From positions 186,001 to 250,000 of the forward strand of contig NZ_JAJLLW010000001.1 of NCBI RefSeq assembly GCF_020991005.1: a DNA stretch of 64,000 nt, written 5' to 3'. Position 1 is the first letter of the stretch. Each line of letters begins with the position of its first letter. Positions 1-64,000 of the stretch are shown piece by piece. The notes beneath the pieces are model-generated. The model saw only the letters and a list, made by a program, of their open reading frames with translations, searched no databases and was not told the DNA's origin. The DNA comes from Halomonas sp. CUBES01 (GTDB lineage Bacteria > Pseudomonadota > Gammaproteobacteria > Pseudomonadales > Halomonadaceae). Both the position numbers and the translations under genes were made by a program.

Positions 1-982
1 GGTCGTTGAAGCCGGCGTAGATCGAGATGGGTTCGCCTTCGACGCCGTCGGTCCATAGCTGTTTGCCCATTCGTTCGCTGTTGTGGCTGATCAAGGCGTT
101 GGCCGCATCGAGAATCGCGCTGGTCGAGCGGTAGTTCTGCTCGAGGCGGACGGTGTGGGTCTGGGGAAATTCCTGCTCGAAGCGGCGGATGTTCTCGACC
201 TTGGCCCCGCGCCAGCCGTAGATCGACTGGTCGTCGTCGCCGACCACGGTCATCGGCGTTTGCATGCCGGTGAGCAGCTTCAGCCAGGCGTACTGGAGCG
301 TGTTGGTGTCCTGAAACTCGTCGACCAGCAGGTGACCGAAGCGCTCGCGATAGTGGGCCAGCAGCGCCGGGTTGTCGCGCAGCAGTTCCAGGCTCCTGAG
401 CAGTAGTTCGCCGAAGTCGACCAGCCCGCCGCGCTCGCAGGTGAGCTGATAGCGTTCATAGAGCTCGACCATCTGGCCCAGGTAGCCATCGCCGTCGACA
501 TTGACCTGATGGGGGCGCAGGCCCTCTTCCTTGCAGCCGGAAATGAACCCTTGCACCTGGCGCGGCGGGAAGCGTTCGTCGTCGATGGCGTAGTCTTTGA
601 GCAGCCGTTTGACCAGCCGCAGCTGGTCGTCGGCGTCGATGATCTGGAAGTGTTGCGGCAGCCGCGCATCCTGCCAGTGGGTACGCAGCAGGCGGTGGGA
701 AATCGAGTGGAAGGTGCCCACCCAGACATGGCGCAACGAGATACCCAGCAGCGCTTCCAGCCGGGTACGCATCTCGCGCGCGGCCTTGTTGGTGAAGGTT
801 ACCGCCAGCAGCGCGTAAGGCGACAGCCCCTCCGCCTGCATCAGCCAGGCAATACGGTGCACCAGCACCCGCGTTTTCCCAGAGCCCGCGCCTGCCAGTA
901 CCAACAGGTTGCCCTGAGGGGCGCTGACCGCTTCGCGCTGGTCGGAGTTGAGCTGATCGAGTATCGCCGTGACGTCGTCCAT
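1..982 (-). CDS. uvrD: DNA helicase II UvrD, 5' part (runs off the window start)
   Basis: This is the N-terminal 327 codons of an SF1 helicase that unwinds DNA in nucleotide-excision and mismatch repair. From ATG at 982 the reverse strand reads MDDVTAILDQLNSDQREAV, then Walker A GAGSGKT (residues 31-37), VTFTNKAAREM, Walker B LLVDEFQDTN, GDDDQSIYGWRGA and LEQNYRST. These are helicase motifs I to IV in the order known for UvrD/Rep/PcrA. The start MDDV plus the DEFQDTN and GDDDQSIYGWRG wording fit UvrD better than Rep. The C-terminal half lies outside the window. A LexA-like box lies 54 bp upstream, as expected for an SOS-controlled uvrD. Confidence 0.95.
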   Translation of the reverse strand, partial: MDDVTAILDQLNSDQREAVSAPQGNLLVLAGAGSGKTRVLVHRIAWLMQAEGLSPYALLAVTFTNKAAREMRTRLEALLGISLRHVWVGTFHSISHRLLRTHWQDARLPQHFQIIDADDQLRLVKRLLKDYAIDDERFPPRQVQGFISGCKEEGLRPHQVNVDGDGYLGQMVELYERYQLTCERGGLVDFGELLLRSLELLRDNPALLAHYRERFGHLLVDEFQDTNTLQYAWLKLLTGMQTPMTVVGDDDQSIYGWRGAKVENIRRFEQEFPQTHTVRLEQNYRSTSAILDAANALISHNSERMGKQLWTDGVEGEPISIYAGFND

Positions 983-1035
983 ATAAGCCGCTGCCGGGTC
1001 GAAAAATGGGCCGTCAGTTTAGCACAGCCAATGAA

Positions 1036-1051
1036 CTGGCTGTGTATACAG
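1036..1051. promoter_or_regulatory. LexA (SOS) box upstream of uvrD
   Basis: The 16-mer CTGGCTGTGTATACAG fits the gammaproteobacterial LexA consensus CTGT-N8-ACAG with one mismatch in the left arm. Read on the uvrD strand it is CTGTATACACAGCCAG, with the same degenerate CCAG end that I recall for the E. coli uvrD box. It sits about 54 bp before the uvrD start, where repressor would cover the promoter. LexA control of uvrD is established in E. coli; here it is inferred from the motif and its position. Confidence 0.6.
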
Positions 1052-1138
1052 GCATGGCATTTGCACGACTCAGTGCCGAGGGCAGGTCTCCGCGAGGGCG
1101 CTGTGAACCCATCCCTGGGCGCTACTTTCGCCATCTGA

Positions 1139-1185
1139 CCGCCATGGATGGCGGAAATGCCGGAAATGTCGGGAATATTTTCCGG
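1139..1185. other. Two adjacent hairpins between hexR and uvrD
   Basis: CCGCCATGGATGGCGG (1139-1154) is a short stem-loop. It is followed by a 7-bp stem CCGGAAA/TTTCCGG (1160-1185, 12-base loop). They lie just downstream of the hexR stop and upstream of the uvrD promoter region, both genes being read right to left. They may end hexR transcription, but no clear U-run follows, so the role is uncertain. Confidence 0.3.
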
Positions 1186-1228
1186 CCATGGCGAAAAACC
1201 CTCGCTTCAACCTGCCCTCGGACATGGG

Positions 1229-2083
1229 TTAGGAGTCTTCCGGGAAACGCAGCGAGTTAAGGCTCTTCTTCACCGACTTGAGCTGCTCGGCGAGTTTCGG
1301 GCCACGGGTCTTGGCGACGCCCACCGCCAGCACGTCGACCAGAACCAGATGCGCGATGCGCGAACTCATTGGGGTATAGATTTCGGTGTCTTCGTGCACA
1401 TCGATATACAGCGGCAGCGTGACTTCTTCGGCCAGCGGCGAGTCGCTGGGGCACAGGCCAATCACCGTCGCCCCCGCTTCCCTGGCCAGGCGAACGCTGG
1501 CCACCAGCGCCTTGGTGCGCCCGGTTTGCGAAATGGCCACCACCACATCGCCTTCCTTGAGCGTCACCGCCGACATGTTCTGCATGTGGGGGTCGGCATA
1601 GGCGGAGGTGGAAATCTGCAGGCGGAAAAACTTGTGCTGGGCGTCAAAGGCCACCGCCCCTGACGCGCCGAAACCGTAAAACTCGACGCGGTTGGCCATC
1701 GCCAGGGCATTGACGGCGCGGCCCAGGGCATCGTTGTCCAGGCGGTCGCGCACCGAGAGCAGCGTGCCCACCGTCGAGTCAAAAATGCTGTGGGAGAACT
1801 CGGCGACCGAGTCGCTATCGTTCATCGAGAACTGGGCAAACTGGCTGCCGGTGGCCAGCATCTGCGCTAGCTGCAATTTAAAATCCTGGAAACCGTTGCA
1901 GCCCAGGGCGCGGCAGAATCGCACCACCGTTGGCTCGCTGACCTTCGCCTCGGTGGCGAGATCGACAATCCGCATGTGGATGACTTCTTCCGGATTGCGC
2001 AGGACAAACCGTGCCACTTTCTGCTCGGAGCGTCGAAAGTGCTCCATGCGGCGTCTCATTTCATCAAACAGGGCGCGACTCAC
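1229..2083 (-). CDS. hexR: MurR/RpiR-family transcriptional regulator, HexR-like
   Basis: The 284-residue protein has an N-terminal RpiR-type helix-turn-helix (residues about 1-77, with VSEPTVVRFCRALGCNGF at 48-65) and a C-terminal SIS sugar-phosphate domain (about 125-260, with FYGFGASGAVAFDAQHKFFR and AISQTGRTKALV). Both parts resemble Pseudomonas HexR, including the phrase DVLAVGV near the end. HexR senses 2-keto-3-deoxy-6-phosphogluconate and represses Entner-Doudoroff and glucose genes. None of those genes is adjacent here, so any control is exerted at a distance. HexR rather than another RpiR member is a confident guess based on recalled sequence similarity. Confidence 0.8.
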   Translation of the reverse strand: MSRALFDEMRRRMEHFRRSEQKVARFVLRNPEEVIHMRIVDLATEAKVSEPTVVRFCRALGCNGFQDFKLQLAQMLATGSQFAQFSMNDSDSVAEFSHSIFDSTVGTLLSVRDRLDNDALGRAVNALAMANRVEFYGFGASGAVAFDAQHKFFRLQISTSAYADPHMQNMSAVTLKEGDVVVAISQTGRTKALVASVRLAREAGATVIGLCPSDSPLAEEVTLPLYIDVHEDTEIYTPMSSRIAHLVLVDVLAVGVAKTRGPKLAEQLKSVKKSLNSLRFPEDS

Positions 2084-2336
2084 GTGTGGCTCCTTTAATC
2101 AAGCGGCGTAGCGTTATGTGCCAGGCGTGCGCCCAGTATGCCTGAGTGACGCACTGAATGGGCAATCATTGTATTGCGCCTGGGTGGACGGCAGCGGCGC
2201 CAGACGGTTGTTTCTCGAGCTGGTCATCATTTTGTCAAGTAGGCTATAGTAAAAAATGAAGTGCCGCACTGCATCATCCAACAGTCGTCACCGATGCAGG
2301 TGGACGAAGGCATATTCACCTGGAGGAACGTCGATC

Positions 2337-2555
2337 ATGCGAAACGTCGAACGGATCACCTCGTTCAAGAGCGAATTGCTCGATATTTTCATGAGCATGG
2401 AAGTGGACGAACACGCCGAGCGCCGTCGTAGCGCCGCACAACGTAATCTGCGCGCACGGCGGGGGATAGAGCTGCACCGGGAGTTTCAACAGCTGTCGCG
2501 GGATATCGCCCCCTTGCCGGACGCAGACGAACGGCAAGAGAGCGAACTGCACTGA
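2337..2555 (+). CDS. Small basic hypothetical protein
   Basis: ATG at 2337 follows a good ribosome-binding site (TGGAGGAACG) and opens a 72-residue highly charged protein starting MRNVERITSFKSELLDIF. An in-frame start further upstream at 2256 has no comparable site. There is no signal peptide or membrane segment. The arginine-rich middle (ERRRSAAQRNLRARRGIELHRE) is predicted helical. It loosely recalls the small Pseudomonas PA3496-like proteins, which share an ARRxIE-type motif, but I cannot establish the family. It is divergent from hexR, with 253 bp between them, and tail-to-tail with the sodium symporter. Function is unknown. Confidence 0.55.
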   Translation: MRNVERITSFKSELLDIFMSMEVDEHAERRRSAAQRNLRARRGIELHREFQQLSRDIAPLPDADERQESELH

Positions 2556-2664
2556 ACTGATCAACCTCCCCAACGGCCAGACGGCTTGACCGGCCGGGCC
2601 GTTGCAGGAACGCTCATCAAGGCGCGCAGCGCCCTGCGCCAAGCAGGGCACGAGTGGCCGGTGG

Positions 2665-4008
2665 TTAGAGAATGCCGGCCAGGAAGACCGCAATCACGCC
2701 AATCGGCGCGATAAAGCGCGCGACGATATTCCAGACGCTGAGCCCTGTTGCGGACAGCGCCAGTTCCTGCTCGACGCTCTTGCGATCCAGGCACCACGCG
2801 ACAAACACGACGGCACCGAGGCCGGTAAGCGGCAGCAAAATTTTCGCGGTGAAGGTATCCAGCAAGTCGAAGATGTTCAGTCCGAAGAACAAGACATCCG
2901 ACCATAGGTTGAACGACAGCAGCGCTGCGACACCCAATAGCCACACCACAATGCCGCTGACCAGCGTCGCGGGAACCCGTGACAGCGAGGTGCGCTCTTC
3001 AAGCATCTCCACTGTGGGTTCCAGCAGCGAAATCGCCGAGGTCAGCGCGGCAAACGTCAGCAGCAGGAAGAACATCAGCCCGAGTACGACACCGCCGGTC
3101 ATATTGCCAAACGCGATAGGCAGGGTGACGAAGATCAGCCCCGGGCCTTCGCCAGCGCTCAAGCCATTGGCAAACACGATGGGGAAAATCGCCAGACCGG
3201 CCAGCAGCGCAATGGCGGTGTCAATAATGATGACCGTGCGTGCCGTGCTCAGCAGGTTGACGTCTTCGCCCAGGTACGAGCCGTAGGCCATCATGATGCC
3301 CATGCCCAGCGAGAGCGTGAAGAACGCCTGGCCCATGGCGGCCAGCACCACACCGCCGTCCAGCGCGCTCCAGTCGGGGCTGAACATGAACGCCAGCGTT
3401 TCGCCGAAGTGGCCGGTGGTCATCCCATAACCCACCAGAATCAGCATTAAAATGACCAGGGCGGGCATCAGCGAGCGCACGGCGCTCTCCAGCCCCTTGG
3501 TCACGCCGCGGGCCACAATGCCGATGACCAGCAGCATGAAGGCGCTATGCCAGAGCAGCAGCGTGCCGGGGCTGGCCAGCATGCCGTTAAAGATCGCGCC
3601 AATGCTGTCGGCATCCTGGCCGCTGAAGGTGCCAATCACTGAACTCAGCGTATAGTTGAGCGACCAGCCGCCAATCACGCTGTAGAACGACAGGATCAGA
3701 AAACCGGCGAGAACGCCGCTGATACCGACCAGCGCCCACCCCTGGGACTTTCCACTTTTCCTGGCCAGTTCGCGCATACTGTCGATGGGATTTTTCTGGC
3801 CGCGCCGACCGATCATCCATTCAGACAGTAGAATCGGCACGCCCACCAATGCCACGCAGGCAAGGTAGACCAGCACGAAGGCTGCACCGCCGCTTTCCCC
3901 GACCAGATATGAGAAGCGCCATATATTCCCGAGGCCCACCGCAGAGCCTGCGGCGGCGAGCACAAAGGCCATTTTTGATGACCACTGTGCATGTGCAAGT
4001 TTTGCCAT
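2665..4008 (-). CDS. Sodium-dependent transporter of the NSS (SNF) family
   Basis: This 447-residue inner-membrane protein begins with the NSS first transmembrane signature, GSAVGLGNIWRFSYL at residues about 21-35, which forms the sodium and substrate sites in LeuT and MhsT. About eleven to twelve hydrophobic segments follow, including the GMGIMMAYGSYLG segment of helix 6. Bacterial members of this size import amino acids such as tryptophan or other hydrophobic residues with sodium. The substrate cannot be read from the sequence. The gene stands alone between the small protein and the DUF72 gene. Confidence 0.88.
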   Translation of the reverse strand: MAKLAHAQWSSKMAFVLAAAGSAVGLGNIWRFSYLVGESGGAAFVLVYLACVALVGVPILLSEWMIGRRGQKNPIDSMRELARKSGKSQGWALVGISGVLAGFLILSFYSVIGGWSLNYTLSSVIGTFSGQDADSIGAIFNGMLASPGTLLLWHSAFMLLVIGIVARGVTKGLESAVRSLMPALVILMLILVGYGMTTGHFGETLAFMFSPDWSALDGGVVLAAMGQAFFTLSLGMGIMMAYGSYLGEDVNLLSTARTVIIIDTAIALLAGLAIFPIVFANGLSAGEGPGLIFVTLPIAFGNMTGGVVLGLMFFLLLTFAALTSAISLLEPTVEMLEERTSLSRVPATLVSGIVVWLLGVAALLSFNLWSDVLFFGLNIFDLLDTFTAKILLPLTGLGAVVFVAWCLDRKSVEQELALSATGLSVWNIVARFIAPIGVIAVFLAGIL

Positions 4009-4171
4009 ACATCACCTGTTAATTAATTGATTGTAATGAGTCGTTGTCGGCGCGTTGCACCGCGTTTCGAAAGCAGCATGGGCAGAGGATTGCCCGCGTG
4101 ATGTTTCGAAAGTACGCGCAATTTATCCGATCAGTGGCGTGCATGCCAGTCAGCTGCTCCAAAAAGCCGGG

Positions 4172-5026
4172 TCAAAACAGTTGGCTCTGCTTCTCATCCG
4201 CAAAGTCACCCAGGGGCGGCAGCGGGGTGTGCGCCCGGAGGTCGTTATACAGCCGGCGGGCGAGGCTGGGGGACTCTCGGTTATCGGCAGTATGCACAAA
4301 TAAAAAAGGGGTTTTCCCCTGATTTATCCACAGGGAGAGCTGCGATTTCCAGGCGTTGAAATAATCAATGTTGATCGTTTTGTCAACATGCCCGATAAAA
4401 CGAATCACAGGATGATTCGCTGTTGAAAGCACGTGTAATGGGACTTTCGGCTTTTCCTGCTGGGCATGGGCAAGGCCTGGATAGCCATCTGCCGAGGTCG
4501 AGAACAGCGGGCGCACATCGAGCATCACGCGGTTCGCCCGATAAGTTATCAACAATCGGTTAAGGGCCTTCTCGGCCGCGCCCTTGTGGAAAAACTCAGG
4601 GTGGCGGATCTCCACCGCGCAGGCGAGATGGGTGGGCCAGGCGGCCAGCAAGGCTTCCAACTTGGGCAGTTCATCCGGGCCAAAGTCGCGCGGTAATTGA
4701 ACCATGGTGGGACCCAGACGATCGTGAAGCGGCGCGAGGGCGGCTAAAAACGCCCAGGCATCCTCGAGGCGCGTCAGCCGCTGGTCGTGGGTGACGCTGG
4801 CCGGCAGCTTGAAGCAGAATCGAAAGTGCGCGGGTGCCTGGCGTGCCCAGGCGGCCACCGTTTCCGGCTTGGGCGCACCGCTGTAGAAGGTGGTGTTGCC
4901 TTCGACGCTGGTAAACACCGCCGCATAATCGCTGAGCAGTTCGGTCTTGGCGTGGCGCGGATAAAGCGTGCCCTGCCAGTCCTGGTTGGACCACATGGGC
5001 AAGCCGATATAGAGCGGGCACGTCAT
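4172..5026 (-). CDS. DUF72 (YecE-like) protein
   Basis: The 284-residue protein has the DUF72 TIM-barrel pattern: YIGLPMWSNQDWQGTLYP at the N-terminus, NTTFYSGAPKPETVAAWA, FRFCFKLPASVTHDQRL, LGPTMVQLPRDFGP and VEIRHPEFF. Family members such as E. coli YecE are cytosolic and have no firmly established reaction. It lies 162 bp downstream of the symporter start on the same strand, apparently as its own unit. The identity as DUF72 is confident; the function is not known. Confidence 0.85.
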   Translation of the reverse strand: MTCPLYIGLPMWSNQDWQGTLYPRHAKTELLSDYAAVFTSVEGNTTFYSGAPKPETVAAWARQAPAHFRFCFKLPASVTHDQRLTRLEDAWAFLAALAPLHDRLGPTMVQLPRDFGPDELPKLEALLAAWPTHLACAVEIRHPEFFHKGAAEKALNRLLITYRANRVMLDVRPLFSTSADGYPGLAHAQQEKPKVPLHVLSTANHPVIRFIGHVDKTINIDYFNAWKSQLSLWINQGKTPFLFVHTADNRESPSLARRLYNDLRAHTPLPPLGDFADEKQSQLF

Positions 5027-5232
5027 GGTGTGAAGCCTGCCTCAAGGAAGATGGCCGCTTAATGTAGCAGCCGGGCGGTTAACGTCCCAGTGCTTGTCCG
5101 GCGGGCAAGGTGCTCTGATGGCATTTTGATGAAGCTATGGGCGGAAAATATACAATTATCGGCAAAACAGGCGCGTTACTATCGTATCAAGCTCTTGCTT
5201 ACCCGGTTCCCATTGCTTCCAAGGAGCGCACC

Positions 5233-6630
5233 ATGAGCGCAGCGCACGTCAGCAGCGACGACATTCGCGATCAATTTTCCAAGGCCATGTCGGCCATGTA
5301 CCAGCAGGAAGTCCCGCAGTACAGTGCCCTGCTGTCGCTGGTCGCCTCGGTGAACGAGGCGGTGCTGGCCGCGTCGCCGGCGCTGCGTGAGACGCTCGAC
5401 GCGCATGGCGAGTTGGCCCGCCTCGACGTGGAGCGACACGGGGCGATTCGCGTCGGCACGCCCAAGGAGCTTACGCTGCTGCGGCGCATGTTCGCGGTGA
5501 TGGGCATGCTGCCCGTCGGCTACTACGATCTGGCACCTGCCGGCGTGCCGGTTCACTCCACGGCGTTCCGCCCGGTCGACGATGCGGCGCTGTCGCGCAA
5601 CCCTTTTCGGATCTTCACGTCGCTGCTGCGCCTGGAACTGATCGAGGATCCCGAGCTGCGCCAGCGGGCTCGCGAGATTCTGGATGCACGGCGTATCGTG
5701 ACCCCGCAGGCCGAGGCGTTGATTGAAACCTTCGAGCGTCAGGGCGGGCTAGACGCCGAGCAGGCGGCGCAGTTTGTCGATCAGGCGCTGAAAACGTTTC
5801 GCTGGCACGACCAGGCCACGGTCGATCTGGGAACCTATCAGCGTCTGCAGCAGGCGCACCGCCTGATTGCCGATGTAGTGTGCTTCAAGGGGCCGCATAT
5901 CAACCACCTGACCCCGCGCACCCTGGATATCGACGAGGTACAGCGGCGCATGCCCCAGGTGGGCATCGATCCCAAGGCGATTATCGAAGGGCCGCCGCGT
6001 CGTCGGTGCCCTATTCTGCTGCGCCAGACCAGCTTCAAGGCGCTGGAAGAGCCGATTGCGTTTGCCGATGCTGCCCAGGGCCACCACACGGCGCGCTTTG
6101 GCGAAATCGAGCAGCGCGGCATCGCGCTCACCCACACAGGCCGTGCGCTGTACGACCGCTTGCTTGGCGAGGCGAAACAGGCTGCGGAGGCGGATAACGC
6201 CGCGCACCAGGCCCGTTTAGCGGCGGTGTTTGACGCCTTTCCGGATGACGAAGCGACGCTCCGGCGCGAAGGGTTGGCGTTTTTCCACTACCACGCGGTA
6301 CCTGGTGCACAAGTGGCCGAGCCGGTCGATGAAGGTGACGTTGAGCGGTTGATGGCGCAAGGCGCGCTGACCGCCACGCCGATGACCTACGAGGACTTTC
6401 TGCCGGTCAGCGCGGCGGGCATTTTCCAGTCGAACCTGGGTGACAACGGCCAAAGCGGCTACGCTCAGGATGCCAACCAGCAGCAATTCGAGCAGGCGCT
6501 CGGCGTGCCGGTCACCGATGAAGTCGCCCTCTACGCCAAGCGCCAGCAGGCATCGCTCGAGCAGGCGCTGGCGCAGTTAGCTGGAAATGGTGGTGCGAAT
6601 GAGCCGGGCTTTTTCCAGCAGCAGCGGTAA
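5233..6630 (+). CDS. hglS: 2-oxoadipate dioxygenase/decarboxylase (DUF1338, HglS/YdcJ family)
   Basis: The 465-residue protein belongs to the DUF1338 VOC-like family, whose P. putida member HglS converts 2-oxoadipate, oxygen and water to D-2-hydroxyglutarate in D-lysine and pipecolate breakdown. The expected iron ligands are present: His69 in ERHGAIRVGTPKEL, His225 in GPHINHLTPRT, and a glutamate at 291-293 in FGEIEQRG. ATG 5233 is chosen because AAGGAGCGC precedes it closely; the upstream in-frame start at 5137 lacks a ribosome-binding site. Other lysine genes are absent nearby. Its 3' end overlaps the convergent IclR gene by 54 bp. Confidence 0.85.
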   Translation: MSAAHVSSDDIRDQFSKAMSAMYQQEVPQYSALLSLVASVNEAVLAASPALRETLDAHGELARLDVERHGAIRVGTPKELTLLRRMFAVMGMLPVGYYDLAPAGVPVHSTAFRPVDDAALSRNPFRIFTSLLRLELIEDPELRQRAREILDARRIVTPQAEALIETFERQGGLDAEQAAQFVDQALKTFRWHDQATVDLGTYQRLQQAHRLIADVVCFKGPHINHLTPRTLDIDEVQRRMPQVGIDPKAIIEGPPRRRCPILLRQTSFKALEEPIAFADAAQGHHTARFGEIEQRGIALTHTGRALYDRLLGEAKQAAEADNAAHQARLAAVFDAFPDDEATLRREGLAFFHYHAVPGAQVAEPVDEGDVERLMAQGALTATPMTYEDFLPVSAAGIFQSNLGDNGQSGYAQDANQQQFEQALGVPVTDEVALYAKRQQASLEQALAQLAGNGGANEPGFFQQQR

Positions 6631-7371
6631 GTGTCGTTCCATCAGCGTTTCAAGATCGACCCGAGCGGCATTGGTGCTGATGTTGATGGCGCCCAGGAGC
6701 TTGTCGTTGGCATCGAAGGCGGGCACGGCCAATGACCGCAGGCCCGGATCGAGCTCCTGATCGGCAACGGCGTAGCCTTGCTCACGCACCTTGCCAATGC
6801 ACTGCTTGAGGTCGTCTTTTTGGGTAATGGTCTTGTCGGTGTAGCGGGTTAACGTCAGCCGTTCGAGGTAGGCGTCGAGTTCGGCGTCGGGAAGCTGAGC
6901 GAGTAAAACCCGACCCATCGACGTGTGGGCGGCGGGTAGCCGTGTGCCCACCGACAGGGTAATGCCCATCAGGCGATGCGGGGCGGCAGAGCGGGCCACG
7001 TAGGTGATATCGTCGCCATCCAGGACGGCAAGCGAAGAGGACTCACCGCTCTCTTGGGTAATATCTTCCAGATACTGCTGAATGACGCTGCGGTAGTCAT
7101 TGGCCGACAAAAAGGCATAGCCAAGCTGCAGCACGCGCGGCGCCAGCTCAAAGTAGCGCTGCTGCTTGCGTACGTAGCCCAATGCGTGCAGCGTCAGCAG
7201 GAAGCGTCGCGCCTTGGCGCGATTCATGCCGGTGCGCGAGGCCACTTCGCTCAATGTCATCCGCGGGTGCGCATCGTCAAACGCCAGGATGACGTCCAGA
7301 CCGCTGGCAAGCGCGGTGACAAAATCGCGGTCATCGGGATCGAGTTTGTCTTCCTGAGCCGTTGCGTCCAT
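6577..7371 (-). CDS. IclR-family regulator, PcaR/PobR-like
   Basis: This is an IclR-type regulator of 264 residues from ATG 7371. It has a winged helix-turn-helix near residues 15-75 (MTLSEVASRTGMNRAKARRFLLTL) and an IclR effector domain containing RLPAAHTSMGRVLLA and DPGLRSLAVPAFD, close in wording to PcaR/PcaU/PobR proteins of protocatechuate and 4-hydroxybenzoate catabolism. A longer reading begins at a TTG inside the palindrome at 7420-7436, which argues against it. It is the only IclR regulator in the window, is divergent from aroQ, and carries a GTTCG-N5-CGAAC site at its own promoter. I infer it is the PcaR-like master regulator of the pca genes. Confidence 0.8.
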   Translation of the reverse strand: MDATAQEDKLDPDDRDFVTALASGLDVILAFDDAHPRMTLSEVASRTGMNRAKARRFLLTLHALGYVRKQQRYFELAPRVLQLGYAFLSANDYRSVIQQYLEDITQESGESSSLAVLDGDDITYVARSAAPHRLMGITLSVGTRLPAAHTSMGRVLLAQLPDAELDAYLERLTLTRYTDKTITQKDDLKQCIGKVREQGYAVADQELDPGLRSLAVPAFDANDKLLGAINISTNAARVDLETLMERHLPLLLEKARLIRTTISS

Positions 7372-7419
7372 GGGGTCGATAGGCCATTCAGAGGGATTTA
7401 ACCGCGCAATATAACACGC

Positions 7420-7436
7420 TGTTCGAATAACGAACA
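7420..7436. promoter_or_regulatory. PcaR-type palindrome, site A (before the IclR gene)
   Basis: TGTTCG-AATAA-CGAACA is a perfect inverted repeat with 6-bp arms. It lies 49 bp before the chosen start of the IclR gene and 111 bp before aroQ. The same architecture occurs before pcaB and pcaI, and with mismatches before a TRAP operon and a porin. It matches the GTTCG-N5-CGnAC form I recall for P. putida PcaR. Autoregulation is inferred. Confidence 0.65.
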
Positions 7437-7547
7437 AATGAGCACGTTTGCACCTCCCGACGGATAACGTCGTATTAATAACACGTTATAATGGCTATAC
7501 GAGTTTATACATGATGACGACGTGGTGCTGAGAAAGGATATCAATCA

Positions 7548-7991
7548 ATGAGTCAGCCAAAAGTAACGGTACTTCATGGCCCCAACCTGAACCTTCTAGG
7601 GGTTCGCCAGCCCGATGTGTACGGGTATGAAACGCTGGACGATGTGAACAACGCCTTGCGCAACACCGCGATCATGACGGGCTGGGAAATCAACTGTTTT
7701 CAGAGCAACCATGAAGGCGAACTGATCGACGCGATTCATGCGGCGCGCCTCGATGGAACCCTGGCCATCATCATCAACCCGGCTGCCTATACCCATACGT
7801 CCGTTGCTATCCTGGATGCGCTCAATGCCTTTGAAGGCAAGGTGATCGAGGTGCACATTTCCAATGTCCATAAGCGTGAAAGCTTTCGGCATCATTCCTA
7901 TGTATCGCTGCGTGCCGATGGGGTCATTGCAGGCCTTGGCACCCAGGGCTATCAAGCGGCGCTGGACGCTATCCTGGCATCAACCGAGTAG
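7548..7991 (+). CDS. aroQ: Type II 3-dehydroquinate dehydratase
   Basis: This 147-residue protein is the usual length for the type II enzyme, which interconverts 3-dehydroquinate and 3-dehydroshikimate as a dodecamer. Visible motifs are HGPNLNLLG (10-18), the catalytic Tyr25 in [16 protein letters not shown], the [12 protein letters not shown] loop, and [17 protein letters not shown] with the catalytic histidine and arginine. ATG 7548 follows AGAAAGGATATCAATCA. A TATAAT hexamer lies at 7497-7502. Its place beside the shikimate dehydrogenase and QuiC genes suggests a catabolic role (QuiB function) in quinate use, though it could also serve aromatic biosynthesis. Confidence 0.93.
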
Positions 7992-8001
7992 CCGCCAGTC
8001 G

Positions 8002-8952
8002 CTACATGATCAGCCATCCCTTGAGCGTCATACCCGCGATCATCAGGCTGAGCGTAAAGAAGGAGGCCACCGTCGCCACCAGCATGGCGGTGGCGCTGAC
8101 ACCCGCCAGGCCGTAGCGTTGGCCGAACAGGGGATAAATGCTGATCATCGGCGCGGCGGCGAACAGTAGCGCGCCGGCAACGTAAACCGGCTCTATATCG
8201 GGAATCAGCAGAAACGCCACGAGAACCGCCAGGGGATGAAGGATCAGCTTGCCGATCACGATCTGGCCCACGTCGCGCGCCATGCCCTTGCCGCGCAGCC
8301 CGAACAGCGACCCGCCAATCACAAACAGTGCCGCAGGCCCTGCCGCGTCGGCAAGCATGTGGATCGCTTTATCAACAGGGCCTGGTATGACGAGCCCGGT
8401 CAGCGCAATCAGTATGCCCACCGAGAGGCCAATCAATACCGGGTTTCTGGCCAGGTTTTGTGCTGTCTGACGAACGGTTTGCCACAGGCTGGCGCCTTGC
8501 TGATTGCCCATTTCAGCAAGGATCAGTGCTGCCGGAATAATCAGCAGATTTTCAATCAGCATATTCAGTGCCAAGAGCACCGCGGCGGGGGAGCCGATGA
8601 CCATGGCGGCCACCGGGTAGCCAACGAAACCGCTATTGGCCGCGGCCATGCCCAGTGCCTGCATGGCGCTGACGTTGAGCGGTTGGCGCTGGAGCCGGTA
8701 GCAAAGCCACAACCCTGCGCTGAAAACGACGATGGAGCCCAGGCCGTAAGCGATCAGGTAGTCGAGTCTCAGTATCTCTTCCAGCGGCTGCTGGGTTAAC
8801 GCGCGAATCACGAGCGCCGGGAGCGCGCAGTAGAGTACAAATACGCCCACCCCTTGCAACTGCTCGCGCTGGATAATGCCGCTCCATCTCGCTGCGTAGC
8901 CTACGCCAATCAGCAGGAATATGGGGGTGGTGATTCCCAGAATCGCGAGCAT
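8002..8952 (-). CDS. AEC-family (auxin efflux carrier-like) transporter
   Basis: The protein is about 316 residues with roughly ten hydrophobic segments split by a polar middle, the layout of AEC permeases. MLAILGITTPIFLLIGVGYA opens the first helix, and ANSGFVGYPVAAMVIG and LFAAAPMISIYPLF match conserved half-helix regions. ATG 8952 is preferred because AAGGGG lies seven bases upstream; an ATG at 8970 is also possible. Bacterial AEC proteins include malate and other organic-anion carriers. The gene ends 10 bp from the convergent aroQ stop. A role in moving an intermediate of quinate breakdown is only a guess. Confidence 0.82.
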   Translation of the reverse strand: MLAILGITTPIFLLIGVGYAARWSGIIQREQLQGVGVFVLYCALPALVIRALTQQPLEEILRLDYLIAYGLGSIVVFSAGLWLCYRLQRQPLNVSAMQALGMAAANSGFVGYPVAAMVIGSPAAVLLALNMLIENLLIIPAALILAEMGNQQGASLWQTVRQTAQNLARNPVLIGLSVGILIALTGLVIPGPVDKAIHMLADAAGPAALFVIGGSLFGLRGKGMARDVGQIVIGKLILHPLAVLVAFLLIPDIEPVYVAGALLFAAAPMISIYPLFGQRYGLAGVSATAMLVATVASFFTLSLMIAGMTLKGWLIM

Positions 8953-9026
8953 GGCAGCCCCTTGACGCATGAAGGCAGAGGATTAGGTTCGAATGGCGAA
9001 TAAGTGTACGCTATTTCGCCGTCGCT

Positions 9027-9905
9027 TCATGGCATGGAGTGAATAGAAGGCGCGACCAGCTGCTCTATGTAATGGGTACGCAGCGGTATCACGTGCTGAT
9101 CGATCTGGTTGGCGGGGATACGCCCGGCAGTGAAGAAACGAAAGGCATCCACGCCCTGAAACACGAACAGATCAACGCCGGAAAGCGTTCTGGCGCCAGC
9201 CTGATAAGCGGCGTTTAACAGCTCGGTGTGGGCGGGGATGTACACCGCATCAAAGACCCAGTGCTGCACGCCCAGCCCGGCGGTATCGATGGGGCAGCCG
9301 GGGTGGTTGATATGGCCAATGGGCGAGCAGTTGACCACGCCCTGCCAATGGGGCAGTGCTTGCGGTACCTGCGCTGACGTGATGCACGTCGCGTGAATGC
9401 CCATGGCGTTGAGGTCACGGCTGAGGTTTTCTGCCCGGGCGCTGTCATGCTCAAGAATGTGGATACAGCTGACCGCGAGTTCACCCAGCGCGCAGGCCAC
9501 CGCACGACCTACCCCCCCGGCGCCGATCAGTAGCACATCGCCCGCTGGCCGATCGCCGAAAGAGTGGCGGTAGGCGCTGATGAAGCCGGTGTAGTCGGTG
9601 TTTTCAGCGCGCAGGCCGCCTTCATCGAAAAGTAGCGTATTGGCGGTGCCGACCCGGCGTACGCCCTCACCGCGAATATCGGCCAATTGCGCGGCTTTTT
9701 CCTTGAAGGGGAAGGTCACGTTGGTGCCCCGGTAGCCCTCAGCGCGCAAGGTGTGTATGGCATCGGGAAAGTCAAAACCCTCGACGCCCAGGCTATCGAC
9801 CAGGTCGTAGCGTACCGACTCGCCCAGTGACGCACCCAGGCGCTCATGCAAATCCGGGGATTGCGATTTGGCAATGCCCTCGCCTACCAGTCCGAGTTTG
9901 ATCAT
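9027..9905 (-). CDS. Shikimate (quinate/shikimate) 5-dehydrogenase, catabolic type
   Basis: The 292-residue protein has the AroE fold. SQSPDLHE (14-21) gives the substrate serines, NVTFPFKEKA holds the catalytic Lys68, ENTDYTGF holds Asp104, and GAGGVGRA (128-135) is the dinucleotide loop. The NADP-specific NRT motif of biosynthetic AroE is not seen after the loop; ILEHDSARAENLS stands there, with an acidic residue, which suggests NAD use. It overlaps quiC by four bases (ATGA) and ends the quiC-TRAP operon. It probably oxidises shikimate and perhaps quinate, replacing the PQQ quinate dehydrogenase that is absent here. Confidence 0.85.
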   Translation of the reverse strand: MIKLGLVGEGIAKSQSPDLHERLGASLGESVRYDLVDSLGVEGFDFPDAIHTLRAEGYRGTNVTFPFKEKAAQLADIRGEGVRRVGTANTLLFDEGGLRAENTDYTGFISAYRHSFGDRPAGDVLLIGAGGVGRAVACALGELAVSCIHILEHDSARAENLSRDLNAMGIHATCITSAQVPQALPHWQGVVNCSPIGHINHPGCPIDTAGLGVQHWVFDAVYIPAHTELLNAAYQAGARTLSGVDLFVFQGVDAFRFFTAGRIPANQIDQHVIPLRTHYIEQLVAPSIHSMP

Positions 9906-11788
9906 GCTTGGGTGTCTCCCGACGTGTGGTCTGGTGTTTCTGACGCCATGCCGTCAATTTCCGCTTCCAGGCGCTGCTGCGCGGTGACGCGCACAAAGGC
10001 ATTGGGTGCGCCCAGCCCTTGGTAGCCTTCACGCTGCACCAGTTCGAAGAAGAACGCCTGACGGCCGGGCTGGGTATACAGCTGATGAAAGTCGCCGTCG
10101 TTGTCCTGGTCAAAGAGGATATGATGATCCTTCATCCACTCAAGAGTTTGCGCCGGCAGGTCGAACCGTGCGGCCAGGTCACGGTAGTAGTTACCCGGAA
10201 TCGGCAGTACCGGCGTGCCTGCCTGCTGGAGCGCTGCGCTGGTATCGCGCATGGAGCTAGTGCGCAGGGCGACGTGATGGATCCCCGAGCCGCCGTACTG
10301 TCGGACGAAGCGGTTGCTGGCAGTATCCGGCGAGGCGCTGGCGTTAAGCGCCAGGCGAAAGCGGCCGTTATGGTTCTGCAGCACCTGGCTCTGGATCAGG
10401 CCGCGGGGGTCGGTGACATCGAAGGAGGGCGTTGGCGCCAGCTGGAAAATAGCGCGGTACTGCAGCATCAGCGAGAGGTAGTCGTGGTAGGAGAGCGCCA
10501 CGCTGATATGGTCGATATCCACCAGCGACCCCTGAGGAACCGGCTGTACATCGACAGGGAACTCGCGGTCCCAGGTGCGGCTAAGCTGCGAGTCGTCGAT
10601 GATATAGGAGAGGCTGCCATCCACATTGCGCAGCGCGCTCATGCGGTGGCTGGCACCCACCTCTTCAGGCTCGACAATAGCGTAGCCAAGCTTGTCTGCC
10701 CGCTTGAACGCCTCATAAGCGTTGCCCACGCGCAGGCCGATGGCGGTGATGGCGGTGGCATCGCGCCCGGGCGCGCGGCCGGTGAAGCTCGCGTCAGTGT
10801 TGAGCACCAGGTTGACGTCACCCGCCGCCCAGCGTTCGGCGTTAAGCGAGTGGTGACGGCCCACGCAGGCCATGCCCAGCGCGGTAAGCAGTTCGCGTAG
10901 CGAGGCTAGATCGTCAGGCTCGACGGCGATTTCCAGAAAAGCGACCGACTCGATCGGCTGCGGTGCGGGAATGCCGCTGTCGGCCTGCATGCTGCGCAGC
11001 AAATGATACGAGCGCAGCCCGTCCCGGGCCGTCTGGTCGCTGTGACCCATGCGGAACACATCGTTGAAGATCTCGTGTGAGAGCGGTCCGTCGTAACGGG
11101 TTTCCTGCAGCATGGTCATGAAGCTATCCATGTGCAGCTCACCCTGCCCAGGGAAGCAGCGATAGTGGCGGCTCCAGGACAGGTGATCCATGGAGAGACG
11201 TGGCGCATCGGCGGTCTGCACCAGGAAGATGCGATCCCCTGGAATACGGCCGACGGTGCCAAGCTCGGTCTGGCGGGAGAAGATATGGAAGGTATCCAGC
11301 ACCAGGCCGACATTGGGGTGCGCGGCGCGGCGCACCACTTCCCAGCTGTCGCGGTAGTCGTGAATGTGCCGGCCCCAGGCCAGTGCTTCATAAGCCACGC
11401 GCAGATTACGTTGTGCAGCACGCTCGCCCAGCGCATGGAAGTCGTCGGCGGCGCGGCTCAAGCCCGGTAGCGAATCGGGATGAACGGTACTGCATACCAT
11501 CAACAGGTCCGTGCCGAGTTCTTCCATCAGGTCAAACTTGTGCTCGGCGCGGTCAAACGCCCGTTCCCGCGCGCGCCCCCGGAGACCTTCAAAGTCGCGA
11601 AACGGCTGCAGGGTGACCAGCTTGAGCCCGCGGGCACGAATCAGCTCGCCCGCCTCTCGCGGCGTGCCGGGAAACGCTGTGAGGTCGTTTTCAAACAGCT
11701 CAAGCCCCTCGAAGCCGGCCTGGGCAATGGCGTCGACCTTCTCTTCCAGCGAGCCGCTCAGGCAAACCGTGGCGATGGATGAGTACAT
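9902..11788 (-). CDS. quiC: 3-dehydroshikimate dehydratase, fusion with a HPPD-like domain (QuiC1 type)
   Basis: The 628-residue enzyme converts 3-dehydroshikimate to protocatechuate. Residues about 1-285 form a sugar-phosphate-isomerase-like TIM barrel (MYSSIATVCLSGSLEEKVDA, EALAWGRHIHDY, LVLDTFHIFSR) that carries the activity in AsbF and QuiC. Residues about 290-628 form a two-module VOC region like 4-hydroxyphenylpyruvate dioxygenase (IDHISVALSYHDYLSL, GIHHVALRTSS, FFFELVQREGYQGLGAPN). This architecture and length match P. putida QuiC1, where the second half has no proven activity. It is translationally coupled to the shikimate dehydrogenase and lies 28 bp downstream of a TRAP permease gene. 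Confidence 0.92.
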   Translation of the reverse strand: MYSSIATVCLSGSLEEKVDAIAQAGFEGLELFENDLTAFPGTPREAGELIRARGLKLVTLQPFRDFEGLRGRARERAFDRAEHKFDLMEELGTDLLMVCSTVHPDSLPGLSRAADDFHALGERAAQRNLRVAYEALAWGRHIHDYRDSWEVVRRAAHPNVGLVLDTFHIFSRQTELGTVGRIPGDRIFLVQTADAPRLSMDHLSWSRHYRCFPGQGELHMDSFMTMLQETRYDGPLSHEIFNDVFRMGHSDQTARDGLRSYHLLRSMQADSGIPAPQPIESVAFLEIAVEPDDLASLRELLTALGMACVGRHHSLNAERWAAGDVNLVLNTDASFTGRAPGRDATAITAIGLRVGNAYEAFKRADKLGYAIVEPEEVGASHRMSALRNVDGSLSYIIDDSQLSRTWDREFPVDVQPVPQGSLVDIDHISVALSYHDYLSLMLQYRAIFQLAPTPSFDVTDPRGLIQSQVLQNHNGRFRLALNASASPDTASNRFVRQYGGSGIHHVALRTSSMRDTSAALQQAGTPVLPIPGNYYRDLAARFDLPAQTLEWMKDHHILFDQDNDGDFHQLYTQPGRQAFFFELVQREGYQGLGAPNAFVRVTAQQRLEAEIDGMASETPDHTSGDTQA

Positions 11789-11816
11789 GGCATCACGCTC
11801 CTTTGATTGATGAACA

Positions 11817-13082
11817 TCAGTAGCCCGCCAGGCGCGGCAGGAAGGTGACCAGCTCGGGCACGAAGGTAATCAGCAGCAGGATCAGGAACTGCACGGCCAG
11901 CATGGGCAGAATGCGCCGGATAATGGCCCCCATCCCCACACCGGAAACCGAGTCGGCCACAAACAGGCAGAGCCCCATGGGCGGTGTGATCAGCCCCATC
12001 ATCAGGTTGAAGATCACCACGATGCCGAAGTGCAGCGGGTCGATACCCAGCGCCATGGCGATGGGGTGCAGAATCGGCACCAGTACCAGAATGGCGGCGA
12101 TGCCTTCCAGAAACAGGCCCACCACCAGCAGCAGCAGAATGACGGCGATCAGGAAGGTCCACTGGGTATCGATGCTCATCAGCGCCCACTCGGTGAGCAT
12201 GTTGGGCACGCGTTCGAAGGTGAGCACCCAGTTGGCCGCCGCGACGGCGCCCATGATGACCATGATCACCGCGCTGTCACGCATGGCACGGGCGAAGATG
12301 CCGGGCAGATCCACCAGCTTGATATTGCGGTAGAGCACCACGCCCAGCATCAGCGCGTACACCACGGCAAAGGCCGCCGCCTCGGTGGGCGTGACGATAC
12401 CGGCGAGAATCGACCCGACCACAAACACCGGCATCAACGCGGGCAGCAGGCCGTGGAGAAGGGCGTGGCGGCGTGACGGCTGTTCTGAACGAGTGGCGCC
12501 CAGGTCGCCGGCGAAAAAGTAGACGTAGATGGAAAGGCCCAGCGCCAGCAATAGCCCGGGTACGATACCCGCCAAAAACAGCCCCGGTACCGAGACACCC
12601 GACACCGTAAGCGCATAGATGATGACCGGAATGCTCGGCGGAATAATCGGGCCGATCACCGACGAGGCCGCTGTGAGTGCAGCGGAGAAATCGCGGGGGT
12701 AGCCTTCTTTCTCCATCGCGGGGACGAAGACCCGCCCCAGCGCCGAGGTGTCGGCAATTGCTGACCCCGAGAGGCCGGCAAAAATCACCGACGCCCAGAT
12801 GTTGACGTGCGCCAGTCCCGCTTTCAGGCGGCCGACAATGGCAGTGGCCAGGTTGATAATGCGGTGTGTAATGCCCGCTTCGTTCATCAGCTCGCCGGCC
12901 AGAATGAACAGCGGTATCGCCAGCAGCGGGAAAGAGTCCATACCGCCGAAGAACTGCTGCGCGACGATACGGATGTGGTAAGGCAAGTCACCGGTACCCA
13001 TCAACACCGTCAACGTGCCGAGGATGGCAAAGGCAAACGGCACCCCAAGCAGGATGAGCGCCAAGAGCAATATAAATATCAC
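11817..13082 (-). CDS. TRAP transporter large permease (DctM type), quinate/shikimate cluster
   Basis: This 421-residue protein has about twelve membrane segments and typical DctM phrases: GLSGSAIADTSALGRVFVPAM, AASSVIGPIIPPSIPVIIYA, GIVTPTEAAAFAVVYAL and a C-terminal GLITPPMGLCLFVADSVSG. It forms the sodium-driven channel of a tripartite transporter. It overlaps the small-subunit gene by four bases and is followed by quiC and the shikimate dehydrogenase, so the solute is probably quinate, shikimate, dehydroshikimate or protocatechuate. The precise solute is inferred from context. Confidence 0.92.
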   Translation of the reverse strand: MIFILLLALILLGVPFAFAILGTLTVLMGTGDLPYHIRIVAQQFFGGMDSFPLLAIPLFILAGELMNEAGITHRIINLATAIVGRLKAGLAHVNIWASVIFAGLSGSAIADTSALGRVFVPAMEKEGYPRDFSAALTAASSVIGPIIPPSIPVIIYALTVSGVSVPGLFLAGIVPGLLLALGLSIYVYFFAGDLGATRSEQPSRRHALLHGLLPALMPVFVVGSILAGIVTPTEAAAFAVVYALMLGVVLYRNIKLVDLPGIFARAMRDSAVIMVIMGAVAAANWVLTFERVPNMLTEWALMSIDTQWTFLIAVILLLLVVGLFLEGIAAILVLVPILHPIAMALGIDPLHFGIVVIFNLMMGLITPPMGLCLFVADSVSGVGMGAIIRRILPMLAVQFLILLLITFVPELVTFLPRLAGY

Positions 13083-13576
13083 GATGCTGCCTCCTCATCG
13101 GCGTGCCTGGTCAAGCGGCGTGCGCCCATTACCAGGGCAGAGACGCTGAGCAGCCCGCCGCCAACCAACATGGAGGCTTGAAAGAGCCACATCGGCATCC
13201 CGGTGCTCGACGATGTACGCCCACCTCGGGAGGCGATGAACTCAACCGCCGACATCATCAGGCCGATGCCGATCACCAGTACCGCCAGGTCGACGGCGAC
13301 GGCCTGCCAGCGCACCCAGCGCGGCGGCAGCAGGCGGCGAATCAGGTCAAAGCCGATGTGCCTGTCCTGCAGGTAGGCCCAGGACATGCCAAACATCAGG
13401 CCATAGATCATCAGGTAGATGGCGGTGTCTTCTCCCCAGGTGATGGAAGCACCGACGGTATAGCGCGCAAAGGCATTGCCTGCGACCAGTAGAAAAATCA
13501 GGATCATGGCAAGCCCGGCCAGGCTGCCATTGAACAGGATCAGGCCACGATGTAGCCGGGCAAGAAGATGAGACAT
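13079..13576 (-). CDS. TRAP transporter small permease (DctQ type)
   Basis: The 165-residue protein has four membrane helices. The pattern is LAGLAMILIFLLVAGNAFARYTVGASITWGE..., with the conserved W-x-E after helix 2, followed by DRHIGFDLIRRLLPP, which is standard for DctQ. It pairs with the large permease whose gene it overlaps (ATGA). An 88-bp spacer containing a strong hairpin separates it from the upstream binding-protein gene. Confidence 0.9.
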   Translation of the reverse strand: MSHLLARLHRGLILFNGSLAGLAMILIFLLVAGNAFARYTVGASITWGEDTAIYLMIYGLMFGMSWAYLQDRHIGFDLIRRLLPPRWVRWQAVAVDLAVLVIGIGLMMSAVEFIASRGGRTSSSTGMPMWLFQASMLVGGGLLSVSALVMGARRLTRHADEEAAS

Positions 13577-13613
13577 GAAAGCACCTTCGATCGTTAGTCA
13601 GGTACGCAGGGTC

Positions 13614-13641
13614 GCGGGTGAGCCCTGAAGGGCCCACCCGC
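13614..13641. other. Intercistronic stem-loop between dctP and dctQ
   Basis: GCGGGTG-A-GCCCT-GA-AGGGC-C-CACCCGC folds into a 12-bp stem with one internal mismatch and a tiny loop, right after the binding-protein stop (transcription runs right to left). No U-run follows. Hairpins at this place commonly protect the abundant binding-protein message or cause partial termination; that role is inferred. Confidence 0.55.
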
Positions 13642-13664
13642 AAAGCGCTTTGGTCAAGCGGGGG

Positions 13665-14705
13665 TTAGAAGCGTGCGGCTGCATCTTCCACGGCGGAAGA
13701 AAGACGTTCGATCCACTCGGCATCATCGCCCAGCTCATCGCGCAGATATGCCTGAACCGGTGGCTGAGCCGCTTCGCGGAAGGCCTCCATCTGCTCGGCA
13801 GTGGGCTGGGTGATTTCCATGCCCTCGGCTTCCAGCTTGGCGATACCCTCTGCCGAGTTGAACTGCTGAATGGCACGGCCGGTAGTGCCGGCGACCACAG
13901 CGGCGCGCTTCACGGCGGCCTGTTCTTCTGCGCTAAGCGACTGGAAGATCTCATCGTTGATCAGGATGTGATCCACACCGTAGACGTGGCGATCCAGCGT
14001 GAGGTAATCCTGAAACTCGTAGAAATTGTTGCCGTAAATCACCGAGATAGGATTCTCCTGGCCGTCGACCACGCCGGTGGCAAGCGCCGTCGGCACCTCA
14101 CCCCAGGCGATACCCTGCGGTTCAGCGCCCAGTCCCTCTACCATTTCCTGATAGAGCGGAATGGTTTGCACGCGGAATTTCAGGCCTTCCATGTCTTCCG
14201 GTGAGTGGATCGGACGCACGGAGTTGGTGAAGTGGCGAAAGCCCGTCTCGCCGTAGGCCAGCGTACGCAGGCCGGTCTCTTCCAGGCAGTGCTCGGCCAG
14301 GGCGGTGCCGAATTCGCCGTCCATCACTTCCCAGGCCACCGGCGCAGACGGGAAGGTATAAGGAATATCGGTAACGGCGACGGCTTCGCAGAAATTGGCG
14401 TAGGCGCCGGAAACCATTGAGATGGTGATGGTGCCATCCTGAGTACCTTCGATCAGCTCGGTCTCACCGCCCAGCGAGCCTGCGGGGTAAAGCTCCACGG
14501 TAAGGTCGGTTTCGGCTTCCACCAGGTTCTTGAATACCTGCCCGGCGGCGCCTTTTTTCGAGGTCGTCCAGTCATCCGGGTCCACGTGGGCAAAGCGCAG
14601 CGTCTGCGCGGAGGCATGCGCCGCGCCGATAAGCGTGGCAGTGGCGATGGCAGCGGTCAGCGTGCGTTTAAGGGACACGTTGGCGGTAGCGAGTGGTAAA
14701 GACAT
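13665..14705 (-). CDS. TRAP transporter periplasmic solute-binding protein (DctP type), quinate/shikimate cluster
   Basis: The 346-residue protein has an N-terminal signal (LKRTLTAAIATATLIGAAHASAQ, cleavage near residue 33) and a DctP fold: TLRFAHVDPDDWTTSKKG, FKNLVEAETDLTVELYPAGSLGG, and MEGLKFRVQTIPLYQEMVEGLGAEPQGIAWGEVPTAL, where the arginine normally binds the ligand carboxylate. It is the first gene of the operon dctP-dctQ-dctM-quiC-shikimate dehydrogenase and is divergent from a TetR regulator. GAGGACAACAACA precedes the ATG. The solute is inferred to be a cyclic acid of the quinate/shikimate or protocatechuate family. Confidence 0.92.
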   Translation of the reverse strand: MSLPLATANVSLKRTLTAAIATATLIGAAHASAQTLRFAHVDPDDWTTSKKGAAGQVFKNLVEAETDLTVELYPAGSLGGETELIEGTQDGTITISMVSGAYANFCEAVAVTDIPYTFPSAPVAWEVMDGEFGTALAEHCLEETGLRTLAYGETGFRHFTNSVRPIHSPEDMEGLKFRVQTIPLYQEMVEGLGAEPQGIAWGEVPTALATGVVDGQENPISVIYGNNFYEFQDYLTLDRHVYGVDHILINDEIFQSLSAEEQAAVKRAAVVAGTTGRAIQQFNSAEGIAKLEAEGMEITQPTAEQMEAFREAAQPPVQAYLRDELGDDAEWIERLSSAVEDAAARF

Positions 14706-14790
14706 TGTTGTTGTCCTCTTGTCGGGCCGTTGTCATGGGGGTGAAAAAGCCTTGAGCAAAGGCGTGCCAGGCCAGTTCATTCTGTCCTTT

Positions 14791-14817
14791 TGAACAATGT
14801 ACGAAATGGTACGTTCA
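14791..14817. promoter_or_regulatory. Candidate TetR operator in the divergent dctP/tetR promoter
   Basis: The 27-bp element begins TGAAC and ends GTTCA, and holds two GTAC half-sites spaced by GAAATG (GTACGAAATGGTAC). It is an imperfect inverted repeat centred about 70 bp from each divergent start (14705 and 14873). Its place suggests it is bound by the TetR-type protein encoded at 14873. Assignment rests on position and symmetry only. Confidence 0.5.
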
Positions 14818-14872
14818 GTCAAGCTATGGCATACTAGACAAAAGACGACCATGACAATAAAAGGCATGCTCC

Positions 14873-15550
14873 ATGACAGCGACTTCGGCAACGGCCAGCC
14901 CTAAAGGAACGCGACGTCGGCGCAAGAATGACCCCGAATCCGTGCGCGCCGATATCCTCGCGGTAGCCACCCGTGAATTTTCCGAAAAGGGGCTCTCGGG
15001 GGCGCGGATCGATGAGATCGCCGAGAAGACCCGTGCCTCCAAGCGCATGATTTATTATTATTTCAGCGATAAAGAGACGCTCTACCTGCACACGCTGGAG
15101 GCCGCCTACCAGAAGGTGCGCCTGCAGGAAGCCGAGCTTGACCTGGATCACCTGGCCCCGCTCGAGGCGCTCTGTCGACTGGTGAGGTTCACGTTCTGCC
15201 ATCACGCCAAGAACCCTGACTTTATTCGCCTGGTGATGATCGAAAATATTCACCACGGCCGGTTTCTGGCGCAGTCCGAGCTGATTCAGTCGCTCAACGC
15301 AGGGGTGATTGATGTGCTTGGTAATGTCTATTCGCGGGGGGTTGCAACGGGCTGTTTTCGCGAGGGTCTGGACCCGAGGGAGCTGCACTGGCTGATCAGC
15401 GCGCTGTCATTCTTCAATGTCTCAAACCAGCACACCTTCTCGCGTATTTTTGACTGGCAGCAGACGGCGCCAGAGAACCAGCAGAAACTGGAAGACCACG
15501 TGACCGATATGGTGCTGCGCTACGTAAGGGTCGACCGGGAAGCGCCCTGA
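14873..15550 (+). CDS. TetR-family transcriptional regulator
   Basis: The 225-residue protein has a TetR helix-turn-helix at residues about 25-70 (RADILAVATREFSEKGLSGARIDEIAEKT and RMIYYYFSDKETLYLHTLEAAY) after an arginine-rich leader. The C-terminal half holds a TetR_C-type effector domain. It is divergent from the dctPQM-quiC operon, with a palindrome in the shared promoter, so it most likely represses that operon until quinate, shikimate or dehydroshikimate is present. The ligand is not readable from sequence. A 180-bp gap separates it from pcaB. Confidence 0.88.
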   Translation: MTATSATASPKGTRRRRKNDPESVRADILAVATREFSEKGLSGARIDEIAEKTRASKRMIYYYFSDKETLYLHTLEAAYQKVRLQEAELDLDHLAPLEALCRLVRFTFCHHAKNPDFIRLVMIENIHHGRFLAQSELIQSLNAGVIDVLGNVYSRGVATGCFREGLDPRELHWLISALSFFNVSNQHTFSRIFDWQQTAPENQQKLEDHVTDMVLRYVRVDREAP

Positions 15551-15628
15551 TCGATGACGTAGGTCACCGCTCATGACGATGGCGGGCACGTCAGTGATTG
15601 CAAGTTAGCGTCTGCCTATTTAGCGTAT

Positions 15629-15645
15629 AGTTCGAAGCGCGAACA
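15629..15645. promoter_or_regulatory. PcaR-type palindrome, site B (before pcaB)
   Basis: AGTTCG-AAGCG-CGAACA contains a perfect GTTCG-N5-CGAAC core (15630-15644). It lies 86 bp before the pcaB start. It shares arms and spacing with sites A and C, and the spacer differs, so the conservation is in the arms. Binding by the IclR regulator at 6577-7371 is inferred. Confidence 0.65.
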
Positions 15646-15730
15646 TCTGTGCAAATTCGTTCCTGCCGAGTCGTGACTTTGTGAACGGTGCTGCGGGTTC
15701 TGAACAACGCTAACAGGAGGCTTGACGCCC

Positions 15731-17068
15731 ATGCCGGCCGGATTTTTAAAGCACCCCTTCATGAGCCAGCGCGCCGTCGCTGAATGTGACGACGACGCCA
15801 TGGTTCGCGCCATGCTGACCGTTGAGTTGGCCCTGGCCGAGGTTCAGGAAGCCAGTGGCGCCATCCCGCATGGCGTGAGCCAGCAAATGCGAGAACAGCT
15901 TGCGCGTGCCGACCTTGATGCCTCAGAGATTGCCCAAGGCATCGCCAGCGGCGGCAACGCGGCGATTCCCTTCGTCAAGCAGGGCCGTGCGCTGCTCACC
16001 GATGATCTCAAGCGCTACTGGCATCAGGGGGCGACCAGCCAGGACGTAGTCGACTCCGCGCTGATGCTGCTGCTCAAGCCACGCCTGGCAGCACTCGATG
16101 AGTTGCTCTTGCGCTGTCGTTCGGCCGCGCTGGCGCTGATGGAGGTGCACATCGACACGCCCATGGTGGGGCGCACCCTGATGCAGCAGGCGCTGCCGAT
16201 GACCTTCGGGGTGAAGGTGGCTCACTGGGCTATCGGTCTGGAGCAGGCGCGCCGCCGTTTATTCGCCGTCGAGCTTCCCGTGCAGTTGGGTGGGGCGGTC
16301 GGCGTTCACTCGGGGTGGGATACCCTCGGGCTTGAGTGGATGGACGCCTTGGCCGGGCGGCTAGGCCTGGCGGTGCCGGTGCTGCCCTGGCATACCGATC
16401 GCTACCCGATTCATGCCCTTGGCACGGCGCTGGATGCCGTCGCCGGGGCCGCCGAGAAAATCGCCCTGGATGTGTCGCTGCTCACCCAGACCGAAGTCGG
16501 CGAAGTCGCGGAACCTACCGCGCCGGGAATGGGGGAGTCATCCTCGATGCCCCACAAGCGCAACCCGGTACGCAGCGCGCTGATTCGCGGCGCGGCGCGG
16601 CAGGTGCATGGCCATACCAGCGTGCTGCTAAACGCCGCCGCCCAGCCCCTTGAGCGGGGACTAGGCGAATGGCATGCGGAGTGGGCGCCGCTTACCGAGA
16701 GCGCGCTGCTGGTCGAAGGCGCACTGGAGCAAGTGGCGGTGTTGCTTGAAGGGTTGGAGGTGAACCCTGCCAACATGCACCGCAACCTCGCGGCAGCCGG
16801 CGGCGGCATCATGGCCGAGCCGGTGGCGCGGCTGCTGGCTCCCACGCTGGGCGTGGAGCAAGCCAAAGCGATCAGCGCGGAAGCAGCTGAAACTTCACGC
16901 CGGGAAGCACGCCCCTATTCAGAGGTACTGGCCGAGCATCCTGATGTGAAAGGGGCCGTTAATCCCGATGCGCTGCGTGAAGCCTGCGACCCCGCTTTAT
17001 ACCTTGGTAGCAGCGCCGCCCAGGTCATGCGCACCAGGAAATGGCTCGCGTCCTCGTCAGCGCATTGA
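15731..17068 (+). CDS. pcaB: 3-carboxy-cis,cis-muconate cycloisomerase
   Basis: The 445-residue protein belongs to the fumarase/aspartase superfamily and lactonises 3-carboxymuconate to 4-carboxymuconolactone in the cytosol. The superfamily signature GMGESSSMPHKRNP sits near residue 265. GATSQDVVDSALML and the N-terminal FLKHPFMSQRAVAE, with HPF and a mostly acidic follow-on, fit PcaB rather than adenylosuccinate lyase. ATG 15731 has AGGAGG ten bases upstream; a TTG at 15722 is too close to it. The gene is separated from the pcaI operon by 178 bp and has its own PcaR-type site. Confidence 0.93.
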   Translation: MPAGFLKHPFMSQRAVAECDDDAMVRAMLTVELALAEVQEASGAIPHGVSQQMREQLARADLDASEIAQGIASGGNAAIPFVKQGRALLTDDLKRYWHQGATSQDVVDSALMLLLKPRLAALDELLLRCRSAALALMEVHIDTPMVGRTLMQQALPMTFGVKVAHWAIGLEQARRRLFAVELPVQLGGAVGVHSGWDTLGLEWMDALAGRLGLAVPVLPWHTDRYPIHALGTALDAVAGAAEKIALDVSLLTQTEVGEVAEPTAPGMGESSSMPHKRNPVRSALIRGAARQVHGHTSVLLNAAAQPLERGLGEWHAEWAPLTESALLVEGALEQVAVLLEGLEVNPANMHRNLAAAGGGIMAEPVARLLAPTLGVEQAKAISAEAAETSRREARPYSEVLAEHPDVKGAVNPDALREACDPALYLGSSAAQVMRTRKWLASSSAH

Positions 17069-17187
17069 AAAACAAAGCGTTAAGTTCGGCTGTGGACGGG
17101 ACGATGGATCCGGGCGCGCGGTTGGTGGGTGCCGCCGGGTTTGACCCAATGAGCATTCGGCAGTAACTTGTTCGTATGAAGAATCTA

Positions 17188-17204
17188 TGTTCGCCTAACG
17201 AACA
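17188..17204. promoter_or_regulatory. PcaR-type palindrome, site C (before pcaI)
   Basis: TGTTCG-CCTAA-CGAACA is a perfect 6-bp-armed repeat 42 bp before pcaI. An extra half-site TGTTCG occurs at 17169-17174, 19 bp upstream in the same orientation, giving three half-sites as described for PcaU and PobR operators in Acinetobacter. This is the strongest copy in the window. Confidence 0.7.
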
Positions 17205-17246
17205 ATTACCGATGAGTCAGTAATGTCCAGCTAAGAGGCACCCATC

Positions 17247-18068
17247 ATGGCCGAGTTTCTCAGCCTGCATGACGCGGTAGCGCGCTTCGTCGAAGACGGC
17301 GCCACCGTGGCCATGGAAGGCTTTACCCATCTGATTCCGTTTGCGGCGGGCCACGAAGTCATCCGCCAGGAAAAGCGTGACCTGACGCTGATCCGCATGA
17401 CCCCCGATATCATCTACGATCAGTTGATTGGCGCAGGCTGCGCCAAAAAGGTGATCTTCTCCTGGGGCGGCAACCCCGGCGTGGGCTCGCTGCACCGCCT
17501 GCGCGATGCGGTCGAGAAAGGCTGGCCGCATAAGGTCGAGATTCTGGAGCATAGCCACGCCGCCATGGCCTGCGCCTTTGAGGCAGGCGCGGCGGGGTTG
17601 CCGCTGGCGGTTTTTCGCGGCTACATCGGCAGCGAGCTGCCCAGCGTCAACGACCAGATCAAGTTCATCGAGTGCCCGTTTACCGGGGAGCGCCTGGCCG
17701 CCGTGCCGTCGGTGCGCCCGGATGTGTCGATCATCCACGCCCAGCGGGCGGATCGGCAGGGCAATGTGCTGGTGGAAGGCATTGTCGGCGTCCAGAAGGA
17801 GGCGGTACTGGCGGCCACGCACAGCATCGTCACGGTGGAGGAGATCGTCGATGACCTTGATGCACACCCCAATGCCTGCGTGATTCCTGGCTGGGCCATC
17901 AGCGCTATTGCTGTCGCCGAGAAAGGCGCGCTGCCCTCCTACACCCACGGCTATTACGGCCGCAGCAACCGCTTCTATAAAGAGTGGGATGCCATCGCTC
18001 GCGATCGTGACACCTTCACCCGTTGGCTCGACGACAACGTTTACAGTGTAGGGGAGAACAGCAAATGA
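17247..18068 (+). CDS. pcaI: 3-oxoadipate CoA-transferase subunit A (CatI/glutaconate-CoA-transferase type)
   Basis: With PcaJ this 273-residue protein moves CoA from succinyl-CoA to 3-oxoadipate. It contains EGFTHLIPFAAGHEVIRQ, RMTPDIIYDQLIGAGCAKK and FSWGGNPGVGSLHRLRDAVEKGWP, almost the wording I recall for CatI of Pseudomonas knackmussii. It is longer than the classical P. putida PcaI of about 230 residues, so this pair belongs to the glutaconate-transferase-like type. It heads the operon pcaI-pcaJ-pcaF-pcaL-pcaH-pcaG and overlaps pcaJ by four bases. Confidence 0.92.
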   Translation: MAEFLSLHDAVARFVEDGATVAMEGFTHLIPFAAGHEVIRQEKRDLTLIRMTPDIIYDQLIGAGCAKKVIFSWGGNPGVGSLHRLRDAVEKGWPHKVEILEHSHAAMACAFEAGAAGLPLAVFRGYIGSELPSVNDQIKFIECPFTGERLAAVPSVRPDVSIIHAQRADRQGNVLVEGIVGVQKEAVLAATHSIVTVEEIVDDLDAHPNACVIPGWAISAIAVAEKGALPSYTHGYYGRSNRFYKEWDAIARDRDTFTRWLDDNVYSVGENSK

Positions 18069-18838
18069 GTCTCGAATATACCGCTTCTGAAATGATGTCG
18101 GTGACCGCCGCACGGGCGCTGGAAAACGGCATGACCTGCTTTGTGGGCATCGGTCTGCCCTCGGAAGCCGCCAACCTGGCACGGCTGACCCATGCCCCCG
18201 ATGTGGTGCTGATCTACGAATCCGGCACGCTGCAGACCAAGCCCGATATTCTGCCGTTATCTATTGGCGATGGCGAGCTGTGCGAATCGGCGCTGACCAC
18301 CGTGGCGGTACCGGAGATGTTCCGCTACTGGCTACAGGGCGGCAAAGTCGACGTGGGCTTTCTGGGCACCGCGCAGATCGACCGCTTTGCAAACCTCAAC
18401 ACGACGTTGATCGGCGATTACAAAGCGCCCAAGGTACGCCTGCCGGGCGGTGGCGGCGCGCCGGAAATCGCCACCAACGCCGGTGAAGTCTTTATCACCC
18501 TGAAGCACTCCAAGCGCGCCTTTGTGAAAGATGTCGACTTTGTCACCACCCTAGGCTTTGGCCGCGACGGCAAGGGGCGCGACAACGTGCCCAATATCGG
18601 TAAAGGCCCCACCCGCGTCATCACCGACCTGTGCGTGATGAAACCCGACCCGGCCACCAACGAGCTGCTCGTGGTGTCACTGCACCCAGGCGTCAGCCGT
18701 GAAGACGTGATTGACGCCACCGGCTGGGAAGTGCGCTTTGCCGAACAGCTCGCAAGCACGCCAGAACCCAGCGACAACGAGCTTGAGATCTTGCGTGAGC
18801 TCAAAGCACGCACCGAGCGGGCCCACGGGGGCGAATAA
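18065..18838 (+). CDS. pcaJ: 3-oxoadipate CoA-transferase subunit B (CatJ type)
   Basis: The 257-residue partner of PcaI starts at ATG 18065 inside the pcaI stop (ATGA). It reads [20 protein letters not shown], then [29 protein letters not shown] and [11 protein letters not shown], and carries the glycine-rich [12 protein letters not shown]. The glutamate of IYESG is the likely catalytic residue that forms the CoA thioester in this family. A longer reading from 18023 would overlap pcaI further and lacks a ribosome-binding site. pcaF follows after 10 bp. Confidence 0.92.
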
Positions 18839-18848
18839 GGAGCTTGTC

Positions 18849-20066
18849 ATGAGCAATGTCGAAATGAACGACGTCTATCTCTGTCACCCGCGTCGTACGG
18901 CTGTCGGTCGCTTTGGCGGTACGCTTGCCAGCGTGCGCCCGGATGATTTTGCCGCGACGATTTTCAAAGCCGTGCTGGCGGAAGCGCCGACTCTCGATCC
19001 CGCAGCGATCGAAGAAGTCTTCATGGGCTGCGCCAACCAGGCCGGTGAAGATAACCGCAACGTGGCGCGGATGTCGTCGCTGCTGGCGGGCATTCCTGCC
19101 TCGGTGCCTGGCACGACCCTGAACCGCCTGTGCGGCTCGGGGATGGACGCGGTGGGTACCGCGTTTCGCGCCATTAAAGCCGGTGAGATGGGGCTGGCGC
19201 TGGCAGGTGGCGTGGAGTCCATGTCCCGCGCGCCCTACGTCATGGGCAAGGCCGATAGCGCCTTTGCCCGAGGACAGAAGATTGAAGACACCACCATCGG
19301 CTGGCGCTTCATCAACCCGCTGATGAAGAACGCCTTCGGCGTCGAGTCCATGCCGGAGACCGCCGAGAACGTCGCCGAGCAGTTCGACATTTCCCGGGAA
19401 GACCAGGACGCCTTTGCGCTGCGCTCCCAGCAGAAAGCCGCCGCGGCACAACAGGGCGGACGTTTCGCGCAGGAAATTACTGCCATCGAGATCCCCCGCC
19501 GCAAGCAGGAACCGCTGATCTTCGATCAGGACGAGCATCTGCGGGAAACCACGTTCGAGAAACTCGCTGGCCTGCCCACGCCCTTCCGCGATGGAGGCAG
19601 TGTCACGGCGGGTAACGCCTCGGGCGTCAACGACGGCGCCGCCGCCATGCTGGTGGCCAGCGGCGCGGCGGTCAAACAGCACGGCCTTGCCCCGATGGCC
19701 AGAATCATCGGCATGGCCACGGCAGGCGTCGAGCCGCGCATCATGGGCTACGGGCCGGTTCCGGCCGTCAACCGACTGCTGGAACGCACCGGTGTACGCC
19801 TCGATGACATCGATATTATCGAACTCAACGAAGCCTTTGCCGCCCAGGCACTGGCGTGTATGCGCGACCTGGGGCTGGCCGACGATGATCCTCGCGTCAA
19901 CCCGAACGGCGGCGCGATTGCCTTGGGGCACCCGCTGGGCATGTCCGGAGCCCGCCTATTGCTGACCGCCGCCCATGAGCTGCAAAACAGCGGCAAGCGC
20001 TATGCGCTGTGCACCATGTGCGTAGGTGTGGGTCAGGGTATCGCGACGTTGATTGAACGCGTTTAA
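18849..20066 (+). CDS. pcaF: 3-oxoadipyl-CoA thiolase
   Basis: The 405-residue thiolase cleaves 3-oxoadipyl-CoA to succinyl-CoA and acetyl-CoA, the last step of the pathway. Catalytic residues are in [12 protein letters not shown] (acyl cysteine), [12 protein letters not shown], the histidine of [12 protein letters not shown], and the second cysteine in [13 protein letters not shown] 18849 has AAGGAG eight bases upstream; the longer open frame from 18711 would lie within pcaJ. The product length equals P. putida PcaF within a few residues. Its place between pcaJ and pcaL supports PcaF over a general acetyltransferase. Confidence 0.94.
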
Positions 20067-20077
20067 CGGAGACCGTC

Positions 20078-21274
20078 ATGGCATTTCATAGCATCAATGG
20101 CCGCAGCGTCGCGTACCGGCTGCTCGGCGCAAACGTAAACCCGCTGGTTGTGCTGGCACACCCGCTGGGCATGAGCCAGGCGGTATGGGACGACGTGATT
20201 CCCGCGCTGCTGTCCCGCTACCGGGTGCTGACCTGGGATCTGCCCGGTCACGGTGCCAGCCAGGCGGTCAGCGACGAGCAGATCACGCCCGCTGATTTAG
20301 CCGCTGAGGCGCTGGCATTGGCAGAGCTGGCGGGCGCTGAGCGCTTTCACTTTGCCGGTACCTCCATTGGCGGTGTCGTCGGCCAGCAGTTGATTGCTGC
20401 GCATGGCGACCGCCTGCTCTCCGCGACGCTGACCAACACCGGCGCGGTGATCGGCAACCCGGAACTATGGAACACCCGTGCAGGCCGCGTGCGCCAGGAG
20501 GGCCTGGCGGCGCTGTCTGAAGAAATCGTGCCGCGCTGGTTTGCCCCGACGGCGTTTGAGGCAAGCCCCGCTTTGAAAACCGGCTGGTGCACCCAGATGG
20601 GCCGTGGCGACGATGAGTCCTACGCTCAGCTGTGTGAGATGCTTGGCCGCGATACGTTCACTGGGAAGCTCTCGGGTAAGAGCGCCCTTCATAAGGTCGT
20701 TCCTAATAAGGTCAAAGTACAGCTGTTTGGCGGAAGCGAAGATCTGGCCACGCCGCCCGCGACGCTGGAAGCCCTGGCGGCAGAGCTCGATGACGCACCG
20801 CTGGAGATTTTTGACAGTGTCGGCCATGTACCCTCGGTAGAAGCCCCGGCGCTGTTCGCGCAAAAGCTCCTCGGGGTGCTGGCCACGGATCTGGGCGACG
20901 TGGCCAACCATGGCGTGGCGTACGCGACCGGCCTGGAAACCCGCAAGCAGGTGTTGGGCGACGCACACGTTGAGCGTTCCACCGCCAATGCGAACAGCCT
21001 GGATGCCCCCTTCCAGCAGATGATTACCCGCCTGGCCTGGGGCGAGCTGTGGAGCAACGATGATTTAACCCGCCGTGAGCGCAGCATGATCACCACCGGG
21101 ATTCTTGCCGCGCTAGGGCGCGAAGAGCTCACACTGCACTTGAAAACCGCCCAGCGTATTGGCCTAACGGAGGCGGAGTTGCGCCAGGTGCTGATGCACG
21201 TGGCGATTTACGGCGGCGTGCCAGCCGCCAATCACGCCTTTGCCCTCGCTAAAGAGTTGGGTTGGGGTGAATAG
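20078..21274 (+). CDS. pcaL: Fused 3-oxoadipate enol-lactonase / 4-carboxymuconolactone decarboxylase
   Basis: One 398-residue chain carries both PcaD and PcaC. Residues about 1-260 are an alpha/beta hydrolase with VVLAHPLGMSQAVWDD, WDLPGHGAS, the nucleophile Ser96 in FAGTSIGGVVG and the histidine in VGHVPSVEAP. Residues about 270-398 are the decarboxylase (GLETRKQVLGDAHVERS, RLAWGELWSNDDLTRRERSM, YGGVPAANHAF). Such PcaL fusions were first described in Rhodococcus and Streptomyces and also occur in proteobacteria. The fusion channels 4-carboxymuconolactone to 3-oxoadipate. It lies 11 bp after pcaF. Confidence 0.94.
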   Translation: MAFHSINGRSVAYRLLGANVNPLVVLAHPLGMSQAVWDDVIPALLSRYRVLTWDLPGHGASQAVSDEQITPADLAAEALALAELAGAERFHFAGTSIGGVVGQQLIAAHGDRLLSATLTNTGAVIGNPELWNTRAGRVRQEGLAALSEEIVPRWFAPTAFEASPALKTGWCTQMGRGDDESYAQLCEMLGRDTFTGKLSGKSALHKVVPNKVKVQLFGGSEDLATPPATLEALAAELDDAPLEIFDSVGHVPSVEAPALFAQKLLGVLATDLGDVANHGVAYATGLETRKQVLGDAHVERSTANANSLDAPFQQMITRLAWGELWSNDDLTRRERSMITTGILAALGREELTLHLKTAQRIGLTEAELRQVLMHVAIYGGVPAANHAFALAKELGWGE

Positions 21275-21307
21275 GCGAGACATGTTAACGAACGAGAGGT
21301 AAGGGTG

Positions 21308-22030
21308 ATGAGCCACGACAACAAACGCTTTGTAGCACGTGACCGAGATTGGCATCCGCCTGCCTACGCCCCGGGCTATAAAACCTCGGTGCCACGCTCG
21401 CCGCAGCAGGCGCTGGTGAGCATGCAGCAACCCACCGTGTCTGAACTGACTGGCCCCGATTTCAGCCATCTGCGCATGGGCCCCCATGATAACGACCTGC
21501 TGATGAACTTTTCCCAGGGGGAGGGGCTGCCCCAGGGTGAGCGGATCATCATGCATGGTCGCGTCGTCGACCAGTTCGGCAAGCCCGTGCCGCATACCCT
21601 GGTCGAGATGTGGCAGGCCAATGCCGGCGGCCGCTATCGGCATAAAAAGGACGCCTATCTGGCGCCTTTGGATCCCCATTTCGGCGGTGTCGGGCGCTGC
21701 TTGACCGACGATCAGGGTTTTTACCGTTTCCGCACCATCAAGCCCGGCCCCTATCCCTGGCCCAACGATGTGAATAGCTGGCGCCCGGCCCATATCCATG
21801 TCTCGGTGACCGGGCCTTCAATCTCTACTCGTTTGATTACGCAGATGTATTTTGAAGGTGATCCGCTGATTCCGCTTTGCCCCATTGTGCATACGCTCAG
21901 CGATCCTGAGGCAGTGGACACCATGATCGGCCGACTCGATATGGCGCACAGTAAACCGATGGACTGCCTTGCCTATCGCTTTGACATCGTGGTGCGCGGC
22001 GAGCTGCAAACTTACTTCGAAAACCAGTAA
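21308..22030 (+). CDS. pcaH: Protocatechuate 3,4-dioxygenase beta subunit
   Basis: PcaH carries the non-heme ferric centre that opens protocatechuate between its hydroxyls. In the 240-residue product, [21 protein letters not shown] and [19 protein letters not shown] supply the tyrosine and histidine iron ligands, and [12 protein letters not shown] is the usual intradiol motif. The N-terminal [18 protein letters not shown] is typical of PcaH. ATG 21308 is preferred over the GTG three bases earlier. pcaG follows after 16 bp, so both subunits are made together. Confidence 0.95.
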
Positions 22031-22046
22031 GGCCAGGGGGATCATC

Positions 22047-22691
22047 ATGCAACAACCCGCTATTCAACCCAACACCCAGCCAGCCAGCGAGCTGATGCTG
22101 CGCGAAACGGCGTCGCAAACCGCCGGCCCCTATGTGCATATTGGTCTGGCGCTCGCCGCAGCCGGTAACCCCGTCCGGGATGAAGAGATCTGGAACGAGA
22201 TGGCCAAGCCCGACGCCGAGGGTGAGCCTATCGAGATCGTGGGCACCGTGATCGACGGCAATGGTGACCTGGTGCGCGATGCGTTTCTAGAAGCCTGGCA
22301 GGCCGATGCCAACGGCAACTACCAGACCGATTACGACCTCGGCAAGCCGTTCAACAGCTTCGGCCGGACCGCTACCACCTTTGATCACGGCAGCGAGTGG
22401 TCGCTGACCACCATCAAGCCCGGCGCGGTGAAACACCCCAGCGGGCAACTGATGGCGCCGCACATTAACCTGGCGGTCTTTGCCCGGGGGGTCAATATTC
22501 ACCTGCAAACACGGCTTTACTTCGATGATGAGGTTGAAGCGAACGCCCAGTGCCCGGTGCTTACGCGTATCGAATCGCCGACGCGCCGCCAGACCCTGAT
22601 CGCCAGGCGCGAAGAGGTGGACGGCAAGGTGCGTTATCGCTTTGATATCCGCCTGCAGGGCGAAGGCGAGACGGTATTTTTTGATTTTTGA
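22047..22691 (+). CDS. pcaG: Protocatechuate 3,4-dioxygenase alpha subunit
   Basis: The 214-residue subunit lacks a full iron site and forms the heterodimer with PcaH. It contains TASQTAGPYVHIGL at the N-terminus, EAWQADANGNY, TTIKPGAV and MAPHINLAVFARGVNIHLQTRLYF, all usual in PcaG. ATG 22047 follows AGGGGG at a normal distance; the longer frame from 21969 overlaps pcaH. It is the last gene of the pca operon and is followed by a strong terminator. Confidence 0.94.
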   Translation: MQQPAIQPNTQPASELMLRETASQTAGPYVHIGLALAAAGNPVRDEEIWNEMAKPDAEGEPIEIVGTVIDGNGDLVRDAFLEAWQADANGNYQTDYDLGKPFNSFGRTATTFDHGSEWSLTTIKPGAVKHPSGQLMAPHINLAVFARGVNIHLQTRLYFDDEVEANAQCPVLTRIESPTRRQTLIARREEVDGKVRYRFDIRLQGEGETVFFDF

Positions 22692-22718
22692 TACATGCCT
22701 GAGGTGCATGCAACGATG

Positions 22719-22743
22719 AGGGCAGCCAAATGGCTGCCCTTTT
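22719..22743 (+). terminator. Rho-independent terminator of the pca operon
   Basis: AGGGCAGCC-AAAT-GGCTGCCCT forms a perfect stem followed by TTTT, 28 bp after the pcaG stop. It separates the pca operon from the convergent vanAB-dctP operon, which ends at 22781. Confidence 0.88.
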
Positions 22744-22780
22744 CAGTCTGGAAATAAGGAAGACGCCCTCTATTGTTACG

Positions 22781-23803
22781 TTACGCAGAGCAGCTTTGCT
22801 TTAACTCCATTGCGGCGTTGTAGATGTCGTTGGCAGCGCCGCCAATGTCTTCCAGGTAGTCATCAATGGTTTGCTGCAGCACCGGGCCCCATTCAGGGTC
22901 TTCCAGCGCGTCGTCGATGACGACGAACTCATGCCCTGCCTCGACGGCTTCTTCGCGCCCTTGGCGTATCATCTCGTCGTAAACTTCCGCCGCGCGAAGC
23001 GACCACTCCAACCCGCTGTGGTCATCGATCACCTGCTGCAAATCAGCTGGCAGGCGGTCGTAGCTGCGCTGGCTCATGGTGGCGAACAGCGAAAGGTCAT
23101 AGAGAGGAACTTCGGTATGGTACTGCGCCAGTTCGTTCAGCCGGAAGGTCTTCATGCCTTCCCAGTTGAAGCTGAGGCCGTCGACGACGCCACGCTGCAT
23201 GGCGGTAAACACATCTGGCGCTGGCATACCCACCGCCTGGGCGCCCAGGCGTTCGAACATATCACCCACCACCGGCGTAGGGCGGCGTAAGCGAAGCCCC
23301 TCAAGGTCTGCCGGTGTTTCAATCCGTTGATCCTTGGTATGCAGATAACCTGGGCCGGTCGTGAACAGGAACAGAGGGCGCGTGTCGGCGTACTCCTCCT
23401 CAAAGTGGCCTTGGTCGTAAAGTGATTGAAGGATACAGGCACCCTGGCGGGCACTTGATGATACTCCCGGCAGCTCAACGACCTGGGTCAGAGGAAAGCG
23501 GCCTGCCGTGTACCCTTGGGCGGAAGCGCCAATATCAGCGATGCCCATCACGGCGCTTTCATAGGTCTTGTCAGATTTGGCGAGGGTCTGGCTGGGGAAA
23601 ATTTCCACGCTCAACTGACCGTCGGAAGCCTCTTCGACGCTTTCCGCCCAGGCCTGAAACAGCTCGCGGTCGATCATGGAGCCGCCCGGCCAGACGTGTG
23701 CCACTCTGAGGGTGGTACTGGCCTCCACGGTGGAGGCGGCAAGTGACGCGGCGAGTACGCCAAACAGAGTTGCCTTGGCCAGGGGGCGGGACTGTTTTTT
23801 CAT
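22781..23803 (-). CDS. TRAP solute-binding protein (DctP type) without adjacent permease, vanAB operon
   Basis: The 340-residue protein starts at ATG 23803 (GAGGATAACGACA before it) with the signal peptide KKQSRPLAKATLFGVLAASL. It is a clear paralogue of the binding protein at 38056-39084: both have TLRxAHxWPG, GIADIGAxAQGYTAGRFPL, the QGAC cysteine, EGLRxRRPT and a cysteine four or so residues from the C-terminus. The two cysteines could form a disulfide. It follows vanAB on the same strand with no DctQ or DctM genes. I infer that it lends vanillate specificity to the permease encoded at 39091-40897. Confidence 0.88.
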   Translation of the reverse strand: MKKQSRPLAKATLFGVLAASLAASTVEASTTLRVAHVWPGGSMIDRELFQAWAESVEEASDGQLSVEIFPSQTLAKSDKTYESAVMGIADIGASAQGYTAGRFPLTQVVELPGVSSSARQGACILQSLYDQGHFEEEYADTRPLFLFTTGPGYLHTKDQRIETPADLEGLRLRRPTPVVGDMFERLGAQAVGMPAPDVFTAMQRGVVDGLSFNWEGMKTFRLNELAQYHTEVPLYDLSLFATMSQRSYDRLPADLQQVIDDHSGLEWSLRAAEVYDEMIRQGREEAVEAGHEFVVIDDALEDPEWGPVLQQTIDDYLEDIGGAANDIYNAAMELKQSCSA

Positions 23804-23850
23804 TGTCGTTATCCTCATATCTAGTCAACGGGAGTACGTTGTTGTGATTG

Positions 23851-23886
23851 TTCTTGAGATGGTTTTTGAGACGGTTCTTGAGACGG
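23851..23886. repeat. Three tandem 12-bp repeats between vanB and dctP
   Basis: Three adjacent units read TTCTTGAGATGG, TTTTTGAGACGG and TTCTTGAGACGG. They lie in the 96-bp spacer between the vanB stop and the binding-protein start. They are outside any gene I accept. They may be a remnant of slippage or influence message stability; no function is evident. Confidence 0.6.
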
Positions 23887-23899
23887 CTTTTATGGTGGC

Positions 23900-24868
23900 T
23901 CAGAGATCCAGCACAAGCGTTTTGCTCTTGGCTCTGGAGCAACAGGGTGTGAATTGATCGTTGGCCGCGTGTTCATCGTCCTCCAGGTATAGATCCCGGT
24001 GGTCGGGTTCGCCTTCAAGCACACCGGTCAGGCAGGTGCCGCAGACCCCCTGCTCGCAGGACACCATGATCTCGATGCCATTTTCAGCCAGCACCTGGTG
24101 GACGGTTTTATCGGCGGGGATGGTAAAGGCCGCGCCGCTGCTGGCAATGCGTACCTCGAAGCTGCCGTCGTCTTCTGAGGCGGTCTCCGCACCGGCAAAG
24201 TACTCGGTGTGCAGCTGCTCGTCTGGCCAGCCACACCGTTTACCCGTCGAGATGACGGCGTCGATAAAGCCGCGAGGGCCGCAGACATAGACCTGGGCAT
24301 CAGCGTCTGGCTCACCGAGCAGTTTTTCCAGGTCGAGGGCTGGGGACGCGGTGTCATCGTCCAGGTAGAAGTGCGCTTTATCGGCAAAACTTGATGCCTC
24401 GATACGCTCGCGAAAGGCCATGCGCTCGGCGGAGCGTGCACAGTAGTGCAGTGCGAAGTCTGTCTCGGTGCGCGCCAGCCGTTCTGCCATGCACAGCAAC
24501 GGGGTGATGCCAATCCCGCCCGCCAGCAGATACGTTCGCTTAGCTGGCTTGAGCGGGAAGTGGTTTTTAGGGGCGCTGATGAGCAGGAGGTCGCCCTCTT
24601 TCACCTCATCGTGCATGGCGACGGAGCCTCCTCGGGAGGCTTCGTCTCGCAATACGCCGATCAAGTAGCGATCCCGCTCCTCCGAGTGATTGCACAGCGA
24701 GTACTGTCGTATCACGCCCTCCTTGACCTGCACGTCGATATGAGCGCCTGCGCTAAAGGGCGGAAGCGGACGGCCATGAGGGTCGGCAAGCTCGAAGGTG
24801 GCGATGCCCAGCGCCTCCTCATGGCGAGCTTTTACCTCGACAATAAGCGATAGAGAGGGGTGGCTCAT
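23900..24868 (-). CDS. vanB: Vanillate O-demethylase, reductase subunit
   Basis: The 322-residue protein is a class IA oxygenase reductase that passes electrons from NADH to VanA. Domain order is FMN/FAD binding (RQYSLCN near residue 55), NAD binding (LAGGIGITPLLCMAERL), then a plant-type 2Fe-2S ferredoxin at the C-terminus with cysteines in SCEQGVCGTCLTG and FTPCCSRA. This order and length match VanB. Its start overlaps the vanA stop by four bases. A binding-protein gene follows on the same transcript. Confidence 0.93.
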   Translation of the reverse strand: MSHPSLSLIVEVKARHEEALGIATFELADPHGRPLPPFSAGAHIDVQVKEGVIRQYSLCNHSEERDRYLIGVLRDEASRGGSVAMHDEVKEGDLLLISAPKNHFPLKPAKRTYLLAGGIGITPLLCMAERLARTETDFALHYCARSAERMAFRERIEASSFADKAHFYLDDDTASPALDLEKLLGEPDADAQVYVCGPRGFIDAVISTGKRCGWPDEQLHTEYFAGAETASEDDGSFEVRIASSGAAFTIPADKTVHQVLAENGIEIMVSCEQGVCGTCLTGVLEGEPDHRDLYLEDDEHAANDQFTPCCSRAKSKTLVLDL

Positions 24869-25932
24869 GCCGTTGCCTCCTGGGGTTGCTCGGCCTGCTC
24901 CTCTTTTAAGATGCGATCAATAATGCGGCGCGCTTGTACGCCCCCACCGTCAATATTGAGTTTCAGCAGTTGGCGGTCGGGGTAGAGCAGCAGGTTGCGC
25001 TGCTGTGCCTCGAGCATCTCAAGATCCTCTTCGAAGATCTTGCCCTGACCCTCGCGAATCTTATCGGTAAGCGCTTGGTCTTCCGGCTTGAAGTTGCGAG
25101 CCATGCCCCAGAAGTACCAGATAGAGGTATCGGTCTCCGGGGTGATAAAGTCGACCACGATACTTGAGGCTTTGACATTGGCCGGTGCGTTGGCCCCGCC
25201 ATTGCCTGCGTGGGCTACGCCGACGTCGATTAACACATGGCTGGGTGGGGTAAAGCGGCAGATCTGCCAGCGGTCTACGGGCACATCGTCAGCCAGCCCG
25301 TTCCCCTTGAGGGCGGCCTGCCAGAAAGGCGGCGCGGGTATGTTTTCCATTTCACGGCTGGTGACCACTTCATCGCCGTTTACCGTTGTGTCCGGCGCCG
25401 CCTCTTCTATCTCGGGTTGGCCAATGCTGGAGGCATGCACATAGGTCTCATGAGTAAGGTCCATGAGGTTGTCGATCATCAGGCGATATTCACACTGAAT
25501 ATGGTAAAGGCCGCCGCCATAAGCCCAGTCGGGATTATTGGCCCAGTGCAGCTCGGGAATCAGATCAGCGTCAGCCTTTTCGGGGTCGCCCGGCCAGATC
25601 CAGATAAAGCCATGACGTTCTTCAACGGGATAGGCGCGGTTGCTTGGAAAGCCGCGAACCCGCTGACCGGGCATGCTGTCGCATTTGCCGCTGCAGTTCA
25701 TCTCGAGGCCGTGGTAACCGCACACCAGCTTGCCATCACGGACAAAGCCCAGTGAGAGTGGAGCGCCGCGATGAGGACAGAAGTCCTCCACGGCAGCAAC
25801 GCGACCTTCATCGCCGCGGAAGAAAACTAGTTGCTTATTGCAAATAGTTCGCCCGAGCGGCTTGTCGGTAAGCTCATCAGGGGTGCAGGCGACGTACCAT
25901 GTGTTCATTGGGTAGGGGGCTTGTTGTGTCAC
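24865..25932 (-). CDS. vanA: Vanillate O-demethylase, oxygenase subunit
   Basis: This Rieske non-heme oxygenase demethylates vanillate to protocatechuate and formaldehyde. The Rieske ligands are in FCPHRGAPLSLG and VCGYHGLEMNCSG. The mononuclear iron site is in DNLMDLTHETYVHAS. MNTWYVACTPDELTDKPLGR near the N-terminus is typical VanA. A GTG at 25932 preceded by AAGGAG gives 355 residues, the normal length; the longer open frame to 26019 is unlikely because it crosses the operator. Divergent from vanR, with an ATTGGATCCAA operator 47 bp upstream of the start. Confidence 0.94.
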   Translation of the reverse strand: MTQQAPYPMNTWYVACTPDELTDKPLGRTICNKQLVFFRGDEGRVAAVEDFCPHRGAPLSLGFVRDGKLVCGYHGLEMNCSGKCDSMPGQRVRGFPSNRAYPVEERHGFIWIWPGDPEKADADLIPELHWANNPDWAYGGGLYHIQCEYRLMIDNLMDLTHETYVHASSIGQPEIEEAAPDTTVNGDEVVTSREMENIPAPPFWQAALKGNGLADDVPVDRWQICRFTPPSHVLIDVGVAHAGNGGANAPANVKASSIVVDFITPETDTSIWYFWGMARNFKPEDQALTDKIREGQGKIFEEDLEMLEAQQRNLLLYPDRQLLKLNIDGGGVQARRIIDRILKEEQAEQPQEATA

Positions 25933-25978
25933 GGTCAACTCCTTCTTGGTATTGTTGATGGGTATTTGAATCATTGTT

Positions 25979-25990
25979 ATTGGATCCAAA
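25979..25990. promoter_or_regulatory. VanR operator before vanA
   Basis: ATTGGATCCAAA contains the perfect 10-bp palindrome TTGGATCCAA. As I recall, Caulobacter VanR binds ATTGGATCCAAT, so 11 of 12 bases agree. It lies 47 bp before vanA and 93 bp before vanR, where it can control both. Vanillate is the known inducer of VanR. Confidence 0.75.
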
Positions 25991-26082
25991 GTAAAGGCTA
26001 GAAGGGTTTTTACCGTCAACCTATACTTTCGTAGCGTGCGCTAACGGGTCGCTAAAACTTGTTGATATGAGAGAAAAACCAC

Positions 26083-26760
26083 ATGAGTGACGACGATAAA
26101 AGCCTGGTCAGTCGGCTCCGCAAGCTGATAGGTGCGGGCCACTACCACCCAGGAGAGCGTCTTGGGGAAGAGGCGGTAGCCGAGCAGTTCGGTGTTTCAA
26201 GAACGCCGGTGCGCCTGGCGTTTCGCACGCTGGAGCAGGAGGGATTGCTCCAGCGTGCGGGCAAGCGGGGATTTATGGTGCGTGAGTTTACTCAGGCCGA
26301 TGTTCACTGCGCCGTTGAGGTTCGCGGGGTGTTGGAGGGGCTGGCCGCCCGACGCCTGGCGGAGCGGGGCATGCCGCAAGATGTGGCCGAGTCACTGGGT
26401 TTTTGGATCCAAAAAGGCAGGCGGCTACTGGATAAAGGGTACCTGTTGGAAGCCGATATCAATCAATGGAGCGATATCAATTCACACTTCCATGGCAGCA
26501 TTGTGGGGGCTGCCGATAGCCGTGTGGTGGCCGATGCCATTTCGCGAAATAACCATCTTCCTTTTGCTGCCGCCGACTCCATCATTATCGATAGCGAGGA
26601 TTTGGCGCGAGAGTTCAAGAAACTGCAGCTGGCCCAGTTTCACCATGAGCTTATATTTCAGTCGCTTAAGTCAGGGGAGGGTGCCCGTGCGGAAATGTTG
26701 ATGCGTGAGCACGCGCTGATTGGGCTGCGTTATCCCGAGCTGCTGGCTGATAACCCCTGA
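26083..26760 (+). CDS. vanR: GntR-family (FCD) repressor of vanillate catabolism
   Basis: The 225-residue protein has an N-terminal GntR winged helix (GERLGEEAVAEQFGVSRTPVRLAFRTLEQEGLLQ, residues about 26-60) and a C-terminal FCD effector domain with HFHGSIVGAADSRVVADAI. It is divergent from vanA and a conserved VanR operator lies between them, which fixes its likely role as the vanillate-responsive repressor. A second palindrome with the same core lies within its reading frame at 26400-26415. A terminator follows 98 bp downstream. Confidence 0.9.
   Translation: MSDDDKSLVSRLRKLIGAGHYHPGERLGEEAVAEQFGVSRTPVRLAFRTLEQEGLLQRAGKRGFMVREFTQADVHCAVEVRGVLEGLAARRLAERGMPQDVAESLGFWIQKGRRLLDKGYLLEADINQWSDINSHFHGSIVGAADSRVVADAISRNNHLPFAAADSIIIDSEDLAREFKKLQLAQFHHELIFQSLKSGEGARAEMLMREHALIGLRYPELLADNP
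26400..26415. promoter_or_regulatory. Intragenic palindrome with VanR-operator core inside vanR
   Basis: TTTTTGGATCCAAAAA is a perfect 16-bp palindrome that includes the TTGGATCCAA core of the vanA operator. It encodes the Trp-Ile-Gln stretch of VanR. It may be a secondary VanR site that loops to, or blocks, the vanR transcript, or a coincidence of codon choice. Confidence 0.4.
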
Positions 26761-26858
26761 AGCGAAGAGTCATTTAGTTTCAATATGTAATTAAACCAAA
26801 GTATAAAATATTTAAAATTCCATTTAATCAATAGTTTGTATTATCTCAATCAGATAAG

Positions 26859-26893
26859 ACCTCCGCCTTAATTGACAGGTGGAGGTTTTTTTT
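26859..26893 (+). terminator. Terminator downstream of vanR
   Basis: ACCTCCGCC and GGTGGAGGT form a 9-bp stem with one mismatch, followed by a run of T. It lies 98 bp after vanR within an AT-rich spacer and isolates vanR from the porin gene. Confidence 0.75.
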
Positions 26894-26920
26894 GCAGCTT
26901 TAGTACGTAATGCGGATCAG

Positions 26921-26937
26921 CGTTCGCATTGAGAACA
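26921..26937. promoter_or_regulatory. Imperfect PcaR-type palindrome, site E (before the porin)
   Basis: CGTTCG-CATTG-AGAACA matches GTTCG-N5-CGAAC at nine of ten arm positions. It lies 39 bp before the porin start, close to the distance seen at sites C (42 bp) and D (34-35 bp). A TACAAT hexamer follows at 26940-26945. Being imperfect, it needs comparison with related genomes. Confidence 0.45.
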
Positions 26938-26975
26938 AATACAATTAGACTCGACACTAAAAGCAGAGATCAACA

Positions 26976-28169
26976 ATGAAAATGAACCGTTTTGTTGCAT
27001 GCGCCCTTCTGACACCCTGTGCTTTTGCTGCTCAGGCCCATGCCTTTGACGTAGTGGAAGCAGGGCAACCCGTGGTAACCGGTGAGCCAAGCCGCGTAGG
27101 CCCGCCCTGGAACCATCGGTCGACGATCAATATTCCCGGCACGCAAACAGATATCGCCTTCGGCGGGTACGTCAAGCTTGATGCCTTTTACGACTTCGAT
27201 TACGACCTGGGCACATCGACCAACCCTTACGCGGTCATGAACCCGGGCAACAAGACCGATGGTCGCACCAGCTTTACGGCCTATGAGTCACGCCTGAATT
27301 TTCGTACGCAGACCCAAACCGACTATGGGCGTCTATCGACTTACTTCGAGGGGCACTTTGTCCCCGACGGCAAATTTGGCCTGCGCCATGCCTACGGGGA
27401 GCTCAATGGCTTTCTAGCCGGGCAGACATGGTCAAACTTCATGAGCTTCGTGGGCGGTACGCATACGCTGGCGTTAGGCGACCCCAAGGGCTACGCCTTC
27501 GAGCGGCAGGCGCAGTTACGCTATACGCAGCCGGTGGGCGACGGTACGTTTTCGGCTGCCCTGGAAAATCCCACCACCGTCATTGCTCGCAATGACGCCG
27601 ACGTTGCCGATGGCGAGAGCCAACTGCCCGACTTGACGCTGCGCTATGAATACAAGCGCCTGTTTGCCCTGTCGGGGATCGCGCGTCAACTGTCGACCAA
27701 TAACATCACCAACACCATCGATGACGACGCCACTGGCTATGGGGTTCAGGCGCAGTTCAATATGCCCTTCAGCTCGACGACCAGCTTGCGGGGCAGCGCT
27801 ACCTTCGGCGAGGGCATCGGTAACTATATGGGGAATCCCGGTAATGTGGGTCACCGTAATGCCCCGGACGTGTATGTGGAGGGTACTGACATCGAAACGA
27901 TCGAAACCCAGGCGTTTGGTCTGTCGCTCAATCATTACTGGACGGACAGCTGGTTCAGTTCCGCCGGCGTTTCGCGCCTGGAGCAGGATCTGCCGTCTGG
28001 CTATGGCGATCATTTCGAAACCCTTGACTACGCGTTTGCCAACGTCATTTGGGACGTCACCGAACGCATGGCGGTCGGTCTCGAATACCAGCATGCCGAT
28101 ATCGAGCAGGTGAACGGTGATGCCAATGATGCAAGCCGACTGCAGGCAAGTGCCACCTTCCAGTTCTAG
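26976..28169 (+). CDS. DcaP-like trimeric outer-membrane porin
   Basis: The 397-residue protein has a signal peptide (MNRFVACALLTPCAFAAQAHA) and a beta-rich body with alternating residues ending in the outer-membrane signal SATFQF (terminal Phe). FGGYVKLDAFYDFDYDLGTS, FTAYESRLNFRTQT and GQTWSNFMSFVG match the DcaP porin family, whose members pass dicarboxylates and aromatic acids such as phthalates. It is placed between vanR and the ferulate genes and has a PcaR-like site. I infer that it admits aromatic acids to the periplasm, where TRAP binding proteins collect them. Confidence 0.82.
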   Translation: MKMNRFVACALLTPCAFAAQAHAFDVVEAGQPVVTGEPSRVGPPWNHRSTINIPGTQTDIAFGGYVKLDAFYDFDYDLGTSTNPYAVMNPGNKTDGRTSFTAYESRLNFRTQTQTDYGRLSTYFEGHFVPDGKFGLRHAYGELNGFLAGQTWSNFMSFVGGTHTLALGDPKGYAFERQAQLRYTQPVGDGTFSAALENPTTVIARNDADVADGESQLPDLTLRYEYKRLFALSGIARQLSTNNITNTIDDDATGYGVQAQFNMPFSSTTSLRGSATFGEGIGNYMGNPGNVGHRNAPDVYVEGTDIETIETQAFGLSLNHYWTDSWFSSAGVSRLEQDLPSGYGDHFETLDYAFANVIWDVTERMAVGLEYQHADIEQVNGDANDASRLQASATFQF

Positions 28170-28232
28170 CGATTTACGCTTTGCAGTGATGTGAAGGTGT
28201 CAGTGATGTACCGCTGTTTTGATCACGTTTTG

Positions 28233-28257
28233 GGCTGGCGCTTTGCCAGCCTTTTTT
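28233..28257 (+). terminator. Terminator of the porin gene
   Basis: GGCTGGC-GCTTT-GCCAGCC forms a perfect 7-bp stem followed by TTTTTT, 63 bp after the porin stop and before the convergent thiolase gene. Confidence 0.88.
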
Positions 28258-28334
28258 GTGCATGTGTGCAGGGCCAGCGGGAAGGCTTTGCTACGCAGCC
28301 GCTCAGTCGCTTGATGGTCGCGTGAGCCCAAGGC

Positions 28335-29570
28335 TTATTCGGGCGTGTGCTCGAGCAGTATGGCCATCCCTTGTCCGCCCCCGATGCAGGCGGCGGCGAT
28401 GCCATAGCGCATCCCATCGCGTTTGAGCTGGCGAGCGAGCGTCATTGCGAGACGCAGGCCGGTCGCGGCCAACGGATGGCCAATGGCGATGGCGCCGCCA
28501 TGGACGTTGAGCTTGGTGAGGTCGAGATCCAGCTCGCGGGCGACGGCAAGCACCTGTGCACCCTGAGCCTCATTGATCTCAAGGCAGTCAATATCGTCGA
28601 GCGTGAGGCCGCTGCGTTCCAGCAGCAGCCGAATGGCGGGGGCGGGCCCGATACCCATGAGCTCGGGGGCTACGCCGACCACGGCGGTGGCGCACAGGCG
28701 TGCCAGAGGTGGCGTGCCCATGTGCGAGCCCGCCATCACCAGTGCCGCTGCGGCACCATCGACCACGGCGGCGCTGTTGCCTGCGGTTTGTACGCCGTCG
28801 TCGTATACCGACGGTAACGGGTTCAATACGCTCCGAGGCGAAGGCCGGATATGCGTATCCTGGTCCACGCGGTTGATCTTGCGGGGGAGGCGTATGCCCC
28901 GGTCATAATAGCCAGGCAGGGAGAAGGTTTCGTTGCCAACCGCTACGATCTCCGCAGAGAAAATCCCTTGCGCCTGGGCGTCGACCGCGCGGGCGAAGCT
29001 GCGCTCGGCATAGACGTCTACCTGCTCACGGGTGATGGCATAGCGCTGCGCCAGCTTATCGGCGGTCTGAATCATGGATACACCAGGCGCCGGATCCATG
29101 AGCGCTTCCCACAGGAAGTCCTTGAAGGCCACCTGTTCACCCAACTTGAAGCCTCCTCGGTGGGTATAAGCGACAATCGGGTTGCGGGTCATGGATTCCG
29201 TGCCGACACACAGCACGCGTGTGGCCTGGCCAAGGGCAATCTGTTCCGCGGCCTGTTTCAGCAGTTCAAACCCGGTGCCGCAGACGCGTTGCGCATGCAG
29301 GGCAGGTACCTCCTGAGGCACCCCCGCATACAGCCCAATATGGCGGGGGAGTAAGTAGGCGTCGACACTGGCTTGTGCCACTGAGCCTGCGATGACGGAA
29401 TCCACATCTGCGGGAGACGTGCCGCATGCGGCCAGCACCTCCCGGGCCACCTTGATACCAAGGTCGGTGGGTGAATTGGCGCCTAACGCACCGTTCAGGT
29501 CGGTAAACGGCGTGCGGAAGGCGGCAACCAGGTGGATGTCTTCAAAGGCCGCGTAGTGGCCGCGTGTCAT
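28335..29570 (-). CDS. Acetyl-CoA acetyltransferase-type thiolase beside feruloyl-CoA synthetase
   Basis: The 411-residue protein has thiolase motifs: acyl cysteine in QRVCGTGFELLKQ, CLEINEAQGAQVLA, IGHPLAATGLRLA and the second cysteine in AACIGGGQGMA. The usual NEAFA is NEAQG here, a departure from PcaF. ATG 29570 follows GGGAG; the open frame extends to 29684, overlapping fcs. In P. putida a thiolase (aat) lies beside fcs and has been proposed for a beta-oxidative ferulate route. No acyl-CoA dehydrogenase or hydroxyacyl-CoA dehydrogenase is nearby, so the role here is unclear. Confidence 0.85.
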   Translation of the reverse strand: MTRGHYAAFEDIHLVAAFRTPFTDLNGALGANSPTDLGIKVAREVLAACGTSPADVDSVIAGSVAQASVDAYLLPRHIGLYAGVPQEVPALHAQRVCGTGFELLKQAAEQIALGQATRVLCVGTESMTRNPIVAYTHRGGFKLGEQVAFKDFLWEALMDPAPGVSMIQTADKLAQRYAITREQVDVYAERSFARAVDAQAQGIFSAEIVAVGNETFSLPGYYDRGIRLPRKINRVDQDTHIRPSPRSVLNPLPSVYDDGVQTAGNSAAVVDGAAAALVMAGSHMGTPPLARLCATAVVGVAPELMGIGPAPAIRLLLERSGLTLDDIDCLEINEAQGAQVLAVARELDLDLTKLNVHGGAIAIGHPLAATGLRLAMTLARQLKRDGMRYGIAAACIGGGQGMAILLEHTPE

Positions 29571-29655
29571 GAGTATGCTCCCAACGTGGTCTCGGGAGCA
29601 GCCTCGAGCGGGTCCTGTGCTCCACTGGGTAACCCGGGGGTCGGTGTCTAGGTGC

Positions 29656-31464
29656 TCAGCTGGCGGGCAGCACAATGCGTGCATCCCGAGGCGGCTCGGC
29701 GTAGAGGCAGGCTACGAGGTTCGGGTAGCGCTCGCGAACCAGCCGCTGATTCACCGACCCTTTGTCGGTGACTTCGCCCTGGTCGGCGGAGAGCGGCTGA
29801 TCCAGCAGGAGCAGGCGATCCAGCCGCATGGAGCTTGACTGGCCGTGACCATGCGCGGCCAGGCGTTCGGCGAACCATTGGTGCAGCTCGGGGTTCGTGG
29901 CGAGCGCCTCGAGGGAAGCGCTTGCCTGGCCAAGGTGCTGTTGGCAGGCTGGCAGATTCAAGACGACGAATCCGGTGAGGTAGTCGCGCCCTTCGCCAAC
30001 CACCACGATGTCCTGTACCAGAGGGGCAAAGTGCTCGACAAGGTGGAGGCGTAGCGTGCCCACATTGACCCAGGTGCCGGTGACCAGCTTGAAGTTCTCG
30101 CTGAGTCGACCGTCGAACAGCAGCCCCCGCTCCGGGTGGTCGGGGTCAAGCAGGCGCATGGCGTCGCCGGTGCAGTAGAACCCTTCGTCGTCAAACGCCT
30201 CGTGCGTCCGCTGGGCATCCCGCCAGTAGCCCGGCGTGACGTTGAGGCCCTTGAGACGCGCTTCCCATTTATCGTCCGTGGCCACCAGCTTGAGCGTCAT
30301 GCCGGGAACGGGCACGCCTATCAGCCCCGGTATGTCGCCAGGGTCGTCGGTGCAGAAGGCCAGGCACGCTTCCGTGGAGCCCAGGCCGCTTAACATGGGC
30401 ACAGGGGCGCCACGGCTCTGTCGTCCCAGGGTTTCCAGGGCGGTTCGCACATGCCCGGGCAGCACGGCGCCGCCGAAGTGCATCATTTCCAGGTGGCGGA
30501 AGAAGGCGGCGCGCAGCGTGTCGTCGTCGCGTAAGTGTTCGACCAGCGCCTCGAACCCCTTGGGGACGTTGCAATAAAACGTGGGTGAAACCTCGCGCAG
30601 GTTCTCGGCGGTACGACGAACTCCCTGGGCCGTGGGGTTGCCGTCATCAATGTATAAAGTGCCGCCGTTGTGAATCGCCATTCCCAGAATGGTATTGCCG
30701 CCGAAGGTATGGTGCCAGGGCAGCCAGTCGACCAGCACGGGTTTGCGCTGCTCCAGAAAGCCCAGTCGCTTCGTCAGCATGGCTTGATTGCTGCACAGCA
30801 TGCGGTGGGTGTTAATCACCGCCTTGGGCATGCCCGTCGATCCTGAGGTAAACAGTAACTTGGCGACACTGTCAGGCGTTACGCAGACGTGGGCGGCGTC
30901 AACTGCGGCGCTTGCCGGTGTCGCGGCGAGTGACGCGAGCGCCAGGGACCGTTGAGCCGGCGCGCTGGCCACGCAGGTAATGTTGTCGTCGCAAACGACC
31001 GCCAGCGCCTGGCTAAAGCGCGACTCGTCATCGACAAAAATCATGCCCGGTGTCACCAGCGCCATCACATGCTGCAGCTTGACGAAGTCTTCGGACAGCA
31101 GCGCGTAAGAAGGCGAGACCGGCACGTAGGGAATGCCGACATGCATGGCGGCACAGGCGAGCAGGGCATGGTCAATGCTATTGCCAGACAGCACCATCAG
31201 CGGACGTTCCGCTGACAAGCCGTGATCGAGCAATGCCTGTGCCAGGCAGGTCACCCGGGCCATCGCATCGCCAAACGTCAGCGTTCGCCACTTCTGCGGT
31301 CCATCCACTCGCTCCGCCAGAAACGTTTGCTGCGGTGTTTCACTGGCCCAGTGTGCGAGGCGTTGGGTCATGGCGCGGGGGTAGTCAGGTACGTCGCCAC
31401 CCTGCAGTCGATGGTCTTGAGCGTGTTGCGAGTGGCTGGGCGACGCGGGGGAGGGGGGTGACAT
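29656..31464 (-). CDS. fcs: Feruloyl-CoA synthetase
   Basis: The 602-residue AMP-forming ligase activates ferulate, p-coumarate or caffeate with ATP and CoA. The P-loop [18 protein letters not shown] lies near residue 215, [14 protein letters not shown] follows, and [21 protein letters not shown] and [18 protein letters not shown] are the later adenylation motifs. SENFKL-TGTWV is typical of the Fcs subgroup. The start is set at ATG 31464 because GGAG lies six bases upstream; an ATG at 31476 is possible. It is transcribed away from the MarR gene with an operator between, and is 85 bp ahead of the thiolase. Confidence 0.9.
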
Positions 31465-31527
31465 TCGTGGCTCCATAGCGAAAACTCTTGGTTTTATTGT
31501 GTGCTGTCATGCTGGCGCATATAGTTA

Positions 31528-31540
31528 TAGTTGTTAACTA
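31528..31540. promoter_or_regulatory. MarR-type operator 1, between fcs and the MarR gene
   Basis: TAGTT-GTT-AACTA is a perfect inverted repeat with 5-bp arms, within TATAGTTGTTAACTAGATA. It lies 63 bp before fcs and 69 bp before the MarR gene, so it can control both. The same repeat with spacer GAT recurs at 32172. Binding by the MarR protein is inferred. Confidence 0.6.
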
Positions 31541-31609
31541 GATAGTTGGCTAGGATGCCAGTATAAGACCTTGGTTGTATCTAACTCACTTGAGACGGGA
31601 ATTATTTTC

Positions 31610-32113
31610 ATGACCATATCCAAGAAGAGCGCATCTGTTCACCAGGTCGAGCCCGATGATAAAGAGCCGACGTCTGTTGCTGGACTGGCGCTTGAAAACC
31701 GCCTGGGTTATGCCTTGAGAAGAGCCCAGCTGACGGTTTTCAAGCATTTCAACGAAGCCATGCAGGCGTATGAAATACGTCCGGCCCAGTTCTCTTCGCT
31801 GGTAGTGATTGAAGGATATCCGGGGATAACCCAAACGAACCTGGCCAAGATACTGGATATTGATCCGCCCAGAATCGTTAGCCTTATCAATCACCTGGAG
31901 GAAAGAGGGCTGGCGTTGCGGGTACGCTGCAAGCGTGATAAGCGCTCCCACGGAATTTTCCTCAGCAAAAAGGGCGAGGCGTTGACCGAGCAGTTGAAAG
32001 CGTTGGCAGAACAAAGCGATATTCAGGCAACTCAATCACTTAGTGAGATTGAGCGGCGTCAATTGCTGTCTTTGCTGGTAAAAATCTATGCGCCGGACAC
32101 CGCCGACGAATAA
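31610..32113 (+). CDS. MarR-family regulator of hydroxycinnamate genes (FerR/FerC/HcaR-like)
   Basis: The 167-residue protein has the MarR winged helix with ENRLGYALRRAQLTVFKHF, IRPAQFSSLVVIEGYPGITQTNLAKIL, the recognition region PPRIVSLINHLEERGLALR and the wing RCKRDKRSHGIFLS. ATG 31610 gives a typical MarR length; an in-frame start at 31571 is weaker. It is divergent from fcs, and matching palindromes lie on both sides of the gene. MarR proteins in other ferulate clusters are relieved by hydroxycinnamoyl-CoA thioesters, which I infer to be the signal here. Confidence 0.87.
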   Translation: MTISKKSASVHQVEPDDKEPTSVAGLALENRLGYALRRAQLTVFKHFNEAMQAYEIRPAQFSSLVVIEGYPGITQTNLAKILDIDPPRIVSLINHLEERGLALRVRCKRDKRSHGIFLSKKGEALTEQLKALAEQSDIQATQSLSEIERRQLLSLLVKIYAPDTADE

Positions 32114-32171
32114 TGCTTTAGTCGTATTTTTAATAACGCCGCTTGCATGCTGTCTAAAAGAAAATTACTTA

Positions 32172-32184
32172 TAGTTGATAACTA
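32172..32184. promoter_or_regulatory. MarR-type operator 2, before the TRAP-ech-vdh operon
   Basis: TAGTT-GAT-AACTA, in the context TATAGTTGATAACTAGTTT, shares fifteen of the first sixteen bases with operator 1 (TATAGTTGnTAACTAG). It lies 58 bp after the MarR stop and 130 bp before dctQ. It probably controls the dctQM-ech-vdh-dctP operon. Confidence 0.6.
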
Positions 32185-32314
32185 GTTTGGTGTCGGCGAT
32201 CCCGGTTGTGCATGTCATGGGAGTTTCCGTATCCAGGGTGGCGTCCTGACCAAGCAAGAAACGATGCCATGCGCTACGCCAGACGGCGAATTCATATAAC
32301 AAAGAGACAAGACA

Positions 32315-32914
32315 ATGAGCAGTTTAGCGACGGTACCGAAAACCGGCACTGCACTGATGCGCCGCAGCCTCGAGACGCTCTGTCGGGTGGCCGCGATAAG
32401 CGGCGGCCTGCTAGTGGCGGCGCTCGCGATCATCACCGTCGTCAGCATCCTGGGTCGGTGGCTGGCAAGCGCGCCTGTCCTTAGCGATCTGTCTTTACTG
32501 GACTGGATGGGCCCCATCACGGGGAATTACGAGTTGGTGGAGATGGGGACCGCCATCGCGGTGTTCCTGTTCCTGCCCTACTGCCATCTGCGCGGCGGTC
32601 ACGTCACGGTGGACCTGGTGGTGATGCATGCGCCGACCATTATTCAGCGCGGGCTCGCCGTTGTCGCCGAGACCCTCTTTCTGGTGGTCTCGGGCGTAAT
32701 GACCTGGCGCCTCTACCACGGCCTGTTGGATAAACGTCGCTATATGGAAACCAGCATGCTGCTGGATATACCGCTCTGGTGGGGGTACATCGGCGGCATC
32801 GTGGGCCTGGCATTGTTGACGGCGGTTTGCCTGTGTCGCGCCACCGATGCGTTAGCGTACGAGCCCAGGTCACAGGCCCCGACGCAAGACAGTGCCGACC
32901 AAGGAGACCTGTGA
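32315..32914 (+). CDS. TRAP transporter small permease (DctQ type), ferulate operon
   Basis: The 199-residue four-helix protein is longer than the usual DctQ because of an N-terminal extension and a polar tail. The membrane core is GGLLVAALAIITVVSILGRWL, followed by YELVEMGTAIAVFLFLPYCHLRGGHVTVDLVV, then two more helices. Its TGA shares one base with the DctM start (TGATG), so the two are coupled. The binding protein of this system is probably the one at 36777, beyond ech and vdh. Confidence 0.88.
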   Translation: MSSLATVPKTGTALMRRSLETLCRVAAISGGLLVAALAIITVVSILGRWLASAPVLSDLSLLDWMGPITGNYELVEMGTAIAVFLFLPYCHLRGGHVTVDLVVMHAPTIIQRGLAVVAETLFLVVSGVMTWRLYHGLLDKRRYMETSMLLDIPLWWGYIGGIVGLALLTAVCLCRATDALAYEPRSQAPTQDSADQGDL

Positions 32915-34233
32915 TGACATCGCTTACCCTGGGCGCAGGTGGTTTTATTGTCCTGCTGTTCATGATGGCTTCACGTATTCCGATTGGCTTGGCCATGCTG
33001 GTCGTTGGTGCGCTAGGCATGATGCTCATCACCGGGCCGATGGGCATCTTGAATGGCTTGAAGACGCTCCCTTACGAACACTTTTCCAGTCATACGCTAT
33101 CCATCATTCCGCTTTTCCTGCTCATGGGCCAGTTTGCGGCGAGAGCCGGGCTTTCCCGGGCCATGTTCCAGGCCGCCAACGATTGGCTGGGACACCGTCG
33201 CGGTGGGCTGGCGATGTCCACGATTGGCGCCTGCGGCGCTTTTGGCGCCATTTGCGGCTCTTCGCTGGCCACGGCGGCGACCATGACACAGGTGGCACTG
33301 CCTGAAATGGAGCGCCAGGGATATCGCGGTAGCCTGGCGACCGGTGCGCTAGCGGCGGGTGGCACGCTCGGGATCCTGATTCCCCCCTCTGTGGTGCTGG
33401 TCATCTATGCGATTCTGGCTGAACAGAACATTAACGAAATGTTTGCCGCCGCGCTGGTGCCGGGGCTGCTGGCGGTATTCAGCTATATGCTGGCCATCTC
33501 GCTATACGTGCGGCTCTTCCCGAGTAGTGCGCCGAATAAGGCGAAATCATCCCGGGGAGCGCGCTGGCGCTCGCTACTGGAAGTATGGCCTGGTGCCGCC
33601 ATTTTTATCGTGGTCATCGGGGGCATCTATACCGGTGTCTTTACCCCCACCGAAGCGGCAGCCGTAGGCGCGGTCGCCACGGGGATTCTGGCGATGACCC
33701 GCGGCGGGCTGCGCTGGAGCGGGCTTCGCGACTGCGTGCTCGACACTGCCGTGACCTCGGCAATGATCTTCTTCATCGTGCTCGGTGCCAGCGTTTTCAA
33801 CAGCTTCCTTGCCCTGACTCAGCTGCCGCAAATCACGGCTGGCTGGATCGTAGGCCTCGAGATCAGTCCCTGGGTGGTGCTGGCCGGCATCTTGTTATGT
33901 TATCTGGTGCTCGGCTGCTTCATGGACAGCCTGTCGATGATATTGCTCACCGTGCCCATCTTTCTGCCCATCATCATGGGTATGGACTTCGGCTTGCCCG
34001 CCACGGATGTGGCGATCTGGTTCGGTATCCTGGCGCTGGTGGTCGTCGAGGTTGGCATGATCACGCCGCCGGTGGGGCTGAACATCTTCATCATCCACTC
34101 CATGGCGCCGCGCATTCCCTTGACGGAAACCTTTAAAGGCATCCTGCCTTTCCTGGTCGCTGACCTGATCCGCATCATTCTGCTGGTGTTCTTCCCCGCC
34201 ATCACGCTTGGCTTCGTCTACTTGATCAACTGA
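32914..34233 (+). CDS. TRAP transporter large permease (DctM type), ferulate operon
   Basis: The 439-residue protein has the DctM core: PLFLLMGQFAARAGLSRAMF, GACGAFGAICGSSLATAATMTQVALPEM, LAAGGTLGILIPPSVVLVIYA, GIYTGVFTPTEAAAVGAVA and EVGMITPPVGLNIFIIHS. It starts at ATG 32914; the longer open frame from 32779 lies inside dctQ. The ferulate-cleaving genes follow directly, so p-coumarate, ferulate or a relative is the likely solute, comparable to the TarPQM system of Rhodopseudomonas palustris. Confidence 0.92.
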   Translation: MTSLTLGAGGFIVLLFMMASRIPIGLAMLVVGALGMMLITGPMGILNGLKTLPYEHFSSHTLSIIPLFLLMGQFAARAGLSRAMFQAANDWLGHRRGGLAMSTIGACGAFGAICGSSLATAATMTQVALPEMERQGYRGSLATGALAAGGTLGILIPPSVVLVIYAILAEQNINEMFAAALVPGLLAVFSYMLAISLYVRLFPSSAPNKAKSSRGARWRSLLEVWPGAAIFIVVIGGIYTGVFTPTEAAAVGAVATGILAMTRGGLRWSGLRDCVLDTAVTSAMIFFIVLGASVFNSFLALTQLPQITAGWIVGLEISPWVVLAGILLCYLVLGCFMDSLSMILLTVPIFLPIIMGMDFGLPATDVAIWFGILALVVVEVGMITPPVGLNIFIIHSMAPRIPLTETFKGILPFLVADLIRIILLVFFPAITLGFVYLIN

Positions 34234-34314
34234 GCCAGAGGTAAGACATGAACCACGTCGCGATCCAGCCAAGATTAACGCCCACTTGATGGCGAGGAGA
34301 TAGCTAATCGAGAC

Positions 34315-34348
34315 GTTCAGCGCTGAACAAATTGTTAAACGATCGTTT
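34315..34348. promoter_or_regulatory. Two perfect palindromes before ech
   Basis: GTTCAGCGCTGAAC (34315-34328) and AAACGATCGTTT (34337-34348) lie 9 bp apart in the 162-bp gap between dctM and ech. They look unlike the MarR-type and PcaR-type sites. They could be operators of an internal promoter for ech-vdh. No regulator can be assigned. Confidence 0.4.
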
Positions 34349-34395
34349 TTGATAAGTAACGTTGTAAGTCGTTCGATAAACCCGAGGAGCAAGAG

Positions 34396-35226
34396 ATGAG
34401 TCATTACCAAGATCGCTGGCAAACCGTGAAGGTTAACGTCGAAGAGGGCATTGCCTGGGTGACGTTGAATCGCCCTGAAAAGCGCAACGCCATGAGCCCG
34501 ACGCTCAACCGTGAAATGATCGATGTGCTGGAGACCATCGAACTGGATCAAGAGGCCCACGTACTGGTGCTGAGTGGCGAGGGCGAATCCTTTTCTGCCG
34601 GCATGGATCTCAAGGAGTACTTCCGCGAGATCGACGCCAGCCCCGAGATCGTTCAGGTCAAGGTGCGCCGTGACGCCTCTACCTGGCAGTGGAAGCTGCT
34701 GCGCCACTACGCCAAGCCCACTATCGCCATGGTCAATGGCTGGTGCTTTGGCGGGGCCTTCTCGCCGCTGGTGGCCTGCGACCTGGCGATTGCCGCCGAC
34801 GAGTCGGTGTTCGGCCTTTCCGAAATCAACTGGGGTATTCCCCCAGGCAATCTGGTCAGCAAAGCCATGGCTGACACCGTGGGCCATCGTGAAGCGCTCT
34901 ACTACATCATGACCGGAGAAACGTTTACCGGGCCCGAGGCGGCCAAGATGGGGCTGGTGAATAAAAGTGTGCCGCTCGCCGAGCTGCGTGACGCCACCCG
35001 GGAGCTGGCGACCACGCTGCGTGACAAGAATCCGGTGGTGATGCGTGCGGCCAAGATCGGCTTCAAGATGTGCCGCGAACTGACCTGGGAGCAGAATGAA
35101 GAGTACCTCTACGCCAAGCTTGACCAGGCGCAGCAGCTCGATCCGGAACAGGGGCGCGAGCAAGGGCTGAAGCAGTTCCTCGACGAAAAGAGCATCAAGC
35201 CCGGGCTTGAGAGTTATCACCGTTAA
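34396..35226 (+). CDS. ech: Feruloyl-CoA hydratase/lyase (HCHL)
   Basis: The 276-residue crotonase-fold enzyme hydrates feruloyl-CoA and cleaves it to vanillin and acetyl-CoA. It is nearly co-linear with P. fluorescens HCHL: Ser123 and Glu143 (FGLSEINWG) and Tyr239 (EEYLYAKLDQ) fall at the same numbers as the residues known for catalysis and substrate binding. AGMDLKEYFREID and AMVNGWCFGGAFSPL form the oxyanion and acyl-CoA regions. GAGGAGCAAGAG precedes the start. vdh follows 44 bp later. Confidence 0.95.
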   Translation: MSHYQDRWQTVKVNVEEGIAWVTLNRPEKRNAMSPTLNREMIDVLETIELDQEAHVLVLSGEGESFSAGMDLKEYFREIDASPEIVQVKVRRDASTWQWKLLRHYAKPTIAMVNGWCFGGAFSPLVACDLAIAADESVFGLSEINWGIPPGNLVSKAMADTVGHREALYYIMTGETFTGPEAAKMGLVNKSVPLAELRDATRELATTLRDKNPVVMRAAKIGFKMCRELTWEQNEEYLYAKLDQAQQLDPEQGREQGLKQFLDEKSIKPGLESYHR

Positions 35227-35270
35227 ACCCGGACAACAACAACCGACAATGATGTAAACGAGAGGTTGCC

Positions 35271-36719
35271 ATGGATCTTGAACTGTTAATTGGCGGTGAG
35301 CGGTGTGCCGCTGAACAATGCGCGAACTTTACGCGGGCCAATCCGCTGACCGGTGATGTCGTCACCCAGGCCGCGGCGGCCTCTGCCGCCGATGCGGCGC
35401 GGGCCGCAGACGCCGCCGCGAACGCCTTCCCTGCCTGGTCAAGAACGGGGCCCGGCGAAAGGCGCGCCAAGCTGCTCAAGGCGGCCGACGCCATGGAGGC
35501 ACGCCAAGCCGATTTCATCGAACGGATGGTCGATGAAACCGGCGCTACGCCAGGCTGGGCAGGCTTTAACGTCATGGTCGCCGCCAGCATTCTGCGTGAG
35601 GCGGCGTCGCTGACTACGCAGGTAGGCGGCGAAGTAATACCCTCTAACGTGCCCGGCAGTTTAGCGATGGGCGTGCGCGTGCCCTGTGGCGTGGTGGTGG
35701 GCATTGCACCCTGGAACGCGCCCATCATACTGGGTACCCGTGCCATCGCCACCCCGCTGGCGTGCGGCAATACGGTCGTCCTCAAGGCCTCCGAACAGTG
35801 CCCTGCGACCCACCATCTGATCGGGGAAGTGCTGGTCGAGGCGGGCCTGGGCGATGGCATCGTTAATGTGGTGACCAATGCGCCCCCGCAGGCCGCCGAG
35901 GTCGTCGAGGCGCTGATCGAACATCAAGCCGTACGGCGTATCAACTTCACCGGCTCTACCCAGGTGGGGCGCATCATTGCCGAAAAGGCGGCGCGTCATC
36001 TTAAGCCGGTCTTGCTGGAACTGGGTGGAAAGGCGCCGTTCGTGGTGCTTGACGATGCCGACCTGGATGCCGCCGTGGAGGCCGCTGCCTTTGGCGCCTT
36101 CTTCAATCAGGGGCAGATCTGTATGTCCACCGAGCGGCTGATTGTGGTGGATGCGGTCGCCGATGCCTTCGTCGAAAAACTGGCTCGCAAGGCGGAAACA
36201 CTGCGCGCGGGTGACCCGAAAGAAGAAGGCAATGCGCTGGGGACGCTGATCAATCGCGAATCGGGCGAGAAACTTAATGCCCTGATCGACGACGCCCGGC
36301 AGCACGGCGCGCGCCTCGCCTGCGGCGGCAAGGCCGAAGGCGTCATCATGCAGCCGACCGTGGTCGATGGGGTCACCCAGGCGATGCGTCTGTATGGCGA
36401 AGAGTCGTTTGGCCCGGTGGTGGCGCTGATGCGCGTCAAGGATGAGGAAGACGCGCTGCGCGTGGCGAACGATAGCGAATACGGCCTTTCAGCCGCTGTG
36501 TTCAGCCGCGACACCGCCCGGGCGATGCAGTTTGCCCAACGCATTGAGTCGGGTATTTGCCATATCAATGCGCCCACCGTGCACGATGAGCCGCAGATGC
36601 CCTTTGGCGGCGTCAAATCGAGCGGCTATGGACGCTTCGGCGGCAAGGCCGGGATCGAGGAATTCACCGACCTGCGCTGGATGACCATGCAGCTTGGTCC
36701 GCGCCATTACCCTATTTAG
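35271..36719 (+). CDS. vdh: Vanillin dehydrogenase (aldehyde dehydrogenase family)
   Basis: The 482-residue NAD(P)-dependent enzyme oxidises vanillin to vanillate and should act on 4-hydroxybenzaldehyde too. ALDH motifs are GIAPWNAPIILGTRA, NFTGSTQVGRIIAE, the general-base Glu in LLELGGKAPF, the nucleophilic Cys in FFNQGQICMSTER, and EESFGPVVALMRV. The wording VPCGVVVGIAPWNAP and INAPTVHDEPQMPFGGVKSSGYGR fits salicylaldehyde/vanillin dehydrogenases. Its position right after ech in the same operon supports Vdh. Confidence 0.93.
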   Translation: MDLELLIGGERCAAEQCANFTRANPLTGDVVTQAAAASAADAARAADAAANAFPAWSRTGPGERRAKLLKAADAMEARQADFIERMVDETGATPGWAGFNVMVAASILREAASLTTQVGGEVIPSNVPGSLAMGVRVPCGVVVGIAPWNAPIILGTRAIATPLACGNTVVLKASEQCPATHHLIGEVLVEAGLGDGIVNVVTNAPPQAAEVVEALIEHQAVRRINFTGSTQVGRIIAEKAARHLKPVLLELGGKAPFVVLDDADLDAAVEAAAFGAFFNQGQICMSTERLIVVDAVADAFVEKLARKAETLRAGDPKEEGNALGTLINRESGEKLNALIDDARQHGARLACGGKAEGVIMQPTVVDGVTQAMRLYGEESFGPVVALMRVKDEEDALRVANDSEYGLSAAVFSRDTARAMQFAQRIESGICHINAPTVHDEPQMPFGGVKSSGYGRFGGKAGIEEFTDLRWMTMQLGPRHYPI

Positions 36720-36776
36720 CTAAGTGCAGGACACCATGTCCTGCAAGCAAGCGACGTCAATAAGGAGTCCATTACA

Positions 36777-37823
36777 ATGACAATAAAACCCACACTCGCC
36801 AGCCTCGCGTTGATCAGCGGCATGCTCATCAGCGCGGGTGGCCACGCCCAAGACACCGTGACCCTGCGTCTGCACCACTTTGCCGCCCCTTCCACCCCCG
36901 TGCAGACCGAGTATCTGGAACCCTGGGCACAGCGAATCGAAGCGCAGTCCGACGGGGCCATCAACGTCGAAATATTCCCTGCCATGCAGCTGGGCGGGTC
37001 GGCCCCCTCCCTTTACGACCAGGCCAAGGACGGGGTCGTCGACATTGCCTGGACCTTGTTGAGCTATACGCCGAATCGCTTTCCCGAGTCGGAGGCATTC
37101 GACCAGCCCTTCCTGCCCACCACCGGGGAAGCCACCAGCATGGCGGCCCATGAGTTTGCGACAACGCATATGCAAGATGACTTCGAGGGTGTCTACCCGA
37201 TCGCCGTCTTTGCCCATACGCCGGGCAAACTGCATACCAGGGACGTATCTATCGAAAGTGCTGATGATCTCGATGGCCTGGCCCTTCGTGCCCCTTCGAA
37301 GACCATGAATCGCTATCTGGGGCTGCTGGGCGCGCAAGCGGTGGGCATGCCAATGCCGCAAATTCCGGAAGCCATCTCCCGGGGAGTGATCGACGGCTTG
37401 GCGCTGCCGTTTGAAAGTGCGGCGGCGCTGGGCGTGCTGGACGTTGCCCAGAACCACACCTTTTTCGAGGGCGAACATGGGCTATATACGGCCATGATGG
37501 TGCTGGCCATGAACCAGGCTAGCTATGATGCGCTTTCGCCGGCGCTGCAGCAGGTGATTGACGACAATGCCGGACTTGCGGAAGCACAGCGCATCGGTCA
37601 GGTCATGGATCAAGCAGAAGAGAAGGCGATTGACGCCATTGAAGCAAGCGGTGAGGGGAACATGGTCTACATCACCGAGGATTCGCTGCAACCCTGGCAG
37701 GCGGCTGCTGAAACGGCCACAGCCCAGTGGATTGACGACATGGAGAGCCGTGGCTTCGATGGCCAACGGCTTTATGATGAGGCGACGCGACTGGTAGAGA
37801 CGTATACCGAGCAGACACAGTAG
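36777..37823 (+). CDS. TRAP solute-binding protein (DctP type), ferulate operon
   Basis: The 348-residue protein has a signal peptide (LASLALISGMLISAGGHAQ) and a DctP fold (VTLRLHHFAAPSTPVQTEYLEPWAQ, MQLGGSAPSLYDQAKDGVVDIAWTLLSY, and LDGLALRAPSKTMNRYLGLLGAQAVGMPMPQIPEAI with the ligand-binding arginine). It differs clearly from the two paralogous binding proteins at 22781 and 38056 and lacks their cysteine pair. It ends the operon dctQ-dctM-ech-vdh-dctP, so its permease is probably the pair at 32315-34233. A strong terminator follows. Confidence 0.9.
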   Translation: MTIKPTLASLALISGMLISAGGHAQDTVTLRLHHFAAPSTPVQTEYLEPWAQRIEAQSDGAINVEIFPAMQLGGSAPSLYDQAKDGVVDIAWTLLSYTPNRFPESEAFDQPFLPTTGEATSMAAHEFATTHMQDDFEGVYPIAVFAHTPGKLHTRDVSIESADDLDGLALRAPSKTMNRYLGLLGAQAVGMPMPQIPEAISRGVIDGLALPFESAAALGVLDVAQNHTFFEGEHGLYTAMMVLAMNQASYDALSPALQQVIDDNAGLAEAQRIGQVMDQAEEKAIDAIEASGEGNMVYITEDSLQPWQAAAETATAQWIDDMESRGFDGQRLYDEATRLVETYTEQTQ

Positions 37824-37847
37824 CCTTTATTGTCATCTGGCATCGTC

Positions 37848-37877
37848 AACCGCCTTCGCGCCTGCGAAGGCGGTTTT
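37848..37877 (+). terminator. Terminator of the ech-vdh-dctP operon
   Basis: AACCGCCTTCGC-GCCT-GCGAAGGCGGTT is a perfect 12-bp stem followed by TT and C, 25 bp after the dctP stop. Confidence 0.9.
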
Positions 37878-38004
37878 CTGCTATGGGAGGCGCCTGGGCC
37901 GATCCGGTGCGCAGGCGTTGTTAAGGCGCTCGACGGACTATAGACCAATGTCGATTAGCCCCGCGCTCCATAGTGGACTAACGTAGTGTTATATGGCGAA
38001 CTAA

Positions 38005-38021
38005 TATTCGCTATGCGAACT
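38005..38021. promoter_or_regulatory. PcaR-type palindrome, site D (before TRAP operon 38056-40897)
   Basis: TATTCG-CTATG-CGAACT matches GTTCG-N5-CGAAC except for the first arm base. A further CGAAC half-site occurs at 37997-38001, 19 bp before the right arm, the same 19-bp step as the extra half-site at site C. The element ends about 35 bp before the dctP start. It links this transporter to the pca regulon by inference. Confidence 0.5.
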
Positions 38022-38055
38022 GATATGAATCCAATAATAAATGCCTGGAGCCCCT

Positions 38056-39084
38056 ATGAAAACGATGCTCACCCGCTGCTTGCTTGCAGCTGCCGTCGCC
38101 GGTGTGACAGCCGCCTCGGCGCAAGCAGAAACGACCCTGCGTATGGCGCATTTCTGGCCTGGAGCCTCGGGTATCAATGAAGCTATTTTTGAAGCCTGGG
38201 CCGAGACCATCGAAGAAGCGTCTGGCGGCGATCTAACCGTTGAAATGTTCCCTTCCGGCACCCTGGCCAAGCCAGACGCCATTTATGAGGCTGTCGCAAA
38301 CGGCATCGCGGACATCGGCGCAACCGCGCAGGGGTACACCGCTGGACGCTTCCCGCTGTCGCAGATCGTCGAACTGCCAGGCGTCGCGACGACCGCGACC
38401 CAGGGAGCCTGCGTGCTGCAAACGCTTTACGACGACGGCCACCTGGATAGTGAGTATGAGGACACGCGCCCGCTGTTCATGTTCACCACCGGGCCAGGCG
38501 GTATCCATACCATCGATACGGATGTGCAGCGCCCAGAAGACCTTGAAGGCCTGCGCATCCGTCGACCAACGGCTGTGGCGGGCCAGATGCTGGACAATAT
38601 GGGGGCCGAACCGGTCGGCATGCCGGCACCGGATATCTACACGTCCATGCAGCGTGGCGTTATCGATGGACTTAGCTTCCCCTGGGAGGGCCTTAAAGGC
38701 TTCCGCATCAATGAGCTGGTCAACTACCACACCGAGGTGCCGTTCTACACGTTGATTTTCGTCGCCACCATGAATCAGCGCGCTTACGACAGCCTGACGC
38801 CTGAGCAACAAGCCGTCATCAACAATAACGCGGGCATGAAGTGGGCAGAGAACGCGGGCGAAGTATTTGACCGCCTGGACGTTGAAGGCAAGCAGGAAGC
38901 GGCCGACGCGGGTCACACCATCCGCGAAATCGACAATCCGCTGGATCATCCCGATTGGCAAAAGCCGCTCAAGGACGGTATCGAAAGCTATCTCACCGAG
39001 CTTGAAGAGCGGGGCCTGCCAGGCCGAGAGGTTTACGACGCCGCGCTTGACGCCAGCGAGTCCTGTGCCACCCAACAGGGGTAG
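38056..39084 (+). CDS. TRAP solute-binding protein (DctP type) with a conserved cysteine pair
   Basis: The 342-residue protein starts at ATG 38056 (GGAGCCCCT before it) with the signal TMLTRCLLAAAVAGVTAASAQA. The mature part reads TTLRMAHFWPGASG, IADIGATAQGYTAGRFPLSQIVELPG, the QGACVLQ cysteine, LEGLRIRRPTAVAGQ and MQRGVIDGLSFPWEGLK, and ends SESCATQQG with the second cysteine. It is a close paralogue of the vanAB-linked protein at 22781. It is followed at once by its dctQ and dctM. Solute is unknown; the PcaR-type site suggests protocatechuate or another aromatic acid. Confidence 0.9.
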   Translation: MKTMLTRCLLAAAVAGVTAASAQAETTLRMAHFWPGASGINEAIFEAWAETIEEASGGDLTVEMFPSGTLAKPDAIYEAVANGIADIGATAQGYTAGRFPLSQIVELPGVATTATQGACVLQTLYDDGHLDSEYEDTRPLFMFTTGPGGIHTIDTDVQRPEDLEGLRIRRPTAVAGQMLDNMGAEPVGMPAPDIYTSMQRGVIDGLSFPWEGLKGFRINELVNYHTEVPFYTLIFVATMNQRAYDSLTPEQQAVINNNAGMKWAENAGEVFDRLDVEGKQEAADAGHTIREIDNPLDHPDWQKPLKDGIESYLTELEERGLPGREVYDAALDASESCATQQG

Positions 39085-39090
39085 TCCGTC

Positions 39091-39618
39091 ATGCAGTCAA
39101 TCCTGTTAAGGGCCAGCCATTGGCTGGCCCTGTTTTGCCGTCTGGTCGCAGGTGTTGCGCTTATCAGCCTGTTGGCAGTGACCATCGCGGATGTTTCCAC
39201 GCGTTATTTATCAAAGCTTACCGAAGGGGCCATCGCGTTTCGTGTGAGCGGCAGCGTTGAGCTGGTTAGCTACCTGATGCTGTTTTCTTTATTGGCCGCC
39301 ATGGCGGCCAATGTCGAGAAAAGCCAGGTGGTGGTGGAGGCTTTCTCCCATGGCCTCCCGACAACGCTGAAAACGCGGCTGCATGGCGTTTATCTATTGG
39401 GGTTTGCCGTCCTTGGTCTGGTGCTATTCTTCGGCCTGCTGGACTCCGCCGCCTCGGCGGCCCGCCATGGGGAGGTAACGCAAGACCTGCGTATCCCGAT
39501 GGGGCCGGTTTACTATCTGGCGGCCTTCTTGAGCATATTGCTGGGTATACGCAGCGCGATCCATGCGCTGTTGGGCATGCTGTTTGGCGTTGAAGAGGAG
39601 GCAGCCCATGGGGAGTGA
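39091..39618 (+). CDS. TRAP transporter small permease (DctQ type)
   Basis: The 175-residue protein has four hydrophobic segments (VAGVALISLLAVTIADVSTRYL, VELVSYLMLFSLLAAMAANVEKSQVVVEAF and two later ones). It starts 6 bp after the binding-protein stop and overlaps dctM by 11 bp, so the three are one operon. It may also serve the orphan binding protein of the vanAB operon. Confidence 0.9.
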   Translation: MQSILLRASHWLALFCRLVAGVALISLLAVTIADVSTRYLSKLTEGAIAFRVSGSVELVSYLMLFSLLAAMAANVEKSQVVVEAFSHGLPTTLKTRLHGVYLLGFAVLGLVLFFGLLDSAASAARHGEVTQDLRIPMGPVYYLAAFLSILLGIRSAIHALLGMLFGVEEEAAHGE

Positions 39619-40897
39619 AGTAATCGGTGCCATGGGGCTGGGGCTGTTATTGGTACTGATGATTCTGCGTGTGCCCGTTGCCTTGACGATGCTGATCGTC
39701 GGCGTGGCGGGGTTTGCCCAGATCATCAGTTGGGATGCGGCTATCGCCCAGCTGAAGACAGTGCCTGTGGAAGTGCTCTCGAACTACAGCTTCAGTGCTG
39801 TGCCCATGTTTGTCTTGATGGGGGTGCTGGCCGCGCATTCGGGGATGGCCGGTAAGCTGTTTGATTCGACGCGAACCATCTGCGGCGGCTGGAAAGGTGG
39901 CCTGGCCATCGCGGCGGTGGGTTCCTGCGGTATCTTCTCGGCGATTTCCGGCTCCTCGCTGGCAACAGCAAGCACCATGACTCGAGTGGCGCTGCCGGAA
40001 ATGGAGCGTTATGGCTACAACCGCGGCTTGGCGACAGGTGCTCTGGCCGCAGGCGGCACGCTGGGCATCATGATTCCGCCGAGTATCGCGCTGCTTATCT
40101 ACGCCATACTGACCGAGCAGTCCGTTGGCGATATGTTCATGGCCGGGCTGATTCCCGGCCTGCTGGGGCTGGTCATGTATGCGCTGACCATCACGGTACT
40201 GATGCGGCTGCGTCCCTCACTTGCCGTGGCCGGTGAGCCGACCGCCTGGAAAACCAAGCTCGCTTCGCTGACGGGGTTGCTGCCGTTCTTTGGCGTTTTC
40301 CTGATCATGATCCTGGGTATCTATTTCGGCGCCTTTACGCCCACCGAAGGGGCCAGCGTCGGCGCTTTCGCGACCTTGTTATATGCCCTGGCCAAAGGCA
40401 TGCGCCTGAGTGGCTTGTGGCGCAGTCTTCAGGAGACACTGGCGCTTTCTGCCGTGGTCTTCTTTATGCTGGTAGGGGCCGAAACGCTTGGCTATTTCAT
40501 TTCGGTATCGCGTATCTCGTTCTCGATTACCGACGTGCTTTACGGCATGGATTTGACGCCCTTGGTCGTCGTGCTATGCATTCTGGCGCTCTACTTTGTG
40601 CTGGGCATGTTCATGGACTCCATCGCCATGCTGGTGATCACCGTGCCGGTGGTATACCCCATCATCCAGGCCATGGGTATCGACCCGGTGTGGTTCGGCA
40701 TCATCACCGTCCTGACGGTGGAACTGGGGCTAATGACTCCGCCCGTGGGGATGAACGTGTTCGTGATCAAGGCGATGGCGCCGCACGTGGGGCTGGGGGA
40801 GATATTTAAAGGGGTGGCCCCCTTTGTGGTGTCTGATCTGTTGCGCCTGACACTTTTGATTCTGTTCCCGGTACTCTCGACCTTCTTTTTGCTTTAA
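39608..40897 (+). CDS. TRAP transporter large permease (DctM type)
   Basis: The 429-residue protein starts at ATG 39608, preceded by GAGGAGG, inside the dctQ gene. DctM features are PMFVLMGVLAAHSGMAGKLF, GSCGIFSAISGSSLATASTMTRVALPEM, LAAGGTLGIMIPPSIALLIYA, GIYFGAFTPTEGASVGAFA and ELGLMTPPVGMNVFVIKAMAP. It ends a dctPQM operon. A modest hairpin GCCCGG/CCGGGC at 40959-40977 lies between it and the convergent alcohol dehydrogenase, without a U-run. Confidence 0.92.
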   Translation: MGSEVIGAMGLGLLLVLMILRVPVALTMLIVGVAGFAQIISWDAAIAQLKTVPVEVLSNYSFSAVPMFVLMGVLAAHSGMAGKLFDSTRTICGGWKGGLAIAAVGSCGIFSAISGSSLATASTMTRVALPEMERYGYNRGLATGALAAGGTLGIMIPPSIALLIYAILTEQSVGDMFMAGLIPGLLGLVMYALTITVLMRLRPSLAVAGEPTAWKTKLASLTGLLPFFGVFLIMILGIYFGAFTPTEGASVGAFATLLYALAKGMRLSGLWRSLQETLALSAVVFFMLVGAETLGYFISVSRISFSITDVLYGMDLTPLVVVLCILALYFVLGMFMDSIAMLVITVPVVYPIIQAMGIDPVWFGIITVLTVELGLMTPPVGMNVFVIKAMAPHVGLGEIFKGVAPFVVSDLLRLTLLILFPVLSTFFLL

Positions 40898-41038
40898 GTG
40901 CATGGAAATAAGCGATGCCAAGGCCTGGTCATAACGTCCGTTGTTGACGGAGGCCATCGCCCGGTACAAGGCCGGGCTTGGCAGACGTCAATGGCGGATA
41001 GATGGTGATCCGGTGGCAATGTAATCAACGAGCGCGCT

Positions 41039-42148
41039 TCAGGCAGTAGAGGCGTGCACGATGGGCTTGATGACCCGGCCATGCTCGGCATCGTCGATTG
41101 CCTGGTTGATCTGATCGAACTCGTAAAAGGTCACCAGCCGGTCAAAGGGGAAGCGGCCCTGCTCATACAGCCGAATCAGCGCCGGTATAAAGACATCGGG
41201 CAGCGAGTCGCCTTCCACAATGCCCCGCAGGCTACGCCCCGCTGACATCATATGGGTCAGGTTCAGCTCCACCGTGGTCGTGGGGTCGGAAGCGCCGACA
41301 ATCCCGCAGGTGCCGCGCGGCGCCAGCGCATCCACTGCTTGTTGAATGACGGCGGGCAGGCCCGTGGTATCGAGCGCATGATCAACGCCGATGCCGCCCG
41401 TGGCGTCGAAGATCTGCGCCATCAGGTCGTCTGCGTTGGCGGAGATGGCATGGCTGGCGCCAAGCTCGCGTGCCAGTGCCAGCCGCTGCTCGTGGAGGTC
41501 GACCGCAATGATGGTGGTCGCACCGGCGACCAACCCCGCCATGATCGCGGAAAGCCCTACGGAGCCGGTACCCAACACGAGCAGCGATTCGCCCGGCGCC
41601 ACGGCAAGCGAGTTCAGCACCGCACCGGCACCGGTTTGCACGCCGCAGGCCAGCGGGCCGAGCAGGTCCAGCGGTGCTGAAGGGGGCACCTTGACGATAT
41701 TGCGCTCATGGCAGAGGGCGTGGCTGGCGAAGGAAGACTGGCCGAAGATATTGGCGTGAACGGGCTCGGCGTCTTTTGATAGGCCGCTGGAGCCATCGGC
41801 TCGGGTGCCAAAAAAATTGCGTGGAAAAAAATCATGACAGTAGCTGGCCTGGCCACCCGAGCAACTGGGGCAGTGCCCGCAGGAGTTGAAGGTCATGACC
41901 ACAGGGTCACCGACGTCCACTTTGGTCACGCCGGCCCCGACCGATTCAACGATACCGGCGCCTTCATGGCCGAGCACCACGGGCTGGGGCGTAGGTAGCT
42001 GCTGGTCGCGCATGGCGATATCGGTGTGGCAAATGCCGGTGGCGACCACACGCACCAGGATTTCGCCCGCACGGGGCGCCTCAAGCTGTAGCGTTTCGAT
42101 AGCAAACGGTGCCTGAGGCGAGCGGGCAACGGCGGCGATGATATTCAT
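41039..42148 (-). CDS. Zinc-dependent alcohol dehydrogenase, aryl-alcohol (XylB-like) type
   Basis: The 369-residue medium-chain dehydrogenase has the catalytic zinc motif GICHTDIAMRDQ and GHEGAGIVE, the structural zinc cysteines in FNSCGHCPSCSGGQASYC, and the NAD loop LGTGSVGLSAIMAG followed by AVD. GPLACGVQTGAGAVLNSL and FFGT are close to benzyl-alcohol dehydrogenase XylB. It lies 27 bp downstream of an aldehyde dehydrogenase on the same strand. The pair would turn an aryl alcohol into an acid, for example vanillyl, 4-hydroxybenzyl or coniferyl alcohol; the true substrate is unknown. Confidence 0.87.
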   Translation of the reverse strand: MNIIAAVARSPQAPFAIETLQLEAPRAGEILVRVVATGICHTDIAMRDQQLPTPQPVVLGHEGAGIVESVGAGVTKVDVGDPVVMTFNSCGHCPSCSGGQASYCHDFFPRNFFGTRADGSSGLSKDAEPVHANIFGQSSFASHALCHERNIVKVPPSAPLDLLGPLACGVQTGAGAVLNSLAVAPGESLLVLGTGSVGLSAIMAGLVAGATTIIAVDLHEQRLALARELGASHAISANADDLMAQIFDATGGIGVDHALDTTGLPAVIQQAVDALAPRGTCGIVGASDPTTTVELNLTHMMSAGRSLRGIVEGDSLPDVFIPALIRLYEQGRFPFDRLVTFYEFDQINQAIDDAEHGRVIKPIVHASTA

Positions 42149-42175
42149 GGCATGCTCCGGTTAAGTTCAAGTGAG

Positions 42176-43585
42176 TTACTTGGCGACCACCACCGACTGA
42201 ATCGCGGTGTATTCGTGGAGTCCTGCCTCGGCGAACTCCACCCCAATGCCGGACTGCTTATGGCCGCCGAAGGGAATGTGCGGCGCCATGGCGAAGTGCT
42301 GGTTGACCCAGGCGCTGCCTGATTCCAGTCGGCAGGCGATCTGCTTGCCCAGCGTGAGGTCTTGCGTCCATACCGAACCACCCAGGCCATAAGATGAGTT
42401 GTTGGCCCGCGCTATGGCCTCATCGACGTCATCAAAGCGCAGCAGTGAGCGCACCGGGCCAAAAATCTCTTCATCCACCAGCGGGTTGCCTTCCTCGATA
42501 TCGCGAATCAGGGTGGGTTCGACGAAGTAGCCTGGGCCGTAGGTATGGCCACCGGCAATGATGCGGCCGTGCTGGGGGGCCTGCTCCAGCAGCGTTTGTA
42601 CTGTCTCGAACTGCTGACGGTTCTGCACGGGGCCATACTCAGTCTCTGGGTCTAACCCATCGCCTAGCTTGGCGGCGCGGGCCAGCTCGGCGAGGGCGTC
42701 GCACATGCGGTCGTAGATGCCGGACTGGATATACAGGCGCTTGATCGACATGCACACCTGGCCGGAGTTGACGAAGGCCAGCGCGAATAGCTGTGGTGCC
42801 ACGGCGTCGACGTCCACATCGTCCAGCACGATGGCGGCGTCGTTGCCACCCAGCTCCAGGGTAAGGCGCTGCAGGCTATCGGCTGCAGAGCGCATCACTG
42901 CCCGGCCGGTGGTCGTGGAACCCGTGAAGGACACCTTATTGATGCCGGTATGACCGGTGAGCAAGGGGCCAACATCACCACCGTCCGGGAGTATGTTGAC
43001 CACGCCTGGCGGTATCAGATCGGCAATCAGTTCGCCCAGGCGCAGGGTCGCCAGCGGCGTGGTGGGGCTTGGCTTGATCAGGCAGGTGTTGCCCGCAATC
43101 AGCGCTGGCCCCAGTTTGTAGCAGGCCATCACCAGCGGAAAATTCCAGGGCACGATAGCGGCCACAACGCCCAGGGGGCGGCGGTGGAGTTCAGCGCGCT
43201 GGTGCTCGTCGTCTTGCAGCGTGCGGGGTGAAAGATCCAACTCAGCGAAGTAGCGCAAGATGGCCGGGGCCTGGCTGGTTTCGACCGCGGCGCCTGCCAG
43301 CGGCTTGCCCTGTTCCAGGGTGATCCACCGCTGCAGCTCCTCGGCATTGTCCTCAATGCTGTCGGCGATGGCGTGCAACGTCTGGCGGCGTTGCGCCATG
43401 GGTGCGTCCCGCCAGGCGGGCCACGCCGCTCTTGCCGCGCCAATGGCCCGCTCGACGTCTGCAGGCGTGGCCTGGGGGCAGTAGGTCAGAACCTCTTCAT
43501 TACTGGGGTTGATGACGGGCATCTGCTGAGTGCCAGTGATCAGCTCTCCATTAATGAGGGCGTGAAATGTAGGGTGATGTGTCAT
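42176..43585 (-). CDS. NAD(P)-dependent aldehyde dehydrogenase
   Basis: The protein has 469 residues from ATG 43585 (AGGGTAGG upstream); an in-frame ATG at 43603 is less likely. It has VPWNFPLVMACYKLGPAL, SFTGSTTTGRAVM, the general-base Glu in TLELGGNDAAIV, the nucleophilic Cys in FVNSGQVCMSIKR and EEIFGPVRSLLRFD. It is a second ALDH beside Vdh, only moderately alike. Together with the alcohol dehydrogenase downstream it forms a two-gene unit oxidising an aryl alcohol via the aldehyde to an acid. The 266-bp spacer from 43586 to the AraC gene holds nothing else I recognise. Confidence 0.88.
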   Translation of the reverse strand: MTHHPTFHALINGELITGTQQMPVINPSNEEVLTYCPQATPADVERAIGAARAAWPAWRDAPMAQRRQTLHAIADSIEDNAEELQRWITLEQGKPLAGAAVETSQAPAILRYFAELDLSPRTLQDDEHQRAELHRRPLGVVAAIVPWNFPLVMACYKLGPALIAGNTCLIKPSPTTPLATLRLGELIADLIPPGVVNILPDGGDVGPLLTGHTGINKVSFTGSTTTGRAVMRSAADSLQRLTLELGGNDAAIVLDDVDVDAVAPQLFALAFVNSGQVCMSIKRLYIQSGIYDRMCDALAELARAAKLGDGLDPETEYGPVQNRQQFETVQTLLEQAPQHGRIIAGGHTYGPGYFVEPTLIRDIEEGNPLVDEEIFGPVRSLLRFDDVDEAIARANNSSYGLGGSVWTQDLTLGKQIACRLESGSAWVNQHFAMAPHIPFGGHKQSGIGVEFAEAGLHEYTAIQSVVVAK

Positions 43586-43851
43586 TGCGCCTACCCTGTT
43601 CATTAGTGTTCGCTTGTAGCAGGTTCACGGACAACAGTGACCTTTGTCTGGATACGGGGTCTTGTGCTTCTTTGCAGATAATTTGTCGATCCTTGCCAGA
43701 ATGGCCAGTCAATGCATGCCTTTTTCAGACAGGCTTGCCCCTCCTATTATCATTAACCATGTTGATGACGCTTCAGAACCATCCATCTGGAGACGGCCTT
43801 TCCTGCCCAAGGAAGCGACACGTCAGCCTCCATGCAGGACAGGTGGGAGAC

Positions 43852-44757
43852 TCAGGATGGCACTTGCTGGCGCCGACGGAAATCCCGCGGTGAAAGCGTG
43901 GTATTGCGTTTGAAAAAGCGTGTGAAGTAAGCCGGTTCAGTAAAGCCTAAACTGTCAGAGACCTGGCCAATGGTCATATTGGTGTAGGTGAGCTGTCGCT
44001 TGGCCTCCAGCAGCAGACGCTCATGCAGCAACTGCAGGGCGCTGCGTCCGGCGAGCTGGCGGCAGAGCAGGTTCAGGTGCGCACTACTCACCCCGATCTG
44101 CTCGGCTAACTGCTCAATGCTAGGCTGCTCGCGATAGTGCGCTTCGATCAGTGCCTGATACTGTTCCAGATGCTGCCGCCCTTTGTCACGCGGGCGGGGG
44201 CCATAGCGTTTTGTCGTGCTGCCGGTATACGCCCCAAGGCGCGATAGCTCGACCACCAAGGCTTGAATAAGTGCCTCGAGCAGGCTGTGCCGTCCGGGGG
44301 CCGGTTGGCGGTACTCTTGGTCGATCTGAGCGACCAGGGTGGCAATTCGCTCAGCCCGGTTGGCCTGTAGCAGTGGGTAAAAGTCGGCTTTTTTTAGCGC
44401 ACTGCTCTCACCCATGAGTCCATGTAAGTGGTCGGCCAGCGGCTTGGCCAGGGTGATAATGTGTCCTTCCACATCCGGTGAAAAGATAAAGCCGTGAATA
44501 GCCATGGCGGGAACAACGATAGCGCTGGCGCTCTGCAGCTGGTGGTTCGTTCCCTCCAGCGCTAACTCAACACTCCCTTGAGCAATAAACAGAATATGCA
44601 CGAGATCGGCATGTCGATGCGGGCGGATATGCCAGTCATGGAGCTGGCTGCGTTCGGCGATGGATTCGCAGTGGAGCAAGTCGGGCGTGGGCCAATGCTG
44701 TGTCTCGCCATAGAGCTTGAATACCGGCACGGACGTTGCCGACGAGGCAGGCATCAT
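43852..44757 (-). CDS. AraC-family regulator of 4-hydroxybenzoate catabolism (PobC/PobR-like)
   Basis: The 301-residue protein has an N-terminal cupin-like sensor (HIRPHRHADLVHILFIAQGSVELALEG) and a C-terminal AraC domain with two helix-turn-helix units (SIEQLAEQIGVSSAHLNLLCRQLAG and MTIGQVSDSLGFTEPAYFTRFFKRNTTLSPRDFRR). ATG 44757 follows AGGAGGTACAG; another ATG follows at once. It is divergent from pobA with 142 bp between, the layout of the AraC-type activator of pobA in Pseudomonas. It probably activates pobA when 4-hydroxybenzoate is present. Confidence 0.85.
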   Translation of the reverse strand: MMPASSATSVPVFKLYGETQHWPTPDLLHCESIAERSQLHDWHIRPHRHADLVHILFIAQGSVELALEGTNHQLQSASAIVVPAMAIHGFIFSPDVEGHIITLAKPLADHLHGLMGESSALKKADFYPLLQANRAERIATLVAQIDQEYRQPAPGRHSLLEALIQALVVELSRLGAYTGSTTKRYGPRPRDKGRQHLEQYQALIEAHYREQPSIEQLAEQIGVSSAHLNLLCRQLAGRSALQLLHERLLLEAKRQLTYTNMTIGQVSDSLGFTEPAYFTRFFKRNTTLSPRDFRRRQQVPS

Positions 44758-44851
44758 CTGTACCTCCTGTACGACCAAGGTTGAGTAACAAGGCGCAAAA
44801 TGTCCAATAATTGACCTCGATCATGCCTTATTATGCGACGTGTTTCATTGA

Positions 44852-46084
<1,233 letters not shown>

Positions 46085-46126
46085 TCCTGGTCGCCTGGCG
46101 CTGTAATGGCTTTTTATTAACCGCAT

Positions 46127-46154
46127 AAAAAAAGGTGCCCGCAGGCACCTTTTT
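46127..46154. terminator. Bidirectional terminator between pobA and hemY
   Basis: A run of A, then GGTGCC-CGCA-GGCACC, then TTTTT. The stem has T-runs on both strands, so it can end pobA from the left and hemY from the right. Confidence 0.88.
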
Positions 46155-46173
46155 CAGTGGCAGCCGTGCGACG

Positions 46174-47433
46174 CTAGGCGCGCTTGGCGGCTTTCTTGCT
46201 GCCCGGTTGGCTATCGCTGGCATCGCTTGGCTGGGGCAGCGAAGGCAGCGATTTGGCCAGCATTTCCACGCTGTGGCGGTAGTACAGCTGGCTTTTGTTG
46301 TGCTCGCCAAGGCTTGCGTAAAGCCGGGCAAGCTCGGCGCAGACCACGCCGCTGGGGCGTTGACGCTGGCTGGCTTCAAAGTATTCCTGAGCCTTGGTCC
46401 ACTTGCCGGTGCGCAGCGACAGCCGCCCGCAGGCCAGCAACAGCTCGGGGTCGTTGGGCCGCTCCTGCAGCCACTTCTCGGCCTTGGCAAGCTGGCGCGC
46501 CGGATCCACGTTAAGCAGTCCGTAACGCTTGACGAGGCGAGCGTCCCAGTGGTGGTCGAGAGAGTGGTTCAGCAACCGCTCGGCAATGGTATCTTCGTTG
46601 GCCTGCAGCAGCGCTTCGGTGTAAAGCACGATGAGCTCGGTCTTGCCGCGCAGGTAGTCGGGCATGTCGGCCCAGAGGCTGCGCACGCGTTCGATATCGC
46701 TGGGGTTCTGGGCTTCGAAGATGATCAACTCGCGATACGCCTTGAACTCGAGCTCTTCGCGCTCCTGCTGAGAGATCAGCTGCTGCGCCGCCAGTCGCGG
46801 AATCAGCCGGCGTAGTCCTTCCCAGTCGTTGACGCTCAGGAACACCTGCTTGAGCAGCTTGAGTACCTGCGGATGGTTCGACAGCTGCTTGTCCAGGCGG
46901 TTGAGAATCGCCAGGGCTTCTTCGGGCTGCTGGCGGTCGATCAGCAATTGCGCCTGCATCAGGCCAATCGCGGTATCGGCGCCTTCGGTCGTCAACTGGG
47001 CCTGGTTGATATGTTCCTGAGACTGGGTGTAGTGGCCCTGATAGTGCGCCGCCAGGGCGGCCGACAGGTAGTTGACCAGCGGCGTGCTGGAGTCGTCGGC
47101 GGCTTTCACCAGGGTTTTTTCGGCGCGCTTCCAGCGCCCTTCGGTCATCGCCACCAGGCCGCGTACGGTACGCTTCATGGCACGGCGGTTGCGGGCGCGG
47201 CTGTTCCAGGTGCGAAAGCGTCCCACCGGGCGAATCATGCCGCTGAGCAGACGCAACGCAAAATGCACCACCAGGAAAGCCGCCAGTAGCAGCACCAGAC
47301 CGAACCAGAAGGAGGTTTGAACCGAGGTATCACCGACGCGGATCAGCCAGTAGCCGGGCACCGACATCATCAGATGGCCAAACAGTGCTCCGACGGCGAG
47401 CCCGGCAACAATCAGCAGGATGAGCTTTCTCAT
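46174..47433 (-). CDS. hemY: HemY-type inner-membrane TPR protein
   Basis: The 419-residue protein starts with two membrane helices (LILLIVAGLAVGALFGHLMM and FWFGLVLLLAAFLVVHFALRLL) followed by a HemY_N segment (RNRRAMKRTVRGLVAMTEGRWKRAEK) and TPR-like helices. It is the proteobacterial HemY of the hemCDXY cluster, not protoporphyrinogen oxidase. Its function is not settled; a role in the late heme pathway or in organising the enzymes has been proposed. It overlaps hemX by four bases. An alanine/lysine-rich C-terminal tail ends SKKAAKRA. Confidence 0.93.
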   Translation of the reverse strand: MRKLILLIVAGLAVGALFGHLMMSVPGYWLIRVGDTSVQTSFWFGLVLLLAAFLVVHFALRLLSGMIRPVGRFRTWNSRARNRRAMKRTVRGLVAMTEGRWKRAEKTLVKAADDSSTPLVNYLSAALAAHYQGHYTQSQEHINQAQLTTEGADTAIGLMQAQLLIDRQQPEEALAILNRLDKQLSNHPQVLKLLKQVFLSVNDWEGLRRLIPRLAAQQLISQQEREELEFKAYRELIIFEAQNPSDIERVRSLWADMPDYLRGKTELIVLYTEALLQANEDTIAERLLNHSLDHHWDARLVKRYGLLNVDPARQLAKAEKWLQERPNDPELLLACGRLSLRTGKWTKAQEYFEASQRQRPSGVVCAELARLYASLGEHNKSQLYYRHSVEMLAKSLPSLPQPSDASDSQPGSKKAAKRA

Positions 47434-48890
47434 GACTCACCTCCCTCTTGCTGGCGCGACGCGTGACGGTTGTCGATAAAGTCGGTCATGGCTTGCTGCG
47501 ACCCGCTGATATCGGGCAGCTCGGGCTCGACGGTCACCTGCTGGAGCTCTTCAAGACGCTCGATGACGCGCTGGGCTTCTTCACGTGAGGTGTCGTAGTA
47601 GCGGTCAAGCAGATCGAGCGCCTTGCCGAGGCTCGCTTCATAGAGTCCCTGTTCTTCCTTGAGCAAGGCTAACTGGGCCTGCTCGATGATCAGGCGCAGG
47701 CTTTGCCGCAGGTAGGATTCCTGCTCAGGCGTCACCAGCGCTTCAAGGGCTTCGTCGTGATGGCGAATCATCACCAGGTCTTTCAGCTCTTCGCCAAAGC
47801 GGGCCAGCTGGCGCTGGAAGGTGCCGGTGGGGGGCTGTTCAATGCTTGAGGTCACGGCGCGCTCTTCCACGTCCTGGGCAAGGCGTAGGCCGGCCACGCG
47901 CTCCTGCTGGGCATTGAGAGTCAGATAAACGCCGGTGCGGTCAAGGCGGGGCACCGAGTCCAGTGCCGCCAGTTCGCTGGCGATTTCGCGCCGAACCGGG
48001 GTCAGGGCTGGGTTGTCGGCATCCGCCAGGCGACGGTCGGCGGTGCGCAGCAGGGCGGCGGCGCCTTCAACGTCGCCTTCCAGTTGCAGACGCTGGTTGG
48101 CCAGGCGCAGCAGATAAGCGGCCTCAGCATGCAGCCAGTCGCGTTCGTCGGTTTCCTGTTCCTGGGACAGCTGATCCAGCACGTTGTCCAGGGTGTCGTC
48201 GACGTCGCTGCGATAGTCAGCAAACTCATTGCGCAGTTCGCTGACGGTGCTCTCAAGCTGCTCTTGGCGGGCTGCCTGGTTACTTTCAAGCTGAGCGGCA
48301 AGCTCGTCGACCGACTGCTGTGTGGCGCTGCCCTCGGCGCGGTCGCTGAGTTCAGTCAGCCGCTGCTGCTGGGCTTCCAGACGCAGCCAGCCCTGCCAGG
48401 CTAACACGCCCACGATGATCGCCAGTATCAGCACCAGCACGACGGCCATGCCGCCTTTTCCCTTGCCGCCGCCCCCGTTGTTTGGAGGAGGGGTAGACGG
48501 CGTGCCGGCCTTGTCGCCACCGGATGACGCGGTTGAAGACGTCGAGGCGGTGTGGGTGGTCGTCTCTTGGGCAGCAGCGGACGGCTTGGATGAGGTGTCC
48601 GACGATGACGTTGCCTTTGTTTCCCCACTGGAGGAGTGCTCGGCCGCCCCGCCTTGTGACGATGTGTCTTGCTTGGCGTTTTTCTGGCGCCGTCGCGAAC
48701 GCTGTCCGCTGGACGAGGAAGTAGACGGCTGCGACGACGAAGAGGTCGACGTATCGGAGGAGGAGGGGTCGTTGCCTCCGGAGGATCGGGTGCCGGTCGT
48801 CAAGGACGACGACGCGGTCGCCTTGTCCTCAGGCGAGGTATCCGCCGGATGCTTCTGGGTGTCGTCCTGATCGCTTGTTTGTTTGCTCAT
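47430..48890 (-). CDS. hemX: HemX-type protein with a long Ser/Thr-rich N-terminus
   Basis: The 486-residue protein has about 145 residues of low-complexity Ser, Thr, Gly and Asp sequence, one membrane helix (GMAVVLVLILAIIVGVLAWQG), then a coiled-coil region and a globular HemX domain (RDWLHAEAAYLLRLANQRLQLEGD, REIASELAALDSVPRLDRTGVYLTL). Gene order hemC-hemD-hemX-hemY supports the call. Historic claims of uroporphyrinogen methylase activity for this family are not supported by its sequence. The tail is longer than usual. A 51-bp spacer separates it from hemD. Confidence 0.92.
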   Translation of the reverse strand: MSKQTSDQDDTQKHPADTSPEDKATASSSLTTGTRSSGGNDPSSSDTSTSSSSQPSTSSSSGQRSRRRQKNAKQDTSSQGGAAEHSSSGETKATSSSDTSSKPSAAAQETTTHTASTSSTASSGGDKAGTPSTPPPNNGGGGKGKGGMAVVLVLILAIIVGVLAWQGWLRLEAQQQRLTELSDRAEGSATQQSVDELAAQLESNQAARQEQLESTVSELRNEFADYRSDVDDTLDNVLDQLSQEQETDERDWLHAEAAYLLRLANQRLQLEGDVEGAAALLRTADRRLADADNPALTPVRREIASELAALDSVPRLDRTGVYLTLNAQQERVAGLRLAQDVEERAVTSSIEQPPTGTFQRQLARFGEELKDLVMIRHHDEALEALVTPEQESYLRQSLRLIIEQAQLALLKEEQGLYEASLGKALDLLDRYYDTSREEAQRVIERLEELQQVTVEPELPDISGSQQAMTDFIDNRHASRQQEGGES

Positions 48891-48941
48891 CTGTCGCTAG
48901 CCCTTATTAAGTTCCTTGATCGACATCGGCACCCGCTGGGT

Positions 48942-49685
48942 CTAGGCCCGAGCCAACGCGGCGATTAACGCCGGTGGTGTGGCTCCTGACGCCACGATGG
49001 GGCTACGAAACCCCAGTCTTTCAGCCAGTGTAGCCAAACGGTGGCTGGAAACGATTAGCGGTTGGTTCAACGCTGCCGGTTGGCACCATTTTGCCAGATG
49101 TTCTAACAGTTCGCCGCTGGTAACGACCAACGCCCGATAATCACCCGTGGCGAGATGTGCCTGCATGGTGTTTGGCGGCGTCAGCAGGCAGCGCCGGTAC
49201 ACGGCCAGGCGAGTCACCTGGGCGCCGCGGGCGGCCAGGGTATCCGCCAGCAGCGCGCGCCCGCCTTCTCCCGCCACGATCAATACGCGCTGGTGGGCCA
49301 ACGTCTGCAGCGACGCCAATCGCAATAGCGCTTCGCTGGTGTCCTCGCCGGCCGTTGCCGGCGGCAGATGCACGCGCACGCCGAGCCGGTCGTGAAGGGC
49401 GGCGGCGGTGGCTTGCCCCACGCAGTAATAATCGATGCCCACCGGCAGCTGCGGCCAGTAGCGATCCAGCGCCTCGCTCAGGCAGCCGGCGGCAAAGGGA
49501 CTGACGACCACTATCTTATGGTAGTGGTCGATGTCCAGCCAGGCCTGGCGCATGGCGGCGTCTTCAGGCAGCGCCTGCAGCTGCATGACGTCCAGGGTAT
49601 CGACCGGGTACCCCGCCTGGCGTAGCGCCTCGGCGAGAACGCGGCCGCGATCTCCTGGCCGAGTGATGAGTACCGGCAGCGTCAT
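48942..49685 (-). CDS. hemD: Uroporphyrinogen-III synthase
   Basis: The 247-residue protein closes and inverts ring D of hydroxymethylbilane. The family is poorly conserved, but [25 protein letters not shown] at the start, [52 protein letters not shown] and the C-terminal segment [10 protein letters not shown] follow the usual two-domain pattern. It overlaps hemC by four bases in hemC-hemD-hemX-hemY. Confidence 0.92.
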
Positions 49686-50626
49686 ATCTCGTTGCCGTAT
49701 ACCTCGGCGAGAATCTTGCCCGCTCCCTGGTCCAGCAGGTCTTCGGCGATGCGAATGCCCAGCGCCTCGGGCTCGTGCATGGAGCCGTGGCCTTCAGCAC
49801 GGAGCACCTCGGTGCCCTCCGGGTTGCCCACCAGCCCACGTAGCCACAGGGTCTCGTTGTCGAGGTCAAGCACCGCGTGGCCGGCAATGGGCACCTGGCA
49901 ACCGCCTTCCAGTCGGGTATTCAACGCCCGCTCCGCACGCACACGCGTTGCCGTATCAGCATCGTCCAATGGCGCGAGAAGTGCAATCAATTCAGGATCA
50001 TGAAGGCGACACTCGATGCCCAGGGCGCCCTGGCCGCAGGCCGGCAGGCAGATTTCGGGGGGCATCGCCTGGGTGATGCGGTCATCCAGGCCGAGGCGTC
50101 TGAGGCCCGACGTGGCGAGGATGATGGCATCGAATTCGCCGTCATCCAGCTTGCCCAGGCGGGTCTGGACGTTGCCGCGCAGGTTCAGGATGCTCAGGTC
50201 AGGCCGTGCCTCGCGCATTTGCAGGCCGCGACGCAGGCTGGCGGTGCCGATGCGCGCACCTTCGGGCAGCTCGTCAAGGCTACGGTAATGGTTCGAGACA
50301 AACGCATCGGTGGGGTCGGCGCCTTCCAGGATCACCGACAGCCCCAGGCCTTCGGGAAAATGCATGGGCACGTCTTTCATGGAATGCACCGCGATATCGG
50401 CGCGGCCATCCAGCATGGCGTCTTCCAGCTCCTTGACAAATAATCCCTTGCCGCCAATTTTGGAAAGCGGGGTATCGGTGATCTTGTCGCCCTTGGTCGA
50501 GAGTGGCACAAGTTCAACCTCAAGCTCGCTGTGCACCGCCATCAGACGGTCGCGAACATACTCCGCTTGCCACATCGCCAGTTGGCTTTTCCGCGTGGCG
50601 ATGCGTAGTTTGGTGATAGATGCCAC
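49682..50626 (-). CDS. hemC: Hydroxymethylbilane synthase (porphobilinogen deaminase)
   Basis: The 314-residue enzyme polymerises four porphobilinogens. It starts at GTG 50626 after AAAGGAGCATAAC. Motifs are [76 protein letters not shown] and the dipyrromethane cysteine in [17 protein letters not shown]. It is the first gene of the heme cluster and divergent from the LOV-GGDEF-EAL gene with 136 bp between. Confidence 0.95.
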
Positions 50627-50762
50627 GTTATGCTCCTTTTGCCGCTGACACGGCCCTTTGAATTATGATAAGTCTCATCATAAAGCACCCGGCTACCCAG
50701 TAAAAACAACCGATGCCGCAAGCGGCCCGAATGCAAACCATGCTGCTTAACCAGGATACCCT

Positions 50763-53216
50763 ATGACGCCCGCCGCACCGCATGGACAGCTGGATCAATT
50801 TTTCCTGCTTTCCCATGACCTGTTCTGCTGTATCGACCTGGACGGACGGATGCTGCAGGTGAACCCGGCATTTGAAAACCTGTTGGGCTATACCGCCGAT
50901 GAACTGCTGGGCAAAAAAGCCGTGAAGGTGATCGACAAGCGCGACCACGCCTTGATCGAGGCGATGCTGGCTCGCCTCGTCGCGGGGCTTGAGGTCGCGA
51001 CCTTTGAAGTGCGCGCGCGCTCGGTGGCGCGGTCGCTGCACTGGCTCGAGGTCGACCCTTCCCGGGGCGACGGGGTGGTCTACGTCGTGGCCCGGGTGGT
51101 CACCGAGCGCAAGCGCGTGGAAGAGCAGTTATGGCGCACCCAGCAACTGTTCGAGATCGTTGGTGAAACGGCCTTGATCGGTGGCTGGTATGTGGATCTC
51201 GACGAAGGCAGGCCCATCTGGTCCGACGAAGTCTGTCGTATCCACGGCGTCACGCCGGGGTACCAGCCTTCCTATGAAGATGCCGTGGGGTTTTACGCGC
51301 CGGCGTCAAAGCCGCGCATCAAGGCATGTTTTGTCGCCTGCTGTGAACAGGGCATCGACTTCGATGAAGCCCTGGAAATCATCACCCGCGATCATCAGAC
51401 CCTCTGTGTGCGCGTGATCGGCAAGGCGGTTCGCGACGGCGACGGCAACGTGATTCGGGTGCAGGGCTCCACCCAGGACATCACCGCCAGCAAGGCCACC
51501 GAGCGCCAGCTCCAGCTTCTGGAACGCAGCGTTGAATCGAGCACCAATGGCATGCTGATCGTCGAGGCGGGGCATGCCGATCTGCCCATCGTGTACGTCA
51601 ACACGGCCTTTGAGCGGATCACTGGCTATACCCGGCAAGAAGTCAGGGGGCGCAACTGTCGTTTCCTGCAGGGTGAAGACACCGACCCGCGAACCGTCAA
51701 GCAGTTGCGCCAGGCGATTGTGGCGGAGTCCGAAGTTCATGTGGTGATTCGTAACTACCGTCGCGGTGGCGCGCCGTTCTGGAACGATCTCTATATTTCG
51801 CCGGTACGCGATGAAGCGGGTCAGGTGACCCACTTCATCGGCGTGCAAAACGATATTTCCGAACAGCGCGAGTACCAGGCCCAATTGGCCTACAACGCCA
51901 GCCACGACGCGCTTACCGGCCTGCCCAACCGCATGCTGCTCACCCAGCGCCTGGAGCAGGGCTGTATGCTGGCCCGCCGCTACCAGCGTCACCTGGCCGT
52001 GCTGTTTGTCGATCTGGACGACTTCAAGCCGATCAACGATACCCTCGGCCACGAGGTCGGTGATTTCATTCTCGTGGAGGTGGCCAAGCGGCTGGAGGAG
52101 GAGCTGCGCCCCTGGGATACCATCGCGCGTTTCGGCGGCGATGAGTTTGTCGTGCTGCTCCCCGACCTGGCCCATGAAAACGACGTGATTCAGGTCGTCG
52201 AGCGGATTCTCAATCGTCTTGCCACGCCCTACTGGCAGCGCGGCAGCGAATTGCGCATTACCGCGAGCATCGGCGTGGCGATGAGCGACGGGACGATCAG
52301 CGACCCGGTCCAGTTGATTCAGCAGGCCGACCTGGCGATGTACAAGGCCAAGCGTCGGGGGCGCAACACCTGCCAGTGGTACACCGAGGATCTCAATCGC
52401 AAGGTAAGTGAACGGGTCAGCCTGCGCAACGCCCTGCAGCAGGCGATCGAGCAGGAGCAGTTCGAGCTGTACTTCCAGCCGCAGATGCACGGCCTCAGCG
52501 GCCGGGTGATTGGCGTCGAAGCGCTGATCCGCTGGCACCACCCCGAGCGCGGCTTTATTCCCCCCGGGGACTTTATCGGCCTGGCGGAAGACACCGGGCA
52601 GATCATCCCGGTCAGCGACTGGGTACTGGCCACCGCCTGCCGCGTTGCCAAGCAGCTCAATGCGTTGGGCCACGGCCCGATCACCATGGCGGTGAACGTG
52701 TCGCCGATGCACTTCCAGCGTCCCGGCTTTCTGAAAGCGATTGAGCAGGTGCTGGAGGAAAGCGGCCTGGCCCCGCACTTGCTGGAGCTGGAACTGACCG
52801 AGGGCGTACTGATGGACAGCGCCGAGCAGGCCATCCAGGCGCTCCAGGGGCTGCGTCAGCTGGGCGTGCACGTTGCGCTGGATGATTTCGGCACCGGTTT
52901 TTCCAGCCTGAGCTACCTGAAGCGCCTCCCCATCAACAGAATCAAAATTGACCGCTCCTTTGTGCGTGATGTCATTACCGACCGCCACGATGCCGCTATC
53001 ATCGACGGGGTTGTGGCAATGGCCGGAAAAATGGGACTCGAGGTGCTGGTCGAGGGCGTGGAAACCGCTGAACAGTTTGGCTACCTTGCGCAGCGCCGCT
53101 GCGATTACTTCCAAGGCTACTATTTTGCTCGCCCCATGCCATTAAGCGACCTGCGTGCTTTTTTGGCGTCGCCCCCTGCGATTGCGGCACCGGAGGCATT
53201 GATGCCGTCGTCATGA
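50763..53216 (+). CDS. PAS-PAS-LOV-GGDEF-EAL protein (probable blue-light-responsive c-di-GMP enzyme)
   Basis: The 817-residue protein has no signal peptide or membrane helix. Two PAS domains (about 10-120 and 125-245) lead to a third at about 250-370 with the LOV signature GRNCRFLQG, so Cys299 can form the flavin adduct. Other LOV residues are present: RNYRRGGAPFWN (330-341) and FIGVQNDIS (358-366). A diguanylate cyclase domain has an intact GGDEF at 458-462, and a phosphodiesterase domain has EAL at 586-588, ELTEGVLM and DDFGTGFSSL (707-716). Both catalytic signatures look intact, so net activity cannot be predicted. Confidence 0.92.
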   Translation: MTPAAPHGQLDQFFLLSHDLFCCIDLDGRMLQVNPAFENLLGYTADELLGKKAVKVIDKRDHALIEAMLARLVAGLEVATFEVRARSVARSLHWLEVDPSRGDGVVYVVARVVTERKRVEEQLWRTQQLFEIVGETALIGGWYVDLDEGRPIWSDEVCRIHGVTPGYQPSYEDAVGFYAPASKPRIKACFVACCEQGIDFDEALEIITRDHQTLCVRVIGKAVRDGDGNVIRVQGSTQDITASKATERQLQLLERSVESSTNGMLIVEAGHADLPIVYVNTAFERITGYTRQEVRGRNCRFLQGEDTDPRTVKQLRQAIVAESEVHVVIRNYRRGGAPFWNDLYISPVRDEAGQVTHFIGVQNDISEQREYQAQLAYNASHDALTGLPNRMLLTQRLEQGCMLARRYQRHLAVLFVDLDDFKPINDTLGHEVGDFILVEVAKRLEEELRPWDTIARFGGDEFVVLLPDLAHENDVIQVVERILNRLATPYWQRGSELRITASIGVAMSDGTISDPVQLIQQADLAMYKAKRRGRNTCQWYTEDLNRKVSERVSLRNALQQAIEQEQFELYFQPQMHGLSGRVIGVEALIRWHHPERGFIPPGDFIGLAEDTGQIIPVSDWVLATACRVAKQLNALGHGPITMAVNVSPMHFQRPGFLKAIEQVLEESGLAPHLLELELTEGVLMDSAEQAIQALQGLRQLGVHVALDDFGTGFSSLSYLKRLPINRIKIDRSFVRDVITDRHDAAIIDGVVAMAGKMGLEVLVEGVETAEQFGYLAQRRCDYFQGYYFARPMPLSDLRAFLASPPAIAAPEALMPSS

Positions 53217-53300
53217 AAACGGCGTGCCGCTCCCGTGGGCGACTCTGTTACACTTTCCGCTATTCGACTCTAATTGTTTTGTCAGCAGGATACGCTTCCG

Positions 53301-54707
53301 ATGAGCCAAGCTACGAACCAGTCCTGGGGCGGTCGCTTCAGCGAGCCCACCGATGCCTTTGTTGAGCGCTTCACCGCGTCCGTCACCTTTGACCAGCGCC
53401 TGGCGCGCCAGGATATCCAGGGCTCCATTGCCCATGCGACGATGCTGGCCCGGGTGGGGGTGCTCACCGACGACGAGCGCGACGCGATCATTACCGGCCT
53501 GAGCGAAATCAAAGGCGAGATCGAGCGCGGCGAGTTTGACTGGTCGGTGCCCCTGGAAGACGTGCACATGAACATCGAGGCACGGCTGACCGACAAGATT
53601 GGTATCACCGGTAAAAAGCTGCACACCGGCCGCTCGCGCAACGACCAGGTAGCCACCGATATCCGCTTGTTCCTGCGTGACGAAATCGACGTCATCGACG
53701 CCGAGCTTGTCCGCCTGCGCGAGGGCATGATCGAGCTTGCCGACCGTGAAGCCGATACCATCATGCCGGGCTTTACCCATCTGCAGACGGCGCAGCCGGT
53801 GACCTTTGGCCACCATCTGCTGGCCTGGCAGGAGATGGTCGCCCGCGACCACGAGCGCCTGCTCGACTGCCGCAAGCGGATCAACGTGATGCCCCTTGGC
53901 GCCGCGGCGCTGGCCGGCACCACCTACCCGATCGACCGTCACGTGACCGCCGAGCTGCTGGGCTTCGAGCGCCCGGCGGAAAACTCGTTGGACGCGGTCT
54001 CCGATCGCGACTTCGCCATCGAATTCACCAGTTTTGCCAGCATCCTGCTGATGCACCTGTCGCGCATGAGCGAAGAGCTGGTGCTGTGGACCAGCGCCCA
54101 GTTCGATTTTATCGACCTGCCCGACCGCTTCTGCACCGGGTCGTCGATCATGCCGCAAAAGAAAAACCCCGATGTGCCCGAGCTGGTGCGCGGCAAGACG
54201 GGTCGTATCTATGGCCACCTGATGAGCCTGCTGACACTGATGAAGTCCCAGCCGCTGGCTTACAACAAGGACAACCAGGAAGACAAGGAACCGCTGTTTG
54301 ACGCGGTGGATACCGTGCGCGACTGCCTGAAAGCCTTTGCCGACATGGTGCCCGCCATCGAGCCCAAGAAAGCCAGCATGTTCGAAGCGGCCCGGCGTGG
54401 CTTCTCCACGGCGACGGACTTGGCCGACTACCTGGTGCGCAAGGGCGTGGCTTTCCGCGACGCTCACGAGATCGTCGGCCAGTCGGTGGCTTACGGTCTG
54501 AAGACCGAGAAAGACCTGTCGGAAATGACCCTCGACGAGCTCCAGCAGTTCTCCGCCACCATCGAGCAGGACGTCTTCGAGGTGCTGACGCTTGAAGGTT
54601 CCGTGGCGGCGCGCAATCACATCGGCGGCACCGCGCCGGATCAGGTGCGCGCCGCTGCCCAGCGTGCCCGCGAAGCGCTGACCGCAGTAAAAGGAGAGGC
54701 GCAATGA
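53301..54707 (+). CDS. argH: Argininosuccinate lyase
   Basis: The 468-residue enzyme splits argininosuccinate to arginine and fumarate. It contains [62 protein letters not shown] and the superfamily signature [15 protein letters not shown] 53301 is chosen over an upstream in-frame ATG at 53274 since [13 protein letters not shown] is the normal start. Its TGA overlaps the lptM start, heading the row argH-lptM-lysA-dapF. Confidence 0.95.
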
Positions 54708-54814
54708 AAAAAATGGCCGTGCTCGCCGTGGTCGCGCTGCTGCTGGTCGGCTGCGGACAAAAAGGGCCGCTCTACCTGCCCGATGACCCTAACGCCGACG
54801 AACAGGAGGGCTAA
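54704..54814 (+). CDS. lptM: Small outer-membrane lipoprotein LptM (YifL-like)
   Basis: A 36-residue protein with a lipoprotein signal and lipobox LLVGC (Cys17), followed by the diagnostic GQKGPLYLP and an acidic tail. In E. coli LptM assists maturation of the LPS translocon protein LptD. It starts in the argH stop (ATGA) after AAAGGAGAGGCGC and ends at the base before the lysA start. Its place between argH and lysA is the usual gammaproteobacterial one. Confidence 0.9.
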
Positions 54815-56086
54815 GTGGACCATTTCAACGATCGTGACGGCCTGCTGTTTGCCGAGGATGTGCCGCTTGACCAGATCGCCGAGACGCATGGCACGCCGTG
54901 CTATGTCTATTCGAAGGCGACTCTGACGCGTCATTTCCGCGCCTATACCGACGCGCTGGGCAGCCATCCGCATTTGATCTGCTACGCGGTCAAGGCCAAC
55001 TCCAATATTGCCGTGCTGGGGCTGCTCGCCAAGCTGGGCGCCGGCTTCGACATTGTCTCGGTGGGCGAGCTGGAACGGGTGCTCAAGGCCGGTGGCGACC
55101 CGTCCAAAGTGGTGTTTTCCGGCGTGGCCAAGCAGCCCCAGGAAATGGCCCGGGCGCTCGAGGTAGGCATAAAGTGCTTCAACGTCGAGTCGCGCCCCGA
55201 ACTCGAACGGCTCAACGCCGTCGCGGGCGAGCGGGGCCAGGTGGCCCCGGTATCGCTTAGGGTCAATCCCGACGTGGACGCCGGCACCCACCCGTATATT
55301 TCCACCGGCCTCAAGGACAACAAGTTCGGCATCCCCGTCGACGATGCGCTGGAGGTCTACGAGCTGGCGGCGAGCCTGCCCCATCTGCAGGTCAAGGGGC
55401 TGGATTGCCACATCGGCTCGCAGCTGACCGAAACCGCGCCGTTTCTGGATGCTCTGGAGCGCTTGCTGGTGCTCATGGAGCGGCTGCGCGAACGCGGCAT
55501 CGAGATCGACCACCTGGACCTGGGCGGCGGTCTTGGCGTGCCCTACCGCGATGAAACCCCGCCCCACCCGTTTGACTACGCCAGCCAGCTACTGGACAGG
55601 CTGGCGCGCTGGGAAGGCGGCGAGCAGCTCACGCTGCTGTTCGAGCCGGGCCGTTCGATTGCCGCCAACGCCGGGGTCATGCTGACCCGGGTGGAGTTTC
55701 TCAAGCCCGGCGAGACCAAGAATTTTGCGATTGTCGACGCTGCCATGAACGACCTGATCCGACCGGCGCTGTACCAGGCGTGGCAGGCCATCGTGCCGGT
55801 GGACAGCCGTCTCGCGCGCGCCACCGCGACCTATGACGTCGTCGGCCCGGTATGCGAAACCGGTGATTTCCTCGGCCAGGGGCGCGAGCTGGCGATTGCC
55901 GCTGGCGACCTGCTCGCCGTGCGCTCCGCCGGTGCCTATGGGTTTGTCATGGCCTCCAACTACAACAGCCGCCCGCGACCCGCCGAGGTCATGGTGGATG
56001 GCGAGCACTGCTACGTGGTGCGCGCCCGCGAAACGCTGGAAAGCCTGTGGGCCGGTGAAGCGCTGCTGCCCGAAGGAGCCTGCTGA
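54815..56086 (+). CDS. lysA: Diaminopimelate decarboxylase
   Basis: The 423-residue PLP enzyme makes lysine from meso-diaminopimelate. The PLP lysine is in [63 protein letters not shown] and the second-site [12 protein letters not shown] are all present. It starts with GTG 54815, right after the lptM stop, preceded by AGGAGGGCTAA. It shares one base with the dapF start. Confidence 0.95.
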
Positions 56087-56919
56087 TGCTGCTGCACTTC
56101 ACCAAGATGCACGGCCTGGGCAACGACTTCATGGTGGTCGACCTGGTCACCCAGCGCGCTCGGTTGCGCGACGAGCAGATTCGCCAGCTGGCCGACCGGC
56201 GCTTCGGGATTGGCTTTGATCAGCTGTTGGTCGTCGAGCCGCCCCGCGACCCCGACATGGATTTCCGCTATCGGATTTACAACGCCGACGGTAGCGAAGT
56301 CGAGAACTGCGGCAACGGCGCGCGCTGCTTTGCGCGCTTTGTCCGCGAGCAGCGCCTGACCCACAAGCACGAAATTACCGTGGAAACCGCCGGTGGCCCG
56401 CTGGTATTGAACGTCCAGCACGACGGCATGGTGCGTGTCGACATGGGGCGGCCGCGCTTCAATCCGGCCAGCGTGCCGTTCGACGCGCCGGGCGACCAGC
56501 CGCTGCACGATGTCGAAGTGGATGGTGAAACGCTGCAACTGGGTGTGGTATCAATGGGCAACCCCCACGCGGTACTGCAGGTGGATGACGTCGACCGTGC
56601 GCCGGTCGAGCGTCTCGGCCCGCTGCTCGAAGCCCACCCGCGCTTTCCCAAGCGTGTGAACGTGGGATTCATGCAGGTGCTGTCGGCAAGCGAAATCCGC
56701 CTGCGGGTATTTGAACGCGGCAGCGGCGAAACGCTAGCCTGTGGCACGGGGGCTTGCGCCGCCGTGGCCAGCGGTATCCGCCAGGGACTGCTGAAAAGCC
56801 CGGTACGCGTTCACCTGCCGGGCGGAGAACTGAGCATCGAATGGCCGTCTCCCGACGCCCCGTTGATCATGGTGGGTCCGGCTATTCGTGTGTTCGATGG
56901 CCGGGTGGCGGTCAATTAA
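56086..56919 (+). CDS. dapF: Diaminopimelate epimerase
   Basis: The 277-residue enzyme interconverts LL- and meso-diaminopimelate for lysine and peptidoglycan. The two catalytic cysteines are in [11 protein letters not shown] and [30 protein letters not shown] at the start and [14 protein letters not shown] are also typical. It overlaps lysA by one base (TGATG). Confidence 0.95.
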
Positions 56920-56980
56920 CCCAGCGCTTGCTAGCGGGCTCTAAAGCGAACAGTCTTTGACTACCCCAAGGAGAACGGCG

Positions 56981-57691
56981 ATGTCTCAAGCCCCGGAACC
57001 GCGCAAGACGCTCGACCCCGATCAAGTTGCGTTTTGGCTGGCGCGGCATCCCGATTTTTTCGTGGGTCGGGAAGGCCTTTTGCAGCAGCTACAGGTGCCG
57101 CATCCGCATATCGAAGGGGCGGTGTCGCTGCTCGAGCGGTTGGTGATCGACCTGCGTCAGCGCGCCGAAACCGCCGAGGGGCGCCTCGAGCACCTGTTGG
57201 AAACCGCCCGCCACAACGAAGCCCAGTACCGTCGTCTGCGCGAAACGCTGCTGGCGCTGGTGGAGGCCGATACCCGCGATGCCCTGGCCCAGGCACTGGC
57301 CACGCAGCTCAGCGAGCGCTTCAACACGCCCGCCATGGCGCTGTGGTGCCCCGCGTCGTTGAGCGATGCGGAGCCGTCGCCTCCCCAGCCGCCGCGCCAT
57401 GTGCTGGATCAGCACGCCAGCGCGCGGCTGGCAGCGCTGCTCGATGGCCGCACCAGCCGCTGCGCCAAGCTCAGCGTCAGCGACTGGAAGTGCCTGCTGC
57501 CCCACGTGAAAGTGCCGCGCAAGGCTGGCTCGTGCGCGATTTCGCGGCTGTCGGCGGGTGAGCCGCTGGGCTACCTGCTGCTGGCCAGCCCCGATGCCGA
57601 TCAGTATCGCGCCAGCATGGACACGCTGTTCACCGAGTACCTGGGCGACATCGTCGCGCGGCTGCTGATACGCCTGACCCCGCATGAATGA
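56981..57691 (+). CDS. DUF484 (GAF-like) protein
   Basis: The 236-residue protein belongs to DUF484, found between dapF and xerC across gammaproteobacteria. It has the N-terminal LDPDQVAFWLARHPDFFVGREGLLQQLQVPH, SLLERLVIDLRQRAE and a GAF-like C-terminal half ending LGDIVARLLIRL. ATG 56981 follows AAGGAGAACGGCG. The function is unknown. It overlaps xerC by eight bases. Confidence 0.88.
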   Translation: MSQAPEPRKTLDPDQVAFWLARHPDFFVGREGLLQQLQVPHPHIEGAVSLLERLVIDLRQRAETAEGRLEHLLETARHNEAQYRRLRETLLALVEADTRDALAQALATQLSERFNTPAMALWCPASLSDAEPSPPQPPRHVLDQHASARLAALLDGRTSRCAKLSVSDWKCLLPHVKVPRKAGSCAISRLSAGEPLGYLLLASPDADQYRASMDTLFTEYLGDIVARLLIRLTPHE

Positions 57692-58592
57692 CGCTATTCT
57701 TCGCCAGCACGCCGAGGCGTTTCTCGCCGCGCTCGGGCGCCACGCCAGCCCGGCGACCGTGGCCGCCTACCGCCAGGATATCGAGGCGCTATGCGGCTTT
57801 GTTGATCGCCAGGGGGAGCCTGCCAGCGCGTTCGATCAGCACCTGATGCGCGCGTTTTTGGGCGCCGAGCGGCGGCGAGGGCAGTCCCCCCGTAGTCTGG
57901 CCCGCCGCCGGGCAGCGTTATCGCGGTTTGCCGACCATCTGGTCAAGCAGGGCGAGATCGCCGATAACCCACTGGATCTGGTGCGCACGCCCAAGCAACC
58001 GAAACACTTGCCCCGCCCGGTAGATGTCGACACCCTCTCGCGCTTTCTGGATGCGCCCCACGACGATTCACCGCTGGCGCGTCGCGACCAGGCCATGCTG
58101 GAGCTGTTGTATTCGAGTGGCCTGCGTCTGGCGGAGCTGGCGGCGCTCGACCTTGATGCCTTGCAGGATCGACGTGTCCGCGTACTGGGCAAAGGCGGCA
58201 AGCCCCGCCAGGTGCCGGTGGGGCAGCGCGCCCGGCAGGCGCTGGACGCCTGGCTGAGCGTTCGGCCCCAGTTGGCGACCGACGCTGAAACGGCGCTGTT
58301 TGTCGGCCAGCGAGGCAGCCGCCTGGGCCACCGGGCGATCCAGAAACGCTTGGCCCAGTTGGCCATCGAGCGGGGGCTGCCGGAGCATCTGCACCCTCAC
58401 CGGCTGCGCCATTCCTTCGCCAGTCACCTGCTCGAATCCAGTCAGGATCTGCGGGCGGTGCAGGAACTGCTCGGTCACGCCAACCTCTCGACCACCCAAG
58501 TTTACACGCGGCTGGACTGGCAGCATTTGGCGACCAGCTATGATGCCGCGCATCCCCGGGCGAAACGCCGCCCGACACGGAGTGAACCATGA
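57684..58592 (+). CDS. xerC: Tyrosine recombinase XerC
   Basis: The 302-residue integrase-family enzyme resolves chromosome dimers with XerD at dif. It has an N-terminal SAM-like core-binding domain and a catalytic domain with the pattern SGLRLAELAAL (Arg), HPHRLRHSFASHLLE (His and Arg), LGHANLSTTQVYTRL (His and Tyr nucleophile). Chromosomal context between DUF484 and yigB identifies XerC and not a mobile integrase. Confidence 0.94.
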   Translation: MNDAILRQHAEAFLAALGRHASPATVAAYRQDIEALCGFVDRQGEPASAFDQHLMRAFLGAERRRGQSPRSLARRRAALSRFADHLVKQGEIADNPLDLVRTPKQPKHLPRPVDVDTLSRFLDAPHDDSPLARRDQAMLELLYSSGLRLAELAALDLDALQDRRVRVLGKGGKPRQVPVGQRARQALDAWLSVRPQLATDAETALFVGQRGSRLGHRAIQKRLAQLAIERGLPEHLHPHRLRHSFASHLLESSQDLRAVQELLGHANLSTTQVYTRLDWQHLATSYDAAHPRAKRRPTRSEP

Positions 58593-59326
58593 CTTCTCTG
58601 AAGGCGATTACCTTCGACCTGGACGATACGCTCTGGGACAACAGCGGCGTAATGGCGCGCACGGAAGCCGGCCATTACGGCTGGCTGCTGGACGGTCTGG
58701 CTGGCTGGCTTGCGGAACGCGACTGGCCAACGCTTGCCCTGGGTCATGACGACGGCCTGCAGGATTACCTCGAGCGCCGTCTGCAGCTGGCCCGCGAGGT
58801 GCCCGAACGGCGCGGTGACTTTACCTGGCTGCGCCTGCGCGCCCTGGAGGCCCAGCTGGAAGCGCAAGGCCTGCCACGCAGTGCCGCGAGGCTGTGGGCG
58901 GCAGCGGCCATGAACGAGTTCCATCGCCTGCGCGTTCAGGTGACCCCGCATCCCGAGGCGGCCGATCTGCTGGCGGCCCTGGGGCGACGCTATCGGCTGG
59001 GGGCGATTACCAACGGCAATATTCACCTCAAACGCCATCCGCTGTCGGGCTATTTTCCGGTGGCCATTGCCGCCGGTGAGCTGTTGACCCCCAAGCCTGA
59101 CCCCAAGGCATTTCTCACCGCGCTTGAGCGCCTTGACGTGGCACCGCAAGACGCCATGCACGTGGGGGATTCGTGGGAAGAAGACATCGTGCCGGCCAAG
59201 CAGCTGGGCATGCACGCGGTGTGGATCAGCGAGACACGCGGCACCGCGCTGCCCGAGGGCGTCCATCAGATTGCCCACATCAAGGAGCTGCCAGGCGTAC
59301 TGGCGAGGTTGAACGTACCCTACTGA
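58589..59326 (+). CDS. HAD-superfamily hydrolase, YigB-like
   Basis: The 245-residue protein has the four HAD motifs: [10 protein letters not shown] near residue 10, GAITNGN, KPDPKAF and [18 protein letters not shown]. It is like YigB, an FMN phosphatase of E. coli encoded beside xerC. It overlaps xerC by four bases. In E. coli uvrD comes next; here the convergent yihA does. Its stop overlaps yihA by seven bases. Confidence 0.88.
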
Positions 59327-59958
59327 GGGGGCGTTTTCAGCCATTCATCCAGACGCTTGGCGAGGGTATCGACGCCGTCTCGCTTGAGCGACGAAAACAG
59401 CTGCACCGAGACCAGGTCTTCCCATTCCTTCAAGCGCGAACGTACCTGTTGCAGCGCCGCGCTGGCGGGGCCTTTTTTCAGTTTGTCGGCCTTGGTGAGC
59501 AGAATATGCACCGGCATATTACGCTCGTCGGCAAAGCCCAGCATCATCTGGTCAAACTCGGTCAGCGGGTGGCGCACGTCCATCAACAGCACCAGCCCGC
59601 GCAGGCTGAAACGCCCTTTCAGGTAGTCGGAGAGGTGCTGCTGCCACTCGAGCTTGACCGCTTCCGGCACCTTGGCATAGCCGTAGCCGGGCAGGTCGAC
59701 CAGGCGACGCGCCTCATCGTTCATGACGCTGAAAAAGTTGATCAGTTGTGTGCGGCCCGGGGTGCGTGACGTGCGCGCCAGCGCTTTCTGCTGGGTCAGC
59801 GCGTTGATGGCGCTGGACTTGCCGGCGTTGGAACGCCCTGCAAAGGCCACTTCGGCACCGGTATCGTCCGGGCAGAGGGCAAGCGTCGGGGCGCTGGTCA
59901 TGAACTGCGCCGTGGGGTAATTGAGTCGCACAGCTGAACTATCCTGGTGGGTAGGCAT
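59320..59958 (-). CDS. engB: Ribosome biogenesis GTPase YihA/YsxC (EngB)
   Basis: The 212-residue GTPase aids 50S subunit assembly. G motifs are [17 protein letters not shown] (G1), [11 protein letters not shown] (G2), [13 protein letters not shown] (G3), [11 protein letters not shown] (G4) and the terminal FSSLKRDG (G5). The start is ATG 59958 with AGGA upstream; an in-frame start at 60009 extends the protein without similarity. It is divergent from the cytochrome c4 gene. Confidence 0.93.
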
Positions 59959-60292
59959 GGCATTGATCCTGACGAACAAAGATGAAAACAATGAATAAAG
60001 GGTGGCCATGAATGCGCGACGACAGTGGCGAACACGATGGATGACAACACAGGCGAACGGCCGGATGACGCCTTGCCACGAGTACTGCGGGACAATAGCA
60101 TTTCCGCTATTCCGAGGCTTCGCTATACTGCCCTTAGGGCCGTCTGTGACCGAGGCTAGTGTAACACCGCGCTTTGCCGGGCAGCGACCAACGTGGACAG
60201 TTGTTTCTCCTGGTGGTGGTTTATCACCCGAGTGCGTTCACCAACCGTGTGAATGACTGATAACGTTAACGACGAATAACAATGGACGAGCG
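59959..60292. other. Intergenic region between engB and cytochrome c4
   Basis: This 334-bp spacer holds the divergent promoters of engB and the cytochrome gene. A TATACT hexamer at 60124-60129 is a candidate -10 element on the plus strand. An 84-codon frame at 60002-60256 has no recognisable product and no good ribosome-binding site, so I do not call it. I see no RNA gene. Confidence 0.5.
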
Positions 60293-60913
60293 ATGAGAAT
60301 GCTACTGGCAAGCCTGGCGATGACTCTGGGTGTCGTGGGCACCGCTTCTGCCGACCCCAGGACGGAGGCCGACGCTGCCGCCGGTGAATCCCTGGCGACG
60401 CCCTGTGCGGCGTGCCATGGGCAAGCGGGCATCAGTCCTACGCAGACCTTTCCGCATCTGGCGGGTCAGCAGATGTCCTACCTCGCCAAACAGATCATGG
60501 ATATTCGCGACGGCCGCCGCGAGGTGCCGCAAATGGCCGGGCAGGTAGACGACTACAGCGACCAGGATGCCTGGAACGTGGCGGCGTTCTATGCCGAGCA
60601 GGATGCCCACCTCGGCCAGGCCGACGATGACGCCGAGCTGCTGGCCCGTGGCGAAGCGCTTTATCGGGCCGGCGACCAGCAAAAGGGCATCCCCGCCTGC
60701 AGTGCCTGCCATACGCCAACCGGGGCGGGTATCGGCAGTGCCGCTTACCCGGCGCTGTCGGGGCTGCAACCCGACTACACTGTTTCGACCCTGCAAGACT
60801 TTGCCGCCGGCGACAGGGCCAACGACCCCAACGGGGTCATGCGTGATATCGCCGCGAAAATGACCGACGACGATATGCAGGCGGTGGCGAACTATCTGTT
60901 GGGTTTGAATTAA
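60293..60913 (+). CDS. Diheme cytochrome c4
   Basis: The 206-residue periplasmic protein has a signal peptide (cleavage near A20) and two heme c motifs, CAACH (38-42) and CSACH (136-140), each in a similar half (APCAACHGQAGISP-like and PACSACHTPTG). PHLAGQQMSYLAKQIMDIRDG and PALSGLQPDYTVSTLQDF are typical of cytochrome c4, which passes electrons to cbb3-type oxidases. In Pseudomonas the gene also lies between engB and dsbA. Confidence 0.93.
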   Translation: MRMLLASLAMTLGVVGTASADPRTEADAAAGESLATPCAACHGQAGISPTQTFPHLAGQQMSYLAKQIMDIRDGRREVPQMAGQVDDYSDQDAWNVAAFYAEQDAHLGQADDDAELLARGEALYRAGDQQKGIPACSACHTPTGAGIGSAAYPALSGLQPDYTVSTLQDFAAGDRANDPNGVMRDIAAKMTDDDMQAVANYLLGLN

Positions 60914-61025
60914 ACGACCCGCCTCAATAAGCTGACGATTATTATCGCTTTTTCGGTCGAGTGCGGAACCCTGGTGCGTCGCTGGGGTCTCACGCAGGCT
61001 TTCCCACGGAGGAGAAATAGCCACT

Positions 61026-61658
61026 ATGTTTAAAATGTTGATGGTTGCGGTTGCCGGATTGAGCCTGTCAGCGGCAGTCAGTGCCCAAGAGCTTGTCGAA
61101 GGCCAGCACTACCGGGCGCTCGAGAAGCCGATCGATACCCAGGTGGACGATGGTCAGATCGAGGTCCTGGATATTTTCTGGTACGGCTGCCCGCACTGCT
61201 ATCGTCTGCAGTCATTCGTCAATCAATGGGAAGACACGCTCGATGACGACGTCACCCTGGTCAAGATGCCCGCGACCATGGGGGGCGACTGGAACACCCA
61301 CGCCACAGCCTTCTATGCCGCTAAAGAGCTGGGCATCGCCGACGAGATGCACGCGGATTTCTTCGACGCCATCCATCAGGATAAGCGTTCGATGACCGAC
61401 AGCGACGAGATCGCCGCCTTTTTCACCCACTACGGCGTCAGCGAAGAAGAAGCCCAGGAAGCCCTGACAGCCTTCAACGTGCGCAGCAACGTCAACAAGG
61501 CCAACAGCCGCATGCGTGACATGCGCCTGATGGGCGTCCCCGCCCTGGTCGTCGATGGCCGCTACGTGGTAACGCCGAGCAGCGCCGGCAGTCTGGAAAA
61601 CATGCCGAACATCGCCGATGCGCTGGTCGACCAGGTGCGCGAAGCGCGCGATGAGTAA
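61026..61658 (+). CDS. dsbA: Thiol:disulfide interchange protein DsbA
   Basis: The 210-residue periplasmic oxidase has a signal peptide (cut after VSA, residue 20) and the active site CPHC at 55-58 within IFWYGCPHCYRL. The cis-proline loop is MGVPALVVDGRYV. It introduces disulfides into secreted proteins and would act on the cysteine-bearing TRAP binding proteins here. It has a 112-bp spacer after the cytochrome gene. Confidence 0.95.
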   Translation: MFKMLMVAVAGLSLSAAVSAQELVEGQHYRALEKPIDTQVDDGQIEVLDIFWYGCPHCYRLQSFVNQWEDTLDDDVTLVKMPATMGGDWNTHATAFYAAKELGIADEMHADFFDAIHQDKRSMTDSDEIAAFFTHYGVSEEEAQEALTAFNVRSNVNKANSRMRDMRLMGVPALVVDGRYVVTPSSAGSLENMPNIADALVDQVREARDE

Positions 61659-61678
61659 CGCCGTTTGACGGTCGGGGT

Positions 61679-62500
61679 ATGGGATTGACCATGAATGAGC
61701 TGGAGGCTCGCAAGCCGCTGCTGAGCAGCGGCCATTTACGTCTGCTGACCTTTAATCTCCAGGTCGGTATTCAAACCTCGGCGTATCATCACTACGTGAC
61801 ACGCAGCTGGCAGCACTTCCTGCCCCACCCCCGCCGCCTGCAGCGCCTGGACATGATGGGCGAGGTAATGGGCAAGTTTGACGTGGTGGGCCTGCAGGAA
61901 GTCGATGGGGGCAGCTTTCGCTCAAGCCGCATCAACCAGGTGGAATACCTGGCCACCCAAGCGGGTATGCCTCACCATTTTCAGCAGCTCAACCGCAACC
62001 TCGGGCGAATTGCCCAGCACAGTAACGGGCTGCTGTCGCGCCTGGTACCCAGCCAGATAGAAGAGCACCGTTTGCCGGGCGCCATGCCCGGGCGCGGGGC
62101 CATTCACGTACGTTTTGGTGAGGGACCGGATGCGCTGCATATTTTTGTGGCGCATCTGGCACTGAGTCACCGTGGTCGCGTGCGACAGCTGAACTACCTC
62201 AGCGATATCATCCAGCCACTGCGCCATGTGGTGGTCATGGGTGATCTGAACTGCACGCCGGATCAGCTGCATGCCCACGAGCGTTTCAACGCGTCGCTGC
62301 CGCTCCACCCGGTCAAACCCCTGCTGAGCTACCCCTCCTGGCAGCCGCGTCGGGCGCTGGATCACATTCTGCTTTCCCAATCCCTCGAGGCGGTGGACGT
62401 TCAGGTGTTGGATCACCTGTTTTCTGACCACCTCCCAATCGCTGTCGACCTGCCACTTCCCGACGCTTGTCTGGCGGCGATTCGCGCAAGCGTTAAATAA
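61679..62500 (+). CDS. Endonuclease/exonuclease/phosphatase-family protein
   Basis: The 273-residue protein has the DNase I-like fold: LLTFNLQVGIQ, VVGLQEVDGGSF with the metal-binding Glu, FVAHLALS, VVMGDLNCTPDQ, RALDHILLS and FSDHLPIAVDL. Its place right after dsbA is shared with Pseudomonas. ATG 61691 is an alternative start. Catalytic residues look complete, but whether it cleaves nucleic acid or a phosphoester is unknown. Confidence 0.87.
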   Translation: MGLTMNELEARKPLLSSGHLRLLTFNLQVGIQTSAYHHYVTRSWQHFLPHPRRLQRLDMMGEVMGKFDVVGLQEVDGGSFRSSRINQVEYLATQAGMPHHFQQLNRNLGRIAQHSNGLLSRLVPSQIEEHRLPGAMPGRGAIHVRFGEGPDALHIFVAHLALSHRGRVRQLNYLSDIIQPLRHVVVMGDLNCTPDQLHAHERFNASLPLHPVKPLLSYPSWQPRRALDHILLSQSLEAVDVQVLDHLFSDHLPIAVDLPLPDACLAAIRASVK

Positions 62501-62598
62501 TCGCCATGGCGTGGCGCCCACAGGCGCTGCAATGTCCGCGTATATGCGCTATTGTCTGGGGCGCTGACTCCCCTAGCCGTATGACGCGAGACACTTTC

Positions 62599-63159
62599 AT
62601 GTCGGACACTACACAACTACCTGCCTTTATCGGTGCGCTGGACCGCGCTTCGGAGTGGTTCGGACGCACCCTTGCGTGGCTGATCATCATCATGATGCTG
62701 ATTCAGTTCGCGATTGTATTGCTGCGCTATGCCTTCAGCGTGAACAGCATTTTCATGCAAGAGCTGGTGATGTACATGCACGCCAGCGTCTTCATGCTCG
62801 GCGCTGCCTACACCTTTCGCCACGACGGGCACGTGCGGGTGGATATCTTCTATCGCGGTATGACGCCGCGCCGCCAAGCCCTGATCAATATCGTGGGCAT
62901 TATCATGCTGTTGATACCGGTGATGATTTTCATCATCGCCTCAAGCCTGGGGTACGTGGCCAACGCCTGGCGCATTCTGGAAACGTCTCCCGACTATGGC
63001 GGTATTCCGGCAGTGTATGCGCTCAAAACCCTGATCCCGCTGTTTGCCCTGCTGATGATCGTTCAGGGCGTGATCGAGGTGGTGCGCAATGGCTATGTGC
63101 TGACCGGGCGAAGCGTACCGCCCGGCACGGATGATACCCATCTTGAGGAGCGGGTTTGA
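62599..63159 (+). CDS. TRAP transporter small permease (DctQ type)
   Basis: The 186-residue protein has four membrane helices: FGRTLAWLIIIMMLIQFAIVLLRYAF, then MQELVMYMHASVFMLGAAYTFRHDGHVRVDIFYRGM, typical of the larger-solute TRAP subgroup. ATG 62599 is chosen; in-frame ATGs lie upstream at 62581 and 62506. Its TGA shares one base with the large permease start. No binding-protein gene precedes it; it may follow beyond the window. Confidence 0.85.
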   Translation: MSDTTQLPAFIGALDRASEWFGRTLAWLIIIMMLIQFAIVLLRYAFSVNSIFMQELVMYMHASVFMLGAAYTFRHDGHVRVDIFYRGMTPRRQALINIVGIIMLLIPVMIFIIASSLGYVANAWRILETSPDYGGIPAVYALKTLIPLFALLMIVQGVIEVVRNGYVLTGRSVPPGTDDTHLEERV

Positions 63160-64000
63160 TGCTGGAATTCATGCCGATCGTGTTATTTGCCGTTATCTGC
63201 ATCGTGCTGATGTTCGGCTTCCCTGTGGCGCTCTCGCTGGCGGGCACGGCGCTGCTGTTCGCCGGTATGGGGCTGGGTCTCCAAGCCATGGGTATCGATG
63301 CCAACTTCGACGCCGGCTACCTGGCCGCCCTGCCCAATCGCCTGTACGGCATCATGACCAACCAGACGCTGCTGGCGGTGCCCCTGTTTGTCCTCATGGG
63401 CGTGCTGCTGGAAAAGTCCAAGGTCGCGGAGACCCTGCTCGACGCCATGGCGCTGCTGTTCGGTGCCATGCGCGGTGGCCTGGGCATTTCGGTCACCCTG
63501 GTGGGCATGCTGATGGCCGCGTCCACCGGTATTGTCGGCGCGACCGTGGTTACCATGGGCCTGATGTCGCTGCCCACCATGCTGAAGCGTGGCTACAGCA
63601 CGTCGCTTGCGACCGGGACGATCTGCGCCACCGGTACGCTGGGCCAGATCATTCCGCCGTCCATCGCGCTGGTACTGCTCGGTGACGTGCTGTCCTCGGC
63701 GTACCAGCAGGCGCAGCTGGATATGGGCATTTTCAGCCCCAAAACGGTGTCGGTGGGTGATCTCTTCATGGGCGCGCTGGTGCCGGGCTTGCTCCTGGTC
63801 GTGATGTACATGAGCTACGTGGCGCTGGTGGCGTGGCTGCGTCCCAGCATGGCACCGGCGGCGGATCGTCAGGAACTGATGGAAGAGCTTGGCCACACCA
63901 AGGGCCTGGGCATGCTGCTGCTCAAGGGCCTGGTACCCCCGGTGGTGCTGATCGTGGCGGTGCTGGGCTCGATCCTCAGCGGTTTTGCCACGCCCACCGA
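63159..64000 (+). CDS. TRAP transporter large permease (DctM type), 5' part (runs off the window end)
   Basis: About 280 codons are visible from ATG 63159: FAVICIVLMFGFPVALSLAGTALLF, VPLFVLMGVLLEKSKVAETLLDAMALLFGAMRGG, STGIVGATVVTMGLMSLPTMLKRGY and TICATGTLGQIIPPSIALVLLGDVL. GATVVTMGLMSLP in place of GSSLATASTM sets it in the subgroup with long DctM proteins that carry 2-oxo acids or mannitol-like and chloroaromatic solutes. The gene continues past the window after FATPT. Confidence 0.9.
   Translation, partial: MLEFMPIVLFAVICIVLMFGFPVALSLAGTALLFAGMGLGLQAMGIDANFDAGYLAALPNRLYGIMTNQTLLAVPLFVLMGVLLEKSKVAETLLDAMALLFGAMRGGLGISVTLVGMLMAASTGIVGATVVTMGLMSLPTMLKRGYSTSLATGTICATGTLGQIIPPSIALVLLGDVLSSAYQQAQLDMGIFSPKTVSVGDLFMGALVPGLLLVVMYMSYVALVAWLRPSMAPAADRQELMEELGHTKGLGMLLLKGLVPPVVLIVAVLGSILSGFATPT

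Follow-up and report, generated by a model that had tools for sequence, protein, structure and literature searches.

Introduction

The regulator PcaU drives a pca-qui operon that includes a porin-like gene, and PcaR of Pseudomonas putida also serves the permease gene pcaK. In the excerpts of PMC2907835, P. putida PcaR is reported to regulate most pca genes. Table 1 of PMC8222616 (Suvorova and Gelfand, 2021; excerpts) lists WWWRKTCGATWATCGSAYRRW as the site of P. putida PcaR and TTTGTTCGATWATCGMACAMA as that of PcaU, and the same excerpts give GKTYCRYW3-4RYGRAMC as the consensus of group-1 IclR regulators and report tandem IclR sites, spaced 18-22 nt from centre to centre, in 94 orthologous groups. 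Halomonas strains have been studied for the production of bioplastic from lignin-derived aromatics (PMC13253662, excerpts). Here, we analysed a 64,000-nucleotide stretch of the Halomonas sp. CUBES01 genome, referred to as the window throughout, in which a pcaR gene sits with protocatechuate-branch genes. It carries six palindromes that are very probably PcaR operators and that would govern, along with the pca genes, three uptake units, which encode a TRAP importer, a permease of the AEC type and a DcaP-like porin.

Results

Six palindromes precede pca and uptake genes

The palindromes and the genes around them are as follows (operators unstranded; bits by the matrix):

6577..7371, minus strand: pcaR, regulator of the IclR family, 264 aa with its ATG at 7371 (TIGR02431)
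7421-7435: putative PcaR operator, exact 15-bp core, in the gap that separates pcaR from the divergent dehydroquinase gene (22.7 bits)
7548..7991, plus strand: type II 3-dehydroquinate dehydratase, divergent from pcaR (PF01220; TIGR01088 over cut-off)
8002..8970, minus strand: AEC / Mem_trans family permease (PF03547 over cut-off; TIGR00946 under cut-off)
8987-9001: sixth putative PcaR operator, with one mismatch and 16 bp ahead of the AEC gene (16.2 bits)
9027..14705, minus strand: shikimate/quinate dehydrogenase-like, QuiC-like and TRAP-1 (DctM, DctQ, DctP) genes, by profile matches
15630-15644: putative PcaR operator before pcaB, exact 15-bp core (16.7 bits)
15731..17068, plus strand: pcaB-like 3-carboxy-cis,cis-muconate cycloisomerase (PRK09053 367 bits, TIGR02426 323.4 bits; both under cut-off)
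17141..17169, plus strand: putative sigma-70 promoter of the pca operon, TTGACC-N17-TAACTT, read by eye
17170-17203: tandem putative PcaR operators, degenerate palindrome 17170-17184 and exact palindrome 17189-17203 at a 19-bp pitch (28.8 bits)
17247..22691, plus strand: pca operon (CoA-transferase subunits, pcaF, pcaDC fusion, pcaH, pcaG)
26856..26897, plus strand: terminator-like hairpin with U-run between a GntR gene and the porin gene (-20 kcal/mol, z -4.87)
26903-26936: putative PcaR operator before the porin, one-mismatch core 26922-26936 (15.3 bits)
26976..28169, plus strand: DcaP-like porin (PF02530 49.3 bits; PF19577 42.1 bits, cut-off 27; both over)
37997-38020: putative PcaR operator of the TRAP operon, CGAAC at 37997-38001, N4, one-mismatch palindrome 38006-38020 (19.6 bits)
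38056..40897, plus strand: TRAP operon, DctP-type substrate-binding protein (SBP), DctQ and DctM (PF03480, PF04290, PF06808, over cut-off)
43852-44778, minus strand: AraC-type gene beside pobA (AraC domains)
44900..46084, plus strand: pobA, 4-hydroxybenzoate 3-monooxygenase (TIGR02360 706 bits, over cut-off)

The first-pass annotation had proposed five copies of GTTCG-N5-CGAAC, two of them with one mismatch. All five were found where it had placed them, the one-mismatch pair is real, and none lies inside a neighbouring annotated gene. The gaps between site and gene start were also as given: 49 bp for pcaR, 86 bp for pcaB, 43 bp for pcaI, 39 bp for the porin and 35 bp for the TRAP SBP. The extra half-sites that it had seen at a 19-bp step exist as well, as the degenerate palindrome 17170-17184 at pcaI and as CGAAC 37997-38001 at the TRAP operon. 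It had overlooked the sixth site at the AEC-type permease gene, a further degenerate palindrome (26903-26917) located 19 bp from the porin site, and the dehydroquinase gene at 7548, which diverges from pcaR across one shared site. Within the window the third box matches at 5/5 positions for TRAP, 4/5 for AEC, 3/5 each for pcaB, pcaI and the porin, and at most 2/5 for pcaR. At pcaR itself and at the pca genes, the sites have the GTYCG-N5-CGNAC form expected for regulators of the PcaR/PcaU/PobR family.

Among the products of the pca operon, PcaF, PcaH and PcaG score over cut-off and the PcaDC fusion just under, while the CoA-transferase subunits are weak PcaI/PcaJ-type matches. TTTGACg and TAttTT appear in a consensus built from 22 non-redundant pcaI loci. 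There is no operator at the head of the 9027..14705 unit, where no matrix match reached 8 bits, and the pobA/AraC-type pair has no PcaR site, with no matrix match in the window scan.

The three TRAP genes are adjacent on one strand with all subunits present; the SBP reading frame opens at 38041, and its likely start is the ATG at 38056. The closest solved chains to the SBP are TRAP DctP proteins, with 7nr2 the best; as the ligand of the matching DctP chains is unstated, these structures do not name that of the TRAP system, and a paper search on six structure codes returned nothing relevant to it. The porin matches the solved chain 6eus, named 'DcaP-like protein', at E 2e-8.

The window encodes a PcaR-family regulator

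The product of the IclR gene exceeds the cut-off of TIGR02431 (PcaR/PcaU/PobR) with 300.5 bits versus 284.75 when scanned as the longer reading frame 6577-7437, and thus belongs to this family. It aligns at 216 bits with 8eju, a chain named 'Transcription regulatory protein (Pca regulon)' that we take to be PcaU, and its recognition helix R51-A-K-A-R55-R56 is aligned to R-A-A-V-R-R of that chain. Arg56, Arg60 and Arg61 are given as the DNA contacts of the PobR recognition helix in the excerpts of PMC8222616; judged by the alignment, and with a numbering correspondence that is our own reading, the pcaR product appears to keep these PobR-type residues. The genome encodes two IclR_C proteins at E<=0.001, PcaR and C10:325331. 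The latter lies outside the window, scores 162.7 bits and so falls under the TIGR02431 cut-off, and has no palindrome in the surrounding 3.7 kb (best match -2.5 bits).

The palindrome is concentrated in the window

The exact pattern GTTCG-N5-CGAAC occurs three times in the window versus 0.06 expected, a count that 0 of 100 shuffles reached. Four exact copies exist in the 3.6-Mb genome, and three of them fall within the window, which is 1.8% of the genome (P = 2e-5 for this concentration of a pattern picked post hoc). The fourth, which lies within an ORF and scores only 5.4 bits, was ruled out as a regulon member. With at most one mismatch, the pattern has 87 copies in the genome; the 83 one-mismatch copies predict about 1.5 for the window, and three were observed. 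With at most two mismatches it was not enriched in the window (25 observed vs 32.8 expected), and the bare pattern with two mismatches was dropped as evidence. Because the bare pattern is common at one mismatch and unenriched at two, it is insufficient for the mismatched sites; as predicted operators, these are upheld by the matrix and by the related genomes instead.

A held-out matrix, trained on 49 pcaR and pcaI sites only, recovered the remaining four sites of the window with scores of 15-20 bits, where 0.2 matches per 64 kb are expected at 14 bits or more, and found no seventh site of at least 8 bits in the window. We also scanned the genome with a site-built model of 30 positions (R1), whose training rows include three of the window's own sites. 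With 150 of 379 candidates scored, all eight matches at E<=10 were the six sites, the TRAP site being the genome's best at 22.4 bits and the porin site the weakest (9.3 bits, E 6.3). Across 194 order-level genomes, under stricter filters (E<=0.003), R1 matched in four, all Halomonadaceae and including the window's own.

The sites are conserved before orthologous genes

Conservation was assessed in the 30 best-scoring loci for each gene, which come from related genomes, include the window's own and are not mutually independent. A site with at most one mismatch was kept in 29/30 pcaR loci, 30/30 pcaI loci and 27/30 TRAP SBP loci, versus 0, 0 and 3 for a reversed-pattern control. The best pcaR loci carry an exact copy in 28/30 cases; at one pcaR locus (L036) the counted site is 216-235 bp away from where the match begins, and a nearer site has two mismatches. 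Three TRAP loci (L061, L068 and L075) have no site at this threshold, and L075 comes from a genome whose TRAP genes come after pcaDC. When TRAP loci were taken from named records, a set that overlaps the best 30, the site was present in 25/27 and the control in none. For the porin, the site was found in 14 of 15 close orthologues, which is 14/30 of the best loci (control 0), and was missing at one mismatch or fewer from the remaining close orthologue (L089) and from 15/15 more distant porins. The AEC site is present in 4 of the 17 AEC homologues in 40 relative regions, namely the four with at least 74% identity; the 13 more distant homologues are without it, and 12 of these lie directly after pcaR on the same strand.

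In the 40 regions (761 kb), where 'coding' denotes homologues of window proteins only, 0 of 107 matches of at least 14 bits fell in annotated coding sequence: 91 lay within 44 kb upstream of annotated genes and none within 378 kb of coding sequence. At 12 bits or more, 1 of 112 matches was in annotated coding sequence. The third box stood at exactly N4 in 71 of 113 matches, and none of the 17 other spacings accounted for more than 5 (range 0-5). At the TRAP site, the arms hold 1.73 and the third box 1.59 bits per position versus 0.29 and 0.22 for the flanks, values somewhat raised because the arms were positioned by best score. Genomes with pcaR contain more exact palindromes (3.68 per genome, n=69) than those without (2.08, n=52), versus 5.61 and 5.46 for a control pattern, and the TRAP SBP is present in 47/69 pcaR-bearing and 0/52 pcaR-less genomes. 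At four loci (L163, L164, L168 and L169) the TRAP genes lie directly downstream of pcaDC on the same strand. In 11/40 relative regions one palindrome is common to divergent pcaR and pcaB genes, no more than 150 bp from both.

Relatives also carry the putative operator before TctC-type and Peripla_BP_6 binding proteins.

A second conserved element precedes the TRAP operon

Upstream of the TRAP palindrome there is a second, newly recognised conserved element, GACNAANGTCGNTT, located 61-65 bp from the palindrome in 52/57 loci. The window copy is:

37943..37956, plus strand: second element, with the sequence GACCAATGTCGATT and 63 bp ahead of the TRAP palindrome

With at most two mismatches the pattern occurs 19 times in the window versus 11.1 expected, and 1 of 100 shuffles reached 19; the exact pattern occurs once. 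A model of the element, which in effect includes the window's own copy, gave one other genomic match (E 5.0, 150 of 1104 candidates scored), before an ORF that by eye resembles UDP-glucose dehydrogenase. With this single exact window copy and one other weak genomic match, the element was rejected as a widespread motif. Compared by eye, it resembles the ACTU motif of CrbR/ErdR, for which Table 4 of PMC5715377 lists the predicted Pseudomonas fluorescens site TACGACTAAAGTCTAAA. The GACTAAAGTC core of this site occurs in 2/25 TRAP-upstream elements, and 10 of 14 bases of the window element agree with the TACCATCGTCGAAT stretch of the acs site listed in the same paper. ACTU is reported for acetate-utilisation genes (PMC5715377), whereas the element described here precedes a TRAP operon and has a conserved GNTT.

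Discussion

The first-pass annotation had joined the IclR gene, the pca units, a TRAP operon and a porin into one regulon, and this proposal is supported: as far as the models see, the six sites are the only ones in the genome scan, matches of at least 14 bits are absent from annotated coding sequence in relatives, and orthologues in related genomes keep the sites upstream. We consider it very probable that all six palindromes are PcaR operators. PcaR (6577-7371) would bind the three-box site known for IclR regulators, either as CGAAC-N4-GTTCG-N5-CGAAC or as a pair of palindromes offset by 19 bp, a pitch of about two helical turns that would suit a side-by-side pair of dimers. It would control its own gene, pcaB and the pcaIJF-DC-HG operon and, in addition, the TRAP importer, the DcaP-like porin and the AEC-type permease. 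A pathway intermediate, 3-oxoadipate or protocatechuate, may bind PcaR and thereby switch the ring-cleavage enzymes and the entry routes jointly. Since a probable operator also precedes transporter and pore genes, here and in relatives, the uptake and breakdown of plant-derived aromatic acids are probably run together, with aromatic acids as the presumed TRAP substrate. As to the sign of control, the pcaI operators lie directly after the putative -10 and over the putative start region, which suggests that unliganded PcaR blocks transcription; a P. stutzeri pcaR mutant does not grow on 4-hydroxybenzoate (PMC2907835, excerpts), which suggests activation by PcaR in that species.

The motif alone cannot name the protein, because it is of the general IclR group-1 type (PMC8222616, excerpts), and the genome does encode a second IclR_C protein. 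Another regulator, C10:325331 or an unknown factor, could therefore bind the sites while pcaR merely carries a copy. We regard this as very unlikely: C10:325331 falls under the family cut-off and is encoded beyond the window, with no site in the 3.7 kb around it, the site stands at pcaR itself in nearly all of the best loci, and exact palindromes are more numerous in pcaR-bearing genomes. We give next to no probability to the view that the palindromes arose by chance or simply follow from base composition; the commonness of one-mismatch copies in the genome and the lack of two-mismatch enrichment in the window would fit it, but the excess of exact copies over expectation, a conservation before orthologues well above the reversed-pattern control and the absence of the 107 matches from annotated coding sequence argue against it.

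It is also unlikely, in our view, that the pca sites are true operators while the TRAP, porin or AEC sites have no role and other factors run those units. The porin and AEC sites have one mismatch each and lower scores, and the AEC site is limited to close homologues; the TRAP promoter bears another strongly conserved element, and the regulator of that element (37943-37956) would be an example of such a factor. However, the arms and third box of the TRAP site stand far above the flanks in information, the TRAP genes directly follow pcaDC at four loci, and the AEC gene directly follows pcaR on the same strand in 12/40 regions.

A wider reading can be put forward tentatively, to which we give slightly less than an even chance. 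The Halomonadaceae PcaR operator would be a mobile uptake module, placed before unrelated carriers (TRAP, porin and AEC here, TctC-type and Peripla_BP_6 in relatives) and coupling protocatechuate catabolism to the entry route that each genome has. The presence of the predicted operator before several unrelated carrier families in relatives suggests that the regulator, and not the carrier type, is conserved. The TRAP promoter would in addition be a two-signal gate, at which PcaR and a regulator of ACTU-like specificity might act from the same helix face about six turns (63 bp) apart, such that import would depend on the aromatic intermediate as well as on another cue, for instance carbon status. 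For halophiles, the locus offers a candidate regulon of aromatic-acid catabolism that is small and testable, points to a likely importer and a likely porin and, with the second TRAP-promoter element, provides a concrete lead toward an unrecognised second input.

The first-pass annotation had considered such control of uptake undescribed. This stands at most for the present combination, as IclR regulogs with transport genes are described, and DctPQM and aromatic-transport COGs are among the IclR-regulated genes in the excerpts of PMC8222616. The main text of that paper has no word starting with 'Halomona' or 'TRAP', and in the literature covered, main texts with few subscription papers among them, we found no PcaR regulon described for Halomonas that takes in a TRAP operon or a porin. 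According to the excerpts of PMC8222616, Acinetobacter baylyi PcaU has a three-box operator whose external half-site is required for binding, a likeness to the sites described here; that description includes neither tandem palindromes at pcaI nor targets of the TRAP or porin kind. P. putida PcaR belongs to the same regulator family and has operator arms RKTCG-N5-CGSAY (PMC8222616, excerpts), and the earlier comparison of the arms with this protein holds in Table 1 of the same source. The sites described here differ in having CGAAC as their second arm and a centre that does not keep to ATWAT, the centre in the published PcaR/PcaU consensus; in contrast to P. putida PcaR, the predicted regulon extends to the TRAP importer, the DcaP-like porin and the AEC permease.

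A predicted PcaR regulon with six operators

All five GTTCG-N5-CGAAC palindromes from which the first-pass annotation had proposed one regulon lay in the window where it had placed them, and its site-to-start distances and extra half-sites were correct. Three palindromes were exact, with 0.06 expected in the window. A sixth copy, absent from that annotation, was found at 8987-9001, 16 bp ahead of the AEC-type permease gene, and the site at 7421 is flanked by pcaR and a type II dehydroquinase gene that diverges from it.

Taken by itself, the bare pattern lacks the specificity to support mismatched copies. A matrix was built from 49 distinct 21-mers of pcaR and pcaI loci only, the window's own loci included, so that the window sites ahead of pcaB, AEC, porin and TRAP genes were outside the training set. 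At 8 bits or more it matched the window exactly six times, at the six sites (15.3 to 28.8 bits), whereas local shuffles gave, per 64 kb, 0.8 matches at 8 bits and 0.2 from 14 bits upward. A 30-position model including a third box, an extra CGAAC outside the palindrome (57 training rows, three of them window sites), was run against the whole 3.6 Mb genome at E up to 10; with 150 of 379 candidates scored, all eight matches fell on the same six sites, the TRAP site scoring best. The regulon is judged to have been rightly proposed and to be tighter than proposed.

Two IclR_C proteins are encoded in the genome at E up to 0.001. The window protein passes TIGR02431 (300.5 bits; cut-off 284.75), whereas the second scored 162.7 bits against that cut-off, and no site was found in 3.7 kb around its gene. 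Among solved chains, the window protein scored highest against 2ia2 (putative regulator) and next highest against 8eju, which is named 'Transcription regulatory protein (Pca regulon)'.

Conservation in relatives

The scan of the genome and related Halomonadaceae that the first-pass annotation had suggested gave the six window sites in the genome (E up to 10; 150 of 379 candidates scored) and sites upstream of relatives' orthologues. A pcaR orthologue (E up to 1e-40) occurs in 69 of 121 family genomes. At the best 30 loci per gene, our own included, we counted sites of at most one mismatch in the 350 bp ahead of the match; as the pcaR query started ahead of the ATG, its range was extended by up to 80 bp into the match. 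Sites preceded pcaR in 29/30, pcaI in 30/30, the TRAP substrate-binding protein gene (TRAP SBP) in 27/30 and the porin gene in 14/30 loci, and a reversed pattern 0, 0, 3 and 0. Of the porin orthologues, 14 of the 15 with at least 68% identity had the site; the other 15 porins, which are more distant, had none. In a set of TRAP loci taken from named records, whose genomes partly overlap the 30-locus set, it was present in 25/27 (control 0/27).

Nor was the motif equally frequent in coding regions, here homologues of window genes only: of 107 matches of at least 14 bits in 40 relatives' regions, 91 lay within the 44 kb upstream of such homologues and none inside 378 kb of homologous sequence (at 12 bits or more, 1/112). 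Site arms carried 1.73-1.98 bits per position and flanks 0.14-0.45 at pcaR and TRAP. The upstream flank was also conserved at pcaI (0.98 bits) and the porin (1.11 bits); at both it includes the first palindrome, and at pcaI a putative promoter as well.

Gene order, co-occurrence and setting

Gene order in relatives further supports the predicted regulon. Divergent pcaR and pcaB share one palindrome in 11 of the 40 regions (in the window each has its own copy), and an AEC gene directly follows pcaR on the same strand in 12 of 40. In four regions (L163, L164, L168, L169) TRAP genes directly follow pcaDC on the same strand; an operator additionally precedes the TRAP SBP in L168 and L169, and none was seen there in L163 and L164.

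At an equal threshold, 47 of the 69 pcaR-bearing genomes had the TRAP SBP, possibly including paralogues, versus 0 of the 52 without pcaR (Fisher test); the gene is thus inherited along with the pathway, not with the regulator alone. Exact palindromes numbered 3.68 per genome with pcaR versus 2.08 without (control 5.61 versus 5.46; p = 4.7e-6, a guide only since the genomes are related).

Judged by gene content, the window (G000:C10:186001-250000) is a plant-aromatics island, with dehydroquinase, shikimate/quinate dehydrogenase-like, QuiC-like, pcaB-like, CoA-transferase, pcaF, pcaDC, pcaHG and pobA genes, a pcaR-type regulator gene, a gene for p-hydroxycinnamoyl-CoA hydratase/lyase (above its cut-off at 490 bits), several TRAP units and one DcaP-like porin. 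Its TRAP SBP shares 99% identity with the Halomonas sp. A40-4 counterpart and 93% with the Vreelandella arcis one, which marks the bacterium as a member of the Halomonadaceae of Halomonas/Vreelandella type. HglS (2-oxoadipate dioxygenase/decarboxylase; 5137-6630; 730 bits, over cut-off) adjoins pcaR and has no matrix match ahead of it. Because a strong terminator-like hairpin (26856-26897) separates the GntR and porin genes, the porin is probably its own transcription unit.

Further predicted targets

Eleven relatives' matches were inspected and eight neighbouring proteins scanned; the L164 match proved to be a pcaI site. PcaR-type sites preceded TctC-type binding proteins (L146:10087, L165:1468, L178:5630), another family of carriers in the equivalent place; on their other side, these sites were also 411 and 313 bp from a QuiC-like gene and 216 bp from pcaR. 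Sites also stood beside genes for a Peripla_BP_6 protein (L156), an FAD-binding protein (L146) and a protein of the Beta-lactamase family (L160, 15.5 bits), and 29 bp ahead of a beta-keto acid cleavage enzyme gene (L150:12031; PF05853), possibly an alternative route for 3-oxoadipate. Sites with third box 93 bp ahead of a XylR/DmpR-type sigma-54 regulator gene, in L148:4417 (protein scanned) and L151:19780 (like ORF read by eye), suggest a regulator cascade.

Another conserved element upstream of the TRAP operon

The freshest lead is a second conserved element:

37943-37956, upstream of the TRAP operon, exact copy in the window: GACNAANGTCGNTT

With at most one mismatch it occurs in 52 of 57 TRAP loci (the 30 best and 27 named-record loci, overlapping sets), the reversed pattern having at least three mismatches in all 57, and in 0 of 75 upstream regions of pcaR, porin and pcaI orthologues. 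Its distance from the palindrome start is 61-65 bp, or roughly six helical turns, with 63 bp the commonest value (30 loci). In the genome, its model gave one other weak match (E 5.0; 150 of 1104 candidates scored). This locus (L223, G000:C10:652442) has two GAC/AAC-N-AA-N-GTC-like repeats, and the ORF downstream resembles UDP-glucose dehydrogenase by eye.

Operator architecture and known systems

A CGAAC (at least 4/5) stood exactly four bases outside the palindrome in 71 of 113 matches (40 regions and window; members of tandem pairs counted), versus 0 to 5 matches at each of 17 other spacings. In the window this box is full at TRAP, 4/5 at AEC, 3/5 at pcaB, pcaI and the porin, and indistinct at pcaR. 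As read from the sequence, tandem operators directly follow a putative pcaI promoter (TTGACC-N17-TAACTT), and an extended -10-like TGcTAgAtT (consensus of 25 non-redundant loci) follows the pcaR palindrome.

The six sites are a predicted PcaR regulon of known kind and operator type, which would also take in three uptake units, namely the TRAP importer, the DcaP-like porin and the AEC permease. PMC8222616 reports IclR-family control of transport genes in general, DctPQM included, and the surprise at finding uptake genes is therefore moderate. By eye, the core of the second element looks similar to the CrbR/ErdR motif ACTU (PMC5715377). PMC8222616 also describes tandem IclR-family sites at 18-22 nt, which the 19-bp pitch at the window pcaI and porin fits, and a three-box operator that PcaU is known to have and that 32 IclR-family groups are predicted to have; the CGAAC-N4-palindrome of the matches in the window and the 40 regions has this same form.
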